Shown: piece after piece, positions 1 to 44,833 of the stretch | Layout of the letters: each line of letters starts with the position of its first letter | Position numbering within the stretch: the first letter of the stretch is position 1 | Virus record (IMG/VR): IMGVR_UViG_3300031251_000962 | Location: 1 to 44,833 of that record | Length of the DNA: 44,833 nt | Direction: 5' to 3' (one strand) | From: a virus | Position numbers and translations under genes: made by a program | The notes under the pieces: model-generated | Told to the model about the DNA's origin: nothing | The model's input: only the letters and a program-made list of their open reading frames with translations | Databases searched by the model: none

Positions 1-900
1 GTTTTAATCGCGCGCTCCTGCGCCTGGCTCGGGCGTGGTGTCAGGACACCGGTTCGCAAAGCATTGCTCGCCGGCGCAGTCACCCGCGAAACGTATGGGC
101 GCGCTTTTGGATTCGAACGCATGATGGATACCTGCGGCGCAATCGTCGGGCCGGCCACCGCGTTCCTGTTGCTACCGCTATTCCACCACAGCTATCCGCG
201 CCTGTTTGTCGTCACCTTGATTCCCAGCATGATGGCTGCGGTGCTGATCGCTTTTCTCGTCCGCGAAAAAGAGCGCAAGCCAGTTTCACATATTTCATTC
301 GGACAACGGCTCAAACTGTTGCCGCCATTATATCGCCGGTTCCTGGTTGCGGTCGGATTATTTGGAGCAGGCGCGTTTGCCCACACCATGTTGATTCTGC
401 TCGCGACCCAGAGACTAACGCCCGTCTGGGGAGCGAATCGTGCGGCCAGCATCGCGGTCGGTTTGTATGTCTTGCACAATATTTTTTACGCTGCCTTCGC
501 TTACGTCGGTGGCTGGTTGGCAGATCGATTCCCGAAACGAACCGTGCTGGCAATCGGCTACACACTCGCCCTGCTAATGGCGCTTTCCATCATCTTCCTT
601 CCGGCAAACGTGTGGACGTTTGTCCTCATCTTTTTTCTCGGCGGCACGAACGTGGCTCTGGAAGAAACTGTAGAAGACTCGCTATGCGCCGAATTGGTCG
701 ACGAAGCGCAACACGGCATGGCCTTCGGCGTGCTGGCGACAGTGAATGGCCTTGGCGACTTTGTCTCCAGCATTGTGGTTGGGGTGCTGTGGGCGAGAAC
801 GGGAATCGCTGCGGCATTCGGCTACAGTGCCGCTCTTTTCGCCGCCGGGACCGTGCTCATCCTGACCCTGCCGACAAAAAACACGGCGGCTGTCCGGTAA
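1..900 (+). CDS. MFS permease, 5' truncated by window edge
   Basis: This is the C-terminal two thirds or more of a major facilitator superfamily transporter, an inner-membrane permease of unknown substrate. The reading frame is open from base 1, and no start is visible. The first residues contain a GRGVRTPVR stretch and a GRAFGFERMMDT segment, which resemble the cytoplasmic loop 2-3 region of MFS proteins. At least eight hydrophobic segments follow, including the GLFGAGAFAHTMLILL and FVLIFFLGGTNVALEETV regions. The gene ends 72 bp before the tRNA-Ser remnant. It is host DNA outside the prophage. The family call is secure; the substrate is not. Confidence 0.85.
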   Translation, partial: VLIARSCAWLGRGVRTPVRKALLAGAVTRETYGRAFGFERMMDTCGAIVGPATAFLLLPLFHHSYPRLFVVTLIPSMMAAVLIAFLVREKERKPVSHISFGQRLKLLPPLYRRFLVAVGLFGAGAFAHTMLILLATQRLTPVWGANRAASIAVGLYVLHNIFYAAFAYVGGWLADRFPKRTVLAIGYTLALLMALSIIFLPANVWTFVLIFFLGGTNVALEETVEDSLCAELVDEAQHGMAFGVLATVNGLGDFVSSIVVGVLWARTGIAAAFGYSAALFAAGTVLILTLPTKNTAAVR

Positions 901-972
901 AACAGTCATTTGCACCTAACGCAAATTCTGCTTTTTTGTTATCGGGTGACGTGCTAGTGTAGCCGGATTAGC

Positions 973-1020
973 GGAGAGGTGGCTGAGTGGCCTAAAGCGG
1001 CGGTTTGCTAAACCGCCATA
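973..1020 (+). tRNA. tRNA-Ser(GCU), 5' half only, cut at prophage junction
   Basis: The bases starting GGAGAGGTGGCTGAG form the acceptor 5' strand and D arm of a bacterial serine tRNA. They are followed by an anticodon arm with GCT in the loop (tttGCTaaa). The similarity stops just after the anticodon stem. The expected long variable arm, T arm and 3' acceptor strand are missing, and unrelated sequence with the integrase operon follows. I read this as a tRNA gene used as attB. Its 3' half should lie beyond the right edge of the window. Confidence 0.8.
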
Positions 1021-1042
1021 TTCCTTCAACTTTCCTAGGAAA
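1015..1042. other. Left prophage junction (attL region) with 12-bp palindrome
   Basis: tRNA sequence ends near 1020 and phage sequence begins. A perfect 12-bp palindrome, TTTCCTAGGAAA (1031-1042), lies directly inside the junction and abuts the 3' end of the integrase operon. It could be an arm-type integrase or excisionase site, or a weak hairpin at the operon end. The exact crossover cannot be placed without the other end of the prophage. Confidence 0.55.
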
Positions 1043-1043
1043 A

Positions 1044-1427
1044 TCACACGCACCCCGTTTCTTTGTGCCCGTTTTGTGACAGACGAAGCACGCTAACGAT
1101 TTCACTGGCCCGTTTAAGTGCGTCGGCAAATGTTCCAACGCGCCTCGCGTATTCCGACTGCACGGGTGTGTCTCCCGAAAAAAGCGAGTAGTTCCCGACG
1201 ATCAGTTGTTGCTCCGCTTCGCGAACTTTGTTTAGGTCACGGCAGTAGTTCGGAGGCTGTTGACCGATGGCCTGACCAGCCATGCAATAATCGTCCGGCT
1301 TCCCTTTGTAGTATTCCGATTTTACCCACGTAGGAATGTCCTGCCACTGCCCGTTGTGAAACAAGCGCGGCTTTAATTCCCATCCGCACGCAGTTGCTAT
1401 TGCAATGTTGATATCGTTTTCGGTCAT
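1044..1427 (-). CDS. Phage ABA-sandwich-like small protein
   Basis: A 127-residue protein. The start at 1427 is chosen because its ATG overlaps the integrase stop as ATGA; a longer form from 1484 would run deep into the integrase gene. The layout resembles small phage proteins of the ABA sandwich (DUF2591-like) type: an N-terminal ACGW motif, then PPNYCRDLNKVREAEQQL, then a C-terminal helix (ADALKRASEIVSVL). The function of that family is unknown. It is the last gene of the leftward integration operon, next to attL. Family assignment is by motif memory only. Confidence 0.6.
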   Translation of the reverse strand: MTENDINIAIATACGWELKPRLFHNGQWQDIPTWVKSEYYKGKPDDYCMAGQAIGQQPPNYCRDLNKVREAEQQLIVGNYSLFSGDTPVQSEYARRVGTFADALKRASEIVSVLRLSQNGHKETGCV

Positions 1428-2863
1428 GCAGATTTCCTCAATGGCGTGACGTTGGCGGCGGCTTCGCGACGGATGCCGTACCATGCGGCTGCTTGTTGCG
1501 AGGTCACCAACTCCAAATAATGTTTCTCGATCGTGGCCGGGCTGTTACCGCTCTCTTGGGCTGCCTGGTGCTTGTTGCCTTTCAATTCCGCGCAACGATA
1601 CGTGATGAAGCTGTGGCGAAGTGCGTTATCTTTCGGTTCGATGCCAACGGCGCGGCAGAGCAACGCAAATTTGCGGATGGCGATTTGCTCGCTCATCGGA
1701 ACTATACAAGCCGACTCTTCGGCAGTTCCTTTTTTGGGAACGTAATCGGCAACCCAATCGCGCAACGTTTCGTTTATCGGCACCAACCTCCGGCTGGTTG
1801 AACGTGTGGTGCGACCGCGCGTGCGTTTGCCGGTCACGTGAATGTTGCCGGTCTCCCAATTAAAATCCGTCCAACTGGTGCGGCACCGTTCAGCAGTGCG
1901 CAGGCCGCCAAAGCCGCCGGTGCTGACAAATGGCACGAGCTTGCCAAAATCTTCCCGGTCCGCATCAGTGATCGTGTGGCCGAGTTCCTTGGTCACGTCA
2001 CGACCGGCTTTATCGGTGGCAGCAACGTCCAGAATCGTCCACGTCACTTTTTTAAGCAGCGGAATCTGGCCAAGGGCGCCGCGCAAAATCTTTTCCATCT
2101 CTGCCGGTGTGTAGATGGTAACGATGGTCTCAGGCAGGATGCCGGGCGAAACTTCTGTCAGCTCGTTCCAGTCGCGCGGCAGATAACCGCGCGACTTGGC
2201 GTAAGTGAAAGCGTTTTTAACCGCGCGGATGTAATTAAGCTTGGTTTGCGACTCGACTTTGAGCGTGTCGACCCAGTCTTGAAAATCACGCGCGGCAATA
2301 TGGGTGACGTTGCATTGGAAATGCTCGGCAAACACGTCCAGACGCACGCGCAGGTCTTTAAGATGGCGATGGTCACAACGCTGCTTGGTTTTGGCCGCTA
2401 GAAATTCTCCGTTCAGTTTGCTGACCGTGATTGGGGTCACGTTGCGGTTGCGCGCGGCGTAATCGTGGCACGCGGTGATAATGAATTGCGGGTCACGCTG
2501 TGGCTGGGGCAGGGCAGTAAGAGCCGCCACGATGGTTTCAGCAATGGTGATGAGGTTGAGAGGACGCGGCAGCGCAATGGTCGCCACCTTATCTTTTGCG
2601 GCGCTGTATTCAGCCACCTGCGCATCGGTCATGGTGAGCGTGGCCGTTTGCGCGTTGGCAATCCTGCGCGCGGCGTTCTGCGCTTCGATGGTGAGTTTGC
2701 CGAGGTCAGCCGATTGTTTGCGAACGAGTTCCCCAGCCAGCCAATATTTGAGCGTCCACGATTGATAGACGCGCCCAGCCACCTTGGCAGGTGTCGGGTA
2801 AATTTTCACCGTCACCGAGCCTTCGGTGATTTCGATGGGCTTGGATTTTTTTCGGCGGTTCAT
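1424..2863 (-). CDS. int: Tyrosine-type site-specific integrase
   Basis: A 479-residue tyrosine recombinase that would integrate and excise the prophage at the tRNA-Ser site. A SAM-like core-binding region covers about residues 105-230 and the catalytic domain about 250-470. Visible catalytic residues are Arg322 (GGLRTAE), a candidate Lys346, Arg416-His417 (NALRHS, with Asn in place of the usual first His), Asn440 in place of the usual His of the GH box, and nucleophile Tyr449 (KHYLEL). These substitutions are familiar to me from Verrucomicrobiota integrases. The start lies 2 bp after the stop of a 55-residue gene, and no clear Shine-Dalgarno sequence is present, so translation is probably coupled. 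A copy of the 17-bp palindrome lies 30 bp upstream. Confidence 0.92.
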   Translation of the reverse strand: MNRRKKSKPIEITEGSVTVKIYPTPAKVAGRVYQSWTLKYWLAGELVRKQSADLGKLTIEAQNAARRIANAQTATLTMTDAQVAEYSAAKDKVATIALPRPLNLITIAETIVAALTALPQPQRDPQFIITACHDYAARNRNVTPITVSKLNGEFLAAKTKQRCDHRHLKDLRVRLDVFAEHFQCNVTHIAARDFQDWVDTLKVESQTKLNYIRAVKNAFTYAKSRGYLPRDWNELTEVSPGILPETIVTIYTPAEMEKILRGALGQIPLLKKVTWTILDVAATDKAGRDVTKELGHTITDADREDFGKLVPFVSTGGFGGLRTAERCRTSWTDFNWETGNIHVTGKRTRGRTTRSTSRRLVPINETLRDWVADYVPKKGTAEESACIVPMSEQIAIRKFALLCRAVGIEPKDNALRHSFITYRCAELKGNKHQAAQESGNSPATIEKHYLELVTSQQAAAWYGIRREAAANVTPLRKSA

Positions 2864-2865
2864 TT

Positions 2866-3033
2866 TTAACAGGAGGGCGCGGAGGAAACGGAGGTTCCTG
2901 AATCGGGAACTGAGTGACGTTTGGCGATTTTGCGAAGGGCGCGGTTAATGGCGTGGTAGAACGTGGCCCAGTCTTCAACGGTCCACTCTACTTTTGCGGC
3001 GGCTTTCCAATGATCAAGCTTCGGCTGTTTCAT
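2866..3033 (-). CDS. Small 55-residue protein between RHH regulator and integrase
   Basis: A 55-codon reading frame starting MKQPKLDHWKAAAKVEW. Its ATG overlaps the RHH regulator stop as ATGA (3030-3033), and its TAA ends 2 bp before the integrase start, so the three genes form one translational unit. The protein is basic and mostly helical (TFYHAINRALRKIAKRHS), with a Ser/Pro tail. The position and size would suit an excisionase-type or integrase-control factor, but I see no family signature. The tail residues VPDSGT are encoded by a copy of the 17-bp palindrome. Confidence 0.65.
   Translation of the reverse strand: MKQPKLDHWKAAAKVEWTVEDWATFYHAINRALRKIAKRHSVPDSGTSVSSAPSC
2894..2910. repeat. 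17-bp palindrome copy 1 (one mismatch)
   Basis: GTTCCTGAATCGGGAAC. It lies 30 bp upstream of the integrase start and inside the 55-residue gene, where it encodes VPDSGT on the minus strand. One half-site carries T in place of C. Confidence 0.8.
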
Positions 3034-3248
3034 TTTTTCTTTTTAATCGGCACCTCGTTTAGATCGATGGCGCGTGGAGTGTTTGGTGGATAAGCGCCTC
3101 GACCGGCTTCTTTTTCCCTGCGGTCAAGGTCCTCGCGAATCAGAACTTCAAGCAATTCGCTAAAGCTGTCGCAGAAACGTTTTTCCATCAGATCGCGCGC
3201 GGCATCAAGCAGGTTTGGGTTGATGCTGATTTGAACTCGTTTTTTCAA
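3030..3248 (-). CDS. Ribbon-helix-helix transcriptional regulator (leftward)
   Basis: A 72-residue protein with an Arc/MetJ-type ribbon-helix-helix fold. The strand KKRVQISINPNLL is followed by helix A (LLDAARDLMEKRF) and helix B (SFSELLEVLIREDLDRRE), with a Lys-rich tail. RHH proteins bind DNA as dimers, usually on direct repeats. It is the first gene of the integration operon and diverges from a second RHH gene at 3354. Its promoter contains two GTGTA repeats at 11-bp spacing. I infer an autoregulator or lysogeny-switch role. Confidence 0.75.
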   Translation of the reverse strand: MKKRVQISINPNLLDAARDLMEKRFCDSFSELLEVLIREDLDRREKEAGRGAYPPNTPRAIDLNEVPIKKKK

Positions 3249-3257
3249 GGTGATGAG

Positions 3258-3287
3258 GTTCTACACAATTCTTACACAGGTTGTCAA
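3258..3287 (-). promoter_or_regulatory. Leftward promoter with paired GTGTA operators
   Basis: Reading leftward, TTGACA (3287-3282) is followed after an 18-bp spacer by TAGAAC (3263-3258) as a possible -10 element. Between them, GTGTAA (3277-3272) and GTGTA (3266-3262) repeat at 11-bp spacing. The expected transcription start is within a few bases of the ATG at 3248, so the message would be nearly leaderless. The layout matches the rightward promoter at 3318-3347 step for step. Confidence 0.6.
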
Positions 3288-3317
3288 CGGCCGATTTTCT
3301 TTTTCGTAAAATAATTG

Positions 3318-3347
3318 TTGACGTTTGGTGTAATAGTTGTGTATGTT
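3318..3347 (+). promoter_or_regulatory. Rightward promoter with paired GTGTA operators
   Basis: TTGACG (3318-3323) is followed after an 18-bp spacer by TATGTT (3342-3347). GTGTAA (3328-3333) and GTGTA (3339-3343) sit at the same offsets as in the leftward promoter: TTGAC-N5-GTGTAA-N5-GTGTA. The predicted start coincides with the ATG at 3354, giving a leaderless message for the second RHH gene. This is the only strong promoter-like sequence I see for the early operon. Confidence 0.6.
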
Positions 3348-3353
3348 TGCAGC

Positions 3354-3569
3354 ATGAACAGAATTTCAGAGGGTAAAAAGGTGCGCGTGAATGTGAACCT
3401 GAGCGAGGAAGCAATTGCGATTGGCAAGCGATTGGCGCAGTCGGAATCGCGGTCATTTTCCAATTACTTGGAAACGGTGTTGCGTGCGGCTGGTAGCCCG
3501 TCTGCACCAAACCTCACGCAACCGCGCAGTGAGCGGCAACGTTCGCACAAACAAGGTGCGGGGAAATGA
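3354..3569 (+). CDS. Ribbon-helix-helix transcriptional regulator (rightward)
   Basis: A 71-residue protein from ATG 3354; a TTG start at 3315 would overlap the promoter and adds no domain. It has the RHH pattern: strand KKVRVNVNLSEE, helix A (EEAIAIGKRLAQSES) and helix B (SFSNYLETVLRAAG), with a basic tail. It is divergent from and distantly similar to the leftward RHH protein. The pair takes the place that repressor and Cro-like genes have in other temperate phages. It heads the long early operon, and its stop overlaps the next start as ATGA. Confidence 0.75.
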   Translation: MNRISEGKKVRVNVNLSEEAIAIGKRLAQSESRSFSNYLETVLRAAGSPSAPNLTQPRSERQRSHKQGAGK

Positions 3570-3892
3570 GCACCGGCCACCTTGGAAAGTCCTGCACGGC
3601 CCCGTTAACGAGCACCGATGTTTACGCGTTGGTCACATCAGTCAATCTTTCAAACCTCATCAGTTACGCATCGGCGCGGCGCGAACTGTTCGAGGCTTAT
3701 TTCTCGATCGTTTCCGAGATGCAGCCGCATACCCGGCATTTGGCGTTCCACGCCATCGCGTGTGAACTCGATTGGTCACACCGTGAAATGATTTGGGCCG
3801 CGGCTGGTTTTGAGAATCGACCGACGAGCGTTTGTGAGTTTGAACCGGCATCGCGGCGTTATGCCCGCGAAGAATCGGCGATTTCGGGCTGA
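3566..3892 (+). CDS. Unknown early protein, 108 residues
   Basis: A 108-residue protein coupled by ATGA to the RHH gene. I do not recognise the family. It is predicted largely helical (SARRELFEAYFSIVSEM; HLAFHAIACELDWSHREMIWAAAGF) with three cysteines and no clear metal-binding spacing. It lacks membrane segments and a signal peptide. As the second gene of the early operon it might be a regulator or host-takeover factor, but the sequence itself does not show that. Confidence 0.55.
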   Translation: MSTGHLGKSCTAPLTSTDVYALVTSVNLSNLISYASARRELFEAYFSIVSEMQPHTRHLAFHAIACELDWSHREMIWAAAGFENRPTSVCEFEPASRRYAREESAISG

Positions 3893-3915
3893 TGCGTGAT
3901 CCTCAGCCCAATAAC

Positions 3916-3954
3916 CCTCGCCCGCATCTGATTGGTTGCGGGTGCGCGGCGAGG
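3916..3954 (+). promoter_or_regulatory. Hairpin overlapping the ribosome-binding region of the VVA0879-like gene
   Basis: CCTCG-CCCGCA (3916-3926) pairs with TGCGGG (3937-3942) and CGAGG (3950-3954), with a 7-nt bulge on the right side. The right arm contains the GAGG that is the best Shine-Dalgarno candidate for the ATG at 3970, although the spacing is long. No T-run follows, so it does not look like a terminator. It could limit translation of the downstream gene. Confidence 0.4.
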
Positions 3955-3969
3955 AAAATTTAAAACGTT

Positions 3970-4347
3970 ATGAACACGATGACCCAAGAGGAGTTTTTGA
4001 ACGAGTGCCAGCGCAGATTCGGGCCGAAAGCTAAAGACTGGAAATTTGTATGCCCAGCTTGTGGCACGGTCCAGAGCGTTGGACAACTCAAGGACGCGGT
4101 GATTGCCAGTGGCGGCACCAAAGACGATGTGCACGGCTATATCGCGTTTAGCTGCATTGGCAGGTTCACACGGCAAGGCGATAAAGGAATTGCCTCAAAA
4201 CATCGCGGCGAGAAGTGGGACAAGGGCTGCAATTGGACGTTGGGCGGGCTTCTTACGATCCACAATCTGGAAGTGATCATGCCCGATGGAAAAAAGCGCC
4301 CGACTTTCGAAATAGCGGAGCCGGATGCGGAAATGCAACCGGCGTAA
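3970..4347 (+). CDS. VVA0879-family phage protein
   Basis: A 125-residue protein resembling the VVA0879 family of small phage proteins. It begins with QEEFLNECQRRFGPKAKDW, followed by a CPACG half zinc-finger-like motif, an AFSCIGR motif and a second region GEKWDKGCNW. The conserved cysteines suggest metal binding. Members are common in early regions of temperate phages, and their role is unknown. It is preceded by the hairpin at 3916-3954. An uncharacterised family, but the match to its pattern is good. Confidence 0.7.
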   Translation: MNTMTQEEFLNECQRRFGPKAKDWKFVCPACGTVQSVGQLKDAVIASGGTKDDVHGYIAFSCIGRFTRQGDKGIASKHRGEKWDKGCNWTLGGLLTIHNLEVIMPDGKKRPTFEIAEPDAEMQPA

Positions 4348-4374
4348 CACACCAACAACGATAGAAACACCCCT

Positions 4375-4527
4375 ATGGCAACATATCAGCGATGCCCGAA
4401 AGAAGTTGAAGAGTTAAAAAACGCCCTGCTTTGCCAATTTCCAGAACACAAACCGTTACTCGACGCGCGCGTGACATTTCTGGCCGGGCCTTTTCGACAA
4501 CAAATAACCGACTCCATAAAAATATGA
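4375..4527 (+). CDS. Small protein, possibly a truncated phage metallopeptidase N-terminus
   Basis: A 50-residue frame starting MATYQRCPKEVEELKNALL. It ends in a TGA that overlaps the next ATG (ATGA at 4524-4527), which supports its being translated. The first 35 residues (CPKEVEELKNALLCQFPEHKPLLDARVTF) resemble the start of the putative phage metallopeptidase family (PF18894-like). The metal-binding part is absent and the tail diverges after VTF. It may be a decayed or minimal relative. The family call is tentative; the reading frame is moderately supported by its coupling. Confidence 0.5.
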   Translation: MATYQRCPKEVEELKNALLCQFPEHKPLLDARVTFLAGPFRQQITDSIKI

Positions 4528-4853
4528 AAAAGACCAAACCGACTATTTACCGCCAGGGCGACGTTTTGATTGAACGGGTGCCCTCAATTCCAACGAATGT
4601 GACCAAAGCGCCGCCTGAAAATGGCCGGATTATTTTGGCTCACGGTGAGGCGACCGGCCACCATCATTCTATCGATATGCGCGATGCGGATTGGTGGAAG
4701 GGCACTGGCGTGCCAGCCCAGTTTATCGAGGTCAAGAAGGCAACGGAAGTGGTGCATCAGGAGCATGGCCCGATTGCGTTGCCGCCTGGTAAATATCGTG
4801 TGCGTCGCCAGCGCGAGTATTCACCGGAGGCGATTCGTAACGTGGCGGATTAA
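4524..4853 (+). CDS. YRQGDVLI-type conserved protein, partner of DUF6745-like gene
   Basis: A 109-residue protein starting at the ATG that overlaps the preceding stop. It carries the conserved pattern YRQGDVLIERV, then ILAHGEATGHHHSI with a HHH cluster, then EHGPIALPPGKYRVRRQREYSPE. I recall this small family as a frequent neighbour of DUF6745 proteins in bacteria and phages, and such a protein follows here. The fold is probably a small beta-barrel, and the His cluster may bind metal. The function is not known. The spacing to the next gene is 14 bp. Confidence 0.7.
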   Translation: MKKTKPTIYRQGDVLIERVPSIPTNVTKAPPENGRIILAHGEATGHHHSIDMRDADWWKGTGVPAQFIEVKKATEVVHQEHGPIALPPGKYRVRRQREYSPEAIRNVAD

Positions 4854-4867
4854 CGAAAGGCGTTTCT

Positions 4868-6340
4868 ATGGTCGACCCGCAATTTGAACAGGCCTGCGAG
4901 TATCCGGGCAAACTGGATGCTGTGGCAGTGGTTAATTCGCTCGGAAAGTATCTTAATAGCCTTGGCGTTAATCGAAAAATCAAGTGCCTCGAATGGGGCT
5001 GGAATGTTTGTGATGAGCCGGTGCTGATGAAGCAAGTTAACGAGATTCTGGATGATATCGCCAAGCGTGCCGGCATTACACCGCGCGCCGCCAGAGACGC
5101 CAGAGACGCCAGAGCCGCCAGAGACGCCAGAGACGCCAGAGACGCCAGAGCCGCCAGAGACGCCAGAGACGACACAACCGCCAGAGCCGCCATAGCCGCC
5201 ATAGACGCCAGAGCCGCCATAGCCGCCATAGCCGCCAGAGACGCCAGAGCCGCCAGAGACGCCAGAGACGCCAGAGACGCCAGAGACGCCATAGACGCCA
5301 TAGCCGCCATAGACCCCAGAGCCGCCAGAGACGCCATAGCCGCCAGAGACGCCATAGCCGCCAGAGCCGCCAGAGACGCCAGAGACGCCATAGCCGCCAG
5401 AGCCGCCAGAGACGCCATAGCCGCCATAGACCCCAGAGCCGCCAGAGACGCCATAGCCGCCAGAGACGCCATAGCCGCCAGAGACGCCATAGCCGCCAGA
5501 GACGCCATAGACGCCATAGACCCCAGAGCCGCCAGAGACGCCAGAGCCGCCAGAGACGCCATAGCCGCCAGAGCCGCCAGAGACCCCATAGCCGCCAGAG
5601 CCGCCAGAGACCCCAGAGCCGCCAGAGCCGCCAGAGACGCCATAGCCGCAATCAATGGTGCCGATGATACTATGGCTTTGCAACGTTTCGCTTCGTGGTG
5701 CATGCACGACTGGTGGTGGAATTGGGATATGTCGTATCTGTCGGCGGTTTATTTCGGCGCCAAGGAACTGAATCTGCCACAAGTGCTCGCTTGGTCTGAG
5801 CCGGTGTTTGAGGCGTTCAAAGCTGGCTGTTGGCAACTTTATTGGACTGATGAGGTCTTGTATTGGTTTGCCAAACCGACTGTGCATGTGGAGCAGATGC
5901 CAGGCGGTGGCCGCCGGATGCACAACGATAAGTATGCCGCGTTGGAATCTGACATTGAGAATCTTTATTTCTGGCACGGTGTGATGGTGCCTGCGTTTGT
6001 TGTGGTTCGACCTGATTGGATCACGGTCAAACACATCGAAACTGAGGAAAACGCCGAGGTGCGCCGGATTATGATCGAGCGGTATGGGATGGCGCGTTAC
6101 CTGGTTGATTCAGGGGCGAAGGAAATTCACCATGACGATTTTGGCACTCTCTATAGCAAGGAGATTCCCGGCGATGAACCGCTGGTGATGGTTAAGGTGG
6201 TTAACTCAACCGCTGAACCTGACGGGAGTTTCAAGGATTATTTCTTACGCGTGCCGCCGACGGTCACCCGCGCACGGGAAGCTGTGGCGTGGACGTTCGA
6301 TGTTCCCGAGGAACAATACGAACCTGTTTTGCAAACCTAG
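4868..6340 (+). CDS. DUF6745-like protein with long A-R/I-D/A tripeptide repeat insert
   Basis: A 490-residue protein of unknown function. An N-terminal helical part (residues 1-71) is followed by a low-complexity run of about 64 tripeptides, mostly ARD, AIA, ARA, AID and PRA (residues 72-263). A conserved C-terminal domain then covers about 265-490. The C-terminal end matches the DUF6745 pattern: LYSKEIPGDEPLVMVKVVNST, then PDGSFKDYFLRVPPTV, then TAREAVAWTF-like TRAREAVAWTFDV. It contains many Trp and His residues (CMHDWWWNWD). The repeat is encoded by a 9-bp minisatellite, so unit gain or loss keeps the frame. It is paired with the YRQGDVLI gene upstream. Confidence 0.75.
   Translation: MVDPQFEQACEYPGKLDAVAVVNSLGKYLNSLGVNRKIKCLEWGWNVCDEPVLMKQVNEILDDIAKRAGITPRAARDARDARAARDARDARDARAARDARDDTTARAAIAAIDARAAIAAIAARDARAARDARDARDARDAIDAIAAIDPRAARDAIAARDAIAARAARDARDAIAARAARDAIAAIDPRAARDAIAARDAIAARDAIAARDAIDAIDPRAARDARAARDAIAARAARDPIAARAARDPRAARAARDAIAAINGADDTMALQRFASWCMHDWWWNWDMSYLSAVYFGAKELNLPQVLAWSEPVFEAFKAGCWQLYWTDEVLYWFAKPTVHVEQMPGGGRRMHNDKYAALESDIENLYFWHGVMVPAFVVVRPDWITVKHIETEENAEVRRIMIERYGMARYLVDSGAKEIHHDDFGTLYSKEIPGDEPLVMVKVVNSTAEPDGSFKDYFLRVPPTVTRAREAVAWTFDVPEEQYEPVLQT
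5081..5650 (+). repeat. 9-bp minisatellite, about 64 units, inside DUF6745-like gene
   Basis: Tandem 9-bp units of the form GCC-AGA-GAC, with variants GCC-ATA-GAC, GCC-ATA-GCC, GCC-AGA-GCC and CCC at the third or first codon. Almost every unit changes only at a few positions, and larger blocks of units recur (for example the ATA-GAC-CCC-AGA blocks near 5306, 5420 and 5516). All Arg codons in the array are AGA and all Ile codons ATA, unlike the flanking coding sequence. The opposite strand is open in all three frames, which is a by-product of the repeat. Confidence 0.95.
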
Positions 6341-6354
6341 TTGCCCAGACGCCC

Positions 6355-6675
6355 ATGCTGCTTGTGGCCAAAGTCAAATCGAGTGGTAGCACAATCCCGG
6401 AAGGGACGGTGTTGCAAATCGAAGTTGACCGGTTGCCACAGGCAGCAGGCGGCGGGCGTCTCGACGTTGACGATATGACCGTGCGTTATCCGGTCTGTCG
6501 CCGAACAGTCATGCGTTGGGTGGAGAGCAAGGCTGTTCCCTACGTTAAAATCGGCGGGAACTATTATTTCATCGAAGCCGATTTGGACGCACTGGAAGCA
6601 TCCGTAAAATCTCACGCGCGCGGCGCGGTGCCAGGTGCCATCAGACAGCGCGCTATGGAAAGGATGGTCGCATGA
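6355..6675 (+). CDS. Helix-turn-helix protein, excisionase/MerR-like
   Basis: A 106-residue protein from ATG 6355; a start at 6289 would overlap the preceding gene by 52 bp. The C-terminal half carries an excisionase-type winged HTH: PVCRRTVMRWVESKAVPYVKIGGNYYFIEADLDALEAS. This is the pattern of helix-turn-helix_17 proteins, in which a recognition helix is followed by a small wing and a Y/F-I-x-x-x-D-L-D-x end. The N-terminal half is beta-rich. It may be a transcription factor or the recombination directionality factor. It is coupled to the next gene by ATGA. Confidence 0.65.
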   Translation: MLLVAKVKSSGSTIPEGTVLQIEVDRLPQAAGGGRLDVDDMTVRYPVCRRTVMRWVESKAVPYVKIGGNYYFIEADLDALEASVKSHARGAVPGAIRQRAMERMVA

Positions 6676-6989
6676 CCCGTTGCCAATGGTGCGCTGGTGT
6701 GTTCAACGCGGACGGAACCTTAGTGGATCCGAAGCCGGAACACTGGGGCACGTTGCCGACGCTCGCATGTCATTTGTGCGAGCGGTTGGAAAAGATTTGC
6801 ACGAAGGAACCGAAACAGCTCACGCCGATGACGCGAACCGAGAAGTTTGAAGCCGGTATTATCGCGACCGGCAAACCGGCAACACAGGGCCACAAGTTGA
6901 TTTCTGTCGAACGGACATTGCAGGCCGTTGACCGAAACGCTCGGTGCGCAATCGGACGCAGTTGTTTGCCAGCAGGTGACCGTGATTAA
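6672..6989 (+). CDS. Unknown protein with two CxxC motifs
   Basis: A 105-residue protein coupled by ATGA. CQWC near the N-terminus and CHLC about 30 residues later look like a four-cysteine zinc site, after which the sequence becomes polar and basic. No known family is recognised. It may be a small zinc-ribbon nucleic-acid-binding protein. The last 30 residues are of low coding character, but the stop lies 2 bp before the next start, which supports the frame. Confidence 0.55.
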   Translation: MTRCQWCAGVFNADGTLVDPKPEHWGTLPTLACHLCERLEKICTKEPKQLTPMTRTEKFEAGIIATGKPATQGHKLISVERTLQAVDRNARCAIGRSCLPAGDRD

Positions 6990-6991
6990 CC

Positions 6992-7561
6992 ATGAGCGAT
7001 AACACAAAACGTTGGCCGTTGGAATTGGCAGCATTCACCGCGCGCGGTGTCATGGAGCAATTACGACCGTTCTGTGAGCAAATTGAAATCGTTGGCAGCA
7101 TCCGTAGGCAGAAACTCGATGTTGGCGACATGGAGTTGCTTTATGTGCCAAAGTGCAGCCTTGTGCCAGATGGTTTGTTTGACCAAAAGGTAGAGGACAA
7201 GGCGGATAAGTTTGTAAGTGAACTGATCAAGTCTGGCGTGCTGGCTTTCCGTCCCAATGTGAATGGCGCGGTTACGTGCGGCCCCAAAAACAAATTTTTG
7301 ATTCACGTCGCCAGCGGCATCCCGTTGGACCTGTTTGCTACCAATCATAAAAATTGGTGGGTTTCGCTGGTCATCCGCACCGGGGGCAAAGACACCAACC
7401 TTGCACTGACCACTGGGGCGCAACGATTCAATAAAAGCCTCAACGCCTACGGTTGCGGCGTGACCGACCGTGCGACCCGTGAAGTAACCCCGGCAACATC
7501 GGAGCGGCACGTGTTTGAATTGTGCGGCGTGCCCTACAAAGAGCCACACGAACGAGCATGA
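6992..7561 (+). CDS. Pol-beta/PolX-like nucleotidyltransferase
   Basis: A 189-residue protein with the minimal nucleotidyltransferase core of DNA polymerase X. The GSIRR motif (Gly35-Ser36) is followed by VGDMEL, where Asp46 and Glu48 would bind metal, and IPLDLF supplies Asp113 as the third carboxylate. Next comes the thumb-like NWWVSLVIRTGGKDTNLAL segment seen in phage homologues. The first metal pair is D-x-E, not D-x-D. It lacks the HhH domains and PHP exonuclease of cellular PolX. A role in DNA repair or end filling is possible. It sits in the early operon and is coupled by ATGA to the next gene. Confidence 0.8.
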   Translation: MSDNTKRWPLELAAFTARGVMEQLRPFCEQIEIVGSIRRQKLDVGDMELLYVPKCSLVPDGLFDQKVEDKADKFVSELIKSGVLAFRPNVNGAVTCGPKNKFLIHVASGIPLDLFATNHKNWWVSLVIRTGGKDTNLALTTGAQRFNKSLNAYGCGVTDRATREVTPATSERHVFELCGVPYKEPHERA

Positions 7562-8322
7562 ACAAAGCTTTCCGCAAATTGGTTGAGTCGCAGCGGTCCA
7601 CCGTGGACGAAGTGTTGCAGTGCTTTGGCGACATGCCACAAATCACCCGCAACTACTCGTGCGACATGGATTGGCTGCATGTTCTGCAAACGCACCAGAC
7701 CGATTTAATCGAGGCTTCCCGCATGGTCGAAGGTGACTACGGCAGGATTGCGAAGATGCGCCGTAAGCTCGCGTGCATCGTGGCCACCTGCGAAGCGTGG
7801 GAACGGAGGCTGAGCCAATCGTGCGGCGATGAACATCCGCCGGTTAACAAAGCTGCACGCAAAATCGCGCGGTGTCATTGCCGTGGAAATATCAAGTTCC
7901 CGAATCGGGAACCGGCGCCGGTCGTTGGATTGGTTGTCAAAATGTTCAAGGCGCAATTCGCGCTGTTGGTTAAATCCGGCGCGAAACTGCAGACGGTTCG
8001 ACCTACACCAAAGCGAATGCCAAAAGTTGGCCAGAGGATCAGCCTGCGCCAGTGGATTGGTAAACCGTATCGAAGCAAGCAACGGGTTTTGCGCGAGTCG
8101 GTCATTACCGATGTGCAAACGATTTGGTTCGATGGCTGCACGATTCGATTAGATGGAAAGAACATCGCCGAGGACTTTTTTCCGACAACAGCAGAGGAAG
8201 CTTTTGCCCGCGCGGATGGCTTTGAGAATTTGAATGCGATGGCCGATTGGTTTCGCGCCACGCACCGCTCGTTGCCGTTCCAAGGAATCGTCATCAAGTG
8301 GAGTCCGACCAAAACACCATGA
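7558..8322 (+). CDS. Two-part protein with C-terminal ASCH-like domain
   Basis: A 254-residue protein from ATG 7558, which overlaps the upstream stop. The N-terminal part (1-110) is helical and unknown, with an R/K-rich C-x-C end (KIARCHCRG). The C-terminal part (about 122-254) resembles the ASCH (PUA-like) fold of phage proteins: FKAQFALLVKSGAKLQTVRPTPKRMPKVGQRISLRQW, then WFDG and a DGFENLNAMADWF ending. ASCH domains usually bind RNA or modified bases. A copy of the 17-bp palindrome (7896-7912) encodes the linker FPNRE between the two parts, so this may be a fusion of once separate genes. Confidence 0.65.
   Translation: MNKAFRKLVESQRSTVDEVLQCFGDMPQITRNYSCDMDWLHVLQTHQTDLIEASRMVEGDYGRIAKMRRKLACIVATCEAWERRLSQSCGDEHPPVNKAARKIARCHCRGNIKFPNREPAPVVGLVVKMFKAQFALLVKSGAKLQTVRPTPKRMPKVGQRISLRQWIGKPYRSKQRVLRESVITDVQTIWFDGCTIRLDGKNIAEDFFPTTAEEAFARADGFENLNAMADWFRATHRSLPFQGIVIKWSPTKTP
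7896..7912. repeat. 17-bp palindrome copy 2 (perfect)
   Basis: GTTCCCGAATCGGGAAC. It sits in the linker between the two parts of the ASCH-like protein and is read there as FPNRE. Confidence 0.85.
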
Positions 8323-8885
8323 GCAACAATCGCACAGCATACCCTTTGAGTTGGCCACCAGGTTGGCCGAAAACAGAACCGCTAAAACGCCAATCCGGCC
8401 AGTTCAAACAGACGTTGGCCGCGGCACTGGCCAATCTGAAAAGGCAGATTGAATTGATGGGCGGAAAAAACGTGCTGCTCTCGAGCAATTACACGCTCGG
8501 ACATGACAACCCAAAAGAATCTGGCGTGTGTGCCTATTTCGAATACGAAGGCCAGCAGATGGCTATTCCGTGCGACCGCTGGCACCGCATTGAACACAAC
8601 ATTCAGGCCATCGCTCTGACCGTTGAGGCAATGCGGGGCATGGAACGTTGGGGAGCCAAACACATGATCAAAGCGATGTTCTCAGGGTTCAAAGCACTGC
8701 CGGACATTCGAAAGCCGTGGCACGAAGTGCTTGGAGTTCCACCAAACGCATGCTCCGCCGATATCAAACAAGCCTACCGCCAGCGAAGTAAGGCTGCTCA
8801 CCCAGACGTTGGCGGCAGTGACGCGCAAATGGCTGAGGTAAATGCTGCCTACGAGATTGTGAAGCAACTAGGACTCGTGTTTTAA
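8319..8885 (+). CDS. Phage J-domain protein
   Basis: A 188-residue protein from ATG 8319 (ATGA overlap). The N-terminal region starts YPLSWPPGWPKT and contains NVLLSSNYTL and VCAYFEYEGQQMAIPCDRWHRIEHN, a pattern found in phage proteins that precede a J domain. The C-terminal 60 residues form the J domain (WHEVLGVPPNACSADIKQAYRQRSKAAHPDVGG) with the HPD motif at 161-163 that stimulates Hsp70 ATPase. It may recruit host DnaK during replication or assembly. The call is strong; the target is unknown. Confidence 0.85.
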   Translation: MSNNRTAYPLSWPPGWPKTEPLKRQSGQFKQTLAAALANLKRQIELMGGKNVLLSSNYTLGHDNPKESGVCAYFEYEGQQMAIPCDRWHRIEHNIQAIALTVEAMRGMERWGAKHMIKAMFSGFKALPDIRKPWHEVLGVPPNACSADIKQAYRQRSKAAHPDVGGSDAQMAEVNAAYEIVKQLGLVF

Positions 8886-8889
8886 CAAA

Positions 8890-9684
8890 ATGAAAAATCT
8901 ATTCCGACAAAATTTGAACGATGGCGGGTCGATGTTTTGGCATGGCCGCGCCCGCTGGCATTCACGATTAGAGCCGTTTTGCGAATGGTTGTTTGGCCGC
9001 GCGGCTACGACGTTCCACTTGCAGTTGTGGTTTGGTCATGGTGACAACGAAGATGGTGTGATGCTCTCCTTTGGCCTGCCGTGGCTGTTTTCGGTCTATA
9101 TCGGCTTGGAAGGGGTTTTCCGCTGCAAAGAGTGTTACTCCGGCGTTGGCATCCACAGTTCCGCAATTTGGTTTTATCCGTTGCCATACTCGATGAGTAC
9201 GACCACGAGCGACCCGTGGTATCGGCACACGTATTGTTGGAACTTTCCGTGGCAGCTTGATTGGTGGTCAACAGAAGTGTTGGAGCACAAAGCGAATCTT
9301 CCGTGTCTCGCGCAAACGGTGTGGTCTGAAAATAAAAAGAACCGCCGGCGCGGTTTCGATATGGAAGGAATGCGCACGAGGGCCGAAGCGGAGCTTTCAG
9401 TGTCGCAGGACTATCCTTACACCTACAAACGCAAGAGCGGAGAGATTCAAGCTCGCACCGCGACTGTGCATGTGGTGCGCATGACCTGGCGCGCGCGATG
9501 GTGGCCGATCATTCCGCGACAGATGGTCAGGACTTCGATTGAGGTCAAATTTTCGGACGAAGTTGGCGAAGGTATCGGCACGTGGAAAGGCGGCTGTATC
9601 GGCTGTGGTTACGACATGCTGCCCGGTGAAACACCTTTGGAGACGTTGCGGCGGATGGAGCGCGAAAGAATTTTCAAACGCTGA
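8890..9684 (+). CDS. Conserved phage protein of unknown function
   Basis: A 264-residue protein rich in Trp, Phe and Tyr. It has the pattern of a phage family I have seen but cannot name: LSFGLPWLFSVYIGLE, HSSAIWFYPLPYSMSTTTSDPWYRH and a C-terminal KMVRT-like segment (PRQMVRTSIEVKF) followed by GCIGCGYDMLPGETP. It is predicted as beta-rich and soluble in spite of its hydrophobic patches. The start lies 4 bp after the J-domain gene. No catalytic motif is evident. Confidence 0.6.
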   Translation: MKNLFRQNLNDGGSMFWHGRARWHSRLEPFCEWLFGRAATTFHLQLWFGHGDNEDGVMLSFGLPWLFSVYIGLEGVFRCKECYSGVGIHSSAIWFYPLPYSMSTTTSDPWYRHTYCWNFPWQLDWWSTEVLEHKANLPCLAQTVWSENKKNRRRGFDMEGMRTRAEAELSVSQDYPYTYKRKSGEIQARTATVHVVRMTWRARWWPIIPRQMVRTSIEVKFSDEVGEGIGTWKGGCIGCGYDMLPGETPLETLRRMERERIFKR

Positions 9685-9689
9685 CCGCC

Positions 9690-10763
9690 ATGACGTCAAC
9701 AGCGACACAACAATTCAGCAGTGTTGAACGGTATTCTATAAAAAATGAAACGAGAACGGCCGGCGGCGCGGGACCGTCGACAATAGCTCCGGAAAAGGAG
9801 AACTCGCATGGGCAGTCAACAGACAGATGTATGCCCGAGGTTGCGAATCCCGCACGTTTTCAAACTGTAGCCGCGCTGGTCAGATCAGAAATCGTCCGTG
9901 CGGATTGGACCGAGCGCCAATCGCGTGTCGCCGAATTCATGGTGACTGCCACACTCGACCGTGGCCGCCAAGAGGTCAAAGGCATTAACCTCGAGGAATT
10001 GGGCGGTTTGCTGGGTATTTCCAAAGGCAACGTGTCCGACGTGTTCTATGAGTTGCAACTGTGCGGGTTCCTGCAGGTGATTGACTCGCCAATGGCCGGG
10101 AAGGTTTATCGCGTGTTGCCGGCCAGCGAACATTGGTCGGTGCGATGGCGTTACGATCGCGCGGCGTTTGACGGGTATTTGCGTGCGCTCGACGTGGCCA
10201 GCGGCCAAGCCCAGAACGAATTGTTTGAGCCAGAGCCGGACCTCAAAGCCACCATCGCTGAAACGCAGTTGGAAGCGATTGCAGCCAAGAACCTGGTTGC
10301 GCGGCTGAGTGTCAAACCAAAATCGCCTTCGAGCCCCTCGAGCAGTACTTCGAATCGAATTATTCGAGATAATGATTTAGAAGTTTCGAATAAATCGAAT
10401 TTCGAGGGGATTTCGAGTGATTTTACAGACGGTGAAAAATCTGTCAATAACTTTCCGGTTCCCGATTCGGGAACTGCCCCAAAATGCACTGGCCGGGAGT
10501 GGTTTGAAGTCTACAACGAGTCGATGAAACGCAACTGGGCAGACGACGGGTATCTGTACGAAAAGTTGCGCCTGAAAACATCGCTGTTTGAGGAGCTGTG
10601 GGAAGGCAAGACGCGCATGGCTCGTGAATTTTGCCTGCTCTTTTCGCGAAATCGCCAGCGGGCCAAAGAACTGGCCGCAATTGCGGTGCAGCGTGATCAC
10701 CCGTCGAAATGGCTTAACACTTCTGTTTCAAACGAGCTGCTTGGAAAGGAATGGCACAAATGA
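9690..10763 (+). CDS. Winged-helix replication initiator-like protein
   Basis: A 357-residue protein that most likely opens the phage origin, in the style of lambda O-type initiators. A winged HTH lies at about residues 55-155 (ALVRSEIV..., ISKGNVSDVFYELQLCGFLQV). A Ser-rich linker covers about 205-265, and a C-terminal helical domain about 270-357 (WFEVYNESMKRNW...). The linker is encoded by AT-rich DNA with repeated TTCGA motifs and a copy of the 17-bp palindrome, as expected if the origin lies within the gene. An in-frame ATG at 9831 is an alternative start, because residues 1-47 are low in complexity. It is coupled by ATGA to the next gene. Confidence 0.65.
   Translation: MTSTATQQFSSVERYSIKNETRTAGGAGPSTIAPEKENSHGQSTDRCMPEVANPARFQTVAALVRSEIVRADWTERQSRVAEFMVTATLDRGRQEVKGINLEELGGLLGISKGNVSDVFYELQLCGFLQVIDSPMAGKVYRVLPASEHWSVRWRYDRAAFDGYLRALDVASGQAQNELFEPEPDLKATIAETQLEAIAAKNLVARLSVKPKSPSSPSSSTSNRIIRDNDLEVSNKSNFEGISSDFTDGEKSVNNFPVPDSGTAPKCTGREWFEVYNESMKRNWADDGYLYEKLRLKTSLFEELWEGKTRMAREFCLLFSRNRQRAKELAAIAVQRDHPSKWLNTSVSNELLGKEWHK
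10326..10475. other. Candidate replication origin with TTCGA iterons
   Basis: Within the initiator gene, 10326-10417 holds several TTCGA-type motifs (10328, 10349, 10363, 10385, 10401, 10412) plus CTCGAG and ATCGAAT relatives. They lie in DNA clearly richer in A and T than its surroundings. The 17-bp palindrome GTTCCCGATTCGGGAAC follows at 10458-10474. The encoded protein is a disordered linker here, which leaves the DNA free to carry an origin. This is inference by analogy with lambda. Confidence 0.45.
10458..10474. repeat. 17-bp palindrome copy 3 (perfect, opposite orientation)
   Basis: GTTCCCGATTCGGGAAC, the exact reverse complement of copy 2. It lies at the edge of the candidate origin and encodes VPDSGT in the initiator linker. 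Confidence 0.85.
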
Positions 10764-10984
10764 CCGCTGACCAAGGTTCTATTCCAATGTTGCGCGGCCA
10801 GCCGGTCACCAAGTTTCGTTGCGGCTGCGGCAGCCAGGCGACGATGGTCAAGAGCAAAGAGCCGGTGTGCGACGGTTGCGGCGGCATAGAGAAACGCGGC
10901 GTGAAGGAACAAAAACGCGTGGGTGTGCGCCAACGACTGTTCAGTCTTGGGGAAGGTGCGAGTTGCGCCTGTTTTAACGTTTGA
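10760..10984 (+). CDS. Small cysteine-rich protein
   Basis: A 74-residue protein. I choose ATG 10760, which overlaps the initiator stop as ATGA; an in-frame ATG three codons earlier is also possible. The pattern FRCGCGSQATMVKSKEPVCDGCGG gives C-x-C and C-x-x-C pairs about 15 residues apart, like a short zinc ribbon. The C-terminal half is basic. The function is unknown. It is placed 3 bp before the following gene. Confidence 0.55.
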   Translation: MTADQGSIPMLRGQPVTKFRCGCGSQATMVKSKEPVCDGCGGIEKRGVKEQKRVGVRQRLFSLGEGASCACFNV

Positions 10985-10987
10985 GTT

Positions 10988-11257
10988 ATGACACCCGTTG
11001 ATTTTCCAGAGTTGAATAAAAACTTTTGTGCGCCGAGCGACATGGACGAAAGCCAAGTGGCGACACTTCCTGCCTACGCCGGTCAAGTCAGAGGTGGATC
11101 GTGCGACGGCGTTCCCATTGTCGTTGTCGCGTGGCGGCCAAGTGCTGAGGAATTTCAGGACCTGGTAGACGGCAAGCCGGTGTTCATTTCCATGTTCGGT
11201 GGTCTGCCGCCGCATTATCTGACCACTGACTTTCAACAGGCCATATCACCGAAATGA
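10988..11257 (+). CDS. Small conserved phage protein (FPE.NK type)
   Basis: An 89-residue protein beginning MTPVDFPELNKNFCAPSDMDE. It matches a widespread small phage or plasmid family with the layout FPExNKxxxxPxxM, a central VAW-R segment and a hydrophobic stretch ending GGLPPHYL. The function of that family is unknown. It sits at the end of the early region, just before the packaging genes. It is coupled to the next small frame by ATGA. Confidence 0.6.
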   Translation: MTPVDFPELNKNFCAPSDMDESQVATLPAYAGQVRGGSCDGVPIVVVAWRPSAEEFQDLVDGKPVFISMFGGLPPHYLTTDFQQAISPK

Positions 11258-11352
11258 TTGGACCGATCATAATCTTGGGATGTGGCGCCGGTTCCGGTGA
11301 AATGCTGGCGCGCGCTTTGCGTGAACGAGCGTGGGTTACGAAATGTCCTTGA
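11254..11352 (+). CDS. Very small frame with lipobox-like start
   Basis: A 32-residue frame (MIGPIIILGCGAGSGEMLARAL...) whose ATG overlaps the preceding stop as ATGA. The short hydrophobic run ending in LGC resembles a minimal lipoprotein or membrane anchor signal, but the protein is too short to be sure. It fills most of the gap between the early genes and the terminase genes. It may equally be a chance frame. Confidence 0.3.
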   Translation: MIGPIIILGCGAGSGEMLARALRERAWVTKCP

Positions 11353-11385
11353 CGTTGCAACAAAGTTTCACTGAGGGTGCGGTTT

Positions 11386-11934
11386 GTGACGTCCAAACGC
11401 CGCAAGTCGTCAAGCGGGAAGGCAGTTAAAGGAGTTAAAGCAGCCAACCCCAAAAAGCTTGGCCGCCCACTTGCGTTCAAACCCGAATATATCGACCGCG
11501 CGGCTGCGATGTATCGGCACGGTTCGATTGATGAGGAAGTGGCCACATCGTTGGGCGTGGCGCTCTCGACCCTCTACAAATGGAAAGCGGAAATTTCGGA
11601 GTTTTCGGAGGCGGTTCGGCAGGCCCGGGAAGTTGTAACCGACAAGGTCGAGGCCGCTTATTACAACCGAGCGATTGGTTGCAAGGTTCCGGCGATCCAT
11701 TTTACCAATTTTGAGGGGGAAGTGATTCAGACGCCGTTCATGGAGTATTACCCACCGGATCCTAATGCGTGCATCGGTTGGTTGAAGGCGAATCGACCGC
11801 AGAAATATCGCGAAGTCACGCGCATGGAACATTCCGGCAAGGTTTCGCACTCAGCCAATATCGAGGACATGAGCGCCGAAGAGTTGGCCGCTGCCAAGGA
11901 ACGGCTCGACAAATTGGAGGCACAGCAGGCATGA
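11386..11934 (+). CDS. terS: Terminase small subunit
   Basis: A 182-residue DNA-recognition subunit of the packaging motor. GTG 11386 is chosen because GAGG lies 9 bp upstream; GTG 11377 is also open. An N-terminal basic tail is followed by an HTH region: GRPLAFKPEYIDRAAAMYRHGSIDEEVATSLGVALSTLYKWKAEISEFSEAVRQAREV. A typical second half follows (VEAAYYNRAIG, then FMEYYPPDPNACIGWLKANRPQKYREV). That last pattern is highly characteristic of phage TerS. The C-terminal helix is acidic. One small gene separates it from TerL. Confidence 0.88.
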   Translation: MTSKRRKSSSGKAVKGVKAANPKKLGRPLAFKPEYIDRAAAMYRHGSIDEEVATSLGVALSTLYKWKAEISEFSEAVRQAREVVTDKVEAAYYNRAIGCKVPAIHFTNFEGEVIQTPFMEYYPPDPNACIGWLKANRPQKYREVTRMEHSGKVSHSANIEDMSAEELAAAKERLDKLEAQQA

Positions 11935-12218
11935 GCCAGACTGACGACAGGTTCAATGCGCAGTGCGTCAAGGATCCAAACGCCGGCGGCGCGGTGCGCG
12001 TTTTGAACATGGCGGACCTGATTCGGTCTGCCCGTGAGATTGGCGCTTATCCGCCGCGCTCCAACTCGAACCCGTTGAGCCGGGAGCTGACCGACCGCGA
12101 AATGGAAGCCAAGATTTTGACCGGTGCGCAAGCGGTGGCAAAAGCAGAGGCAAAACGGGCGCGGAAATTAACCAAGCGACAACAACAAGACGCCTATGAA
12201 TCAGGCGCATTTGTGTGA
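11931..12218 (+). CDS. Unknown 95-residue protein between terminase subunits
   Basis: A 95-residue protein coupled to TerS by ATGA and to TerL by a GTGA overlap. It contains RVLNMADLIRSAREIGAYPPRS and a C-terminal charged helix (REMEAKILTGAQAVAKAEAKRARKLTKRQQQDAY). No family is recognised. Its fixed place between TerS and TerL suggests a packaging accessory role, but this is inference. Confidence 0.55.
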   Translation: MSQTDDRFNAQCVKDPNAGGAVRVLNMADLIRSAREIGAYPPRSNSNPLSRELTDREMEAKILTGAQAVAKAEAKRARKLTKRQQQDAYESGAFV

Positions 12219-13816
12219 TGTGGTTTTTGTTTCTCATTCTTATGGTCGGCGCTACTGACAGTCAGTTACTGCAGGAGCGGTTGACCTACGCGCGCGTGGC
12301 GCGACAGGATCTCATTACGTTTGCCAAGATCACGTCGCCGTTGCCATCGGACGCCACCAACCTGCGCAAATCAAAGTATCGGGCCGCCCGGCATCATCAC
12401 AAGATTGCCGAAGCCTTGATGATGGTCGAGAGCGGCCAGATCAAGCGGCTGAATATCGAGATTCCGTATCGGCACGGCAAAACCGAGTTGGGCGTGCGCA
12501 AGTTCGTTCCGTATGTCATGGGCCGTTCGATGGTCAGGAAAAATCCGATCGATTTGATCATTCTCACATTTGCCGATTCTCTGGCCAATGAGCACGGGCG
12601 CGATTGTCGAGAGGTGTTTCGAAGCAGTGGAAATCGTTTGGCGTTTGGAACCCGGATGCGCGAGGACAGCCAGGCAATGGACCGGTTGCAGTTACACGCT
12701 GAGAATGGTGTCAAAGGGCCGACAGCAATCTTTTCCGGCCGCGGCGGTATTGGCGGCGGTTTCGGCGCCGGTGGAATTATCTTTGACGACTTTTTCAAGA
12801 ATGCGGCTGAGGCCCAATCGTTGGCCGTGCGCGAAGCGGCATGGCATTGCTTCATTGCCGACTGTCTGACACGCCTCAATGAGGAAACTGGCTGGGCTGT
12901 AATCATCGGCACGCGCAAGCATGAGGACGATGTACAGGGCCGTTTACTCGACCCGACCAATCCGCACTATGACCCGGTCGAGGCCGCGAAATGGACCACG
13001 TTGCGATTGCCAGCATTGGCTGAAGAGAACGATCCGTTGGGCCGTGAAGTCGATGAACCGCTTTGGCCCGAAAGGTTTGGTTTCCAATTCTGGAATGAGA
13101 GGCGCACCAGCCGTTCAGAGGTTGTCCGTATCGAATTCCAAACTCAGGGCCAGTGTCAGCCGACGCCGGCGGAAGGTAATCACTTTAAAAAAGATTGGCT
13201 GTTGGAATACGACGCGCCGGAGCTGCCGAAGTATCTGAAAATATTTGGCACAAGCGACCACGCCGTGCGCGGCAATCAAACCAACGATCTGCATTGTTTG
13301 TTGCTCGCTGGCATCGACCCGAGCGATGTCATTTGGATTCTGCCGACAACATGGTGGGAACAATCCGACACGCTGGTGATGACCGAAAAGTGGATTGACC
13401 TAATCCGTGACAATAAACCCGTTTATTGGTGGGCCGCTCGTGACCACATCAGCGGTTCGGTGAAACCATTTTTGCTCAAGCGCATGCGCGAGCGGCAGGT
13501 TTACGGCGTCGTAGACGACGAGCTGCGCGAGGACAAAGATTTAGTGCGGCGTTCCCAAAGTATTCGCAACCGCATGGCCATGGGCATGGTGCGCTGGCCG
13601 CGATTCTGGCCGAAATGGCATCTGGCGCGCCAGCAGTTGTTGACTTTCCCCAACGGCAAGAACGATGACCTTGTCGCGGCACTAGCAATCCTCGGCATGA
13701 AGTTGGACCAACTGCAAAAGTCTGAAGGTCCCGGCGCGCCGCCTGCCAAAAAAGGCACGTTCGAGTGGCATTCGTGGGGACAAGAGAACCGGGAAGTGAA
13801 CGTAAAAAAATGGTGA
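12215..13816 (+). CDS. terL: Terminase large subunit
   Basis: The packaging ATPase and nuclease, 533 residues from GTG 12215. Visible motifs are a Walker A-like PYRHGKTEL (Gly88-Lys89-Thr90), Walker B IIFDD (188-192), an RNase H-like nuclease with Asp348 (GTSDHA) and the distal NGKNDDLVAAL (Asp484/485). The first nine residues are unusually hydrophobic (MMWFLFLIL), so the true start may be ATG 12242 (MVGATDSQLL). TerS and the portal flank it as expected for a tailed phage. Confidence 0.92.
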   Translation: MMWFLFLILMVGATDSQLLQERLTYARVARQDLITFAKITSPLPSDATNLRKSKYRAARHHHKIAEALMMVESGQIKRLNIEIPYRHGKTELGVRKFVPYVMGRSMVRKNPIDLIILTFADSLANEHGRDCREVFRSSGNRLAFGTRMREDSQAMDRLQLHAENGVKGPTAIFSGRGGIGGGFGAGGIIFDDFFKNAAEAQSLAVREAAWHCFIADCLTRLNEETGWAVIIGTRKHEDDVQGRLLDPTNPHYDPVEAAKWTTLRLPALAEENDPLGREVDEPLWPERFGFQFWNERRTSRSEVVRIEFQTQGQCQPTPAEGNHFKKDWLLEYDAPELPKYLKIFGTSDHAVRGNQTNDLHCLLLAGIDPSDVIWILPTTWWEQSDTLVMTEKWIDLIRDNKPVYWWAARDHISGSVKPFLLKRMRERQVYGVVDDELREDKDLVRRSQSIRNRMAMGMVRWPRFWPKWHLARQQLLTFPNGKNDDLVAALAILGMKLDQLQKSEGPGAPPAKKGTFEWHSWGQENREVNVKKW

Positions 13817-13845
13817 TTGCCGATTTAAACACAGAGGACACAAAG

Positions 13846-14046
13846 ATGAACATACACATTCACGTTACGCCTATTTGGGCACCGGTCATTTTGTCGCTGC
13901 TCTGGCTCGCCATGACCATTCCAACTTTGTTCAAAAGCCGGGGAGATTGGGATTTCAGCGGCCCGCTCATTTTTATTTTCGGATTGGGATGCGTTTGCTC
14001 CGTGTGGGTTTGTTACGCCCTGTTTTTGTTGTTTGCCTCGAAATGA
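13846..14046 (+). CDS. Small two-helix membrane protein
   Basis: A 66-residue protein from ATG 13846. Two strong hydrophobic segments (WAPVILSLLWLAMTIPTLF and GPLIFIFGLGCVCSVWVCYALFLLF) flank a short polar loop with RGDWDF. The size and topology fit a small holin, antiholin or other phage membrane protein. It lies just upstream of the first copy of the duplicated portal start, and it may belong to the inserted material. No family is assigned. Confidence 0.55.
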   Translation: MNIHIHVTPIWAPVILSLLWLAMTIPTLFKSRGDWDFSGPLIFIFGLGCVCSVWVCYALFLLFASK

Positions 14047-14049
14047 TTG

Positions 14050-14322
14050 TATGAGCACTGAAAGTCAACCCATGGGAATCCGCGACACGATCAAAGCCGT
14101 TGTGCAGGTCGTGACCACGCGCAAACTGCCCAATCCGCTGGCGCAAACTCCAAAAGACACCTCGCGCGCCGCACTGGTCAAAGAGCTGAACGATTGGTGG
14201 ATGAACGCGCGCAAGTTTTGGGAACCGGTCTTTAAAGAGATCGAAGAGGATATGATTTTCGCGGGCGGCAAGCAGTGGCCTGACGGTGTGCTCGGAGCGG
14301 ACGGCAGTTTGCCCTATCAAGC
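14050..14322 (+). repeat. Direct repeat copy 1 of portal gene start (273 bp)
   Basis: By eye, every base from 14050 to 14322 matches 15107-15379, with an offset of 1057 bp. The copy starts one base before the portal ATG and ends inside codon 91. The flanking bases differ at both ends. The perfect match across 273 bp means a very recent event, ongoing gene conversion or an assembly join. Confidence 0.95.
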
Positions 14323-14419
14323 GTTTCTGACAGGGCCGTGCGCGCCGTGGAGCGGCATCGTGGTCGATAACGTCTGGCACATCCTCACCATTTGGGCTGT
14401 TTGGAAATTTCTCGTATGA
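14051..14419 (+). pseudogene. Truncated duplicate of portal protein N-terminus
   Basis: A 122-residue frame. Residues 1-91 are identical to the start of the portal protein at 15108. The sequence then switches to an unrelated hydrophobic tail (FLTGPCAPWSGIVVDNVWH and ILTIWAVWKFLV). It lacks the portal wing, stem and crown, so it cannot be a portal. If expressed it could compete in portal assembly. Its stop overlaps the next start as ATGA, so the tail belongs to the inserted cassette. Most likely a by-product of the insertion. Confidence 0.8.
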
Positions 14420-14652
14420 GGACTATTCCGATAATTCTAACGGCTTACGCATTCGAAGAGTTTTTACTGCGTTCGAACGCATCGGAAGAGAAGAAATCTC
14501 GCGCGCGGGTCGCGTTCGAAAAGCTTCAGGAATGGGCCAAGGCTCGAGAGGCAGATATCCGGGCATTACGACCTTACGGAAAGAACGGTAATTGCCTACC
14601 GATGGTGTCGGATCATGCAATCGCAGAGAAGAATTTATTCTACAGAAACTGA
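14416..14652 (+). CDS. Cassette gene 1, unknown small protein
   Basis: A 78-residue protein starting at the ATG that overlaps the truncated portal copy. It begins MRTIPIILTAYAFEEFLLRS, continues with a charged helix (SEEKKSRARVAFEKLQEWAKAREADI) and ends in a polar tail. The N-terminus resembles those of the two genes that follow (pattern P-I-I/V-x-x-T-x-x-A). The base composition is visibly lower in G and C than that of the terminase and portal genes. No known family. Confidence 0.6.
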   Translation: MRTIPIILTAYAFEEFLLRSNASEEKKSRARVAFEKLQEWAKAREADIRALRPYGKNGNCLPMVSDHAIAEKNLFYRN

Positions 14653-14654
14653 AT

Positions 14655-14885
14655 ATGAAACAGCCCATAGTTTGCTTAACGGACATTGCAGTAGAGGAAC
14701 TGGTCACTCAATCGAAGAGTTCTTCGGTGGAAAAGGGCAGCGCCCTATTTGCTGCCGCTTGGATTCTGAGCTGGTCAAAAGATGATAAGACAGCGCGGCC
14801 AATCATTCGGCGCCACTATATCGGCGGACTCGGTATGCAGGACTCGCTTCACTTATTGAAAGATAAACCTTTTTTAACAAATTAA
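14655..14885 (+). CDS. Cassette gene 2, unknown small protein
   Basis: A 76-residue protein beginning MKQPIVCLTDIAVEELVTQS, similar in its first 25 residues to cassette gene 1. A central hydrophobic helix (SALFAAAWILSWSK) and a tail RPIIRRHYIGGLGMQDSLHLL follow. It ends in a TAATG overlap with the next gene. AT-rich relative to the phage backbone. No family recognised; possibly a superinfection, anti-defence or other lysogenic accessory protein. Confidence 0.6.
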   Translation: MKQPIVCLTDIAVEELVTQSKSSSVEKGSALFAAAWILSWSKDDKTARPIIRRHYIGGLGMQDSLHLLKDKPFLTN

Positions 14886-15106
14886 TGAAAAAGCCAATTA
14901 TTGCACCAACCGAGGCTCATTTGCTTGACCATTTTGAACGCGGCGAAATTTCAAGCGACCTTGGGAAAATTCGCACTGCGTTGGCAGCGATGAACTCCGA
15001 GACTGATGCCATGGGGCTAGAGGCGCGAAATATCTACGTTGGAGTTGAGGCTCCTTTCCCATTAGTCGCTTTCCCATATCCGCAGTTTCAAATGTGCCAA
15101 AACTAA
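14885..15106 (+). CDS. Cassette gene 3, unknown small protein
   Basis: A 73-residue protein beginning MKKPIIAPTEAHLLDHFERG. It shares the short start pattern with the two genes before it and is joined to gene 2 by TAATG. It ends one base before the second portal-start repeat and two before the portal ATG, so the cassette boundary is exact. No domain is recognised. Confidence 0.6.
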   Translation: MKKPIIAPTEAHLLDHFERGEISSDLGKIRTALAAMNSETDAMGLEARNIYVGVEAPFPLVAFPYPQFQMCQN

Positions 15107-15379
15107 TATGAGCACTGAAAGTCAACCCATGGGAATCCGCGACACGATCAAAGCCGTTGTGCAGGTCGTGACCACGCGCAAACTGCCCAATCCGCTGGCG
15201 CAAACTCCAAAAGACACCTCGCGCGCCGCACTGGTCAAAGAGCTGAACGATTGGTGGATGAACGCGCGCAAGTTTTGGGAACCGGTCTTTAAAGAGATCG
15301 AAGAGGATATGATTTTCGCGGGCGGCAAGCAGTGGCCTGACGGTGTGCTCGGAGCGGACGGCAGTTTGCCCTATCAAGC
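15107..15379 (+). repeat. Direct repeat copy 2 of portal gene start (273 bp)
   Basis: Identical to 14050-14322. This copy is continuous with the full portal gene. Together the two copies bracket 14323-15106, which holds three small genes and the foreign tail of the truncated portal copy. Confidence 0.95.
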
Positions 15380-17486
15380 CGATATCACCCAGCGGCACTT
15401 GATGCAGAGGGAAGCGCAGCTTTACGCCAAAAACCCCACGTTCGAAGCGCGCCGCCGTGAGCGTCTTGAATTTCAGGTGTGGGACGAAACCGAAGAGAGC
15501 TTGAACGGCGCACGCGCCATTCTGCAGCAGTACGCCCCACAGATTGACGCGGCAAAAGCGGCCAAACTGTTGCTTAGCCACGTGCAGCCTGGTGTGGCTT
15601 TGCCGCCGGATGTGACGCCGGATCATATTGCCGCGGCTCAGCGTGTCGTTGAAAGTGTGCCGCCTGAAGTCGATAGCGCGCAGATGATCATTGAGGATTA
15701 CGAGCGCGGCATGAAGCAGCGGGCTTACGAGGAGGCGTTTGGCAACACGTTGCGGTTGCTTTTCCAAAACCAAATCGACGCGCAAAACCCGCCGTTCAAA
15801 CAGCAGGCCAAACAACTGGTCACGCGCGTGGACACGTGCAAGGTCGGTTACGTGAAACTTTTGATGCGCCGCGAATTGAGCGGCACACCAACGGCCACGG
15901 CCATTAAGACGGGGCCGGATGAATTACTAGCTTCTATCCGCGCCAAAGTCATGGCCATGAGCGAGCCGGACGCCAAAAAGGACAGTGGCGACATGGCTGA
16001 GCTTGAAATGATGTTCAAGCAGTATCAGGCGCAAAAGGCAGAGGAACAATCGGAGGGCGAAGTTGACGACGAAGGTGTGGTGTTTGATTTCCTTCCCGCG
16101 ACGTCAGTCGTCGTGGATCCTAACTGCCGGAGTTTGCGCGGCTTTGTCGGCTGTCAGCGTATCTGTCACGAAATGCTGATGAGCGTAGCCGACGTCGAAC
16201 GCGAGTTTGGCGTCAGTCTGCGCGACACAGGTGTGCGGCTCTATTCTCCGGATGGCAAGAAGAACGACAATGGCGGTCCATCGGAAGCGCGGCAGAACAG
16301 CGACGGTGAAATGCCGTTGCTCGAAAATAAAGCGTTGGTCGGGTTCATCTACGATCGTAATTCCGGCAACGAATATGTCGTGTGTGATGGGGTGAAAGAT
16401 TTCCTGCGCGAACCCAAAGCGCCTGAGCCTGATTGGGATTACTTCTGGCCAATTCTACCGCTGGTGTTCCGGCCAATCGAGGTCGAGAAAAACGACCCGA
16501 AAAAGGGCGTGACCTGCTACCCCAAAAGTGACGTGCGGCTACTGCGCCCGATGCAAAAAGAGAAGAACCGGTCTGGCCAAGAGTTTATCGAAGCGCGCAT
16601 CGCGTCACGAGCATGGTGGGTTGCAGTCGCGTCAAAATTTCAAAAGGGCGATTTGGCCAAGCTGTCAACAACCCGCCGCACTAACGAGGTGATTCTAGCC
16701 GAAATGTTGGCACCTGGTGAAAAGCTCTCTGATATCCTCATGGCTGGGCCAGTTCCGGATATTAAGCCCGAAGTGTTCAATGACGGCCGCTTTACTCAAG
16801 ACGTGCTGGAAGTAACGGGAAGCCAACAGGCCGATCTGGGGCCGACCAACGCCGACACTGCCACGCAATCACGCATTGCCGCTCAATCGCGGTTGCAATC
16901 CAGCGACTCGAACATCGATGACCTCGAGGATTTTTTCACGATGCTGGCCAAAGGCGCGGGACTTCTGCTCATGACGATGCGCGCGGAAACGGTAAAAAAG
17001 AAAGTTGGCGATGGCGCGGTTTGGCCGGAGCTGACCATGCAGGAGTTTGCGCAGAATGTCTGGTTGCAGGTGCAGGCCGGGTCCAGTGGGCCGCCGAATC
17101 GGCAGCTTGATTTGGAGATTATGCAGAAGGCTCTGCCGTTGCTGATTCAACTGCCCGGCATCTCGCCGGAGTTGATTGCTAAAATGACGTTACGTGCGGC
17201 TGACCCACGAATGAGCCTGGCTGATTTCTATCAAAAAGGTTCGCCGAGCATTCTAGCGCTGAATGCGGCTGCCGGTGGCGGCCAGAAACAAGCGCCCGTT
17301 CCACCGCCCAAAGCGAGCATCAATTACAAGGACGCGCCGCCGTCAATCCAACGGCAGATGGAACAAGCTGAGGGCTACAAACCCGCTGATGAAATGAAGG
17401 GCACGGTGCATATGGACGCGTTGAAAAAAGAGCCCAATGCGCCCGCTGCCAAACCAGAACCGGCGCCAGCGGCAGCGGCCAGCTAG
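15108..17486 (+). CDS. Portal protein
   Basis: A 792-residue portal of the podovirus size class, forming the dodecameric DNA gate at the capsid vertex. The N-terminal NDWWMNARKFWEPVFKEIEEDMIFAGGKQWP, the QREAQLYAKNPTFEARRRE motif and a stem region with FVGCQRICHEML are typical. An acidic loop (QKAEEQSEGEVDDEG) precedes a VFDFLPATSVVVDP core. A long helical C-terminal barrel ends in a Pro/Ala-rich tail. The order TerL, portal, scaffold, capsid is standard. The first 272 bp are duplicated upstream. Confidence 0.88.
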   Translation: MSTESQPMGIRDTIKAVVQVVTTRKLPNPLAQTPKDTSRAALVKELNDWWMNARKFWEPVFKEIEEDMIFAGGKQWPDGVLGADGSLPYQADITQRHLMQREAQLYAKNPTFEARRRERLEFQVWDETEESLNGARAILQQYAPQIDAAKAAKLLLSHVQPGVALPPDVTPDHIAAAQRVVESVPPEVDSAQMIIEDYERGMKQRAYEEAFGNTLRLLFQNQIDAQNPPFKQQAKQLVTRVDTCKVGYVKLLMRRELSGTPTATAIKTGPDELLASIRAKVMAMSEPDAKKDSGDMAELEMMFKQYQAQKAEEQSEGEVDDEGVVFDFLPATSVVVDPNCRSLRGFVGCQRICHEMLMSVADVEREFGVSLRDTGVRLYSPDGKKNDNGGPSEARQNSDGEMPLLENKALVGFIYDRNSGNEYVVCDGVKDFLREPKAPEPDWDYFWPILPLVFRPIEVEKNDPKKGVTCYPKSDVRLLRPMQKEKNRSGQEFIEARIASRAWWVAVASKFQKGDLAKLSTTRRTNEVILAEMLAPGEKLSDILMAGPVPDIKPEVFNDGRFTQDVLEVTGSQQADLGPTNADTATQSRIAAQSRLQSSDSNIDDLEDFFTMLAKGAGLLLMTMRAETVKKKVGDGAVWPELTMQEFAQNVWLQVQAGSSGPPNRQLDLEIMQKALPLLIQLPGISPELIAKMTLRAADPRMSLADFYQKGSPSILALNAAAGGGQKQAPVPPPKASINYKDAPPSIQRQMEQAEGYKPADEMKGTVHMDALKKEPNAPAAKPEPAPAAAAS

Positions 17487-17522
17487 AACGATTGCAGTTG
17501 ACAAATATAACCAAAAAGATTT

Positions 17523-18698
17523 ATGGCTGATGAAGTAATCGAGACGCCACTGGAGAATTCGTCTCACTCCAACGATGCCACAGCGGTTTCATCACCCGCA
17601 CACAAGCCGGCTGAAAGCGCGGAATCAGCACCCGCAAAAGGCGAACGTGAAGCCTTTTTTGAGCGTGTAGCCAAAGCGGAAGGTCGCGAGACCAAACCAC
17701 CAGGCGAACCCGAAAAAAAGGAAGGGGAACAGGGGGACTCGCCATCCACCGCAAAAACGGAAACACCGGAAGGTGCGCCAGCCGACAAGCCCATAACGGA
17801 TGAGCCGGGCAAAGAAGCTGACCCCAAAGCCGATGATCCTGACAAGGTTCTTTCTCAGTCTGACGGTGCTTTTCACAAGCAGCCGGAATGGCAGGCGCTC
17901 AAAAAGGTGACTGGCGAAAAATTCGCCGAGGTCAAACCGCTCTTGCGTAAACTGTTCGATAATTCGAGCAGGGAGCTAAAGCAGCAGGTCGAAAAATTGA
18001 AGTTGTCCGACACGGTGGTAACACGGTTAAGGACGGCGACAAAAGGCGACCAAGGTTTGAACGATGCAGTCTCACTGATTGAGCGGTTTGATACCGATCC
18101 GGCTTCCAGCGTGCCCATGCTGGAACAGTTGTTGGCCGATGCCAAAGAGCGGGCAGGTTTAGAGATCAGCTCCAATGACCTGAAACCGGACCTGGCAAAG
18201 TTAACCGAGCAGCTGGATAACGGGATGATTGACCAGAAGGAATTCGACAAGCAAAAGGGACGCTTGTTGGAGGTCGAAAAAGCGCGGGCCAAGGCCAAGG
18301 ATGCCGACGCCCGAATCAAAGCAACCGAACAGACTGAACAGCAGCGAGTGGTAGAAAAGCTGGTCACCGACCGGCAGACCGCCATTCAGCAGCGAATCGA
18401 TCTTGTTTGGAGCAAAGACCCGGACTTTCCGAAGGTTGAGAAAATATTTTTCGACCGTGGGACGCGAATGATTGAGGAAGCTACCGAGAAAAAAGGCGGT
18501 TTGCTCAGCAAAGAAGAAATCGTTCAGGAATTGGACGCGGCATGGAAAGCGGTGAAAACCGAGCTTGGCCAGCTGCTACCGAAACCAAAAACGGCGCGCC
18601 CAATCATCAACAATGGCTCATCCAGAAACGCCGTGACTCAACCGTCATCGGAATTGGAAGCCTTCAAAGCGCGGGTGCGCGAACGTGAAGGCGGCTAA
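17523..18698 (+). CDS. Probable scaffolding protein
   Basis: A 391-residue, highly charged, mostly helical protein between portal and capsid genes, where tailed phages encode the scaffold that shapes the procapsid. The first 120 residues are disordered (Pro, Glu, Lys, Ala). The rest is coiled-coil-like, with LEQLLADAKERAGLEISSNDLKPDLAKLTEQLDNGMIDQKEFDKQKGRLLEVEKARAK as its core. The C-terminus is basic (SELEAFKARVREREGG), as in other scaffolds that contact the capsid. The call rests on composition and position. Confidence 0.7.
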   Translation: MADEVIETPLENSSHSNDATAVSSPAHKPAESAESAPAKGEREAFFERVAKAEGRETKPPGEPEKKEGEQGDSPSTAKTETPEGAPADKPITDEPGKEADPKADDPDKVLSQSDGAFHKQPEWQALKKVTGEKFAEVKPLLRKLFDNSSRELKQQVEKLKLSDTVVTRLRTATKGDQGLNDAVSLIERFDTDPASSVPMLEQLLADAKERAGLEISSNDLKPDLAKLTEQLDNGMIDQKEFDKQKGRLLEVEKARAKAKDADARIKATEQTEQQRVVEKLVTDRQTAIQQRIDLVWSKDPDFPKVEKIFFDRGTRMIEEATEKKGGLLSKEEIVQELDAAWKAVKTELGQLLPKPKTARPIINNGSSRNAVTQPSSELEAFKARVREREGG

Positions 18699-18738
18699 TA
18701 CCGGGCGGCAGACGAGCGGCAGAGAGTGATGAATTGTT

Positions 18739-19821
18739 ATGGCATTTAACGTAGGCATTGCGGCGGACATTATTGCTTCGACGCTCGAAAATTTTAATAA
18801 CCCCAAAGACCCGAAAGACATCCTGCAGCATGTCAGCAACAAACCGCTCCTGCGGATTTTGATGAACAGCAAACAGGACTTCGCGGCGGCCGGTCCCGCT
18901 GCTGGTAACGTCGCCCAGCCCAATTTGCGCGAGCCTGTCATGGGCAAGCTGATGAAAGACCAACCCGGTTCTTACGTCGGTATCAGTGGCGCGGATGTGC
19001 TCACCTTCCGTTCCAGCGACGGCGCAATCCAAACCACCTTCCCGGTGCGCTGGATGCACGCTGGTTTCCAGATCACTCATGATGAACTCATGATGCAAGG
19101 TGTGGAAATCTCCAAAGACAATAACACCAAGTCCAACGAAGACGACCAGGTGAAGTTGTTTGACGCGCTCCAACTCAAGAAAGCCGATTATCAGGAATCG
19201 ATCATGTATGCGCGTAACATGACGCTCTGGCTTGACGGCACACAGGATGCCAAAGCTATTCCCGGCATCAAAGCGATCATCACGGATGATCCGACCCAAG
19301 GTGCCACTGGCGGTATCAACCGTGTCAACGTCTGGTGGAGGCACATTGCCCGCACTGGTGTGGGCGGTGCGCTCCCGATGCTGCAATACAGCAAGGCTGA
19401 CCAGACCCTGACCGAAACCATCAACGCCGACATTCGGCAGTTGGAAAATTACGGCGGCAAACTCGATGTCGCTTTGGCAGGCAGCGACGTTTGCGATGCC
19501 TACGAGCGCGAAGCGCGCGCCAAAGGGCTCCTCACCCAAACTGGTTGGACCGATGCACTCACCAACGTGAAGGTGCGCGGCATCAAGGTCGGCAGTCTCG
19601 AAATCGAATACGATCCGACACTGGATCAGATTGGCGAAGCCAAGAGCATCTACATGTGGGATTCCCGCAAGCTGCGCCTGCGCCCGCAAAAGAAACAATG
19701 GGGCCGTGTTACCAACCAAAACCAACCGTCTGACCAGTTTGTGATGCTCATGAGCACCACAGACCGTGGCGGCTTGGTCACGCGCCAATTGGACTGCTGC
19801 TACAAAGGCATCCTGCAATAA
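18739..19821 (+). CDS. Major capsid protein
   Basis: A 360-residue protein, probably of the HK97 fold. It has an N-arm with IIASTLENFNNPKDPKDILQ, then FPVRWMHAGFQITHDELMMQGVEI, an E-loop-like section and SIMYARNMTLWLDGTQDAKAIPGIKAII. The VALAGSDVCDAYEREARAKG segment and a closing LMSTTDRGGLVTRQLDCCYKGIL follow, as in podovirus capsids. It lies directly after the scaffold, and a strong hairpin follows its stop. No protease gene is visible, so it is probably not cleaved. Confidence 0.85.
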   Translation: MAFNVGIAADIIASTLENFNNPKDPKDILQHVSNKPLLRILMNSKQDFAAAGPAAGNVAQPNLREPVMGKLMKDQPGSYVGISGADVLTFRSSDGAIQTTFPVRWMHAGFQITHDELMMQGVEISKDNNTKSNEDDQVKLFDALQLKKADYQESIMYARNMTLWLDGTQDAKAIPGIKAIITDDPTQGATGGINRVNVWWRHIARTGVGGALPMLQYSKADQTLTETINADIRQLENYGGKLDVALAGSDVCDAYEREARAKGLLTQTGWTDALTNVKVRGIKVGSLEIEYDPTLDQIGEAKSIYMWDSRKLRLRPQKKQWGRVTNQNQPSDQFVMLMSTTDRGGLVTRQLDCCYKGILQ

Positions 19822-19828
19822 GCAATGT

Positions 19829-19865
19829 GCCTCCCGACAGTGATGCCGGGAGGCGAAACCGTTTT
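19829..19865 (+). terminator. Hairpin after capsid gene, possible weak terminator
   Basis: GCCTCCCG (19829-19836) and CGGGAGGC (19847-19854) form a perfect 8-bp stem with a 10-nt loop. It is followed by gaaaccgTTTT, a short T-run placed too far from the stem for a textbook terminator. It lies 7 bp after the capsid stop. It could act as a partial terminator or a 3' stabilising hairpin that raises capsid mRNA over downstream genes. Confidence 0.55.
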
Positions 19866-19884
19866 AACAATCATCGACAAAAAT

Positions 19885-20652
19885 ATGAAACCGCAGATTA
19901 CAAATCAAAAATCGAACAGCGCCCGCACAATCGTTGGGTTGCTGGTGTTAGTTGCCATGCTCGCCATGCTGCTCGTGCCGCTAGTGCGCGCCATCGAAAT
20001 TCCGCCCGCGCCGAATTTTGCTGTCAACATCGGCTCGGGCTACACGACCGGCACACCAATCGGCTACCGCATCGCGCGGTTTATCCCGGATGGTTGGTCT
20101 GTAGCCATTACCAATTCCGGCACTGGTGTGCTGGTCACCAACGATTGGGGGTGCACCAACCTGAATGTTTACAAACGATTGACGCCGGGAAGCATGCTGT
20201 TCACGACAAACACGTATGTGACCAACGGGCTCATCAGTCCGTTTTATTGGCTGAAGGATGGAACCAACGCCATTTTCCAACAGGTGACGGGCGTTCCTGC
20301 GTGGAACGATGTGGCGTATTGGTCCGACATGAATGGAACGGTAACCACCAACGTTTCATTCTTCTTTGGCATCAACGGCGCGACCACGGCAACGACCAAC
20401 ACTGGCACCGTGTTTATCTACAAAACGACCAGCGGCAGGTATTACGAAACCAACGCACCGTTTTCGTTTACCTATGGTCCGATCATCGGCACGAACGTTT
20501 GGTATACCAACGTGACACCGACTACGGCGTTTCTTTCGGGCGCGTCGGGATTTCGCGCGACCATCGTTGCAGGCACCAATTCACCGACCACGACCAATTA
20601 CATTTCGGACTTTGGTCTCGGCGGATTTGTCGGCGTTGGCGTCGGTCGATAA
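19885..20652 (+). CDS. Exported or membrane-anchored structural-region protein
   Basis: A 255-residue protein with an N-terminal hydrophobic segment (IVGLLVLVAMLAMLLVPLVRAIE) that looks like a signal peptide or anchor. It is followed by a Thr/Asn/Gly-rich beta region (TNTYVTNGLISPFYW, SFFFGINGATTATTNT) with periodic T-N pairs. Finding an export signal directly after the capsid gene is unusual for a virion protein. It might be a decoration protein with an internal anchor, or a host-surface modifier expressed late. The start is ATG 19885, after the hairpin. Confidence 0.55.
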   Translation: MKPQITNQKSNSARTIVGLLVLVAMLAMLLVPLVRAIEIPPAPNFAVNIGSGYTTGTPIGYRIARFIPDGWSVAITNSGTGVLVTNDWGCTNLNVYKRLTPGSMLFTTNTYVTNGLISPFYWLKDGTNAIFQQVTGVPAWNDVAYWSDMNGTVTTNVSFFFGINGATTATTNTGTVFIYKTTSGRYYETNAPFSFTYGPIIGTNVWYTNVTPTTAFLSGASGFRATIVAGTNSPTTTNYISDFGLGGFVGVGVGR

Positions 20653-20660
20653 CGAGTGTG

Positions 20661-20716
20661 CCGGCGGCTGGCTCGCGAGATGGTTACTTGGTTGTCCGTC
20701 TCCACTAGCCGCCCGG
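20661..20716 (+). promoter_or_regulatory. Intergenic hairpin
   Basis: GGCGGCT (20663-20669) pairs with AGCCGCC (20707-20713), and two more G-C pairs form if one C is bulged. The loop is about 37 nt. It occupies the 102-bp gap before the gene at 20755. No T-run follows, so an RNA-processing or translation-control role is more likely than termination. Confidence 0.35.
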
Positions 20717-20754
20717 CGCAATTCCATACAACCGAAACCAAGTTTGGAGAAAAT

Positions 20755-21537
20755 ATGAAGATTGCCAATGTTACAGTGGTGGTTGACCCCACCCACATGC
20801 TGCCCAAGCGCGGCGTTACGCCTGCCGAGGCGCTCATTCTTTACGCCATGCACCGCGCCGGTGCAAATGGTTCGCCCTTGGTCGATTTGATCGTGCAGCC
20901 AGGCGAAGCGGTGACCGTAATAACACCTGCCAAGCGCGGTGAAGGTGCTTATTACGACTCGCATCGTGGCGTGCATGTTCCCGCCGTGGATCCTGTGCCA
21001 GAAGTGACCCGCCCGCGCACCAACGCCGAAGAAATCGAACGGTTGCGCCGCACGTATCACGGCACAATCAAGGTCGGCGACAAGAACGTGCCCGCGTTCG
21101 AAGCCGTGTTTGGCATGCAAGCGCGGATCCAATTGCCCAGCACGTTTGAAGAAATCGCCGATTCGCTCGAAGGCGTTGAAATCCAAGTGCAGCAAACTGC
21201 CGCACCTGTGCCCGGGCCCGCCTCCAACGTCCTGCGCAACGATGGTCCGACCATCGAGGAGTACGTGGCCGCTGGTTACGATCCCGCTGGTTATCCGCCA
21301 AACGGTTATTTGGCCAAGTCATCGGTCGGTTGGTCTGCCGAACTCGAACGCCGCGCTAAAGCTGCTGAGGAAGTTGCTGCTCGCGAAAAATCGGGCGGCC
21401 CGACACCTGAACCGCAACAGAATGCCGATGGTCTTGGCGTTCCGGCACCGTCTGTGCCTACCGCTCCTGAACCGCCGAAACCGGCTGCCAACAAACCGCC
21501 GAAACCGGCTGCCAACAAACCGCCGAAAGCTAATTAA
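20755..21537 (+). CDS. Structural-region protein with Pro/Lys-rich tail
   Basis: A 260-residue protein. ATG 20755 is chosen for the upstream GGAG at good spacing. The N-terminal 150 residues form a compact domain (MKIANVTVVVDPTHMLPKRGVTPAEALILYAMH, then VNPVP-like VDPVPEVTRPRTNAEEIERLRRTYHG). A PTIEEYVAAGYDPAGYPP motif follows, then a charged helix and a disordered tail containing two copies of KPAANKPP. It is probably a head or head-completion protein. No named family recognised. Confidence 0.55.
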   Translation: MKIANVTVVVDPTHMLPKRGVTPAEALILYAMHRAGANGSPLVDLIVQPGEAVTVITPAKRGEGAYYDSHRGVHVPAVDPVPEVTRPRTNAEEIERLRRTYHGTIKVGDKNVPAFEAVFGMQARIQLPSTFEEIADSLEGVEIQVQQTAAPVPGPASNVLRNDGPTIEEYVAAGYDPAGYPPNGYLAKSSVGWSAELERRAKAAEEVAAREKSGGPTPEPQQNADGLGVPAPSVPTAPEPPKPAANKPPKPAANKPPKAN

Positions 21538-21542
21538 GCCGC

Positions 21543-22247
21543 ATGGCCCGAGGCACCACACTTGCAGCGCTGCTGGCGATGTTCAAAGCGGAAGTCCGCG
21601 TTGATTCGTCCAGCAGCGTTGCGCCTGGTGGCGACGACATGTTTAAAGCTCTCTTGTCCACACAGCAAAAGTGGCTGGTAGACGAGTACGACTTTCCGTT
21701 TATGAAAACGCGCGCCGACGTGCCACTGGTGGCCGGGACGCGTTACTACAACATCCCCGCGACAATCAATTTGGATGCGCGGGTAAAGGCGAATATTAAG
21801 CTGAACGGGCAGTGGATGATGGAAGGTTTGCCATTCGGCATCGATGAACACGAATTTGCGGGCGGCTTTGATTCTGATGCCGGTGTCACCGGCAGTATCG
21901 TTTTGCGATGGGATCTGATAGCTACGGCTCCGAACACAACACAGGTCGAGGTTTGGCCAATTCCCAATCAGGCGCAGACGTTGCGCTTTGTAGGCAGCCG
22001 ACCGCTCAACCCGCTGACCGATGACGCGCACACTGCGGATATCGATGACCTGATTTTAGTTTTCTTCACCGCGGCGGAATATCTCACGGGCGTGAAGGGC
22101 GCCGACGCTCAAGCCAAACTGGCGAAATTCCAAAAGCGAATGACGCAAATCATCGGGAAACTGCCCAAGCGCAATGAACGTTTTGTGATGGGCGGGGATG
22201 CCAATAGTCAGCGCAGGTATTACAACCGACCAACAGTCGAACTGTAG
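21543..22247 (+). CDS. Head-tail adaptor protein
   Basis: A 234-residue protein with the layout of podovirus adaptor (connector) proteins that sit under the portal. It starts with the helix TTLAALLAMFKAEVRVDSSSSVAPGGDDMFKALLSTQQKWLVDEYDFPFM, then the beta segment YYNIPATINLDARVKANIKLNGQW. WPIPNQAQTLRFVGSRPLNPLTDDAHTADIDDLILVFFTAAEYL and a C-terminal helix with YYNRPTVEL follow. The combination of an early DEYDFPFM-type motif and LTDDAHTADIDD is familiar from such adaptors. It is placed 5 bp after the preceding gene. Confidence 0.72.
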   Translation: MARGTTLAALLAMFKAEVRVDSSSSVAPGGDDMFKALLSTQQKWLVDEYDFPFMKTRADVPLVAGTRYYNIPATINLDARVKANIKLNGQWMMEGLPFGIDEHEFAGGFDSDAGVTGSIVLRWDLIATAPNTTQVEVWPIPNQAQTLRFVGSRPLNPLTDDAHTADIDDLILVFFTAAEYLTGVKGADAQAKLAKFQKRMTQIIGKLPKRNERFVMGGDANSQRRYYNRPTVEL

Positions 22248-22258
22248 AAAGACCACTT

Positions 22259-23059
22259 ATGCCACAAGCAAGATTACGCAGGGTTCACGTGAACAAAATC
22301 GGCGTTGCCGTGAGCGGTGCCAACATCATCGGCGCGAACTCCATTTACAGCGATAGCGAAGCGTCGCTCGGGCCGGATATCCGTACGCCCTTTGTGAATG
22401 TGCGCAACGTTGAGGGCTATTACCCTGTCGGAGCTGGTTTGGTGTTCCTGCAATTTTTCAACACGGTGGCAGTTCCTGCAGACGGTGTGCAGCCAAAGCT
22501 TTCGATTCCGATCAACCCCGCTATCAACCGCGATTTCGTCATGGACCTGGCACAACTGCCGTTGCGCTTGCCCACGCCGCTCTCTTGGTGTGTCAGCACA
22601 ACGCAAAAGGTCAAGACGGTCGCCGCCGATTACGTCAATTTCTGGTTGGACATCGATGAAGTCGACACCTTGCCCGATGGGTTGAGCAAAGCCGGTAATT
22701 TTACCGGGCTTACCGATAATATCCAGCCGTGGACGGAGGCCGCTGGCGGAAAGAAAGTTTACCGTATCGAAGCGCAATGCAACAACGGGGATCCGGGCAC
22801 GGCGCTTTACCTGATGGTTTTCGCCCGGGACGCCGCCAACGTGGCGAACGCGGACAAACCTTTTTGGACATCCCCGAAAGTGTTGCCCAATGACAACACG
22901 GTTCAGCAGTTCGATTTCGGAAAACATGGTCTCACGCCAAAGCAGTTGACGGCGGCAGGCATTGAAAAATACGGGTGCTCGATTTGGTGGAGCTCGCGCA
23001 ACGACCAATTGGCTTCGCCTGGCACCACTCCGGGCATGATCAAGGCTTACTACCTCTAA
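22259..23059 (+). CDS. Unknown structural protein
   Basis: A 266-residue, beta-rich protein (PVGAGLVFLQFFNTVAVPADG, LPTPLSWCVSTTQKVKTVAADYVNFWLDIDEVDTLP). It lacks membrane segments and known motifs. The position between adaptor and Ig-like genes suggests a virion role, for example a head fibre or neck component. The start is ATG 22259, 11 bp after the adaptor stop. Confidence 0.55.
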   Translation: MPQARLRRVHVNKIGVAVSGANIIGANSIYSDSEASLGPDIRTPFVNVRNVEGYYPVGAGLVFLQFFNTVAVPADGVQPKLSIPINPAINRDFVMDLAQLPLRLPTPLSWCVSTTQKVKTVAADYVNFWLDIDEVDTLPDGLSKAGNFTGLTDNIQPWTEAAGGKKVYRIEAQCNNGDPGTALYLMVFARDAANVANADKPFWTSPKVLPNDNTVQQFDFGKHGLTPKQLTAAGIEKYGCSIWWSSRNDQLASPGTTPGMIKAYYL

Positions 23060-23066
23060 GCGAATT

Positions 23067-23897
23067 ATGGCACGACGAATTAAACCGGGTTATGCGATGG
23101 GACCGCAAGTGACCCAAAACGGGACCTACGACCTTGACGGGCAGAATCTAACTGAAACTCAGGTTGACGCGTGGCTTTCTGTGCTGCTTGGCATTGGCTT
23201 TATTGGCACGCTCATCATTACGGGTTGTGCGGCTCCGTCTGTGCCGACTGGTATGGCGGCGGCGGCGGCTTTGATTACAAATGGTGCCACGATAACAAGC
23301 GATTACGCGATCATTACCACTGAGCCGACGTTTTCGGTCAATGGCGACGGCACATGGAAACTGAACATTGCTACCCACGGCGCTGGGGTAACCTACCAGT
23401 GGCAGGAAAACTTGGGACCGGATAATACAGCGGCCAACGCCGACTGGGAAGATGTTGGCGGTCAGAACGCGGCCCAGTTCGATAATCCACCAATCGCGAT
23501 CGACAACTGTCCAAACCGCATTTCATATCGATGTGTGGTGACGCGGGGGGCAAAGGTCGTGAATTCCTCACTCGTCACGGTGGATGTGCCTGCTGGCATT
23601 TTACTTGAACAAGGTGACCAAGTGCTAAACCCCGACGATGCATTGGATTTGTCGGCGCAGATTGGGCCTGACCCAGCAAGCTTGAATCTTGGAATCGGCT
23701 ACGCGCCTGAAGGGTCAACGTATCAATGGTTCAAAGATGCCGTTGCGATTCCCGGCGCAAATGGTGCGGTGCAAAACCCTGTTGCTTACCACGTCGACAA
23801 CGTGACCGTCGCCGACGCGGGCGTGTACACCTTGGTTATTACTGCGCCAAATGGAGCGAAGGTGACGCCTCCTGCAGTAACCGTAACCGTCAATTGA
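23067..23897 (+). CDS. Ig-like domain virion surface protein
   Basis: A 276-residue protein. The first about 75 residues hold a hydrophobic section (VLLGIGFIGTLIITGCAAPSVP). Two Ig-like domains follow. The first (about 85-170) contains VTYQWQENLGP and ISYRCVVTRGAKV. The second (about 185-275) contains TYQWFKDAVAIPGANG and DAGVYTLVITAPNGAKV. Such domains on phage particles bind surface glycans weakly. The YQWFKD...DAGVYT pattern is also abundant in Verrucomicrobiota proteins, so it may have been captured from a host. Confidence 0.75.
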   Translation: MARRIKPGYAMGPQVTQNGTYDLDGQNLTETQVDAWLSVLLGIGFIGTLIITGCAAPSVPTGMAAAAALITNGATITSDYAIITTEPTFSVNGDGTWKLNIATHGAGVTYQWQENLGPDNTAANADWEDVGGQNAAQFDNPPIAIDNCPNRISYRCVVTRGAKVVNSSLVTVDVPAGILLEQGDQVLNPDDALDLSAQIGPDPASLNLGIGYAPEGSTYQWFKDAVAIPGANGAVQNPVAYHVDNVTVADAGVYTLVITAPNGAKVTPPAVTVTVN

Positions 23898-23899
23898 TT

Positions 23900-24148
23900 A
23901 TGAAGGCCCTCTCCCACCATTTAAATTTGAACACGCTGATCCTTTTAGCGCTGAGCGGATTTGCCTGGTATTCGTGGCATGACATTCAGGCGAAGCTTGA
24001 GACCGTGCCCGTGTTGGTCACAAACGTCGCGGTAATCAGCACGAAGGTAGATGGACTGGAAAAAAACTGTGTCACGGAAGCGCGCATTAACGATCTGCTG
24101 GCGCGTGCGCGTGCGCCCAAAGCCAATTCACCACGGACAACGGAGTAA
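23900..24148 (+). CDS. Small membrane protein, possible inner-membrane spanin or holin partner
   Basis: An 82-residue protein with one N-terminal membrane segment (LNTLILLALSGFAWYSW) and a periplasmic coiled-coil-like stretch (IQAKLETVPVLVTNVAVISTKVDGLEKN), ending in a basic tail. This topology is that of an i-spanin or a holin accessory protein. It is followed by a two-helix membrane protein and a lipoprotein, which strengthens the lysis reading. ATG 23900 lies 2 bp after the Ig gene stop. Confidence 0.6.
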   Translation: MKALSHHLNLNTLILLALSGFAWYSWHDIQAKLETVPVLVTNVAVISTKVDGLEKNCVTEARINDLLARARAPKANSPRTTE

Positions 24149-24154
24149 ACAGTT

Positions 24155-24424
24155 ATGAAATTTATAGCGAACATCCCAACGTTTTGGATTGATTGCCTGC
24201 TTTATTTCGCCATTGCCGTGCTCGCCTCTGCCCAAGGGATTGCTGGCTCGGATGAGGCGGCCAAGTACATCGATTTGGCAGTGCTGTTTTATATCAAGTC
24301 CTTTGCCGCCATTTCATTGGCGGGAATCGGGGCTTTGAAAATGTTTCGGTCAACGGCATTCGCCGACCATCTGGCGAGTCAGAAGCCCCAAGAAACCGCG
24401 CCGGCAGCCGAACCATCAAAATAA
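24155..24424 (+). CDS. Holin-like membrane protein
   Basis: An 89-residue protein with two membrane segments (FWIDCLLYFAIAVLASAQGIA and FYIKSFAAISLAGIGALKMF), a short loop between them, and a charged C-terminal tail. This is the class II holin shape. It would form the membrane lesion that releases or activates the cell-wall enzyme. It sits in a probable lysis cluster with a single-span protein before it and a lipoprotein and peptidase after it. Confidence 0.6.
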   Translation: MKFIANIPTFWIDCLLYFAIAVLASAQGIAGSDEAAKYIDLAVLFYIKSFAAISLAGIGALKMFRSTAFADHLASQKPQETAPAAEPSK

Positions 24425-24427
24425 TTT

Positions 24428-24748
24428 ATGCGAACACTATTCCTATCGTGCCTGGTGGCTGTTGCCGCCGTGGCGTTATCCACTGGCTGTTCATCCTTCA
24501 CCAGCACGGTTTCTGAAACCGACCTCGGCAACGGAAGCACCAATACGGTGACAACGGTCAAGGCTCGAACCTTCTTCGACAGCAAAAGCGAGCTGACGAA
24601 GTTCCGCGCCTCACAATCCGAACGCGGCAAACAATCCATCGGCGTCGATGGGCTCAGCCAAGAGTCCAGCGGATCCAATGTCGTTGCTCTGACCGGCGCG
24701 GTCGTCAATGCCGCTGTGAGCGCGGCGGTGAAGTCCGTTAAACCGTAA
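24428..24748 (+). CDS. Small lipoprotein, possible outer-membrane spanin
   Basis: A 106-residue protein with a clear lipoprotein signal: MRTLFLSCLVAVAAVALSTGC, lipobox LSTGC with the acylated Cys at 21. The mature part is Ser/Thr-rich with a polar helical centre and a small hydrophobic C-terminus (VVALTGAVVNAAVSAAV). In a lysis cluster such a lipoprotein is the natural o-spanin candidate and would imply a diderm host. It could instead be a superinfection-exclusion lipoprotein. Confidence 0.65.
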   Translation: MRTLFLSCLVAVAAVALSTGCSSFTSTVSETDLGNGSTNTVTTVKARTFFDSKSELTKFRASQSERGKQSIGVDGLSQESSGSNVVALTGAVVNAAVSAAVKSVKP

Positions 24749-24785
24749 CGGACATCGAACCGTAGAAAACTGAACTCTAAATCTT

Positions 24786-25430
24786 ATGAAGCTTAAATTT
24801 CTCGGGCGACACATCGAGCATGACCCAGCCTCGCGCCAGTTTCCGGCGGCGCAGGCGGCGGCCTTGAAAAGTGTCACGCATGAGCGTAAATGCGCCGCGT
24901 TTGACCAAGGGCAACTCGGCTCCTGCACGGGCAATGCCATGGCAGGCCTCTTGATGACCGTTCCCTATTTTGACCTGAGTCGCCCGGCGCTCAACGAAGC
25001 AACTGCCGTATCCATTTATGAAGCGGGAACAAAGCTCGATAAAATCCCGGGCAGTTATCCCCCGCACGATACCGGCAGCAGCGGTCTGGCGGTAATGAAA
25101 GCGGCCAAGAAGATGGGCTTTATCACGGCCTATCATCACGCGTTCGGTCTGCAACATGCGCTGGCCGCTCTGGTACTTGGACCGGTCATCACTGGCGTCA
25201 ATTGGTATGAGGGTTTTGATAATCCCGATGCCAACGGTTTGGTTCACGTCACTGGCGCGGTGCGCGGCGGCCATGAGTTTGAAGTGGTCGCAATCGATGT
25301 GGAAAAGAAAACTGTGACCGCGTGTAATTCGTGGGGCACCGGATGGGGTAAGAATGGCTTTTTCACCTTTTCATGGGCGGACTGGGATCGTCTGCTAAAA
25401 GAACAGGGCGACGTCACAGTCGCGGTTTAA
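24786..25430 (+). CDS. Papain-like cysteine peptidase (C1A), candidate endolysin
   Basis: A 214-residue papain-fold protease. Visible are the oxyanion Gln41 and nucleophile Cys47 (DQGQLGSCTGNAMAG), catalytic His163 (GGHEFEVVAID) and Asn181 (NSWGTGWGKNGFF). The DTGSSGLAVMKAAKKMGF segment is typical of the phage branch. No signal peptide or cell-wall-binding domain is present. It lies directly after the holin and lipoprotein genes, and no lysozyme, amidase or transglycosylase is seen nearby, so it may be the lytic enzyme. The fold is certain; the lytic role is inference. Confidence 0.85.
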   Translation: MKLKFLGRHIEHDPASRQFPAAQAAALKSVTHERKCAAFDQGQLGSCTGNAMAGLLMTVPYFDLSRPALNEATAVSIYEAGTKLDKIPGSYPPHDTGSSGLAVMKAAKKMGFITAYHHAFGLQHALAALVLGPVITGVNWYEGFDNPDANGLVHVTGAVRGGHEFEVVAIDVEKKTVTACNSWGTGWGKNGFFTFSWADWDRLLKEQGDVTVAV

Positions 25431-25735
25431 TGAACGCGCCCGCCAACATTGTGCTGGCCGCGATGCTCACGGGTGGGTTGTTGTGTTGGGACAACCCCAA
25501 CCCACCCGGCGTTGTCCAATCGTTCAACGTCTATTGGCGGTCGGAAGCGGCCAGCAATGGAAAATGGACGCGGGTGACAAACGTTACTGAGACATGCGCC
25601 TGGGTGACATTCTATTTGGACCATGGAGTGTTTACTGTGACGGCCAGCAATTCTACCGCCGAAGTTCCTGAATTGCCCGTGGGCGGTTCGTTTGGCGCGC
25701 CTTTGGAAAAGTTACTGCCACCGCACCTGAAATAA
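25430..25735 (+). CDS. Short fibronectin-type-III-like protein
   Basis: A 101-residue protein from ATG 25430 (TAATG overlap with the peptidase stop). A weak N-terminal hydrophobic run (ANIVLAAMLTGGLLCW) is followed by a beta-sandwich-like pattern: VVQSFNVYWRSEAASNGKWTRVTNV, then WVTFYLDHGVFTVTASNST. This resembles a minimal FN3 unit. It may be a surface decoration or receptor-contact protein. Modest confidence in the fold. Confidence 0.5.
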   Translation: MNAPANIVLAAMLTGGLLCWDNPNPPGVVQSFNVYWRSEAASNGKWTRVTNVTETCAWVTFYLDHGVFTVTASNSTAEVPELPVGGSFGAPLEKLLPPHLK

Positions 25736-25739
25736 TCGT

Positions 25740-26654
25740 ATGGCACTGTTCGGCTCATTTGGTGAACGCATCATGCAGTTGGTGCGCGGAGCCGTGCCGC
25801 CGGCTTACGGCAAGACCGGCGCGGAGTTGGTGCGATTGATCGACAAAGACGGCAACGACATTGATATGGGCGGTGGTTCAGCGATCGTGCTACCTGTCCC
25901 GAAGGTCTCGTTGAGCACCGTCAATTCTGCAAACACGTTTAAGTATTACGATAATGGCTTAAATTCCGCGAACGCGACCCTGATCAACCCGCCGGTTCTT
26001 ATCGTCAAAGACATCGTCGCGAGTGTGTTCGCCAACCAGGTGTTTATTGAGATGGTGCACCTTGTTATGCGTCGAAAGGATAAAAACCGTCCGAATCGTC
26101 CATCTGGAATGCAGTGGGTTGCTCATGTCGCGTTTGCTGCAAAACCATGGACAGCTACTCGCTTTTGGAATCGTAACGGTAACGATGATACGCATGTGAT
26201 TCCACAATATGATCACATCCACAAGAGCAATCAACTCGCCGTCACAGGTAACGGCCAATTGATCAATCTTGTCTCTTGTCTCGACGGACTGATGAAAGAG
26301 AAGGACATGGACTATCGTGATGTTTCGGCTGCCAACTCGAGCGCGACCACGAATATCACACTAATTGCCCCGGTTCCTAAACGTGGCATCATGTCTGCAA
26401 CCTCCCGATTTTACGCCATACCAGGCGGTTTGAAGCCGCTCTATGTAGCGTTCAGATACATAGTTTGGCTGCCAACAGAAAATGGTGGACGCGGTCAAAT
26501 CATCAGCGGTCCACTATCACAAACGATCAGGGTTGGCTACAGCCATCATCCATTGGTCTTTGACCCGTTCACGAGCCAAACAAAGGGATTTCAGGTGGCG
26601 TTTCAGAATCCCAAGTATGTGGCCGCAGAGTTCAAGTGCAGGTTTGCGAGATGA
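25740..26654 (+). CDS. Unknown virion-region protein, compositionally distinct
   Basis: A 304-residue protein. The first about 60 residues match the composition of the neighbouring genes (FGERIMQLVRGAVPPAYGKTGAELVRLIDKDG). From about 25930 on, the DNA is visibly richer in A and T, with different codon choice. The rest is beta-rich with many aromatic and basic residues (FWNRNGNDDTHVIPQYDHIHKSNQ). This mosaic is what one sees in receptor-binding proteins that swap their C-terminal part. A 236-bp structured gap follows it. Confidence 0.5.
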   Translation: MALFGSFGERIMQLVRGAVPPAYGKTGAELVRLIDKDGNDIDMGGGSAIVLPVPKVSLSTVNSANTFKYYDNGLNSANATLINPPVLIVKDIVASVFANQVFIEMVHLVMRRKDKNRPNRPSGMQWVAHVAFAAKPWTATRFWNRNGNDDTHVIPQYDHIHKSNQLAVTGNGQLINLVSCLDGLMKEKDMDYRDVSAANSSATTNITLIAPVPKRGIMSATSRFYAIPGGLKPLYVAFRYIVWLPTENGGRGQIISGPLSQTIRVGYSHHPLVFDPFTSQTKGFQVAFQNPKYVAAEFKCRFAR

Positions 26655-26659
26655 GTATC

Positions 26660-26770
26660 GGGAACACATTGGGGGTGGCCGGTTTCAGGCAATTCCCTAC
26701 GGGGGGCGGCCGGTGTTGAATGACTGCCCATTGGCGGTGTTAGGTTTCCGGCAACTCCCAATGTGTTCCC
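26660..26770. repeat. Nested inverted and direct repeats in non-coding gap
   Basis: GGGAACACATTGGG (26660-26673) is exactly inverted at 26757-26770. Pairing continues inward to about 26682/26748 with one G-T pair and one mismatch. Inside, 26667-26697 and 26729-26759 are 31-bp direct repeats with six mismatches. The block does not code in a convincing frame. A full 17-bp palindrome follows 15 bp later. It may be a structured RNA leader for the tail genes or the remains of a small mobile element. Confidence 0.75.
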
Positions 26771-26785
26771 ACATCTGAAATTGTA

Positions 26786-26802
26786 GTTCCCGAATCGGGA
26801 AC
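26786..26802. repeat. 17-bp palindrome copy 4 (perfect)
   Basis: GTTCCCGAATCGGGAAC in the non-coding gap 88 bp before the tail nozzle gene and 15 bp after the nested repeats. The outer edge of those repeats also carries half-sites (ATCGGGAAC at 26657-26665 and GTTCCC at 26765-26770). Confidence 0.85.
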
Positions 26803-26890
26803 GGTTTGTTAGTGTCAGTTTCAAGGTCGCGAGACCGGCGAGTTAGTTTGTTCAAGCTTCGCCAGCTTCGCGGCCTTTTTGCTTTTCATA

Positions 26891-29035
26891 ATGAGTCAGC
26901 AAGTCATAGACGATTTTCGCGGTGGTCTGGATGTGCGCAAACACATGCTTTCCGCGCCCGCCGGCACATTGACGGACGCCGTCAATTGCCACATCACGCC
27001 TGGTGCGGAGATTGAGAAACGCAAAGCCTTCCAGCGCGCGGCTGGATTGACCGGCACCTTTGGGTTGCTCGCGTTGGCCAATAGCCTGATGGTTTTTGAC
27101 AGTACCGATCGGAGCGGCACTTTCCCACAGGCCTTGCTGGGTCAGACCGTGGCTTTTCAGCGGTTACAACACCCGGCGATGCTCGATGGTAGCGGCACGG
27201 CCTACGACGCCGCCAAGCACGCCATGACCGCGATTATCGCCACGACGCAATTTGGCGGCAAAGCGGTTGCGGCGGCGATATTCACGGACGGCAAAAGCTA
27301 CGGTTATTACGACGGCGGTTTGATGTTCGATTTGACTGACGGCCTTGTGCTTTCTCAATTGAATACCACCGCCAAGATTGCTGCCGCTCTGGCTTCCGCC
27401 GTGAATCGAACGGCCAATTACACGGCCACAGTCAACGGATCCACGGTGACCATCAATGGCACTAACGGCGCGGCGTTCAGCTACGACACCGACAATGTGA
27501 GCGCTGCCGGGACCATGGCTGTTTCCAAGCTGAACGATCCACAGCCCGGAATCGACGCCGCCCAAGCCACTGGTAAATTCATGGTCTTGCGTGGTCAGGT
27601 CGGCGGCTATTTTCTCGGAGCAACGGTTAACGGCGTTGACATAACCTCGCTCGGTGCCAAAGCCAATATCGCAGGCGCAGCCGTGCGGACGGTCAGCCGC
27701 GCGCGCGCAGGCTCGATCGTGACGCTGGTTTACGGGTTTGTTCACAGCTTGAGCGTTGGCGACATCGTAGAAATCAGCAACGTTGGCGGGGCAAACTATA
27801 ACGGCGTGTTTGCTGTCACGAGCGTCCCCGACAAAGTCACGTTCACTTACGATTGCGGAGTGGTGGCCAATGAGGCGACCACGGCGGATGTCAATGGGCA
27901 GGTCAAAATCGGCGGGCTCAATCCTTTGCTGGTCAATGGCGCGCAGAATTCCATTTACCCGCAAACCTTCGTGCCGTGGGCAACCAGCGACGAAGCCACC
28001 GCCATTGTCGTTGCGCGCATCATCAACGCAGTAACGGGCTACAGCGGCTATTCTGCCGTTGCCCAAGGCAAGCACGTGGTCTTGACCGCCACGGCCAGCG
28101 GCGCGGCGATTAACAACGCCCAGGTGGGTGTGAGCACGGGCGCGACATTTTGCGCAGATGATTGCAGTTTTGCTTTTGCGGGCAGTTTGTTTGTCATCAA
28201 TGGAATCACGATTGATGGGACGCAAATACTAACGAAGGCGCATCCCTTTCCGTCGGTGAAATCCGCGTCTTACTCGCGGGCGTTAACGCTGGTGACATTC
28301 AATTGCGGCACGGCTCATGGATTGACCACGGGTGATAAGGTGGTGATTGCCGGGTGCGCAAATGCAAACGTAAACGGCACCTTTACGGTGACTGTAACGA
28401 GCACGACGCAATTTACTTTCAACACGGCCACGAGCGGGACAATTGCGCTGGCAGCGGACACGGCTGGGACGGTAACGATCGACGCTACGCAGGCGGCGTT
28501 CTACGCGCGGCTGGTGTCGGATATTAACTCGACGACGAGCGCTTATGCGGCGGCTACAGATGGAAAGCTCCTTTATTTGACGAGGACGGTTACAAACACA
28601 TCCCTTGGAGACAGCACGGTTGTGGTGACGCACGGCCCGAACGTGGTGGTTACGACAGTTGGCACAAGCACGCTGACGGTCAAGGTGACCAAAACGGCTC
28701 TGAGCCTGTCGCTTGTCACGGATAATTTTGGAGGCACCCTCAGCGCGGTGGTTGGCCCTGTGCGAGCCTTAGCCAGCGGCGGCCTCGGGCCGTACGTGTT
28801 CCAATGGCAGTTCGTTAACGGTACCGCCTCTATCGCCGCCAACACACCGGATTCGGACACGACGAGCTTTGGAATTGGCGCGCAACCACGCGATGCGCAG
28901 AGCACGGTCAGCGCACAGCCTCAGCAGAAGTCAGCCAGCTTCGTGTGCAAGGTCACGGATGCAAATGGGAAAACCGGATTTTCACCGTTCGTAACGATCA
29001 AAATTACCTCTCGCCCGACGGCGACAGCCCGATGA
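26891..29035 (+). CDS. Tail nozzle protein, N-terminal part (split pair)
   Basis: A 714-residue protein from ATG 26891. The opening QQVIDDFRGGLDVRKHMLSAPAGTLTDAVNCHITPGAEIEKRKAF is the classic start of podovirus tail nozzle or tubular B-type proteins. The rest is beta-rich and contains two modules of the form A/V-H-G/S-L-x-x-G-D-x-V-x-I-x-x-x, then YNGVFAVTSV or VNGTFTVTVT. An Ig-like FQWQFVNG segment lies near the C-terminus. The later nozzle blade motifs are missing and occur in the gene at 29327. It probably closes the tail tip together with that gene. Confidence 0.72.
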   Translation: MSQQVIDDFRGGLDVRKHMLSAPAGTLTDAVNCHITPGAEIEKRKAFQRAAGLTGTFGLLALANSLMVFDSTDRSGTFPQALLGQTVAFQRLQHPAMLDGSGTAYDAAKHAMTAIIATTQFGGKAVAAAIFTDGKSYGYYDGGLMFDLTDGLVLSQLNTTAKIAAALASAVNRTANYTATVNGSTVTINGTNGAAFSYDTDNVSAAGTMAVSKLNDPQPGIDAAQATGKFMVLRGQVGGYFLGATVNGVDITSLGAKANIAGAAVRTVSRARAGSIVTLVYGFVHSLSVGDIVEISNVGGANYNGVFAVTSVPDKVTFTYDCGVVANEATTADVNGQVKIGGLNPLLVNGAQNSIYPQTFVPWATSDEATAIVVARIINAVTGYSGYSAVAQGKHVVLTATASGAAINNAQVGVSTGATFCADDCSFAFAGSLFVINGITIDGTQILTKAHPFPSVKSASYSRALTLVTFNCGTAHGLTTGDKVVIAGCANANVNGTFTVTVTSTTQFTFNTATSGTIALAADTAGTVTIDATQAAFYARLVSDINSTTSAYAAATDGKLLYLTRTVTNTSLGDSTVVVTHGPNVVVTTVGTSTLTVKVTKTALSLSLVTDNFGGTLSAVVGPVRALASGGLGPYVFQWQFVNGTASIAANTPDSDTTSFGIGAQPRDAQSTVSAQPQQKSASFVCKVTDANGKTGFSPFVTIKITSRPTATAR

Positions 29036-29325
29036 AATACATTAACTCCATTCCAAATGTCAAAACGGTGCTCTTTAGTGCCTCGGGTTCCGGCCCGACG
29101 GAGATCACGGTTTTATCGGTGAATGTCGGTAACGCCGCCGGCGCGTCGTTCGAGCTGATCTATCAGCCCAAGGCGGGCGGGGAATTCTTTATTACCCCAA
29201 AGCTGTTCACGCCGCCGCAATTGTCGCTGTGGGTCTGCCCAATGTTGCCCTTTAAGATGCAACCAGGCGATTCGATTGTGGGTTCGGCCAGTGACGCGGA
29301 TAATTTCGGCTTATTCCTCGATTGA
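29032..29325 (+). CDS. Small structural protein between nozzle halves
   Basis: A 97-residue beta-rich protein coupled by ATGA to the first nozzle gene. The sequence MKYINSIPNVKTVLFSASGSGPTEITVLSVNVGN, then FELIYQPKAGGEFFITPK, reads as a single beta-sandwich module of the kind used for fibres or tail caps. It ends one base before the second nozzle gene's ATG. No named family. Confidence 0.55.
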   Translation: MKYINSIPNVKTVLFSASGSGPTEITVLSVNVGNAAGASFELIYQPKAGGEFFITPKLFTPPQLSLWVCPMLPFKMQPGDSIVGSASDADNFGLFLD

Positions 29326-29326
29326 T

Positions 29327-30736
29327 ATGTCAGCAGCAAATCCAGACAATTTAACGCTGACAACGACGTGCACGCCGATGAGCGGCGGCGTCGATGGCGT
29401 GGCGGCAACCAACCAGGCGATTAACGTTTTGATTGGCGGCGCTTGGGCGGCTGGTGACACGTTCAAGTTACTCTTGACCGCAGGCGACACAGGAACACAA
29501 ACGTTGCTGGGACGCGGAAATCTCAACGGGCAAGTGCCAGCGTTTCTGTTCACCAACGATCGCAAACTTTACATGCTGTGTGGCAACACGGCGCTTTTTT
29601 CAGCCATCGACCGGCCAACGGCATTCAACGACCTGAACGGCGCGGGCAACAGCTTCGTCAATATGGCCAATACTTTTGCGAATTCTGAGAGCATCGTGGC
29701 CATGGCGTTGTTTCAGGGCAAATTCGCGTTCTTTGCCCGCCGTGTCATTATCATGTTCGCGCCCGATGCCGATCCAGACCAATGGCAGCGCGGCCAAGTG
29801 CTGGAAAATGTCGGCACCGTCGCGGGATTATCGGTGCAACGCATCGGCGAATGGGAATGCGTCTTTTTGGCTGACACCGGTTTTCGCAGTTTGCGGGCGC
29901 GTGTGGCCACCGAGAACGCGGAGATAAACGATTTAGGCAGCCCAATCGATAAGTTGGTGCAGACGGCTTTGACCAACAGCACCGCCCTGCAAAAGGCGGC
30001 AGCTTGCGGCGTGGTCGAACCGAACAGCAACCGCTACTGGTGTTTCCTCAAAGACACCATCTATGTGTTGAGCTACTTTCCATCGGCACAGATCGTGGCG
30101 TGGAGCACTTACGCGCCAACTTACGAGACGTTGGACGTTGGCATTGTGGCGGCGGCGGGTGTTTTTAACGGGTTGGTCGTTGGAAACGTTTACAGCTATG
30201 TCAATGGCGCAGGCGGCACACTGACCAACGGAAAGCAGGTCATTCAACCCGCTCAATATTTCATGGCCACGGCCACGACGGCCACGGCTGCGGACGCGCT
30301 TAATCCCGGGACGGTTTACCCTGTGCTCGCCAACGCATTCACGCCGCAAAACTTCGTTGTCTTAAATGGCCAGGTATTCACTCGCGACGGCGATGCGCTC
30401 TACGCTTACGGCGGCGCGGATGGGAACACTTACGACGGTTCAATTGTGGCCGGTGACATTCCATTTCTGGACATGCAAAGTCCCGCTTCCGGGAAAGACG
30501 TGCGTGCCATCGACATTGCGGCCTCTGGCGCGTGGGTCGTTTACGTCGGCACCAATATCAACAACAAAGACGACGTCACACTGGTCTACAACAAGGACGG
30601 TTCAAGCTATGCCAATGGCATCATTCCAATCAACCGCCGTTGCAGCCACATCAAGTTGCGGTTCAAGACTACAGGCAATACCGCCGCCGTGTTGAGCAAG
30701 GCGTTGATCCATTTTGGAGGCTCAGTCGAGAAATGA
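29327..30736 (+). CDS. Tail nozzle protein, C-terminal part (split pair)
   Basis: A 469-residue protein from ATG 29327 with the beta-propeller part of podovirus nozzle proteins: FLFTNDRKLYMLCGNTALFSAIDRPTAFNDL, then FVNMANTFANSESIVAMALFQGKFAFFARRVIIMFAPDADPDQW. Next come LENVGTVAGLSVQRIGEWECVFLADTGFRSLRARVATENAEINDLGSPIDKLV. In many phages this continues directly from the FxGGLD start seen at 26891. Here the two parts are separate genes with a small gene between them. Confidence 0.75.
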   Translation: MSAANPDNLTLTTTCTPMSGGVDGVAATNQAINVLIGGAWAAGDTFKLLLTAGDTGTQTLLGRGNLNGQVPAFLFTNDRKLYMLCGNTALFSAIDRPTAFNDLNGAGNSFVNMANTFANSESIVAMALFQGKFAFFARRVIIMFAPDADPDQWQRGQVLENVGTVAGLSVQRIGEWECVFLADTGFRSLRARVATENAEINDLGSPIDKLVQTALTNSTALQKAAACGVVEPNSNRYWCFLKDTIYVLSYFPSAQIVAWSTYAPTYETLDVGIVAAAGVFNGLVVGNVYSYVNGAGGTLTNGKQVIQPAQYFMATATTATAADALNPGTVYPVLANAFTPQNFVVLNGQVFTRDGDALYAYGGADGNTYDGSIVAGDIPFLDMQSPASGKDVRAIDIAASGAWVVYVGTNINNKDDVTLVYNKDGSSYANGIIPINRRCSHIKLRFKTTGNTAAVLSKALIHFGGSVEK

Positions 30737-31257
30737 CCGCGCCCGACTACATGAGCACGCCAGAGGAGAAAGCCAAGTGGCCGCACACCGAGAAAATCTT
30801 TCGCGAGATTGCAGCGTGGCGCACAGATCCACAGGAGCAAGAGCAGGTGCTACGGGCGCTTTGGGCATTCTGGAATTTCGCGCACGTCTGGGACGATTTG
30901 ATTGACCTCGATTGCCCGGCTGGAATGGAAAATGGTCATTGGAAAATGGAAAAGAAAGAGCTGATGCACCGGGCTCTGGCTGAGTTTGTCTCAAATTTAC
31001 TGACGAATCCGTTCCTCTTCCACAACGCTGATTCCATCGATGCACTTTTGGTCAGTGCTATCGGGCGTCAAATCGACGGCGATTTGCTGAAGCAACGCGG
31101 CGAGAGCGAGGAGCTGCAACGCGCGGTGCGATGTGGGGATGTGGATTTGGTTTTGCATCTGGCGCGGCTGGCCGGCGGTTGGGAGTGCCAGAGGGCCGTT
31201 GCGCCGATGGTCCGCTTTTACGATAAGCCCCAAGAAAATAAGGAGCAAAATGTATAG
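30733..31257 (+). CDS. Unknown helical tail-region protein
   Basis: A 174-residue helical protein coupled by ATGA to the nozzle gene. WAFWNFAHVWDDLIDLD recalls the acidic DDxxD motif of prenyl synthases, but the rest of that fold is not visible. The segment GMENGHWKMEKKE is encoded by short GGAAAATGG-type repeats (30921-30955), which probably represent a small expansion. It precedes the internal virion protein genes. Confidence 0.5.
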   Translation: MTAPDYMSTPEEKAKWPHTEKIFREIAAWRTDPQEQEQVLRALWAFWNFAHVWDDLIDLDCPAGMENGHWKMEKKELMHRALAEFVSNLLTNPFLFHNADSIDALLVSAIGRQIDGDLLKQRGESEELQRAVRCGDVDLVLHLARLAGGWECQRAVAPMVRFYDKPQENKEQNV

Positions 31258-31867
31258 CAATTCTTCAGATGGTTCCGAACAGGCGCGCGCTCAAGAGGTA
31301 GCGCGGCAGAAGCGCATTGATCAAGGGTTGGGCAACATCAACTCGACCTTTGCCAAGTTCGATGACGAATTTTACGACGATCGCGCCAAATCCTACACGT
31401 CATACGCGATGCCACAGGAGCAGATGCAGGAGGATAAAGCGCGGCGCGGGTTGGCCTACACGTTGGCCAACGCGGGCTTGAGTGATTCGGGCTCTGCCGT
31501 CGATCGTAACGCCATTCTCGATAAAGAATCGGGCATCCAGAAACGCGCCATTGCCGACAAAGGCATCGGCGTGGCCAATGACCTGCGCAACCAGGTGGAA
31601 GGCCAGCGCACGTCATTGGTCAATCAACTGGAATCGACCGCCGACCCGAACGTTGCTGCCACCGGCGCGTACGCGGCCGCGTCGAACCTTCATGCCCCAA
31701 CTCCGATGGAACCTTTGGGCGATTTATTCGGCGACTTCACCCGCGCCTATGTCGTCAATCAAACGGCCAAGAGCTACAGCAACAATGGCGGCGCACAGGT
31801 CGGTTCGCCATGGTCCACGGCCTATGGCGCCGGGGCCAGCACGCCCAGTTCGAGAATCATTCAATGA
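31250..31867 (+). CDS. Probable internal virion or tail assembly protein
   Basis: A 205-residue protein from ATG 31250, with a good AAGGAG site 4-5 bp upstream. It is charged and helical in the first half (EQARAQEVARQKRIDQGLGNINSTFAKFDDEFYDDRAKSY). A LANAGLSDSGSAVDRNAILDKESGIQKRAIADKG segment and a Gly/Ser-rich tail follow. The start (FDDEFYDDRAKSYTSYAMPQEQMQ...RRGLAYTLANAGLSDSG) is familiar from podovirus proteins encoded between nozzle and internal proteins. The function is not known. Confidence 0.6.
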   Translation: MYSNSSDGSEQARAQEVARQKRIDQGLGNINSTFAKFDDEFYDDRAKSYTSYAMPQEQMQEDKARRGLAYTLANAGLSDSGSAVDRNAILDKESGIQKRAIADKGIGVANDLRNQVEGQRTSLVNQLESTADPNVAATGAYAAASNLHAPTPMEPLGDLFGDFTRAYVVNQTAKSYSNNGGAQVGSPWSTAYGAGASTPSSRIIQ

Positions 31868-32346
31868 GCCCACCCACACAGCCCAAACTCGCCAAATCGG
31901 ACGAATCGGCAAATTGCGCAATTTCGCAAGTTTCTCACGCGGTCGCCGCCGTGTGCTCGTTGCCGCCGGTCAATTGCCCGGTGAAACATCATTTCGCCAC
32001 TGGCTTTTATTTGCGCGAAATCTTCATGCCGCGTGGCACTGTCGTCATTTCCAAAAAGCACGTGACCGAGCATCAGTTTGTTATCTCCAAAGGTCGCGTG
32101 TCCGTCTGGGACCCGTTTGTCGGCACGCAGCATCTGGCCGCGCCATTCGTCGGCCTGACCAAACCGGGCACGCAACGGATCCTCTACATCCACGAGGATT
32201 GCGTTTGGACAACGGCGCATGCCAACCCGGACGGCGGCCAAGATGTCGATGCCATTGAAGCGCGCATCATCGAACCGCAAACGTTTGAACAACCCGTCAC
32301 CATCGAACCCGAAATTTTAAAAGAACTTCAGGAGGTAAATCTATGA
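31864..32346 (+). CDS. Cupin-fold phage protein
   Basis: A 160-residue protein coupled by ATGA. The core HHFATGFYLREIFMPRGTVVISKKHVTEHQFVISKGRVSVWD, then PFVGLTKPGTQRILYIHEDCVWTTAHANPD, has the two-motif layout of a small cupin beta-barrel with possible metal ligands H-x(n)-E-H and a later H. Such genes occur inside podovirus structural modules with unknown function. It could be a small enzyme or a decoration protein. Its 3' end carries a strong Shine-Dalgarno (AGGAGGT) for the next gene. Confidence 0.7.
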   Translation: MSPPTQPKLAKSDESANCAISQVSHAVAAVCSLPPVNCPVKHHFATGFYLREIFMPRGTVVISKKHVTEHQFVISKGRVSVWDPFVGTQHLAAPFVGLTKPGTQRILYIHEDCVWTTAHANPDGGQDVDAIEARIIEPQTFEQPVTIEPEILKELQEVNL

Positions 32347-33125
32347 GCTGGGTATTTGTCGCCGGAACAGTTTTAACGGTCGCCGGCACTGGCATGTCCA
32401 TTGCCGCAAATGATGAAGCCAATTCCGCCATGCACAAAGCGCGCGATGCCGAACAGGCGCGGCAACAGGCCTTGACTGACCAGCGCCAAAAGATTTTCGA
32501 CCAGTCGTTGGAAAAGTCGAGCGTCGACAATGCTGACCAACAGATCACCGCAGGCGCGCAACGGCGCGAGAACGCTTACACCACAGCTACAGCGCCCAGT
32601 GGCGTGGCCCAATCAGCCCAAGGCACTCCCGTTGCAGTGCAGGCCTCACCTGGTGCAAGTGATGTCGGAGCATCGGCGCGGGCCGGTGCAAAATTGGCGA
32701 CGTCCGCGTGGAGTCGAATGGTTGGCGGCGCACAGGCCAAGCTCGGCGGCGTCGGCGATTGGAATCAACAACAGGGAATTAAGAACACCCGAGCGTCACA
32801 GGATTTGGCTCTCAATGCCAACAAAGCGCGCGGCAGCCTCTCGGTCAATCAATACGAAATCGAGCACGCATCGCACGCGGGTGATGATTTGCGAGACGTT
32901 GGCATGGTGGCCAGTGCGCTCGGTTCAATCGGGATGATGTATGGCGCGGGTGCGGCTGGAATGGCGTCTAACGCGGCCCAAGCTGGCACCACGGCTGCAC
33001 AGGTCGGCAGTGCCGCCGGTGAGACTGCCGAAATCGGCGGCGCGGCGGCGGCCAGTTCTTCGCCGAATTTTGCGGCAGCGCTGGCCGGAGCCGGTCTGCA
33101 AACACCGCGTCAACGAATGTTTTAA
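32343..33125 (+). CDS. Internal virion protein, Ala/Gly-rich
   Basis: A 260-residue protein from ATG 32343, with AGGAGGT upstream and an ATGA overlap. The N-terminal hydrophobic segment (WVFVAGTVLTVAGTGMSIAA) is followed by a long charged helix (ANSAMHKARDAEQARQQALTDQRQKIFDQSLEKS). A C-terminal Ala/Gly-rich region with amphipathic helices (MVASALGSIGMMYGAGAAGMASNAA) follows. This pattern is that of podovirus ejection proteins that cross the cell envelope with the DNA. Assigned by composition and position. Confidence 0.65.
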   Translation: MSWVFVAGTVLTVAGTGMSIAANDEANSAMHKARDAEQARQQALTDQRQKIFDQSLEKSSVDNADQQITAGAQRRENAYTTATAPSGVAQSAQGTPVAVQASPGASDVGASARAGAKLATSAWSRMVGGAQAKLGGVGDWNQQQGIKNTRASQDLALNANKARGSLSVNQYEIEHASHAGDDLRDVGMVASALGSIGMMYGAGAAGMASNAAQAGTTAAQVGSAAGETAEIGGAAAASSSPNFAAALAGAGLQTPRQRMF

Positions 33126-33142
33126 CTCGAGGAAATTTTATT

Positions 33143-34240
33143 ATGCCAATGCCACGAACCGGAAATGAAGCCGCCCACTGGGCCGGAGGATTGAACAGTG
33201 CAGCGGCCTATATCGCCAACCGTCCTGCGATGCTGGCAGCGGCGCGGCAACGCGCGTCGCAAATGCAGGTGAATCAACAGCGCGGTCAGCAATACCAGGC
33301 ACAAGCCGCCCTTTTGGCACAGAAACTTTCTGACCTCAAATTGAGCGCGGATGATCGCGAAGCGTTGGGCAAAGCGGCACAGGACGCGGCACCGTTTATC
33401 CAAGCTGGAAAAATGGACGCGCCTGAAGTCTACAAATTCTCGGGACTGATCGCGAAAGTCACGGCGGCCAATAAAGGGCACCCAGCGGCGGAAATGCTCA
33501 CCTCGCTTGGCTTGCCACAACCGAACACAAAATATACTGCCGATGCGCGGGCGAAAGCTACGACAGATGCCGCAACCACTCGCGCCGAGGCGTCGAAGGA
33601 GAATGCGAAAACGGCTGCGGCTGAGAAATTGGCGGCTGCGGGGTTGAACCGATACGCATCAGTAAACAGCAATGGTGCCGTTTATGACAAGCAGAGCGGA
33701 ACGATAACCCAACAAAATATATCGCCAAATACTGGCAAAGGAGAAGGTGCCTACGAGACTGTTGAGTACGATAAAGTGCCCGGAACTGATCCGGTGCCAG
33801 GCACGCCAGCCATCCCAGCGAGAACCGGTTTTTTTGGAATCGGAAAGCGTGATGCGGTCCCGGCGCAACCCGGCATTCCGGGCACGCCCGCGATTTTGAA
33901 GCGCACAGTGAAACGCCCGTTGAATTCTGGCCAAACGGCGGCTGCATTGGCCGCCACTGGCGTAAATGTGCGTCCAACGGCAGCGCCCGGCGAAGGGAGC
34001 GAAGAAACCAACCCTGACGTGGAGCCCACCGAACAAGCCGCACCGTCGCCAACAGTGCCTAATCAACCGGCTGCCGCTGCTGCAGCTCCCGCTCAGACAG
34101 AAGCTCAGCCTGTGAAGGTTCGCGTTCTTCATCCCAACGGCACGCCGGGATTTATACCAGCGACGCAGGTCGATGCGGCTTTGAAAGCTGGATTCAAGTT
34201 GGCCAAACAACCCGATGCACCAGTGGATTCCGGTGATTAA
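33143..34240 (+). CDS. Probable internal virion protein
   Basis: A 365-residue protein from ATG 33143, with a GAGGA site 12 bp upstream. It starts with helical sequence (LNSAAAYIANRPAMLAAARQRASQMQVNQQRGQQYQAQAALLAQKL), followed by an Ala/Lys helix (ARAKATTDAATTRAEASKENAKTAAAEKLAAAGL). A disordered Pro/Ala-rich zone and a short C-terminal VLHPNGTPGFIPATQVDAALKAGFK module complete it. That last module is common at the end of phage head or ejection proteins. It precedes the 2297-residue protein by 5 bp. Confidence 0.6.
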   Translation: MPMPRTGNEAAHWAGGLNSAAAYIANRPAMLAAARQRASQMQVNQQRGQQYQAQAALLAQKLSDLKLSADDREALGKAAQDAAPFIQAGKMDAPEVYKFSGLIAKVTAANKGHPAAEMLTSLGLPQPNTKYTADARAKATTDAATTRAEASKENAKTAAAEKLAAAGLNRYASVNSNGAVYDKQSGTITQQNISPNTGKGEGAYETVEYDKVPGTDPVPGTPAIPARTGFFGIGKRDAVPAQPGIPGTPAILKRTVKRPLNSGQTAAALAATGVNVRPTAAPGEGSEETNPDVEPTEQAAPSPTVPNQPAAAAAAPAQTEAQPVKVRVLHPNGTPGFIPATQVDAALKAGFKLAKQPDAPVDSGD

Positions 34241-34245
34241 CAGTT

Positions 34246-37200
34246 ATGGCGGATGTCATCGATTTTGAACCCGAGGTGGCTGCGCCGCCGGCCAATACCA
34301 GCGTCGCGCCGAAGATTGATTTCGAGCCGGAGGTGGCAGCATCACCTGCTAATGCGGATGCCGCACCGCGCATAGACTTTGAACCTGACGAGCCCCGCAC
34401 ACGATCACCATTGTCATATCGAGTGACCGACAACGCTAATCCGGGCGGTGCACCACCGGGAGTTTATGGCTCCGCTCGCGATGTCCTGCAAGAGCCCACG
34501 TTGATGCAGCGTTTTCGCAATCATCCGTTGGTCACAAAATTCTTGGGCGAGCCACTGCCAGAAGTGCGCGAAATGCAGCGGGATATGGGCGGCGGCCAAA
34601 CCACGCCAATGGACTTGGTAAATACCGGGTTCAAATTCGCGGCGATTCCACCGCAAGCCGCGGAGCCGATGCGAAAAGGTAACGAGTGGCTTTCGAAAAA
34701 GTTCCTGCCCGACGAAATTGGCGGCATCGAGGAGGGTGCAGTAGATGCCGGGCTCAATTTCCCGATCGCGGCGGCGCCAGTCGCCTTTGGTGAGAAACTT
34801 GGCACAACGTTGCTTGGTGTTTTCTCTGGCGACTACGTCTTGTCGTTGCCCGACCAAAAAGCCGCGTTCGACCAGGCAATGCAGTCTGGCAACAAACGTG
34901 AGGCTTACAAGATTGCCACCAGCGCCATTTTAAACGCCGCGATTCTTGGTGTTGGCGGTGCGCACGAAGCCACGCGCATTCGTTCGACGGAGCCGCCGGC
35001 GCGGCTACAGGATTCGTTTTACCGACCAGTAGAAGGTGAGCAAGCGCCCAAACCTTCAGGCGATGTTGCGCCAAACCAAACGATCAATTTAGAGCAGCCG
35101 AAAATCGACTTTGTTCCCGAATCGGGAACTAGTCCAACGCCTCCGCAAGCAACTGATGTTCAACCGCCAAAAAGTGGACTAAATACGCCGCCAGAAAATA
35201 AAACTAGTCCACCGCAAAAACCAGTGGCGACGGTGGGCGATGTCATCGGCCAAAAATTGGACGAAATCAAAACGTTGCTGGCTCAACACAAGGCCACGCC
35301 AGAAACGCCCGCGGACAAACCAGCGACCATTACCGAAAAATTTACCGACGAATTGCGCGCCAACGCCGCCGCGCTACCTCCGGAGACTGCACAGCCAGCC
35401 GAAGCAACACCATCAGCCGCACCCGCACCTTCACCAAACGCGCGGCGACGTGAAAAACGAGAAATCGGCGGCGATTACACGTTGCTTGATGCGGTGAGAG
35501 AAAACGGTGGATTGGGAGGCCCGGACCTGAGCACGGCCATGAAACGAATGGCAGCCGGTGAAACACCGCGCAAGATCGCTGGCGAATACGGCGCGGATTA
35601 TGACGCGCTCGATGGCATTCTCGAAGAGCTGCGGTCAGCCGCTGAACGTGGTCGGCACCGCAAAGAATTCAAGGACCTTGCCAAAGCATATCGCGCCGCG
35701 GGCTTTGGCGGCGAACACACCCGTATTGACGAGACGTTGGACGGGATTCAAACGGGGCACCGGCAAGGACTGGGTTTTGCTGGTGGAGTGCCAGACAGCG
35801 CCAGTGAATTGGTTGAGCGCGCATGGGACGCCGCGCACCCGGCTAACCAAAACAAGTTCCCGACTGACCCGGAGGGTAAAGCAAAATTGTTTTGGGACAC
35901 GTCCATGGATCCGGCGAGTAAAGCTGGTTTGAAAAAAATAAACGCTGACCAGCTCAAGGTCGGTGACACGTTCAGGCTGCGCGGCAAAGGGCTCAGCCAC
36001 GAAGAATTTGAGGTTAGGCACATTGACCCGGACACCGGCACAGTTTCAGTTAAAGACGGACCGACATTTGGTTGGCAGGAATTACCAGAAGGCACTGATA
36101 TATTTGTCAAAGAGCACGTTCCCGGAAACGGCACGTTACCAAAACCCGCGCGGATGTCGGTTAAACCCGGCGGTGATTTGTTTTCTTCGCCCGAATCGGT
36201 TGCAGACCAAAAGGCGCGGCTTGCTGGTGAGAAAGAAGCCGCTGACCAGAAAGCCGCTCGCGAACAAATGTTGGCCCGACAGGCGAAACCGTTAACCGGT
36301 CAGGACGTCGACACGACCAAGGAAATGTTCGGCGGTGAGGTCCGAGAGGACAAAGCCGGTCAACGTTCGCTTTTCTCGGTTAAACGCAGTGCTGATGTCG
36401 CTGAGCCCGGCGACCCGTCATTGTGGAACATACCCGACAACGAATTGGAAGGCCGGTTGGCAGGCGCAACACCTGGCACTCCCGAGCATCACAATTTGGA
36501 GTTGGAAGCCAAAGCGCGCGGCATGATTGACAAAACGACTGCCGAGGAAGAAACTGAACAGCGCAATGAAACCCGGCAACACCGCGAAGCCCAAGACAAA
36601 GAAATTTCGCGACGGCAGCAAGATAACGAATCTGCCCGGCGGCGCGCAGGTGATAGACGAGAGCCAGTATCGCCCGGGACCGAGAGTAAACCAGAGGGTG
36701 AAGGCGCACTACGACGACCCGCCTCCTCCTCCAATCGGCCTGAATTAACGCGGCCATCTTACACGGGACTACCGGAAAAACTTCGCGCGTTCGAAGCGAA
36801 TTTACCCAAGTGGCAATTAGCCATCGACAATGCACGTACCGCTGCAGAGCGCGCGGTGCGACGTCCAGACGGTTCAATCGATTTCAGGAAAACACCCACG
36901 CGATTGTTGGACCTGATGTTTGCTGGTGGCGATGCCAGTTACGATCGACACGTTGCCTTGCGCGAAATCCAGAACGCCAGCCACGTTTCTTATCGTGACT
37001 CGGTGCCGCACCCGACAGAGTCGGCAGCCGGTCGTAGCCAACGCATGGCCAACGAAGCTCGCCGTAGCGCGGAAATATCAGCGGTTCAGCGTCAGGCACA
37101 TCCGCATTTCGAAAAATACTTTAAACCGGAACCGTGGCAGCAACCCGGACGGTTAAAGGTCAGTGACAAAGCTGCCGCGCACGGTTCCGACAGGACGGCC

Positions 37201-40200
37201 GTTGAACAAGCCGTGCAACCAATCTCGAAACGGTTGGCCGGTGCACGCGTCAACATCGTCCAGTCAGAATCCGAATTGCCAGAGCATTTGCTAAAGCAAA
37301 TACGATCGCAGGGCGCCGAAGGTCGCACCGAAGGTGTTTTTGACCCTGAAACCGGCAAGGTGCACCTGATTGCAGACAACATCGACTCGCCACAACGTGC
37401 GCGTGAAGTATTCCTGCACGAAACGGTTGGTCATCTTGGCGTGCGCAAAGTGATGGGCGCGCACTTCGACGGTTTTATGGACGGCGTCTTTTCCGGCCAC
37501 TGGGATTCGCCCACGATGCGCTCAGTTGTCGAAGACTACGGATTTAATCTCAAAAACCTCGAGGACCGGCGGGCGGCCGCTGAAGAGGTTGTGGCACGCC
37601 TCGCCGAAAATCCGGGCACTGATCCGACACTTTGGCAGCGTGTCGTTGCGCAGTTCAAACAGTGGGCGCGGCAACTGGGCATGAAACTCGACGTGAGCGA
37701 AAGCGATATTCGATCGGCGTTGCGTAGTGCTGAACGATCATTGGAAACATCGTCGCCTGAAACTTCCGAAGGCACGGCGCGGTTTTCATTCCGGGAATTG
37801 GAAAAGGAAGGCGAAGCGGACCGGCCTAAATGGCTGTCCAAAGATGACGGCAACGAGGTTTGGAAACTGGCGCGCGATTTGGTCAACGCCGGCGACACTC
37901 CCGATCACGCCATACGCGTGGCGCTTAGTCACCTTCAGTCGATGGGCAATAAGGATTTCAACTTTGACGAGGCGCGGCGGTTTGCCGCGTCGATGAAACC
38001 AACCCTCGAAGGAATTAAGAGCGGCGCGGCTGAGCCGGTCGATAACACCAACGCCACAGAAGCGTTGCCCGTGTCCAGTTCTTCGACCTCGGAAGAGGCG
38101 GGAAAAATGGACAAGCCCAAGTGGCAAACGCTCAAAGATGATTTGGACAAGCGCCACGAGGAATTGATACAGGCCATTCGCGACTACGGCACGGCCAAAG
38201 CCGGTAAACTTGAGCCGACTGAGGGTGTCGATTATCCGCTGGGACAAAAACGGATCGTTGATGAACGGTCAAAAAAGGAACGGTATCAGGCGAAGATGCT
38301 GGCCGGAGTTCGGTACCGTGAAGCCCAACGCAAGTTGCGGTCTAACCCGGACTACATTGCCGATATAATTCTCAGCCATCAGCGCATTGGCGAAAAAATC
38401 AGCGCGGCTGGAAAGGGCGATGCGGCCCGGGAACTGATATCGGCCGCTGAAGAAATCCAAAACGAGCTGTCTAAGTGCCCGCAAAATATCGTCGCGGGTG
38501 TGTATGAGAAAATGCAGCAGGACGGACGGCTGCCAAAGGATACTTCAGGAGATTTGCCACAGGCCTCGCGCTCGTTGTCATCGCTGGTCGATTGGTTGCG
38601 CGGTCAAGACATTGACAGTCCAAAAAAGACGTTGGCGGACAGGTTCAATTTGGTGCGCATTGCCAAAGAGCGTGCGCAATCCTTCGGCGATGCGGTCAGC
38701 AAAAAGTGGATTGGTGCGCAGTCGGCATGGAAAGCGTTTGTCGAAAGCTACAAGAGTCCGCCGGCTGACACAGATTTTCGTCGCACCATCAAAGATTGGA
38801 GTTTGGCTGAGGAAACCGTTGGCCATGAAACCCGACAATGGGAAGACGAGATCAACCAGAAAGTGTCCGACCCGGTTCGCCGTAAAGGCATCAGCCATTA
38901 CCTGTTCGCAAAAGGCGACCAGGCATTGTTGGACCACTGGGCCACGAGCGTCCCGGAGCGATTTAAAGCCGAGTTCGAAGCCGCGCGCAGTTTGACCGAT
39001 TCTGAGAAGGCCGTTGCGCAGAAGATTAAACAAGAGTTCGACCAAAAGCTGTTGGACGCGACTCTGGCCGGAATGGTCGATAAAGGCCGCGAAAACTACG
39101 GCGTGCCGATGTTGTGGGACAAACCGCCAAAAGATATTCCAAGTGGCGACTCGGTCGATGAACCGGGCAAACAGTCCGCAGGCAATTGGCGCGCCAAATT
39201 GGATCCTCGAGACCCGTTCTTTGCATTGCAGCGGTCGCACGATTCTTATTTCGATGGAATCATGGCTGGCGGCGTGCCACTGACAACGGACGTCGGCAAA
39301 TTGGTAGCCGTCTATAATCGCGCATTCTCTAAAAACTTGAGCAGCCGCGCGGTGATATGGGCGCTGAAGGATGCCAAAGCAGCGGATGGCTTGCCCGTGG
39401 TCAAGGTCTCAGGCTCGGCGAAGATTGTGCCACAGGGCACCGGGCGCGCTTACCTGGTGGATTCTAAATCGCGCAGTGCCAGCGATGCGACCGTGGACGG
39501 CAGACCATACATGTCGGTTGACCATTGGGCGTTGCGAAATTGGAAGTTTGTCGCCAACACGATCGAGGGTGCCATTGACCCGGAGACCGGCAAACCGTTC
39601 CCGCCCGGCAAGGTTTTGGTGCAAGGCGATATGTTGGTGCACCCAGATCATTACGGCTTCTTAAAAAACGAGCTGCAGCAGCCGTGGCGCGATCCTAAGA
39701 CCAACGAGCTTACCGGACTCGGGAAAGTCGTAGCGCCGTTGCTCAAAACCAAAATGTTTTTGACGTCGAGCAAGTTTGCCTTGGGAACGTTCCACATGTT
39801 TACACTGGGCGAGCATGTCATTTTCCACGGTGTTAATCCGTTTATGAACGGGTTCCGTATTGACCTGCGCGAACCCGAACAGGCCTCAGCGGTGCGTAAT
39901 GGTCTCTTGCTCGGGTTCGACCGCGAACAAACGCAGTTTCAGGAGGGTTTGGGAACACACGGCGGCTTGTGGTCGAAAGTGCCGGGGCTTGGCGACGCGA
40001 TGGCCAAAATGACTGACTTTGTGTTTAAGACGTATCTGCCGACCATGAAAATGAAGCTTTGGCAGACGGTCAATGAGCGCAATTTGAAACGGTATGGACC
40101 GGATTCGCGCGCGGAAAATAAATTGACCACTGACCAAGTCGCAGAATTGTCGGCACAGCAGGTCAACGCCGCGCTTGGTGGTCAAAACTGGCGACTGATG

Positions 40201-41139
40201 GGACGCGACAGGCACCTGGTTGATTTGAACCGGTTGCTATTCTCCGCGCCGGATTTCCTGATTTCACGCGCAAAGGTCGTCGGTCAGGCAATGAAGCCAT
40301 ACGGGCGAGAGCAGCAACGTTTTTTGGTGACTCAGGCCGCCATGCTGTATATCGGCGCGCGCGTGTTCAATAAGTTGCTCGATGATGATCCACACTGGGG
40401 CTGGGACCATGCGTTTTCGGTCATCTACAAAAACCGGGAATACTCGGTGCGCACCATCGTCAGTGACATGCACCACATGATGACTGACGGGCAATCGTTT
40501 CTTGCTGGCCGACTCGGCCCGTGGGTGCGCGCTGGCCACGACGTTGCTACCGGTAGAGACATGCGGACCGGTGCAAAAATTCGAACGTTTACCGACGCTC
40601 CCGGCTTGCGGCGGGCAGAATTGGCAATCCGCAGTTTGGCTGAGTGGCTGTCACCCATCGGCTCGGAGGGATTGTTGCCAGGCAAAGCGAAACGCGAGCA
40701 GACTGCGCTGAGCACGTTGGGGCAGGCGACGGTCGGACTTGGCAGCCAAAAGTTCACAGCGCAAACGCAAATGTATGAGTTGGCGGACAAGTTCAACCGC
40801 AAACAACCCGATGCGCGCGCGCAGAACTACGCGACTGAGCGAGAATCCAGAGTCGGGACTGAAAGTGTCTACAGGGCGCTGAACGATTATCTCGAGGCGG
40901 GGAAGTTGGACGAAGCGAGCAAAGAATATCAATCGTTGGTCAAAGACGGTCACAAGCCCGAAACGATCGAGGGGCATTATAGCTCGCTCGAAAACCGACC
41001 ATTTACCGGCGATGCTGCCCGCGAAGAGAAGTTTAAGCGGCTAATGACTCCTGAGCAAAAACAGGTCTATAACCGCGCCAAAGCAGAGCGCGCACAATTA
41101 AAGGCAGGCTTCGACAAAATCAAACAGTCATCGAAATAA
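34246..41139 (+). CDS. Giant polyvalent virion protein
   Basis: A 2297-residue protein, likely injected with the DNA. Residues 1-60 contain three IDFEPE/D repeats. About 80-250 has membrane-like helices (FGEKLGTTLLGVFSGDYVL). A disordered Pro-rich zone follows, in which the 17-bp palindrome encodes VPESGT. Near residue 1058 lies HETVGHLG (HExxxHxG), seen in zinc-peptidase-like parts of large polyvalent phage proteins. The C-terminal third has the layout of the LPD38-type domain: KFALGTFHMFTLGEHVIFHG, FLISRAKVVGQAM, FLVTQAAMLYIGARVFN. It occupies the place of the tape-measure-like ejection protein and is the last rightward late gene. Its end overlaps the convergent gene by 12 bp. Confidence 0.72.
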   Translation: MADVIDFEPEVAAPPANTSVAPKIDFEPEVAASPANADAAPRIDFEPDEPRTRSPLSYRVTDNANPGGAPPGVYGSARDVLQEPTLMQRFRNHPLVTKFLGEPLPEVREMQRDMGGGQTTPMDLVNTGFKFAAIPPQAAEPMRKGNEWLSKKFLPDEIGGIEEGAVDAGLNFPIAAAPVAFGEKLGTTLLGVFSGDYVLSLPDQKAAFDQAMQSGNKREAYKIATSAILNAAILGVGGAHEATRIRSTEPPARLQDSFYRPVEGEQAPKPSGDVAPNQTINLEQPKIDFVPESGTSPTPPQATDVQPPKSGLNTPPENKTSPPQKPVATVGDVIGQKLDEIKTLLAQHKATPETPADKPATITEKFTDELRANAAALPPETAQPAEATPSAAPAPSPNARRREKREIGGDYTLLDAVRENGGLGGPDLSTAMKRMAAGETPRKIAGEYGADYDALDGILEELRSAAERGRHRKEFKDLAKAYRAAGFGGEHTRIDETLDGIQTGHRQGLGFAGGVPDSASELVERAWDAAHPANQNKFPTDPEGKAKLFWDTSMDPASKAGLKKINADQLKVGDTFRLRGKGLSHEEFEVRHIDPDTGTVSVKDGPTFGWQELPEGTDIFVKEHVPGNGTLPKPARMSVKPGGDLFSSPESVADQKARLAGEKEAADQKAAREQMLARQAKPLTGQDVDTTKEMFGGEVREDKAGQRSLFSVKRSADVAEPGDPSLWNIPDNELEGRLAGATPGTPEHHNLELEAKARGMIDKTTAEEETEQRNETRQHREAQDKEISRRQQDNESARRRAGDRREPVSPGTESKPEGEGALRRPASSSNRPELTRPSYTGLPEKLRAFEANLPKWQLAIDNARTAAERAVRRPDGSIDFRKTPTRLLDLMFAGGDASYDRHVALREIQNASHVSYRDSVPHPTESAAGRSQRMANEARRSAEISAVQRQAHPHFEKYFKPEPWQQPGRLKVSDKAAAHGSDRTAVEQAVQPISKRLAGARVNIVQSESELPEHLLKQIRSQGAEGRTEGVFDPETGKVHLIADNIDSPQRAREVFLHETVGHLGVRKVMGAHFDGFMDGVFSGHWDSPTMRSVVEDYGFNLKNLEDRRAAAEEVVARLAENPGTDPTLWQRVVAQFKQWARQLGMKLDVSESDIRSALRSAERSLETSSPETSEGTARFSFRELEKEGEADRPKWLSKDDGNEVWKLARDLVNAGDTPDHAIRVALSHLQSMGNKDFNFDEARRFAASMKPTLEGIKSGAAEPVDNTNATEALPVSSSSTSEEAGKMDKPKWQTLKDDLDKRHEELIQAIRDYGTAKAGKLEPTEGVDYPLGQKRIVDERSKKERYQAKMLAGVRYREAQRKLRSNPDYIADIILSHQRIGEKISAAGKGDAARELISAAEEIQNELSKCPQNIVAGVYEKMQQDGRLPKDTSGDLPQASRSLSSLVDWLRGQDIDSPKKTLADRFNLVRIAKERAQSFGDAVSKKWIGAQSAWKAFVESYKSPPADTDFRRTIKDWSLAEETVGHETRQWEDEINQKVSDPVRRKGISHYLFAKGDQALLDHWATSVPERFKAEFEAARSLTDSEKAVAQKIKQEFDQKLLDATLAGMVDKGRENYGVPMLWDKPPKDIPSGDSVDEPGKQSAGNWRAKLDPRDPFFALQRSHDSYFDGIMAGGVPLTTDVGKLVAVYNRAFSKNLSSRAVIWALKDAKAADGLPVVKVSGSAKIVPQGTGRAYLVDSKSRSASDATVDGRPYMSVDHWALRNWKFVANTIEGAIDPETGKPFPPGKVLVQGDMLVHPDHYGFLKNELQQPWRDPKTNELTGLGKVVAPLLKTKMFLTSSKFALGTFHMFTLGEHVIFHGVNPFMNGFRIDLREPEQASAVRNGLLLGFDREQTQFQEGLGTHGGLWSKVPGLGDAMAKMTDFVFKTYLPTMKMKLWQTVNERNLKRYGPDSRAENKLTTDQVAELSAQQVNAALGGQNWRLMGRDRHLVDLNRLLFSAPDFLISRAKVVGQAMKPYGREQQRFLVTQAAMLYIGARVFNKLLDDDPHWGWDHAFSVIYKNREYSVRTIVSDMHHMMTDGQSFLAGRLGPWVRAGHDVATGRDMRTGAKIRTFTDAPGLRRAELAIRSLAEWLSPIGSEGLLPGKAKREQTALSTLGQATVGLGSQKFTAQTQMYELADKFNRKQPDARAQNYATERESRVGTESVYRALNDYLEAGKLDEASKEYQSLVKDGHKPETIEGHYSSLENRPFTGDAAREEKFKRLMTPEQKQVYNRAKAERAQLKAGFDKIKQSSK
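35113..35129. repeat. 17-bp palindrome copy 5 (perfect)
   Basis: GTTCCCGAATCGGGAAC. It lies in the disordered zone of the giant virion protein and encodes VPESGT directly after an IDF segment like those of the N-terminal repeats. Confidence 0.85.
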
Positions 41140-41391
41140 TTGGGCGAACACAGTCGCGATATCTGAACCGCTTGGGCACGACGACACGACGTAAAGCAGA
41201 TAGAAAACGTAGGCCACGTAATTCAATCCCCTGAATCCGAGCCACCATGAGTGTCGGTAGCTCTGAGCTAAAAAGAATGATTTATCGTAGGTGAGCGGCG
41301 GCTCAGCAAACATGGCTTTAAAACAGACAAAGACGCTGACAACGACTGCTACAACCGCCGGAATCAACATGAGAACGAAGATCGGTTTCAT
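41128..41391 (-). CDS. Small membrane protein, end of leftward operon
   Basis: An 87-residue protein from ATG 41391. Two hydrophobic segments (PIFVLMLIPAVVAVVVSVFVCFKAMF and GLNYVAYVFYLLYVVSS) flank a polar loop rich in aromatic and basic residues (SYRHSWWLGFRG). It lies 8 bp after the secreted-protein gene in the same operon. Its stop overlaps that of the giant virion gene. Candidate superinfection-exclusion or lysogenic-conversion protein; no family recognised. Confidence 0.55.
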   Translation of the reverse strand: MKPIFVLMLIPAVVAVVVSVFVCFKAMFAEPPLTYDKSFFLAQSYRHSWWLGFRGLNYVAYVFYLLYVVSSCPSGSDIATVFAQLFR

Positions 41392-41399
41392 AAGCTCAG

Positions 41400-41927
41400 T
41401 TAACGGGTTGCTCTCACCCGAAAAAATCGGTTCGTTGTCGTCACACCATAGGTTCCGGGTTGTGCAGCGTTCCATGTTACCATGTCGGCGCTGGATTCCA
41501 AGGCGATCGTGACCGGGCCATTTGTATCGGATGGAATTACCACGGCGGTTGAAGACACGGTTTGCAGACACGATTTTGGCGGCGCGTTGTCGGTAATCGA
41601 AACGGTGCAGATAACCGAGCTTGGATATGGTGCGCTGACCTGAATGGTTGCAGGACCCGCAATGACAGGAAGGTTTCCGCTGATGCTCAGTGCGTTGGTG
41701 ATAACTCCATCAAGGGCCACTGTCATTGTGGCGTCGAGCGCCTTGGTCGAGTAGCTTGTGCCGCCAAAATAGGAAACCCTTGCTACCTGGTTGCTCCCAA
41801 CGGCGAGCGGCGCGCTGTCGAAGGATTGCGCGGCTGTGCTGACCGCGTAGAGGGTCACTGTCTGACCGTGAGCGGTTATGGAGGCGATGGAGACAAGCAG
41901 GAGCATTATAGCGGACTTGGTTTTCAT
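41400..41927 (-). CDS. Secreted beta protein with Verrucomicrobiota-type C-terminus
   Basis: A 175-residue protein with a signal peptide (MKTKSAIMLLLVSIASITAHG) and a Ser/Thr/Val-rich beta region. The C-terminus VTIALESSADMVTWNAAQPGTYGVTTTNRFFRVRA matches the 'SS.D...W......G....NRFFR.RA' pattern I associate with secreted Verrucomicrobiota proteins. It is probably a host-derived lysogenic-conversion gene. A copy of the 17-bp palindrome (41929-41945) ends one base before its ATG, so binding or hairpin formation there would block translation or transcription. Confidence 0.65.
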   Translation of the reverse strand: MKTKSAIMLLLVSIASITAHGQTVTLYAVSTAAQSFDSAPLAVGSNQVARVSYFGGTSYSTKALDATMTVALDGVITNALSISGNLPVIAGPATIQVSAPYPSSVICTVSITDNAPPKSCLQTVSSTAVVIPSDTNGPVTIALESSADMVTWNAAQPGTYGVTTTNRFFRVRATR

Positions 41928-41928
41928 G

Positions 41929-41945
41929 GTTCCTGAATCGGGAAC
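41929..41945. repeat. 17-bp palindrome copy 6 (one mismatch)
   Basis: GTTCCTGAATCGGGAAC, the same variant as copy 1. It ends one base from the start codon of the secreted-protein gene and covers the place of its ribosome-binding site. Confidence 0.8.
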
Positions 41946-41948
41946 CTG

Positions 41949-42155
41949 TCAAACGAAGGTGTTATTGTCAATAAATTCGTTGATGGCTTCAGTGAGGGTG
42001 CGGCGGAGGGATTCCTTGATGTTGGTGCCGTCCTCTTGGGCACGGCGTAACAGGAGCCGATGCGCCTGATTTTCGATGACGATTTTATCGACTTTGAGTT
42101 GGTCGATGTTAATGACGCCTTCGCCTTTGATGCCGATGATGATGTGTTTGGTCAT
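41949..42155 (-). CDS. Unknown small protein, 68 residues
   Basis: A 68-residue protein from ATG 42155, which overlaps the radical SAM stop as ATGA. The N-terminal half is beta-like (HIIIGIKGEGVINIDQLKVDKIVIENQAH), the C-terminal half helical and charged (RLLLRRAQEDGTNIKESLRRTLTEAINEFIDNN). It may be a small DNA-binding or antitoxin-like protein. No family recognised. Confidence 0.5.
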   Translation of the reverse strand: MTKHIIIGIKGEGVINIDQLKVDKIVIENQAHRLLLRRAQEDGTNIKESLRRTLTEAINEFIDNNTFV

Positions 42156-43102
42156 GCGAGTTGTAGTTTTTCAGGTCGGTAGCTCGCGCGTTCCCATTCC
42201 TTCCATGCGATGCGCTTGTCGTACGCTCCGACGATCCAACGTTGGAAGCCCATCAACTCTGGTGTGCGAACAAATGGCATCGGGTATGGCCGTGCCCCGA
42301 AATCCCGCAGTTTGCGAGCTCGGTACAAACGCTGTTCCTGAGTTTCACCTGGCCAATATCCGACGAGAATGTAGACCATGATGTGATCAGGCTTCACACC
42401 ATACTTAACGAGCCGGTTCAACCCTGCAAACAGGCGCTCCTCATCCTTGAGGTTATCCCACGCCGTGTAGATACACTTGCGTTTCATCGAATCGTCGCGG
42501 TAGTCGATGCTGGCGATAGCTTCGGCGGCTTCATCGGTCAGAAAACGAGCGTTGATGCCTTGATTGAAGCTGACCTTGAAACGGCCATCGCGAATTTCAG
42601 TGATACGATCCCGCCAGTTCGGTTGGCCAAAAAAATCGTTGTCGAGCAATAGCAACTCGCGAGGATATTGTTCACCTCGCCAGATTTCAGCTACGGTGTT
42701 TTCTGGCCGCATCGCGCCTTCCTTCCGTGGCACAACGCAGAACGAACAGCGCAGGCGGCACCCGCGTTGAGTGAATCCGATGCTCTGACGCCACTTCGGA
42801 TATACGCTGTAATCCTGTTTTGTCGTCGTTATGCCGTGTTGCTCGAGCGTCACTGAAACATTGACACCAGTGCCGCCCACAATCGCGGTAGGGAAATGCT
42901 GCAAAAGCTGGTCAATGGCGGGTTTGGTTTTCTCAAAAATCGCGGAGCCGTAAACTCTATCTGGATGGTCCCAAAGCTCACGCGTTGGGTTGCCGGTGTG
43001 CCGCAACGTAACCTCGTCGCCAAGCGCCCGATGATGGGCGGCGATGCGCATCAGCGCAATGTTTGGAATCTTGCCGTCGAGTTGGAACAGCAGAATCTTC
43101 AC
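42152..43102 (-). CDS. Radical SAM protein
   Basis: A 316-residue enzyme from GTG 43102, one base after the TAG of the upstream gene. An N-terminal Rossmann-like part (MKILLFQLDGKIPNIALMRIAAHHRALGDEV) precedes the radical SAM core, with the 4Fe-4S ligands Cys115, Cys119 and Cys122 (RGCRLRCSFC). TAWDNLKDEERLFAGLNRLVKYG and YILVGYWPGETQEQ complete the barrel, and RKLRDFGARPYPMPFVRTPELMGFQRWIVGAY ends it. It would cleave S-adenosylmethionine to modify a target I cannot name. A diverged copy of its C-terminal coding segment occurs at 43811-43865. Confidence 0.85.
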   Translation of the reverse strand: MKILLFQLDGKIPNIALMRIAAHHRALGDEVTLRHTGNPTRELWDHPDRVYGSAIFEKTKPAIDQLLQHFPTAIVGGTGVNVSVTLEQHGITTTKQDYSVYPKWRQSIGFTQRGCRLRCSFCVVPRKEGAMRPENTVAEIWRGEQYPRELLLLDNDFFGQPNWRDRITEIRDGRFKVSFNQGINARFLTDEAAEAIASIDYRDDSMKRKCIYTAWDNLKDEERLFAGLNRLVKYGVKPDHIMVYILVGYWPGETQEQRLYRARKLRDFGARPYPMPFVRTPELMGFQRWIVGAYDKRIAWKEWERASYRPEKLQLA

Positions 43103-43644
43103 TAACTCAAACCTTCCATAATCAGGTCGGTTTCCTGACCGAGCTTTGCGCGTAGGTCACTCCACGAAAGCCAGTGTTTTGGCGTCCAATCCTTCGAATA
43201 GACTTCGCCGCGCGGCAAAATTGGAGCAACCCAACCAGGTGCGTAGAAAACGCGGTAATGCCACACATCGTTTTTCTTGCCCTCCGGATAATACGGCGGC
43301 TCGGCCCAGATCAGATTTTTGGTTGGGCCGAAAAACAGGTCAATCCACTCGTCGCTTAGATCCTTGTCGCGCGGGCGCGGCTTGCCAGTTTCCGGGTCGC
43401 GGAAGCTCAGCGACAAGTGCAAGCAGCGTTCGTAATCTGGATTCTTCCACCAGCCGCACTCGTGCATTCCTTCATCGCGCGTGAAAAGCAGAATGGAACC
43501 GTCAGGCTTGTACGCGGCCGTGCAGGAATCTGAATACGCTTTGGCGCGCGGTGTCATGATGCCGTCGTAGGTTCCAAGTGCGGCTCGCGATTTCACCCAA
43601 CTGACGATGTTGGCCTTGGTCCACTGCTCGGTGAACATTCTCAT
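43102..43644 (-). CDS. Unknown protein upstream of radical SAM gene
   Basis: A 180-residue protein from ATG 43644 (ATGA with the upstream gene). It is rich in Trp and Tyr (HECGWWKNPDYERCLHLSLSFRDPETGKPRPRD, WIDLFFGPTKNLIWAEPPYYPEGKKNDVWHYRVFYAPGW). It probably has a mixed alpha/beta fold. I recall similar proteins beside radical SAM genes in other phages but know no function. The tight coupling suggests it works with the radical SAM enzyme. Confidence 0.6.
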   Translation of the reverse strand: MRMFTEQWTKANIVSWVKSRAALGTYDGIMTPRAKAYSDSCTAAYKPDGSILLFTRDEGMHECGWWKNPDYERCLHLSLSFRDPETGKPRPRDKDLSDEWIDLFFGPTKNLIWAEPPYYPEGKKNDVWHYRVFYAPGWVAPILPRGEVYSKDWTPKHWLSWSDLRAKLGQETDLIMEGLS

Positions 43645-43886
43645 CGGTCAAACTTTGGGTTCCAGCCGGCGGCAGCGGCCATGGCCAGTTTCGGGTCTAA
43701 ACGGACGATTTCCTTTTCAAGGTCCTCACCAAACTGTTTTGCAAACCGCGCGGTTGGCCGCTTCTTAAACGCCGGATGGCGCAAGGCCAATTGAATCGTG
43801 CCAATTCGCGAGTGCGGACAAATGGCATCGGATACGGACGCGCGCCGAATTCTCGAAGCTTTCGGCACCGTGGGTTTTGCGGTCAT
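43641..43886 (-). CDS. Small protein partly overprinted on a radical SAM gene fragment
   Basis: An 81-residue protein with ATGA overlaps at both ends, which supports translation. Residues of about 8-28 are encoded by DNA that, in another frame, reads RKLREFGARPYPMPFVRTREL. That is nearly the same as the C-terminal segment RKLRDFGARPYPMPFVRTPEL of the radical SAM protein. The DNA match is about three bases in four across 55 bp. The rest (LALRHPAFKKRPTARFAKQFGEDLEKEIVRLDPKLAM) is helical and charged. Either a new gene built from a duplicated fragment, or a decayed second radical SAM gene that is still open. Confidence 0.5.
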   Translation of the reverse strand: MTAKPTVPKASRIRRASVSDAICPHSRIGTIQLALRHPAFKKRPTARFAKQFGEDLEKEIVRLDPKLAMAAAAGWNPKFDR

Positions 43887-44440
43887 CTGATTTGTTCCAT
43901 TCGTTGAAGGTGTTTCAACATGGAACGGACAGCCCTTGCGATTATGAGCGCTGGTTTATCCGAGCCGCCGTCGTGAAACGGCACAAAATCTTTGGTTACG
44001 ATCTCGACAAAGGTGTCGTCTCCGCGTTTTCTGACGGTCCATGCTGATATTTTGTCCGATAGTGTTTCGAACAAGCTGACGGCAGCGTGGAAGTGTTCTG
44101 AATAGCCGTGGCACACCCGCGAAATTTTAAACGATACAACCGGGCGAAACTCTTTGGCGGTTGTGGTTATTGGGAGCGCGAATTGCTTGCAGATATTCAC
44201 CTTCCAGTTTTCAAACATTTTTGGCCATAACGATTTTTTAGACCTGTCGTTGAGAGCATCGATGATGTGTTGCCAGTTGGCGCGGTTCAAAGGTGTGTCG
44301 TTTGGAGTGCCAAAATCTTCGAAGTGCACGCCGTCAAAACACATGATGAGAAAATCACGGGCCTTTTCACCGAGCAACTCGGTTATTTCGAGGTCGATAG
44401 GTTGACTCTGTACAACGATTTCGGGTGTTGTTTCGTTCAT
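43883..44440 (-). CDS. Unknown protein downstream of broken PP-loop gene
   Basis: A 185-residue protein starting MNETTPEIVVQSQPIDLEITELL at ATG 44440. The frame stays open upstream into the PP-loop sequence, but an ATGA overlap with a stop in the neighbouring frame (44437-44440) marks this as the natural start. The protein is alpha/beta (FLIMCFDGVHFEDFGTPNDTPLN, then PVVSFKISRVCHGYSEHFHAAVSLFETLSDKISAW). I do not recognise a family. Confidence 0.6.
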   Translation of the reverse strand: MNETTPEIVVQSQPIDLEITELLGEKARDFLIMCFDGVHFEDFGTPNDTPLNRANWQHIIDALNDRSKKSLWPKMFENWKVNICKQFALPITTTAKEFRPVVSFKISRVCHGYSEHFHAAVSLFETLSDKISAWTVRKRGDDTFVEIVTKDFVPFHDGGSDKPALIIARAVRSMLKHLQRMEQIR

Positions 44441-44833
44441 ATAACCTCGCAGGCGACTTGGCTGGTTTTGTTGCGGACGGCGCGGCGGAACCAACGCGGC
44501 ATTGCCCATGCGCCCTGTAACGGCGTGCGTGGGGCGCCGGTCAAACGCGAGTTCGAAAAACTGCATGACGGGTCGGACTGTTTCAATTGGGTGAACCCGT
44601 TCGCTGAGCATTTTTACATGCTCCAAGGTCCACGGGTGATCATTGCCAATGTCGCAAAACGTGGCGCGGATTTTCGCTTTTGGAATTCCGCTCTCGCGCA
44701 CAAGCCAGAGCAAAGCCGCTGCTGAATCTTTTCCACCAGATACGCCAACGTGCCAAATGGTGCGGTCGGTAACTTTCGGCGGCTGCACGATCGTTTCCGG
44801 CAAGTCGAGGGTGGATTGACGGCCATCGCTCAT
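44437..44833 (-). pseudogene. PP-loop (PAPS reductase-like) protein, apparently frameshifted and shortened
   Basis: The N-terminal about 95 residues have the adenine-nucleotide alpha-hydrolase core of PAPS reductase/DndC-type proteins: HVGVSGGKDSAAALLWLVRE with the SGGKDS P-loop, then ATFCDIGNDHPWTLEHVKMLSERV. After FELAFDRR the frame becomes implausible. The frame one base over has better third-position G+C and ends in a TGA that overlaps the next ATG. The total length is only about half that of the family. A frameshift or internal deletion near 44540-44570 is likely. The start codon lies on the last bases of the window, so an upstream extension cannot be excluded. Confidence 0.6.

Follow-up and report, generated by a model that had tools for sequence, protein, structure and literature searches.

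A 17-bp palindrome that occurs six times in a phage genome is probably, at odds that we put at about two in three, the iteron of P0001, a divergent lambda-O-like replication initiator encoded in the same DNA; the copy at 10458 would mark the replication origin and the other five would be ectopic initiator sites, most likely titrating the protein. The DNA analysed, hereafter the window, is the whole stretch of 44,833 nucleotides of IMG/VR record IMGVR_UViG_3300031251_000962. It is most likely a prophage, because it comes from an IMG/VR record and carries at its left end an apparent host MFS transporter gene with an integrase adjoining.

Copies of the palindrome in the window

The initial annotation listed six coordinates for the palindrome, and all of them are correct. 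Four copies are exact, GTTCCCGAATCGGGAAC being present at 7896, 26786 and 35113 on the plus strand and at 10458 on the minus strand, and two, at 2894 and 41929, carry one change and have the GTTCCT form, GTTCCTGAATCGGGAAC. All six share the centre GAATC and are palindromes except at the central base, so that the sites have no real orientation. The bases that flank them are unrelated between sites; hence the repeated unit is 17 bp. When up to three mismatches were allowed, 0.19 matches were expected from 100 dinucleotide shuffles, with a largest shuffle count of 2, and the claim that six copies are not due to chance is borne out. Tandem repeat and duplication aside, GTTCCCGAATCGGGAAC is the sole 17-mer with four exact copies in the window. 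The apparent host flank (MFS transporter, 64-900) holds no copy of the palindrome.

The leftmost of the six copies (2894..2910) forms the last codons, read as VPDSGT, of a 55-aa ORF on the minus strand (2866-3033), and precedes the integrase ATG (2863) by 30 bp. The copy at 7896..7912 is read in frame as FPNRE and falls between the two parts of ORF 7522-8322, the C-terminal part of which is ASCH-like (a weak match). The copy at 10458..10474, exact on the minus strand, is read as VPDSGT in the linker of the plus-strand P0001, and that at 26786..26802 is intergenic, 88 bp upstream of the ATG at 26891. The copy at 35113..35129 is translated as VPESGT near residue 290 of a 2297-aa virion-type protein, within a proline-rich linker, and the last one (41929..41945) is one base away from the ATG at 41927 of the minus-strand ORF 41400-41927. 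The reading frames that had been assigned, VP(D/E)SGT at 2894, 10458 and 35113 and FPNRE at 7896, are as stated, and so is the proximity of three copies to start codons, which they precede by 90 bp or less. A candidate seventh, looser copy, GTTCCTTTTTTGGGAAC, is found at 1725..1741 inside the integrase gene, where it is read in frame as VPKKGT; it may be a chance match.

Two other structures were observed close to these sites. A strong hairpin with 23-bp arms (26660-26770; DNA fold z -5.6) lies between late genes and adjoins the copy at 26786. Another inverted repeat, of the TACACAA...TTACAC type, is located at 3250-3350, with a minus-strand gene on one side and a ribbon-helix-helix gene (at 3354) on the other, in what looks like a divergent operator region.

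The palindrome as a probable iteron of lambda-O-like genes

A scan of viral contigs with GTTCCYGAATCGGGAAC yielded 18 stretches, among them clusters of five copies within 260 bp (L018), four (L016), three (L013) and six (L012); L010 has seven copies of GTTCCC-N5-GGGAAC, and further contigs with clusters came from a two-copy pattern search. The clusters all lie within one gene of about 290-430 codons. Six of ten cluster genes match Bacteriophage replication protein O (PF04492) with E-values no higher than 0.002, and four of these six exceed the curated cut-off of this family. In addition to the window, a family profile picked out the O-like gene in 16 contigs, where it contains all or nearly all of the copies; L304 was added later. 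In these 17 other contigs the GTTCCC-N5-GGGAAC or GTTCCA form is found inside a lambda-O-like gene, usually as 2-7 clustered copies, and in several of them the 17-mer is identical to that of the window. Perfect-arm copies are confined to the O gene in 16 of the 17 O-gene records, several of which are fragments. The cluster copies are read as VPxSGT or FPNRE, the same readings that are seen in the window.

The palindrome consists of six-base arms around a five-base centre, and this 6-5-6 layout is also that of the annotated lambda iterons (TCCCTC-aaaac-GAGGGA), of the GBK2 iterons (GTTGGT-aaaac-ACCAAC; seven copies in the O-like gene, zero outside), of the HK97 iterons (two strict copies, zero outside) and of the six GTTCCA-variant copies that L304 carries inside its own O gene. 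Terminase relatives (L168-L176) and relatives of the dnaJ gene were also tried as motif carriers and lack the motif, L304 with its GTTCCA variant excepted. Among the named phages of INPHARED no P0001 relatives were found, and the doubled motif gave only five weak Mycobacterium phage matches; a P0001 peptide-pattern search of the viral contigs gave none. In the genomes of the phylum of L061, the single clear match to O-like genes is the one of L061 itself.

P0001, the proposed reader of the sites, is encoded on the plus strand at 9690..10763. Over 165 residues it shares 40% identity with the initiator of L010, the one with seven iterons, and it matches the L013 initiator across the DNA-binding part at an E-value of 7e-12. 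A profile built solely from O proteins that match PF04492 detects P0001 at 2.4e-16, while one made from O proteins of a more canonical kind, lambda included, gives 0.046 only, so that P0001 appears to be a distant cousin of lambda O. No match was obtained in Pfam (E up to 0.1), PF04492 included, or in PHROG. The N-terminal part of P0001 is a winged-helix DNA-binding domain homologous to that of O proteins; AlphaFold predicts, with confidence, a winged helix at residues 54-145, then a disordered linker (207-267) and a helical C-terminus of low confidence, and Foldseek returns MarR-like winged helices. The predicted recognition helix, ISKGNVSD, is of the type [ST][KR]GN[VILM], which is present in most readers of GTTCC arms and in 0/5 O proteins with other arms, a comparison that common descent confounds.

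The copy at 10458, the proposed origin iteron, adjoins the 80-bp stretch with the highest AT content in the window (10346..10425; 69% AT, top 0.02%), which we propose as the origin unwinding element. The P0001 gene holds one iteron only, against 2-7 in most relatives, and not an array of several; no second type of clustered iteron was found anywhere in the window. As judged from sequence, the P0001 gene, the copy at 10458 and the AT-rich stretch are laid out as in a lambda ori, with a single iteron (10346-10474). An earlier remark that one copy sits by a candidate origin fits the copy at 10458 and does not fit the one at 26786.

Replication by lambda O and P needs the host DnaJ. A J-domain (DnaJ) protein gene is present at 8247..8885 on the plus strand, two genes upstream of P0001, and its relatives sit near the O genes of L018 and L304; by analogy, the J-domain protein may be a dedicated partner of the O-like initiator. 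No gene for P or for a DnaB-type helicase or loader was recognised adjoining P0001, the small downstream ORFs having been scanned in part. Directly upstream of P0001, at 8890-9684, there is a match to the Acb3 family of CBASS inhibitors (PF25187, E 6e-32).

Dispersed copies and alternative explanations

In the window one copy lies inside the O-like gene and five lie outside it, in unrelated genes and gaps. The lineage of G033 and L011 appears to have a similar arrangement. G033 carries three copies in the O gene and two outside, at 2874 and 21202, and L011 is a 13-kb fragment related to it (TerL 74%). Both have a copy at the orthologous 3' end of terL, with 11 of 12 arm bases in agreement and a different centre, and the alignment of their terL DNA, with 66% identity over this part, stops at the palindrome. 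This suggests that the dispersed site at the end of terL, a single site, has been kept. G435, structurally the nearest relative of the window (capsid 65%, dnaJ 62%, terL 50%), has neither the O-like gene nor the palindrome.

We propose that P0001 binds the 17-bp palindrome as its own iteron, that the copy beside the AT-rich stretch in its gene marks the replication origin, and that each of the other five would be a single ectopic binding site. These ectopic copies would most likely keep the initiator off the origin, free initiator dropping as copies of the phage build up; those just upstream of the integrase gene, of ORF 41400-41927 and of the gene at 26891 might also allow the initiator to affect local transcription. 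Binding of a lone O iteron has been seen in vitro (PMC7466680), and lambda is arrested by plasmids that carry its origin, apparently because these titrate O (PMC4488673). Five extra single sites per genome copy would thus be expected to cut the free initiator. For DnaA, titration by dispersed sites has been shown on the E. coli chromosome, according to PMC12371093. The support obtained in this analysis comprises the agreement of the motif with O-gene iterons, the homology of the protein, the anatomy of the origin, the dispersal of the copies and one orthologous dispersed site in a comparable lineage; from these we infer the binding of P0001 to the sites and the role of the dispersed copies. 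A more tentative idea, towards which we are rather sceptical, is that the iterons of an origin array have spread to isolated positions throughout the genome, so that one initiator would both start replication at an origin with a single iteron and control initiation or gene expression through the dispersed sites, as a phage parallel to dispersed DnaA boxes.

The initial annotation considered a phage regulatory site of the repressor or stoperator kind. This idea holds in part; the likely reader of the site, however, is a replication initiator, the motif being a lambda-O-type iteron that is clustered in initiator genes of other phages. If the copies were operators or stoperators of a repressor or of another non-initiator regulator, the copy in the O gene would be just one of them. 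In favour of this are the three copies that precede start codons by less than 90 bp and the case of G042 (IMGVR_UViG_3300024283_000014; L278-L281), a phage whose 66-kb genome encodes a family A DNA polymerase and where seven dispersed palindromes of the GTTCCCAA-N-TTGGGAAC type, several of them just upstream of genes, are found together with no recognisable O gene; its relatives are without these dispersed palindromes. Either the G042 palindromes are read by another protein or an O-like reader was missed, and this phage is the strongest reason for caution on the initiator reading. We nevertheless consider the operator explanation unlikely for the window, given that the identical 17-mer is an iteron inside the O genes of other phages, that no candidate repressor specific for the palindrome was found and that the ribbon-helix-helix gene at 3354 adjoins a different inverted repeat. 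The dispersed copies could still act in a stoperator-like manner. In the giant virion proteins of the window and of G042, whose C-termini are 34% identical, the palindrome falls at about residue 290 and about residue 295, respectively, a single case that may be a coincidence.

It also seems improbable that the dispersed copies are functionless leftovers, that is, origin iterons that were duplicated into linkers and gaps able to tolerate them. Several copies do occupy disordered linkers or the ends of genes, where they are translated as a harmless VPxSGT, all six have the same centre, and relatives lack dispersed copies; however, no flanking sequence was copied along with the 17 bp, and the G033/L011 site, one site only, stayed where it was as the DNA around it diverged to about 66% identity. 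Very little weight can be given to a host-genome repeat, to transcription terminators or to chance. The copy at 26786 scores as terminator-like, but the remaining copies have no following T-run, and the terminator reading, which fits one copy only, was rejected; chance is countered by the six copies found against 0.19 expected. As for a tiny host repeat, which the annotation had also entertained, 50 other viral contigs, picked for one RAWTY-centred match, hold exactly one copy each, a count taken as the background level, and bacterial genomes with a match hold one to a few copies, none of them amplified, among the matches listed, which do not include the window's own host. Over the genomes covered, a host repeat appears very unlikely. 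The proposal of a partition or packaging site found no support.

Relation to known replication and regulatory systems

With lambda O and ori-lambda (PF04492; HK97, P22 gene 18 type) the window shares a winged-helix initiator and a palindromic iteron, with the same arm and centre lengths, placed in the middle of the initiator gene by an AT-rich stretch. In contrast, lambda ori has an iteron array where the window has one iteron and five scattered single copies, the window protein is too divergent for a direct Pfam match, and the window encodes a J-domain protein close by, while neither a P nor a DnaB gene was recognised. Because both the iteron array and the direct Pfam match are missing, the window would be described as working like the lambda-O origin system and not as a plain member of it. 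The dispersed DnaA boxes of E. coli, as presented in PMC12371093, are likewise initiator sites beyond the origin that are spread over the replicon, and sites of iteron form are present by sequence outside the proposed origin of the window; here, however, the replicon is a phage with a handful of sites and a lambda-O-like protein, and the titration role is putative. The stoperators of cluster A mycobacteriophages resemble the window copies in being many copies of a short site across a temperate phage genome, but those are oriented 13-bp sites for a repressor and number up to 30 (PMC6550527), whereas the window sites are symmetric, six in number and match initiator iterons. A stoperator in the strict sense is an asymmetric, oriented site bound by an immunity repressor, and the window sites are palindromic.

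O-type iterons are known as origin arrays, and a dispersed arrangement of them was not found in the literature searched, which covers part of the field. The motif and its likely reader resemble the known lambda O and its iterons; the variant part would be the dispersed arrangement. If the dispersed single iterons are maintained, a small replicon carrying a handful of 17-bp sites would allow a test of initiator titration or of initiator-driven gene control, both long debated for DnaA. In addition, the motif offers a route to the O-like initiator and the origin in phages whose initiator has no Pfam match.

Other features of the window were observed in passing. A long 9-bp tandem array at 4961-5700 (ORF 4868-6340) encodes an ARDA/AIAA-type repeat ahead of a DUF6745 domain. 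A 273-bp exact direct repeat (14050-14322 and 15107-15379, 1057 bp apart), the second copy of which is the start of the portal gene, may be a recent duplication, an insertion or an assembly artefact. The right end, 42152-44833, carries a radical-SAM gene and a phosphoadenosine phosphosulfate reductase-like gene, and the gene at 43102-43644 is 65% identical to a gene near the integrase of G435.

Follow-up and report, generated by a model that had tools for sequence, protein, structure and literature searches.

Genes at the divergent locus

The window, i.e. the whole stretch of 44,833 nucleotides of viral DNA from IMG/VR analyzed here, contains two small genes transcribed divergently from a gap of 105 bp (3249-3353), which the initial annotation had given as 106 bp. 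RHH1 (3030..3248, minus strand; 72 aa, TTG start) heads the integrase operon and RHH2 (3354..3569, plus strand; 71 aa, ATG start) heads a rightward operon, and the two are proposed below to encode a CI-like and a Cro-like repressor, respectively. The left operon is tightly packed. RHH1 is joined by an ATGA overlap to a small ORF of 55 aa taken from the ORF list (2866..3033, minus strand), directly after which comes the third gene, a tyrosine integrase of 479 aa (1424..2863, minus strand; Pfam PF00589, E=2.2e-6; PHROG integrase, E=7.5e-17). On the other side an early gene, likewise from the ORF list (3566..3892, plus strand), overlaps the RHH2 stop. Neither the 55-aa ORF nor this early gene has a match to any Pfam or PHROG family. 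Left/right matches did not exceed 12 bp, and no attachment-site repeat was recognized.

Further along the early region, a 264-aa protein (8890-9684) matches the CBASS inhibitor Acb3 (Pfam PF25187, E=6e-32) and is likely encoded by an anti-defense gene. A long in-frame repeat (DARDARAARDAIAAI...) at 5050-5650 lies within a 490-aa ORF (4868-6340) and is open in several frames. The first 94 codons of a portal-like gene (15108-17486) are found twice, 14051-14332 repeating 15108-15389 about 1 kb upstream with 98% protein identity, which from the sequence would be a recent partial duplication or an insertion remnant.

Related phages and a probable exchange of repressor cassette

Relatives were reached through the window terminase (12215) and an alignment of the L015 and L023 integrases. 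A divergent RHH pair is also present in three other phages, L015, L104 (located through the integrase alignment) and L002 (reached from an early gene that shares 70% identity with window 3970-4347). L015 and L104 have the same arrangement as the window, with the integrase, a small ORF and RHH1 on one side and RHH2 on the other, and terminase and portal homologues are common to these three phages. The ORFs between RHH1 and the integrase in L015 (3783-3920) and L104 (1369-1632) are small and apparently membrane-spanning, and the 55-aa ORF in the equivalent position of the window looks unrelated to them. In L002 the pair sits close to a contig end and no integrase can be seen; the left operator there shares bases with the probable GTG start codon.

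Peptide searches of viral contigs with the two RHH proteins and the integrase of the window returned no relatives, and terminase matches past the nearest group added no divergent RHH pair. L007 has one early gene in common with the window, and the switch is absent from the stretch of it that was examined. The L015 integrase had no matches in the phage and plasmid collections and L015 RHH1 none in the phage collection; 199 genomes from the phylum of the Phycisphaerae bin were without such an integrase.

The integrase of L023 is homologous to that of L015 (52%), and a Cro/CI-type helix-turn-helix (HTH) cassette (L023:3299-4000) stands in place of the RHH pair, the HTH protein filling the RHH1 slot. 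Among the five phage records searched, an HTH_3 match occurs only in L023, at this slot, and is absent from the window, L015, L104 and L002. Because L023 has a Cro/CI-type HTH protein there, the RHH1 slot can be regarded as a repressor slot, and the comparison of sequences suggests that a repressor cassette was exchanged at one locus.

RHH identity of the two proteins

Taken singly, neither window protein reaches the curated Pfam threshold of an RHH superfamily (CopG/Arc/MetJ) profile, the matches being weak for RHH1 (CcdA-type RHH) and below the cut-off for RHH2 (RHH_5). A profile built from all eight switch proteins matched CopG-family structures (E=2.8e-6) as well as ParG, Arc and Mnt. The AlphaFold model of RHH2 has a confident core with two high-pLDDT helices (18-30 and 35-46), and a Foldseek search with it gave CopG and Arc as top matches (probability 0.96-0.98). 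The RHH1 model shows two predicted helices in a pattern like that of RHH2, at low confidence (pLDDT 62). These are preceded by the β-strand KKRVQISI, the strand being unassigned in the monomer models of both proteins. On the strength of these profiles and models, both flanking genes look like RHH-type genes. Like the window proteins as predicted, CopG/Arc-type RHH repressors have a β-α-α fold, probably dimeric, with a strand that reads the major groove; they differ from the window proteins in function.

Mirrored promoters and predicted message starts

As the initial annotation had it, the motif TTGAC-N5-GTGTAA-N5-GTGTA occurs once on each strand between the two genes; the exact matches are at 3262-3287 (minus) and 3318-3343 (plus). 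With up to 3 mismatches allowed there are still only these two sites in the 44.8 kb (0.19 expected; two sites in 1 of 100 shuffles), and the GTGTAA-N5-GTGTA core with at most 1 mismatch is confined to the intergenic gap (0.15 expected in the window). Outside the gap, further copies of the operator are no more frequent in the window than chance predicts. Within the intergenic region the left and right sides match across GTTGACNNNNNGTGTAANNNNTTGTGTA, and their 27-bp alignment (GTTGACAACCTGTGTAAGAATTGTGTA / GTTGACGTTTGGTGTAATAGTTGTGTA) gave p=0.002 by shuffling when the -35 was counted and p=0.0035 when TTGAC was masked.

The left promoter/operator (3258..3287, minus strand) is an exact motif match comprising the -35 TTGACA (3287-3282), GTGTAA (3277-3272) and GTGTA (3266-3262); a possible -10, TAGAAC (3263-3258, minus strand), was picked by eye and is under the promoter-scan threshold. 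The right one (3318..3347, plus strand) comprises the -35 TTGACG (3318-3323), GTGTAA (3328-3333) and GTGTA (3339-3343), and its -10, TATGTT (3342-3347, plus strand), scored 9/12 in the promoter scan with a spacer of 18 bp.

In the window the -35 lies 39 bp from the start codon of RHH1 and 36 bp from the RHH2 ATG. Upstream of the RHH2 ATG, TTGAC starts at 36, 37, 38 and 37 bp in the four phages, an arrangement absent elsewhere among 104 ATGs scanned near the starts of window ORFs of at least 100 aa. On the RHH1 side TTGAC is 39 bp upstream of the start in both the window and L104, and the left -35 differs from TTGAC in L015 and L002; the corresponding distances in L023 are 36 and 40. Since the -35 sits 36-38 bp before every RHH2 start codon, the messages would be leaderless, with predicted transcript starts at the start codons or no more than about 4 nt away, and this conserved distance lends support to the earlier suggestion of nearly leaderless messages. 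The TTG start codon of RHH1 is unusual in a leaderless message. Leaderless cI and cro messages have been documented in phage PY54 (PMC4488713).

Shared operators and matched predicted DNA-contact strands

To compare the two sides of each gap we took the best ungapped left/right match with TTGAC masked and obtained p by shuffling. The tests were devised after the window motif had been seen, and with this reservation a shared motif was found in each of the four independent phages: GTGTAAGAATTGTGTA/GTGTAATAGTTGTGTA in the window (p=0.0035), ACCAATGGGTGACAATGG/ACCGGTGGGTGTCATTGG in L015 (p=0.015), GGTGTATAACACC/GGTGTAAAACACC in L104 (p=0.0065) and TGCACGTGTGAA/TGCTCGTGTGAA in L002 (p=0.030), with a Fisher combination over the four gaps of p=1.3e-5. 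In random and AT-rich control windows p<=0.03 was reached in about 3%, as expected, and the same test gave p=0.41 for mnt-arc of Salmonella phage P22 and p=0.098 for the L023 HTH switch. Compared across phages, every left side scored highest against the right side of the same phage (own-pair scores of 12, 10, 11 and 10 vs. 4-7 for the others), and this pairing was the top of 24.

Both the sequence of the motif and its offset vary among the four phages. Neither GTGTAA nor the mirror-symmetric spacing, which the initial annotation had proposed to compare in relatives, is kept, each phage having a motif and offset of its own. The shared motif, differing as it does among phages, is therefore not a general promoter element. 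The two operator copies of L104 differ in their distance from the -35, and for this reason the symmetric spacing of the window is best seen as a local detail. The 13-bp palindrome of L104, GGTGTAWAACACC, has three sites in the 33.6-kb record, clustered at the switch in a span of about 230 bp, and allowing one mismatch adds no other. The third of these, a further copy of the operator (GGTGTAAAACACC), lies at about 735-750 inside the 3' end of RHH2 with TTGACT upstream, and is possibly an internal operator or promoter.

The β-strands of the two proteins, in registers set through alignment and homology to Arc, are likewise alike within each phage. The aligned RHH1/RHH2 strands are KKRVQISI/KVRVNVNL in the window, EPRISVRV/EPRVSCRV in L015, KKFVGAWL/GKFIGGYI in L104 and NVPLSLRI/SIPLQVRV in L002, those of P22 Mnt/Arc being DPHFNFRM/MPQFNLRW. 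At the three outward positions, which we take to be equivalent to Arc Q9, N11 and R13, the predicted residues are R-Q-S/R-N-N in the window (1/3 identical), R-S-R/R-S-R in L015, F-G-W/F-G-Y in L104 and P-S-R/P-Q-R in L002. The true pairing of strands ranks first of 24, this being the floor of the permutation (1/24) because there are only four independent phages, and first of 120 when P22 Mnt/Arc is added. Full-length similarity of RHH1 and RHH2 is also highest for the true pairs; the match could therefore stem either from joint selection or from a duplication in each lineage. Taken together, the motifs found on both sides in each phage and the agreement of contact residues within each phage favor the idea, already put forward from the window alone, that the shared operators are used by both RHH proteins.

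A proposed CI/Cro-like switch of RHH repressors

We propose, with a probability of about 0.64, that the region constitutes the lysogeny (immunity) control of a temperate phage, a CI/Cro-like switch of two paralogous RHH repressors as read from the sequence. RHH1, leading the integrase operon, and RHH2, leading the early genes, are transcribed divergently. Downstream of the -35 and ahead of the -10/start, their promoters carry the same pair of repeats, spaced 11 bp apart, to which both proteins would bind as dimers via their similar β-strands. With transcripts predicted to start at or near the start codon, a dimer occupying the inner repeat would mask both the -10 and the start site. RHH1 on the right operator would silence the early genes in the lysogen, as CI does, and RHH2 on the left operator would silence RHH1 and the integrase during lytic growth, as Cro does; each could also limit its own expression, and mixed RHH1-RHH2 dimers may be a component of the switch. 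We infer that both proteins bind and repress and that they exclude each other, as well as the state favored by each, the start sites and also induction, no cleavage or sensing domain being visible.

Divergent repressor genes on the integrase side and the early side, as in CI/Cro-type switches, are present in the window, L015 and L104, and the same operator occurs in both promoters. The lambda-type CI/Cro and TP901-1 CI/MOR systems resemble the proposed switch in having divergent promoters and two repressors acting on common operators, and in opposing an integrase-side to an early-side repressor. Lambda-type CI and Cro are HTH proteins, whereas both window proteins appear to be RHH, which places the latter outside this type in the strict sense; the window also differs in having just two repeats on each side and no large oligomerization or cleavage domain. 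P22 Mnt/Arc is the nearest precedent for a divergent RHH pair. Like the window, the annotated immI region of P22 has two divergent RHH repressors, facing promoters and operators in the gap, and the β-strands of Mnt and Arc are alike, but Arc and Mnt have separate operators of different sequences, in contrast to the shared motif of the window. P22 immI is a secondary immunity region that governs an antirepressor and lies inside the late operon (PMC8022706), and is not a switch between integrase and early genes; beside RHH2 no antirepressor was identified, the next gene having no family match. The earlier idea of a Cro/CI-like switch built only from RHH proteins is supported by the shared operators and the HTH repressor in the L023 slot, while the divergent RHH pair as such has its precedent in P22 Mnt/Arc. 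The openly readable literature searched contained no description of a phage switch in which paired RHH proteins have operators in common.

One possible alternative is that one RHH protein alone binds the operators and represses both promoters, the other acting elsewhere, e.g. as an integration/excision accessory or in replication. A single binder with sites in both promoters would suffice for shared operators, and RHH1 is in the same operon as the integrase. In the archaeal virus SSV1 the small RHH protein F55 silences early promoters by binding tandem repeats, which are present at a number of promoters, that of F55 among them, and it maintains lysogeny by itself (PMC5569661). Unlike the proposed switch, F55 is described as a single regulator with no second RHH protein to oppose it at those sites, and its promoters are archaeal. 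The match between the predicted contact strands of both proteins within each phage would not be required of a lone repressor, although recent duplication could also produce it, and we regard this explanation as rather unlikely.

The repeats could also be promoter elements of the host (e.g. a variant -10), in which case the similarity of the two sides would reflect RNA polymerase preference, and the inner GTGTA does overlap the -10 while TTGAC is an ordinary -35 sequence. This is highly improbable considering that sharing is significant even with TTGAC masked, that the motif varies among phages yet stays common to both sides within each, and that the third L104 copy is within the coding end of RHH2. 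That RHH1 or RHH2 is the antitoxin of a toxin-antitoxin pair, autoregulating at its own promoter, is scarcely credible. Antitoxins often contain RHH domains, and CcdA, RelB, HicB and CopG antitoxin are among the weak family matches, but neither the 55-aa ORF nor the gene that follows RHH2 matches any family, no toxin family is found among neighboring window ORFs, no toxin candidate is seen next to the RHH pairs, and the position equals that of the CI-type HTH repressor of L023.

Returning to the switch of two RHH repressors, we consider the chances about even that the four loci represent a family of all-RHH paired immunity cassettes that can replace, and be replaced by, Cro/CI-type HTH cassettes at one locus, and whose strands and operators changed together to give distinct immunity specificities. 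The proposed switch suggests that CI/Cro logic can be rebuilt in another DNA-binding fold with proteins of about 55-100 residues. With one operator and two agreeing strands per phage, these loci form a small natural collection for studying RHH recognition. They would aid in decoding how RHH strands read DNA, and would help to predict superinfection immunity groups where standard HTH searches miss phage repressors.
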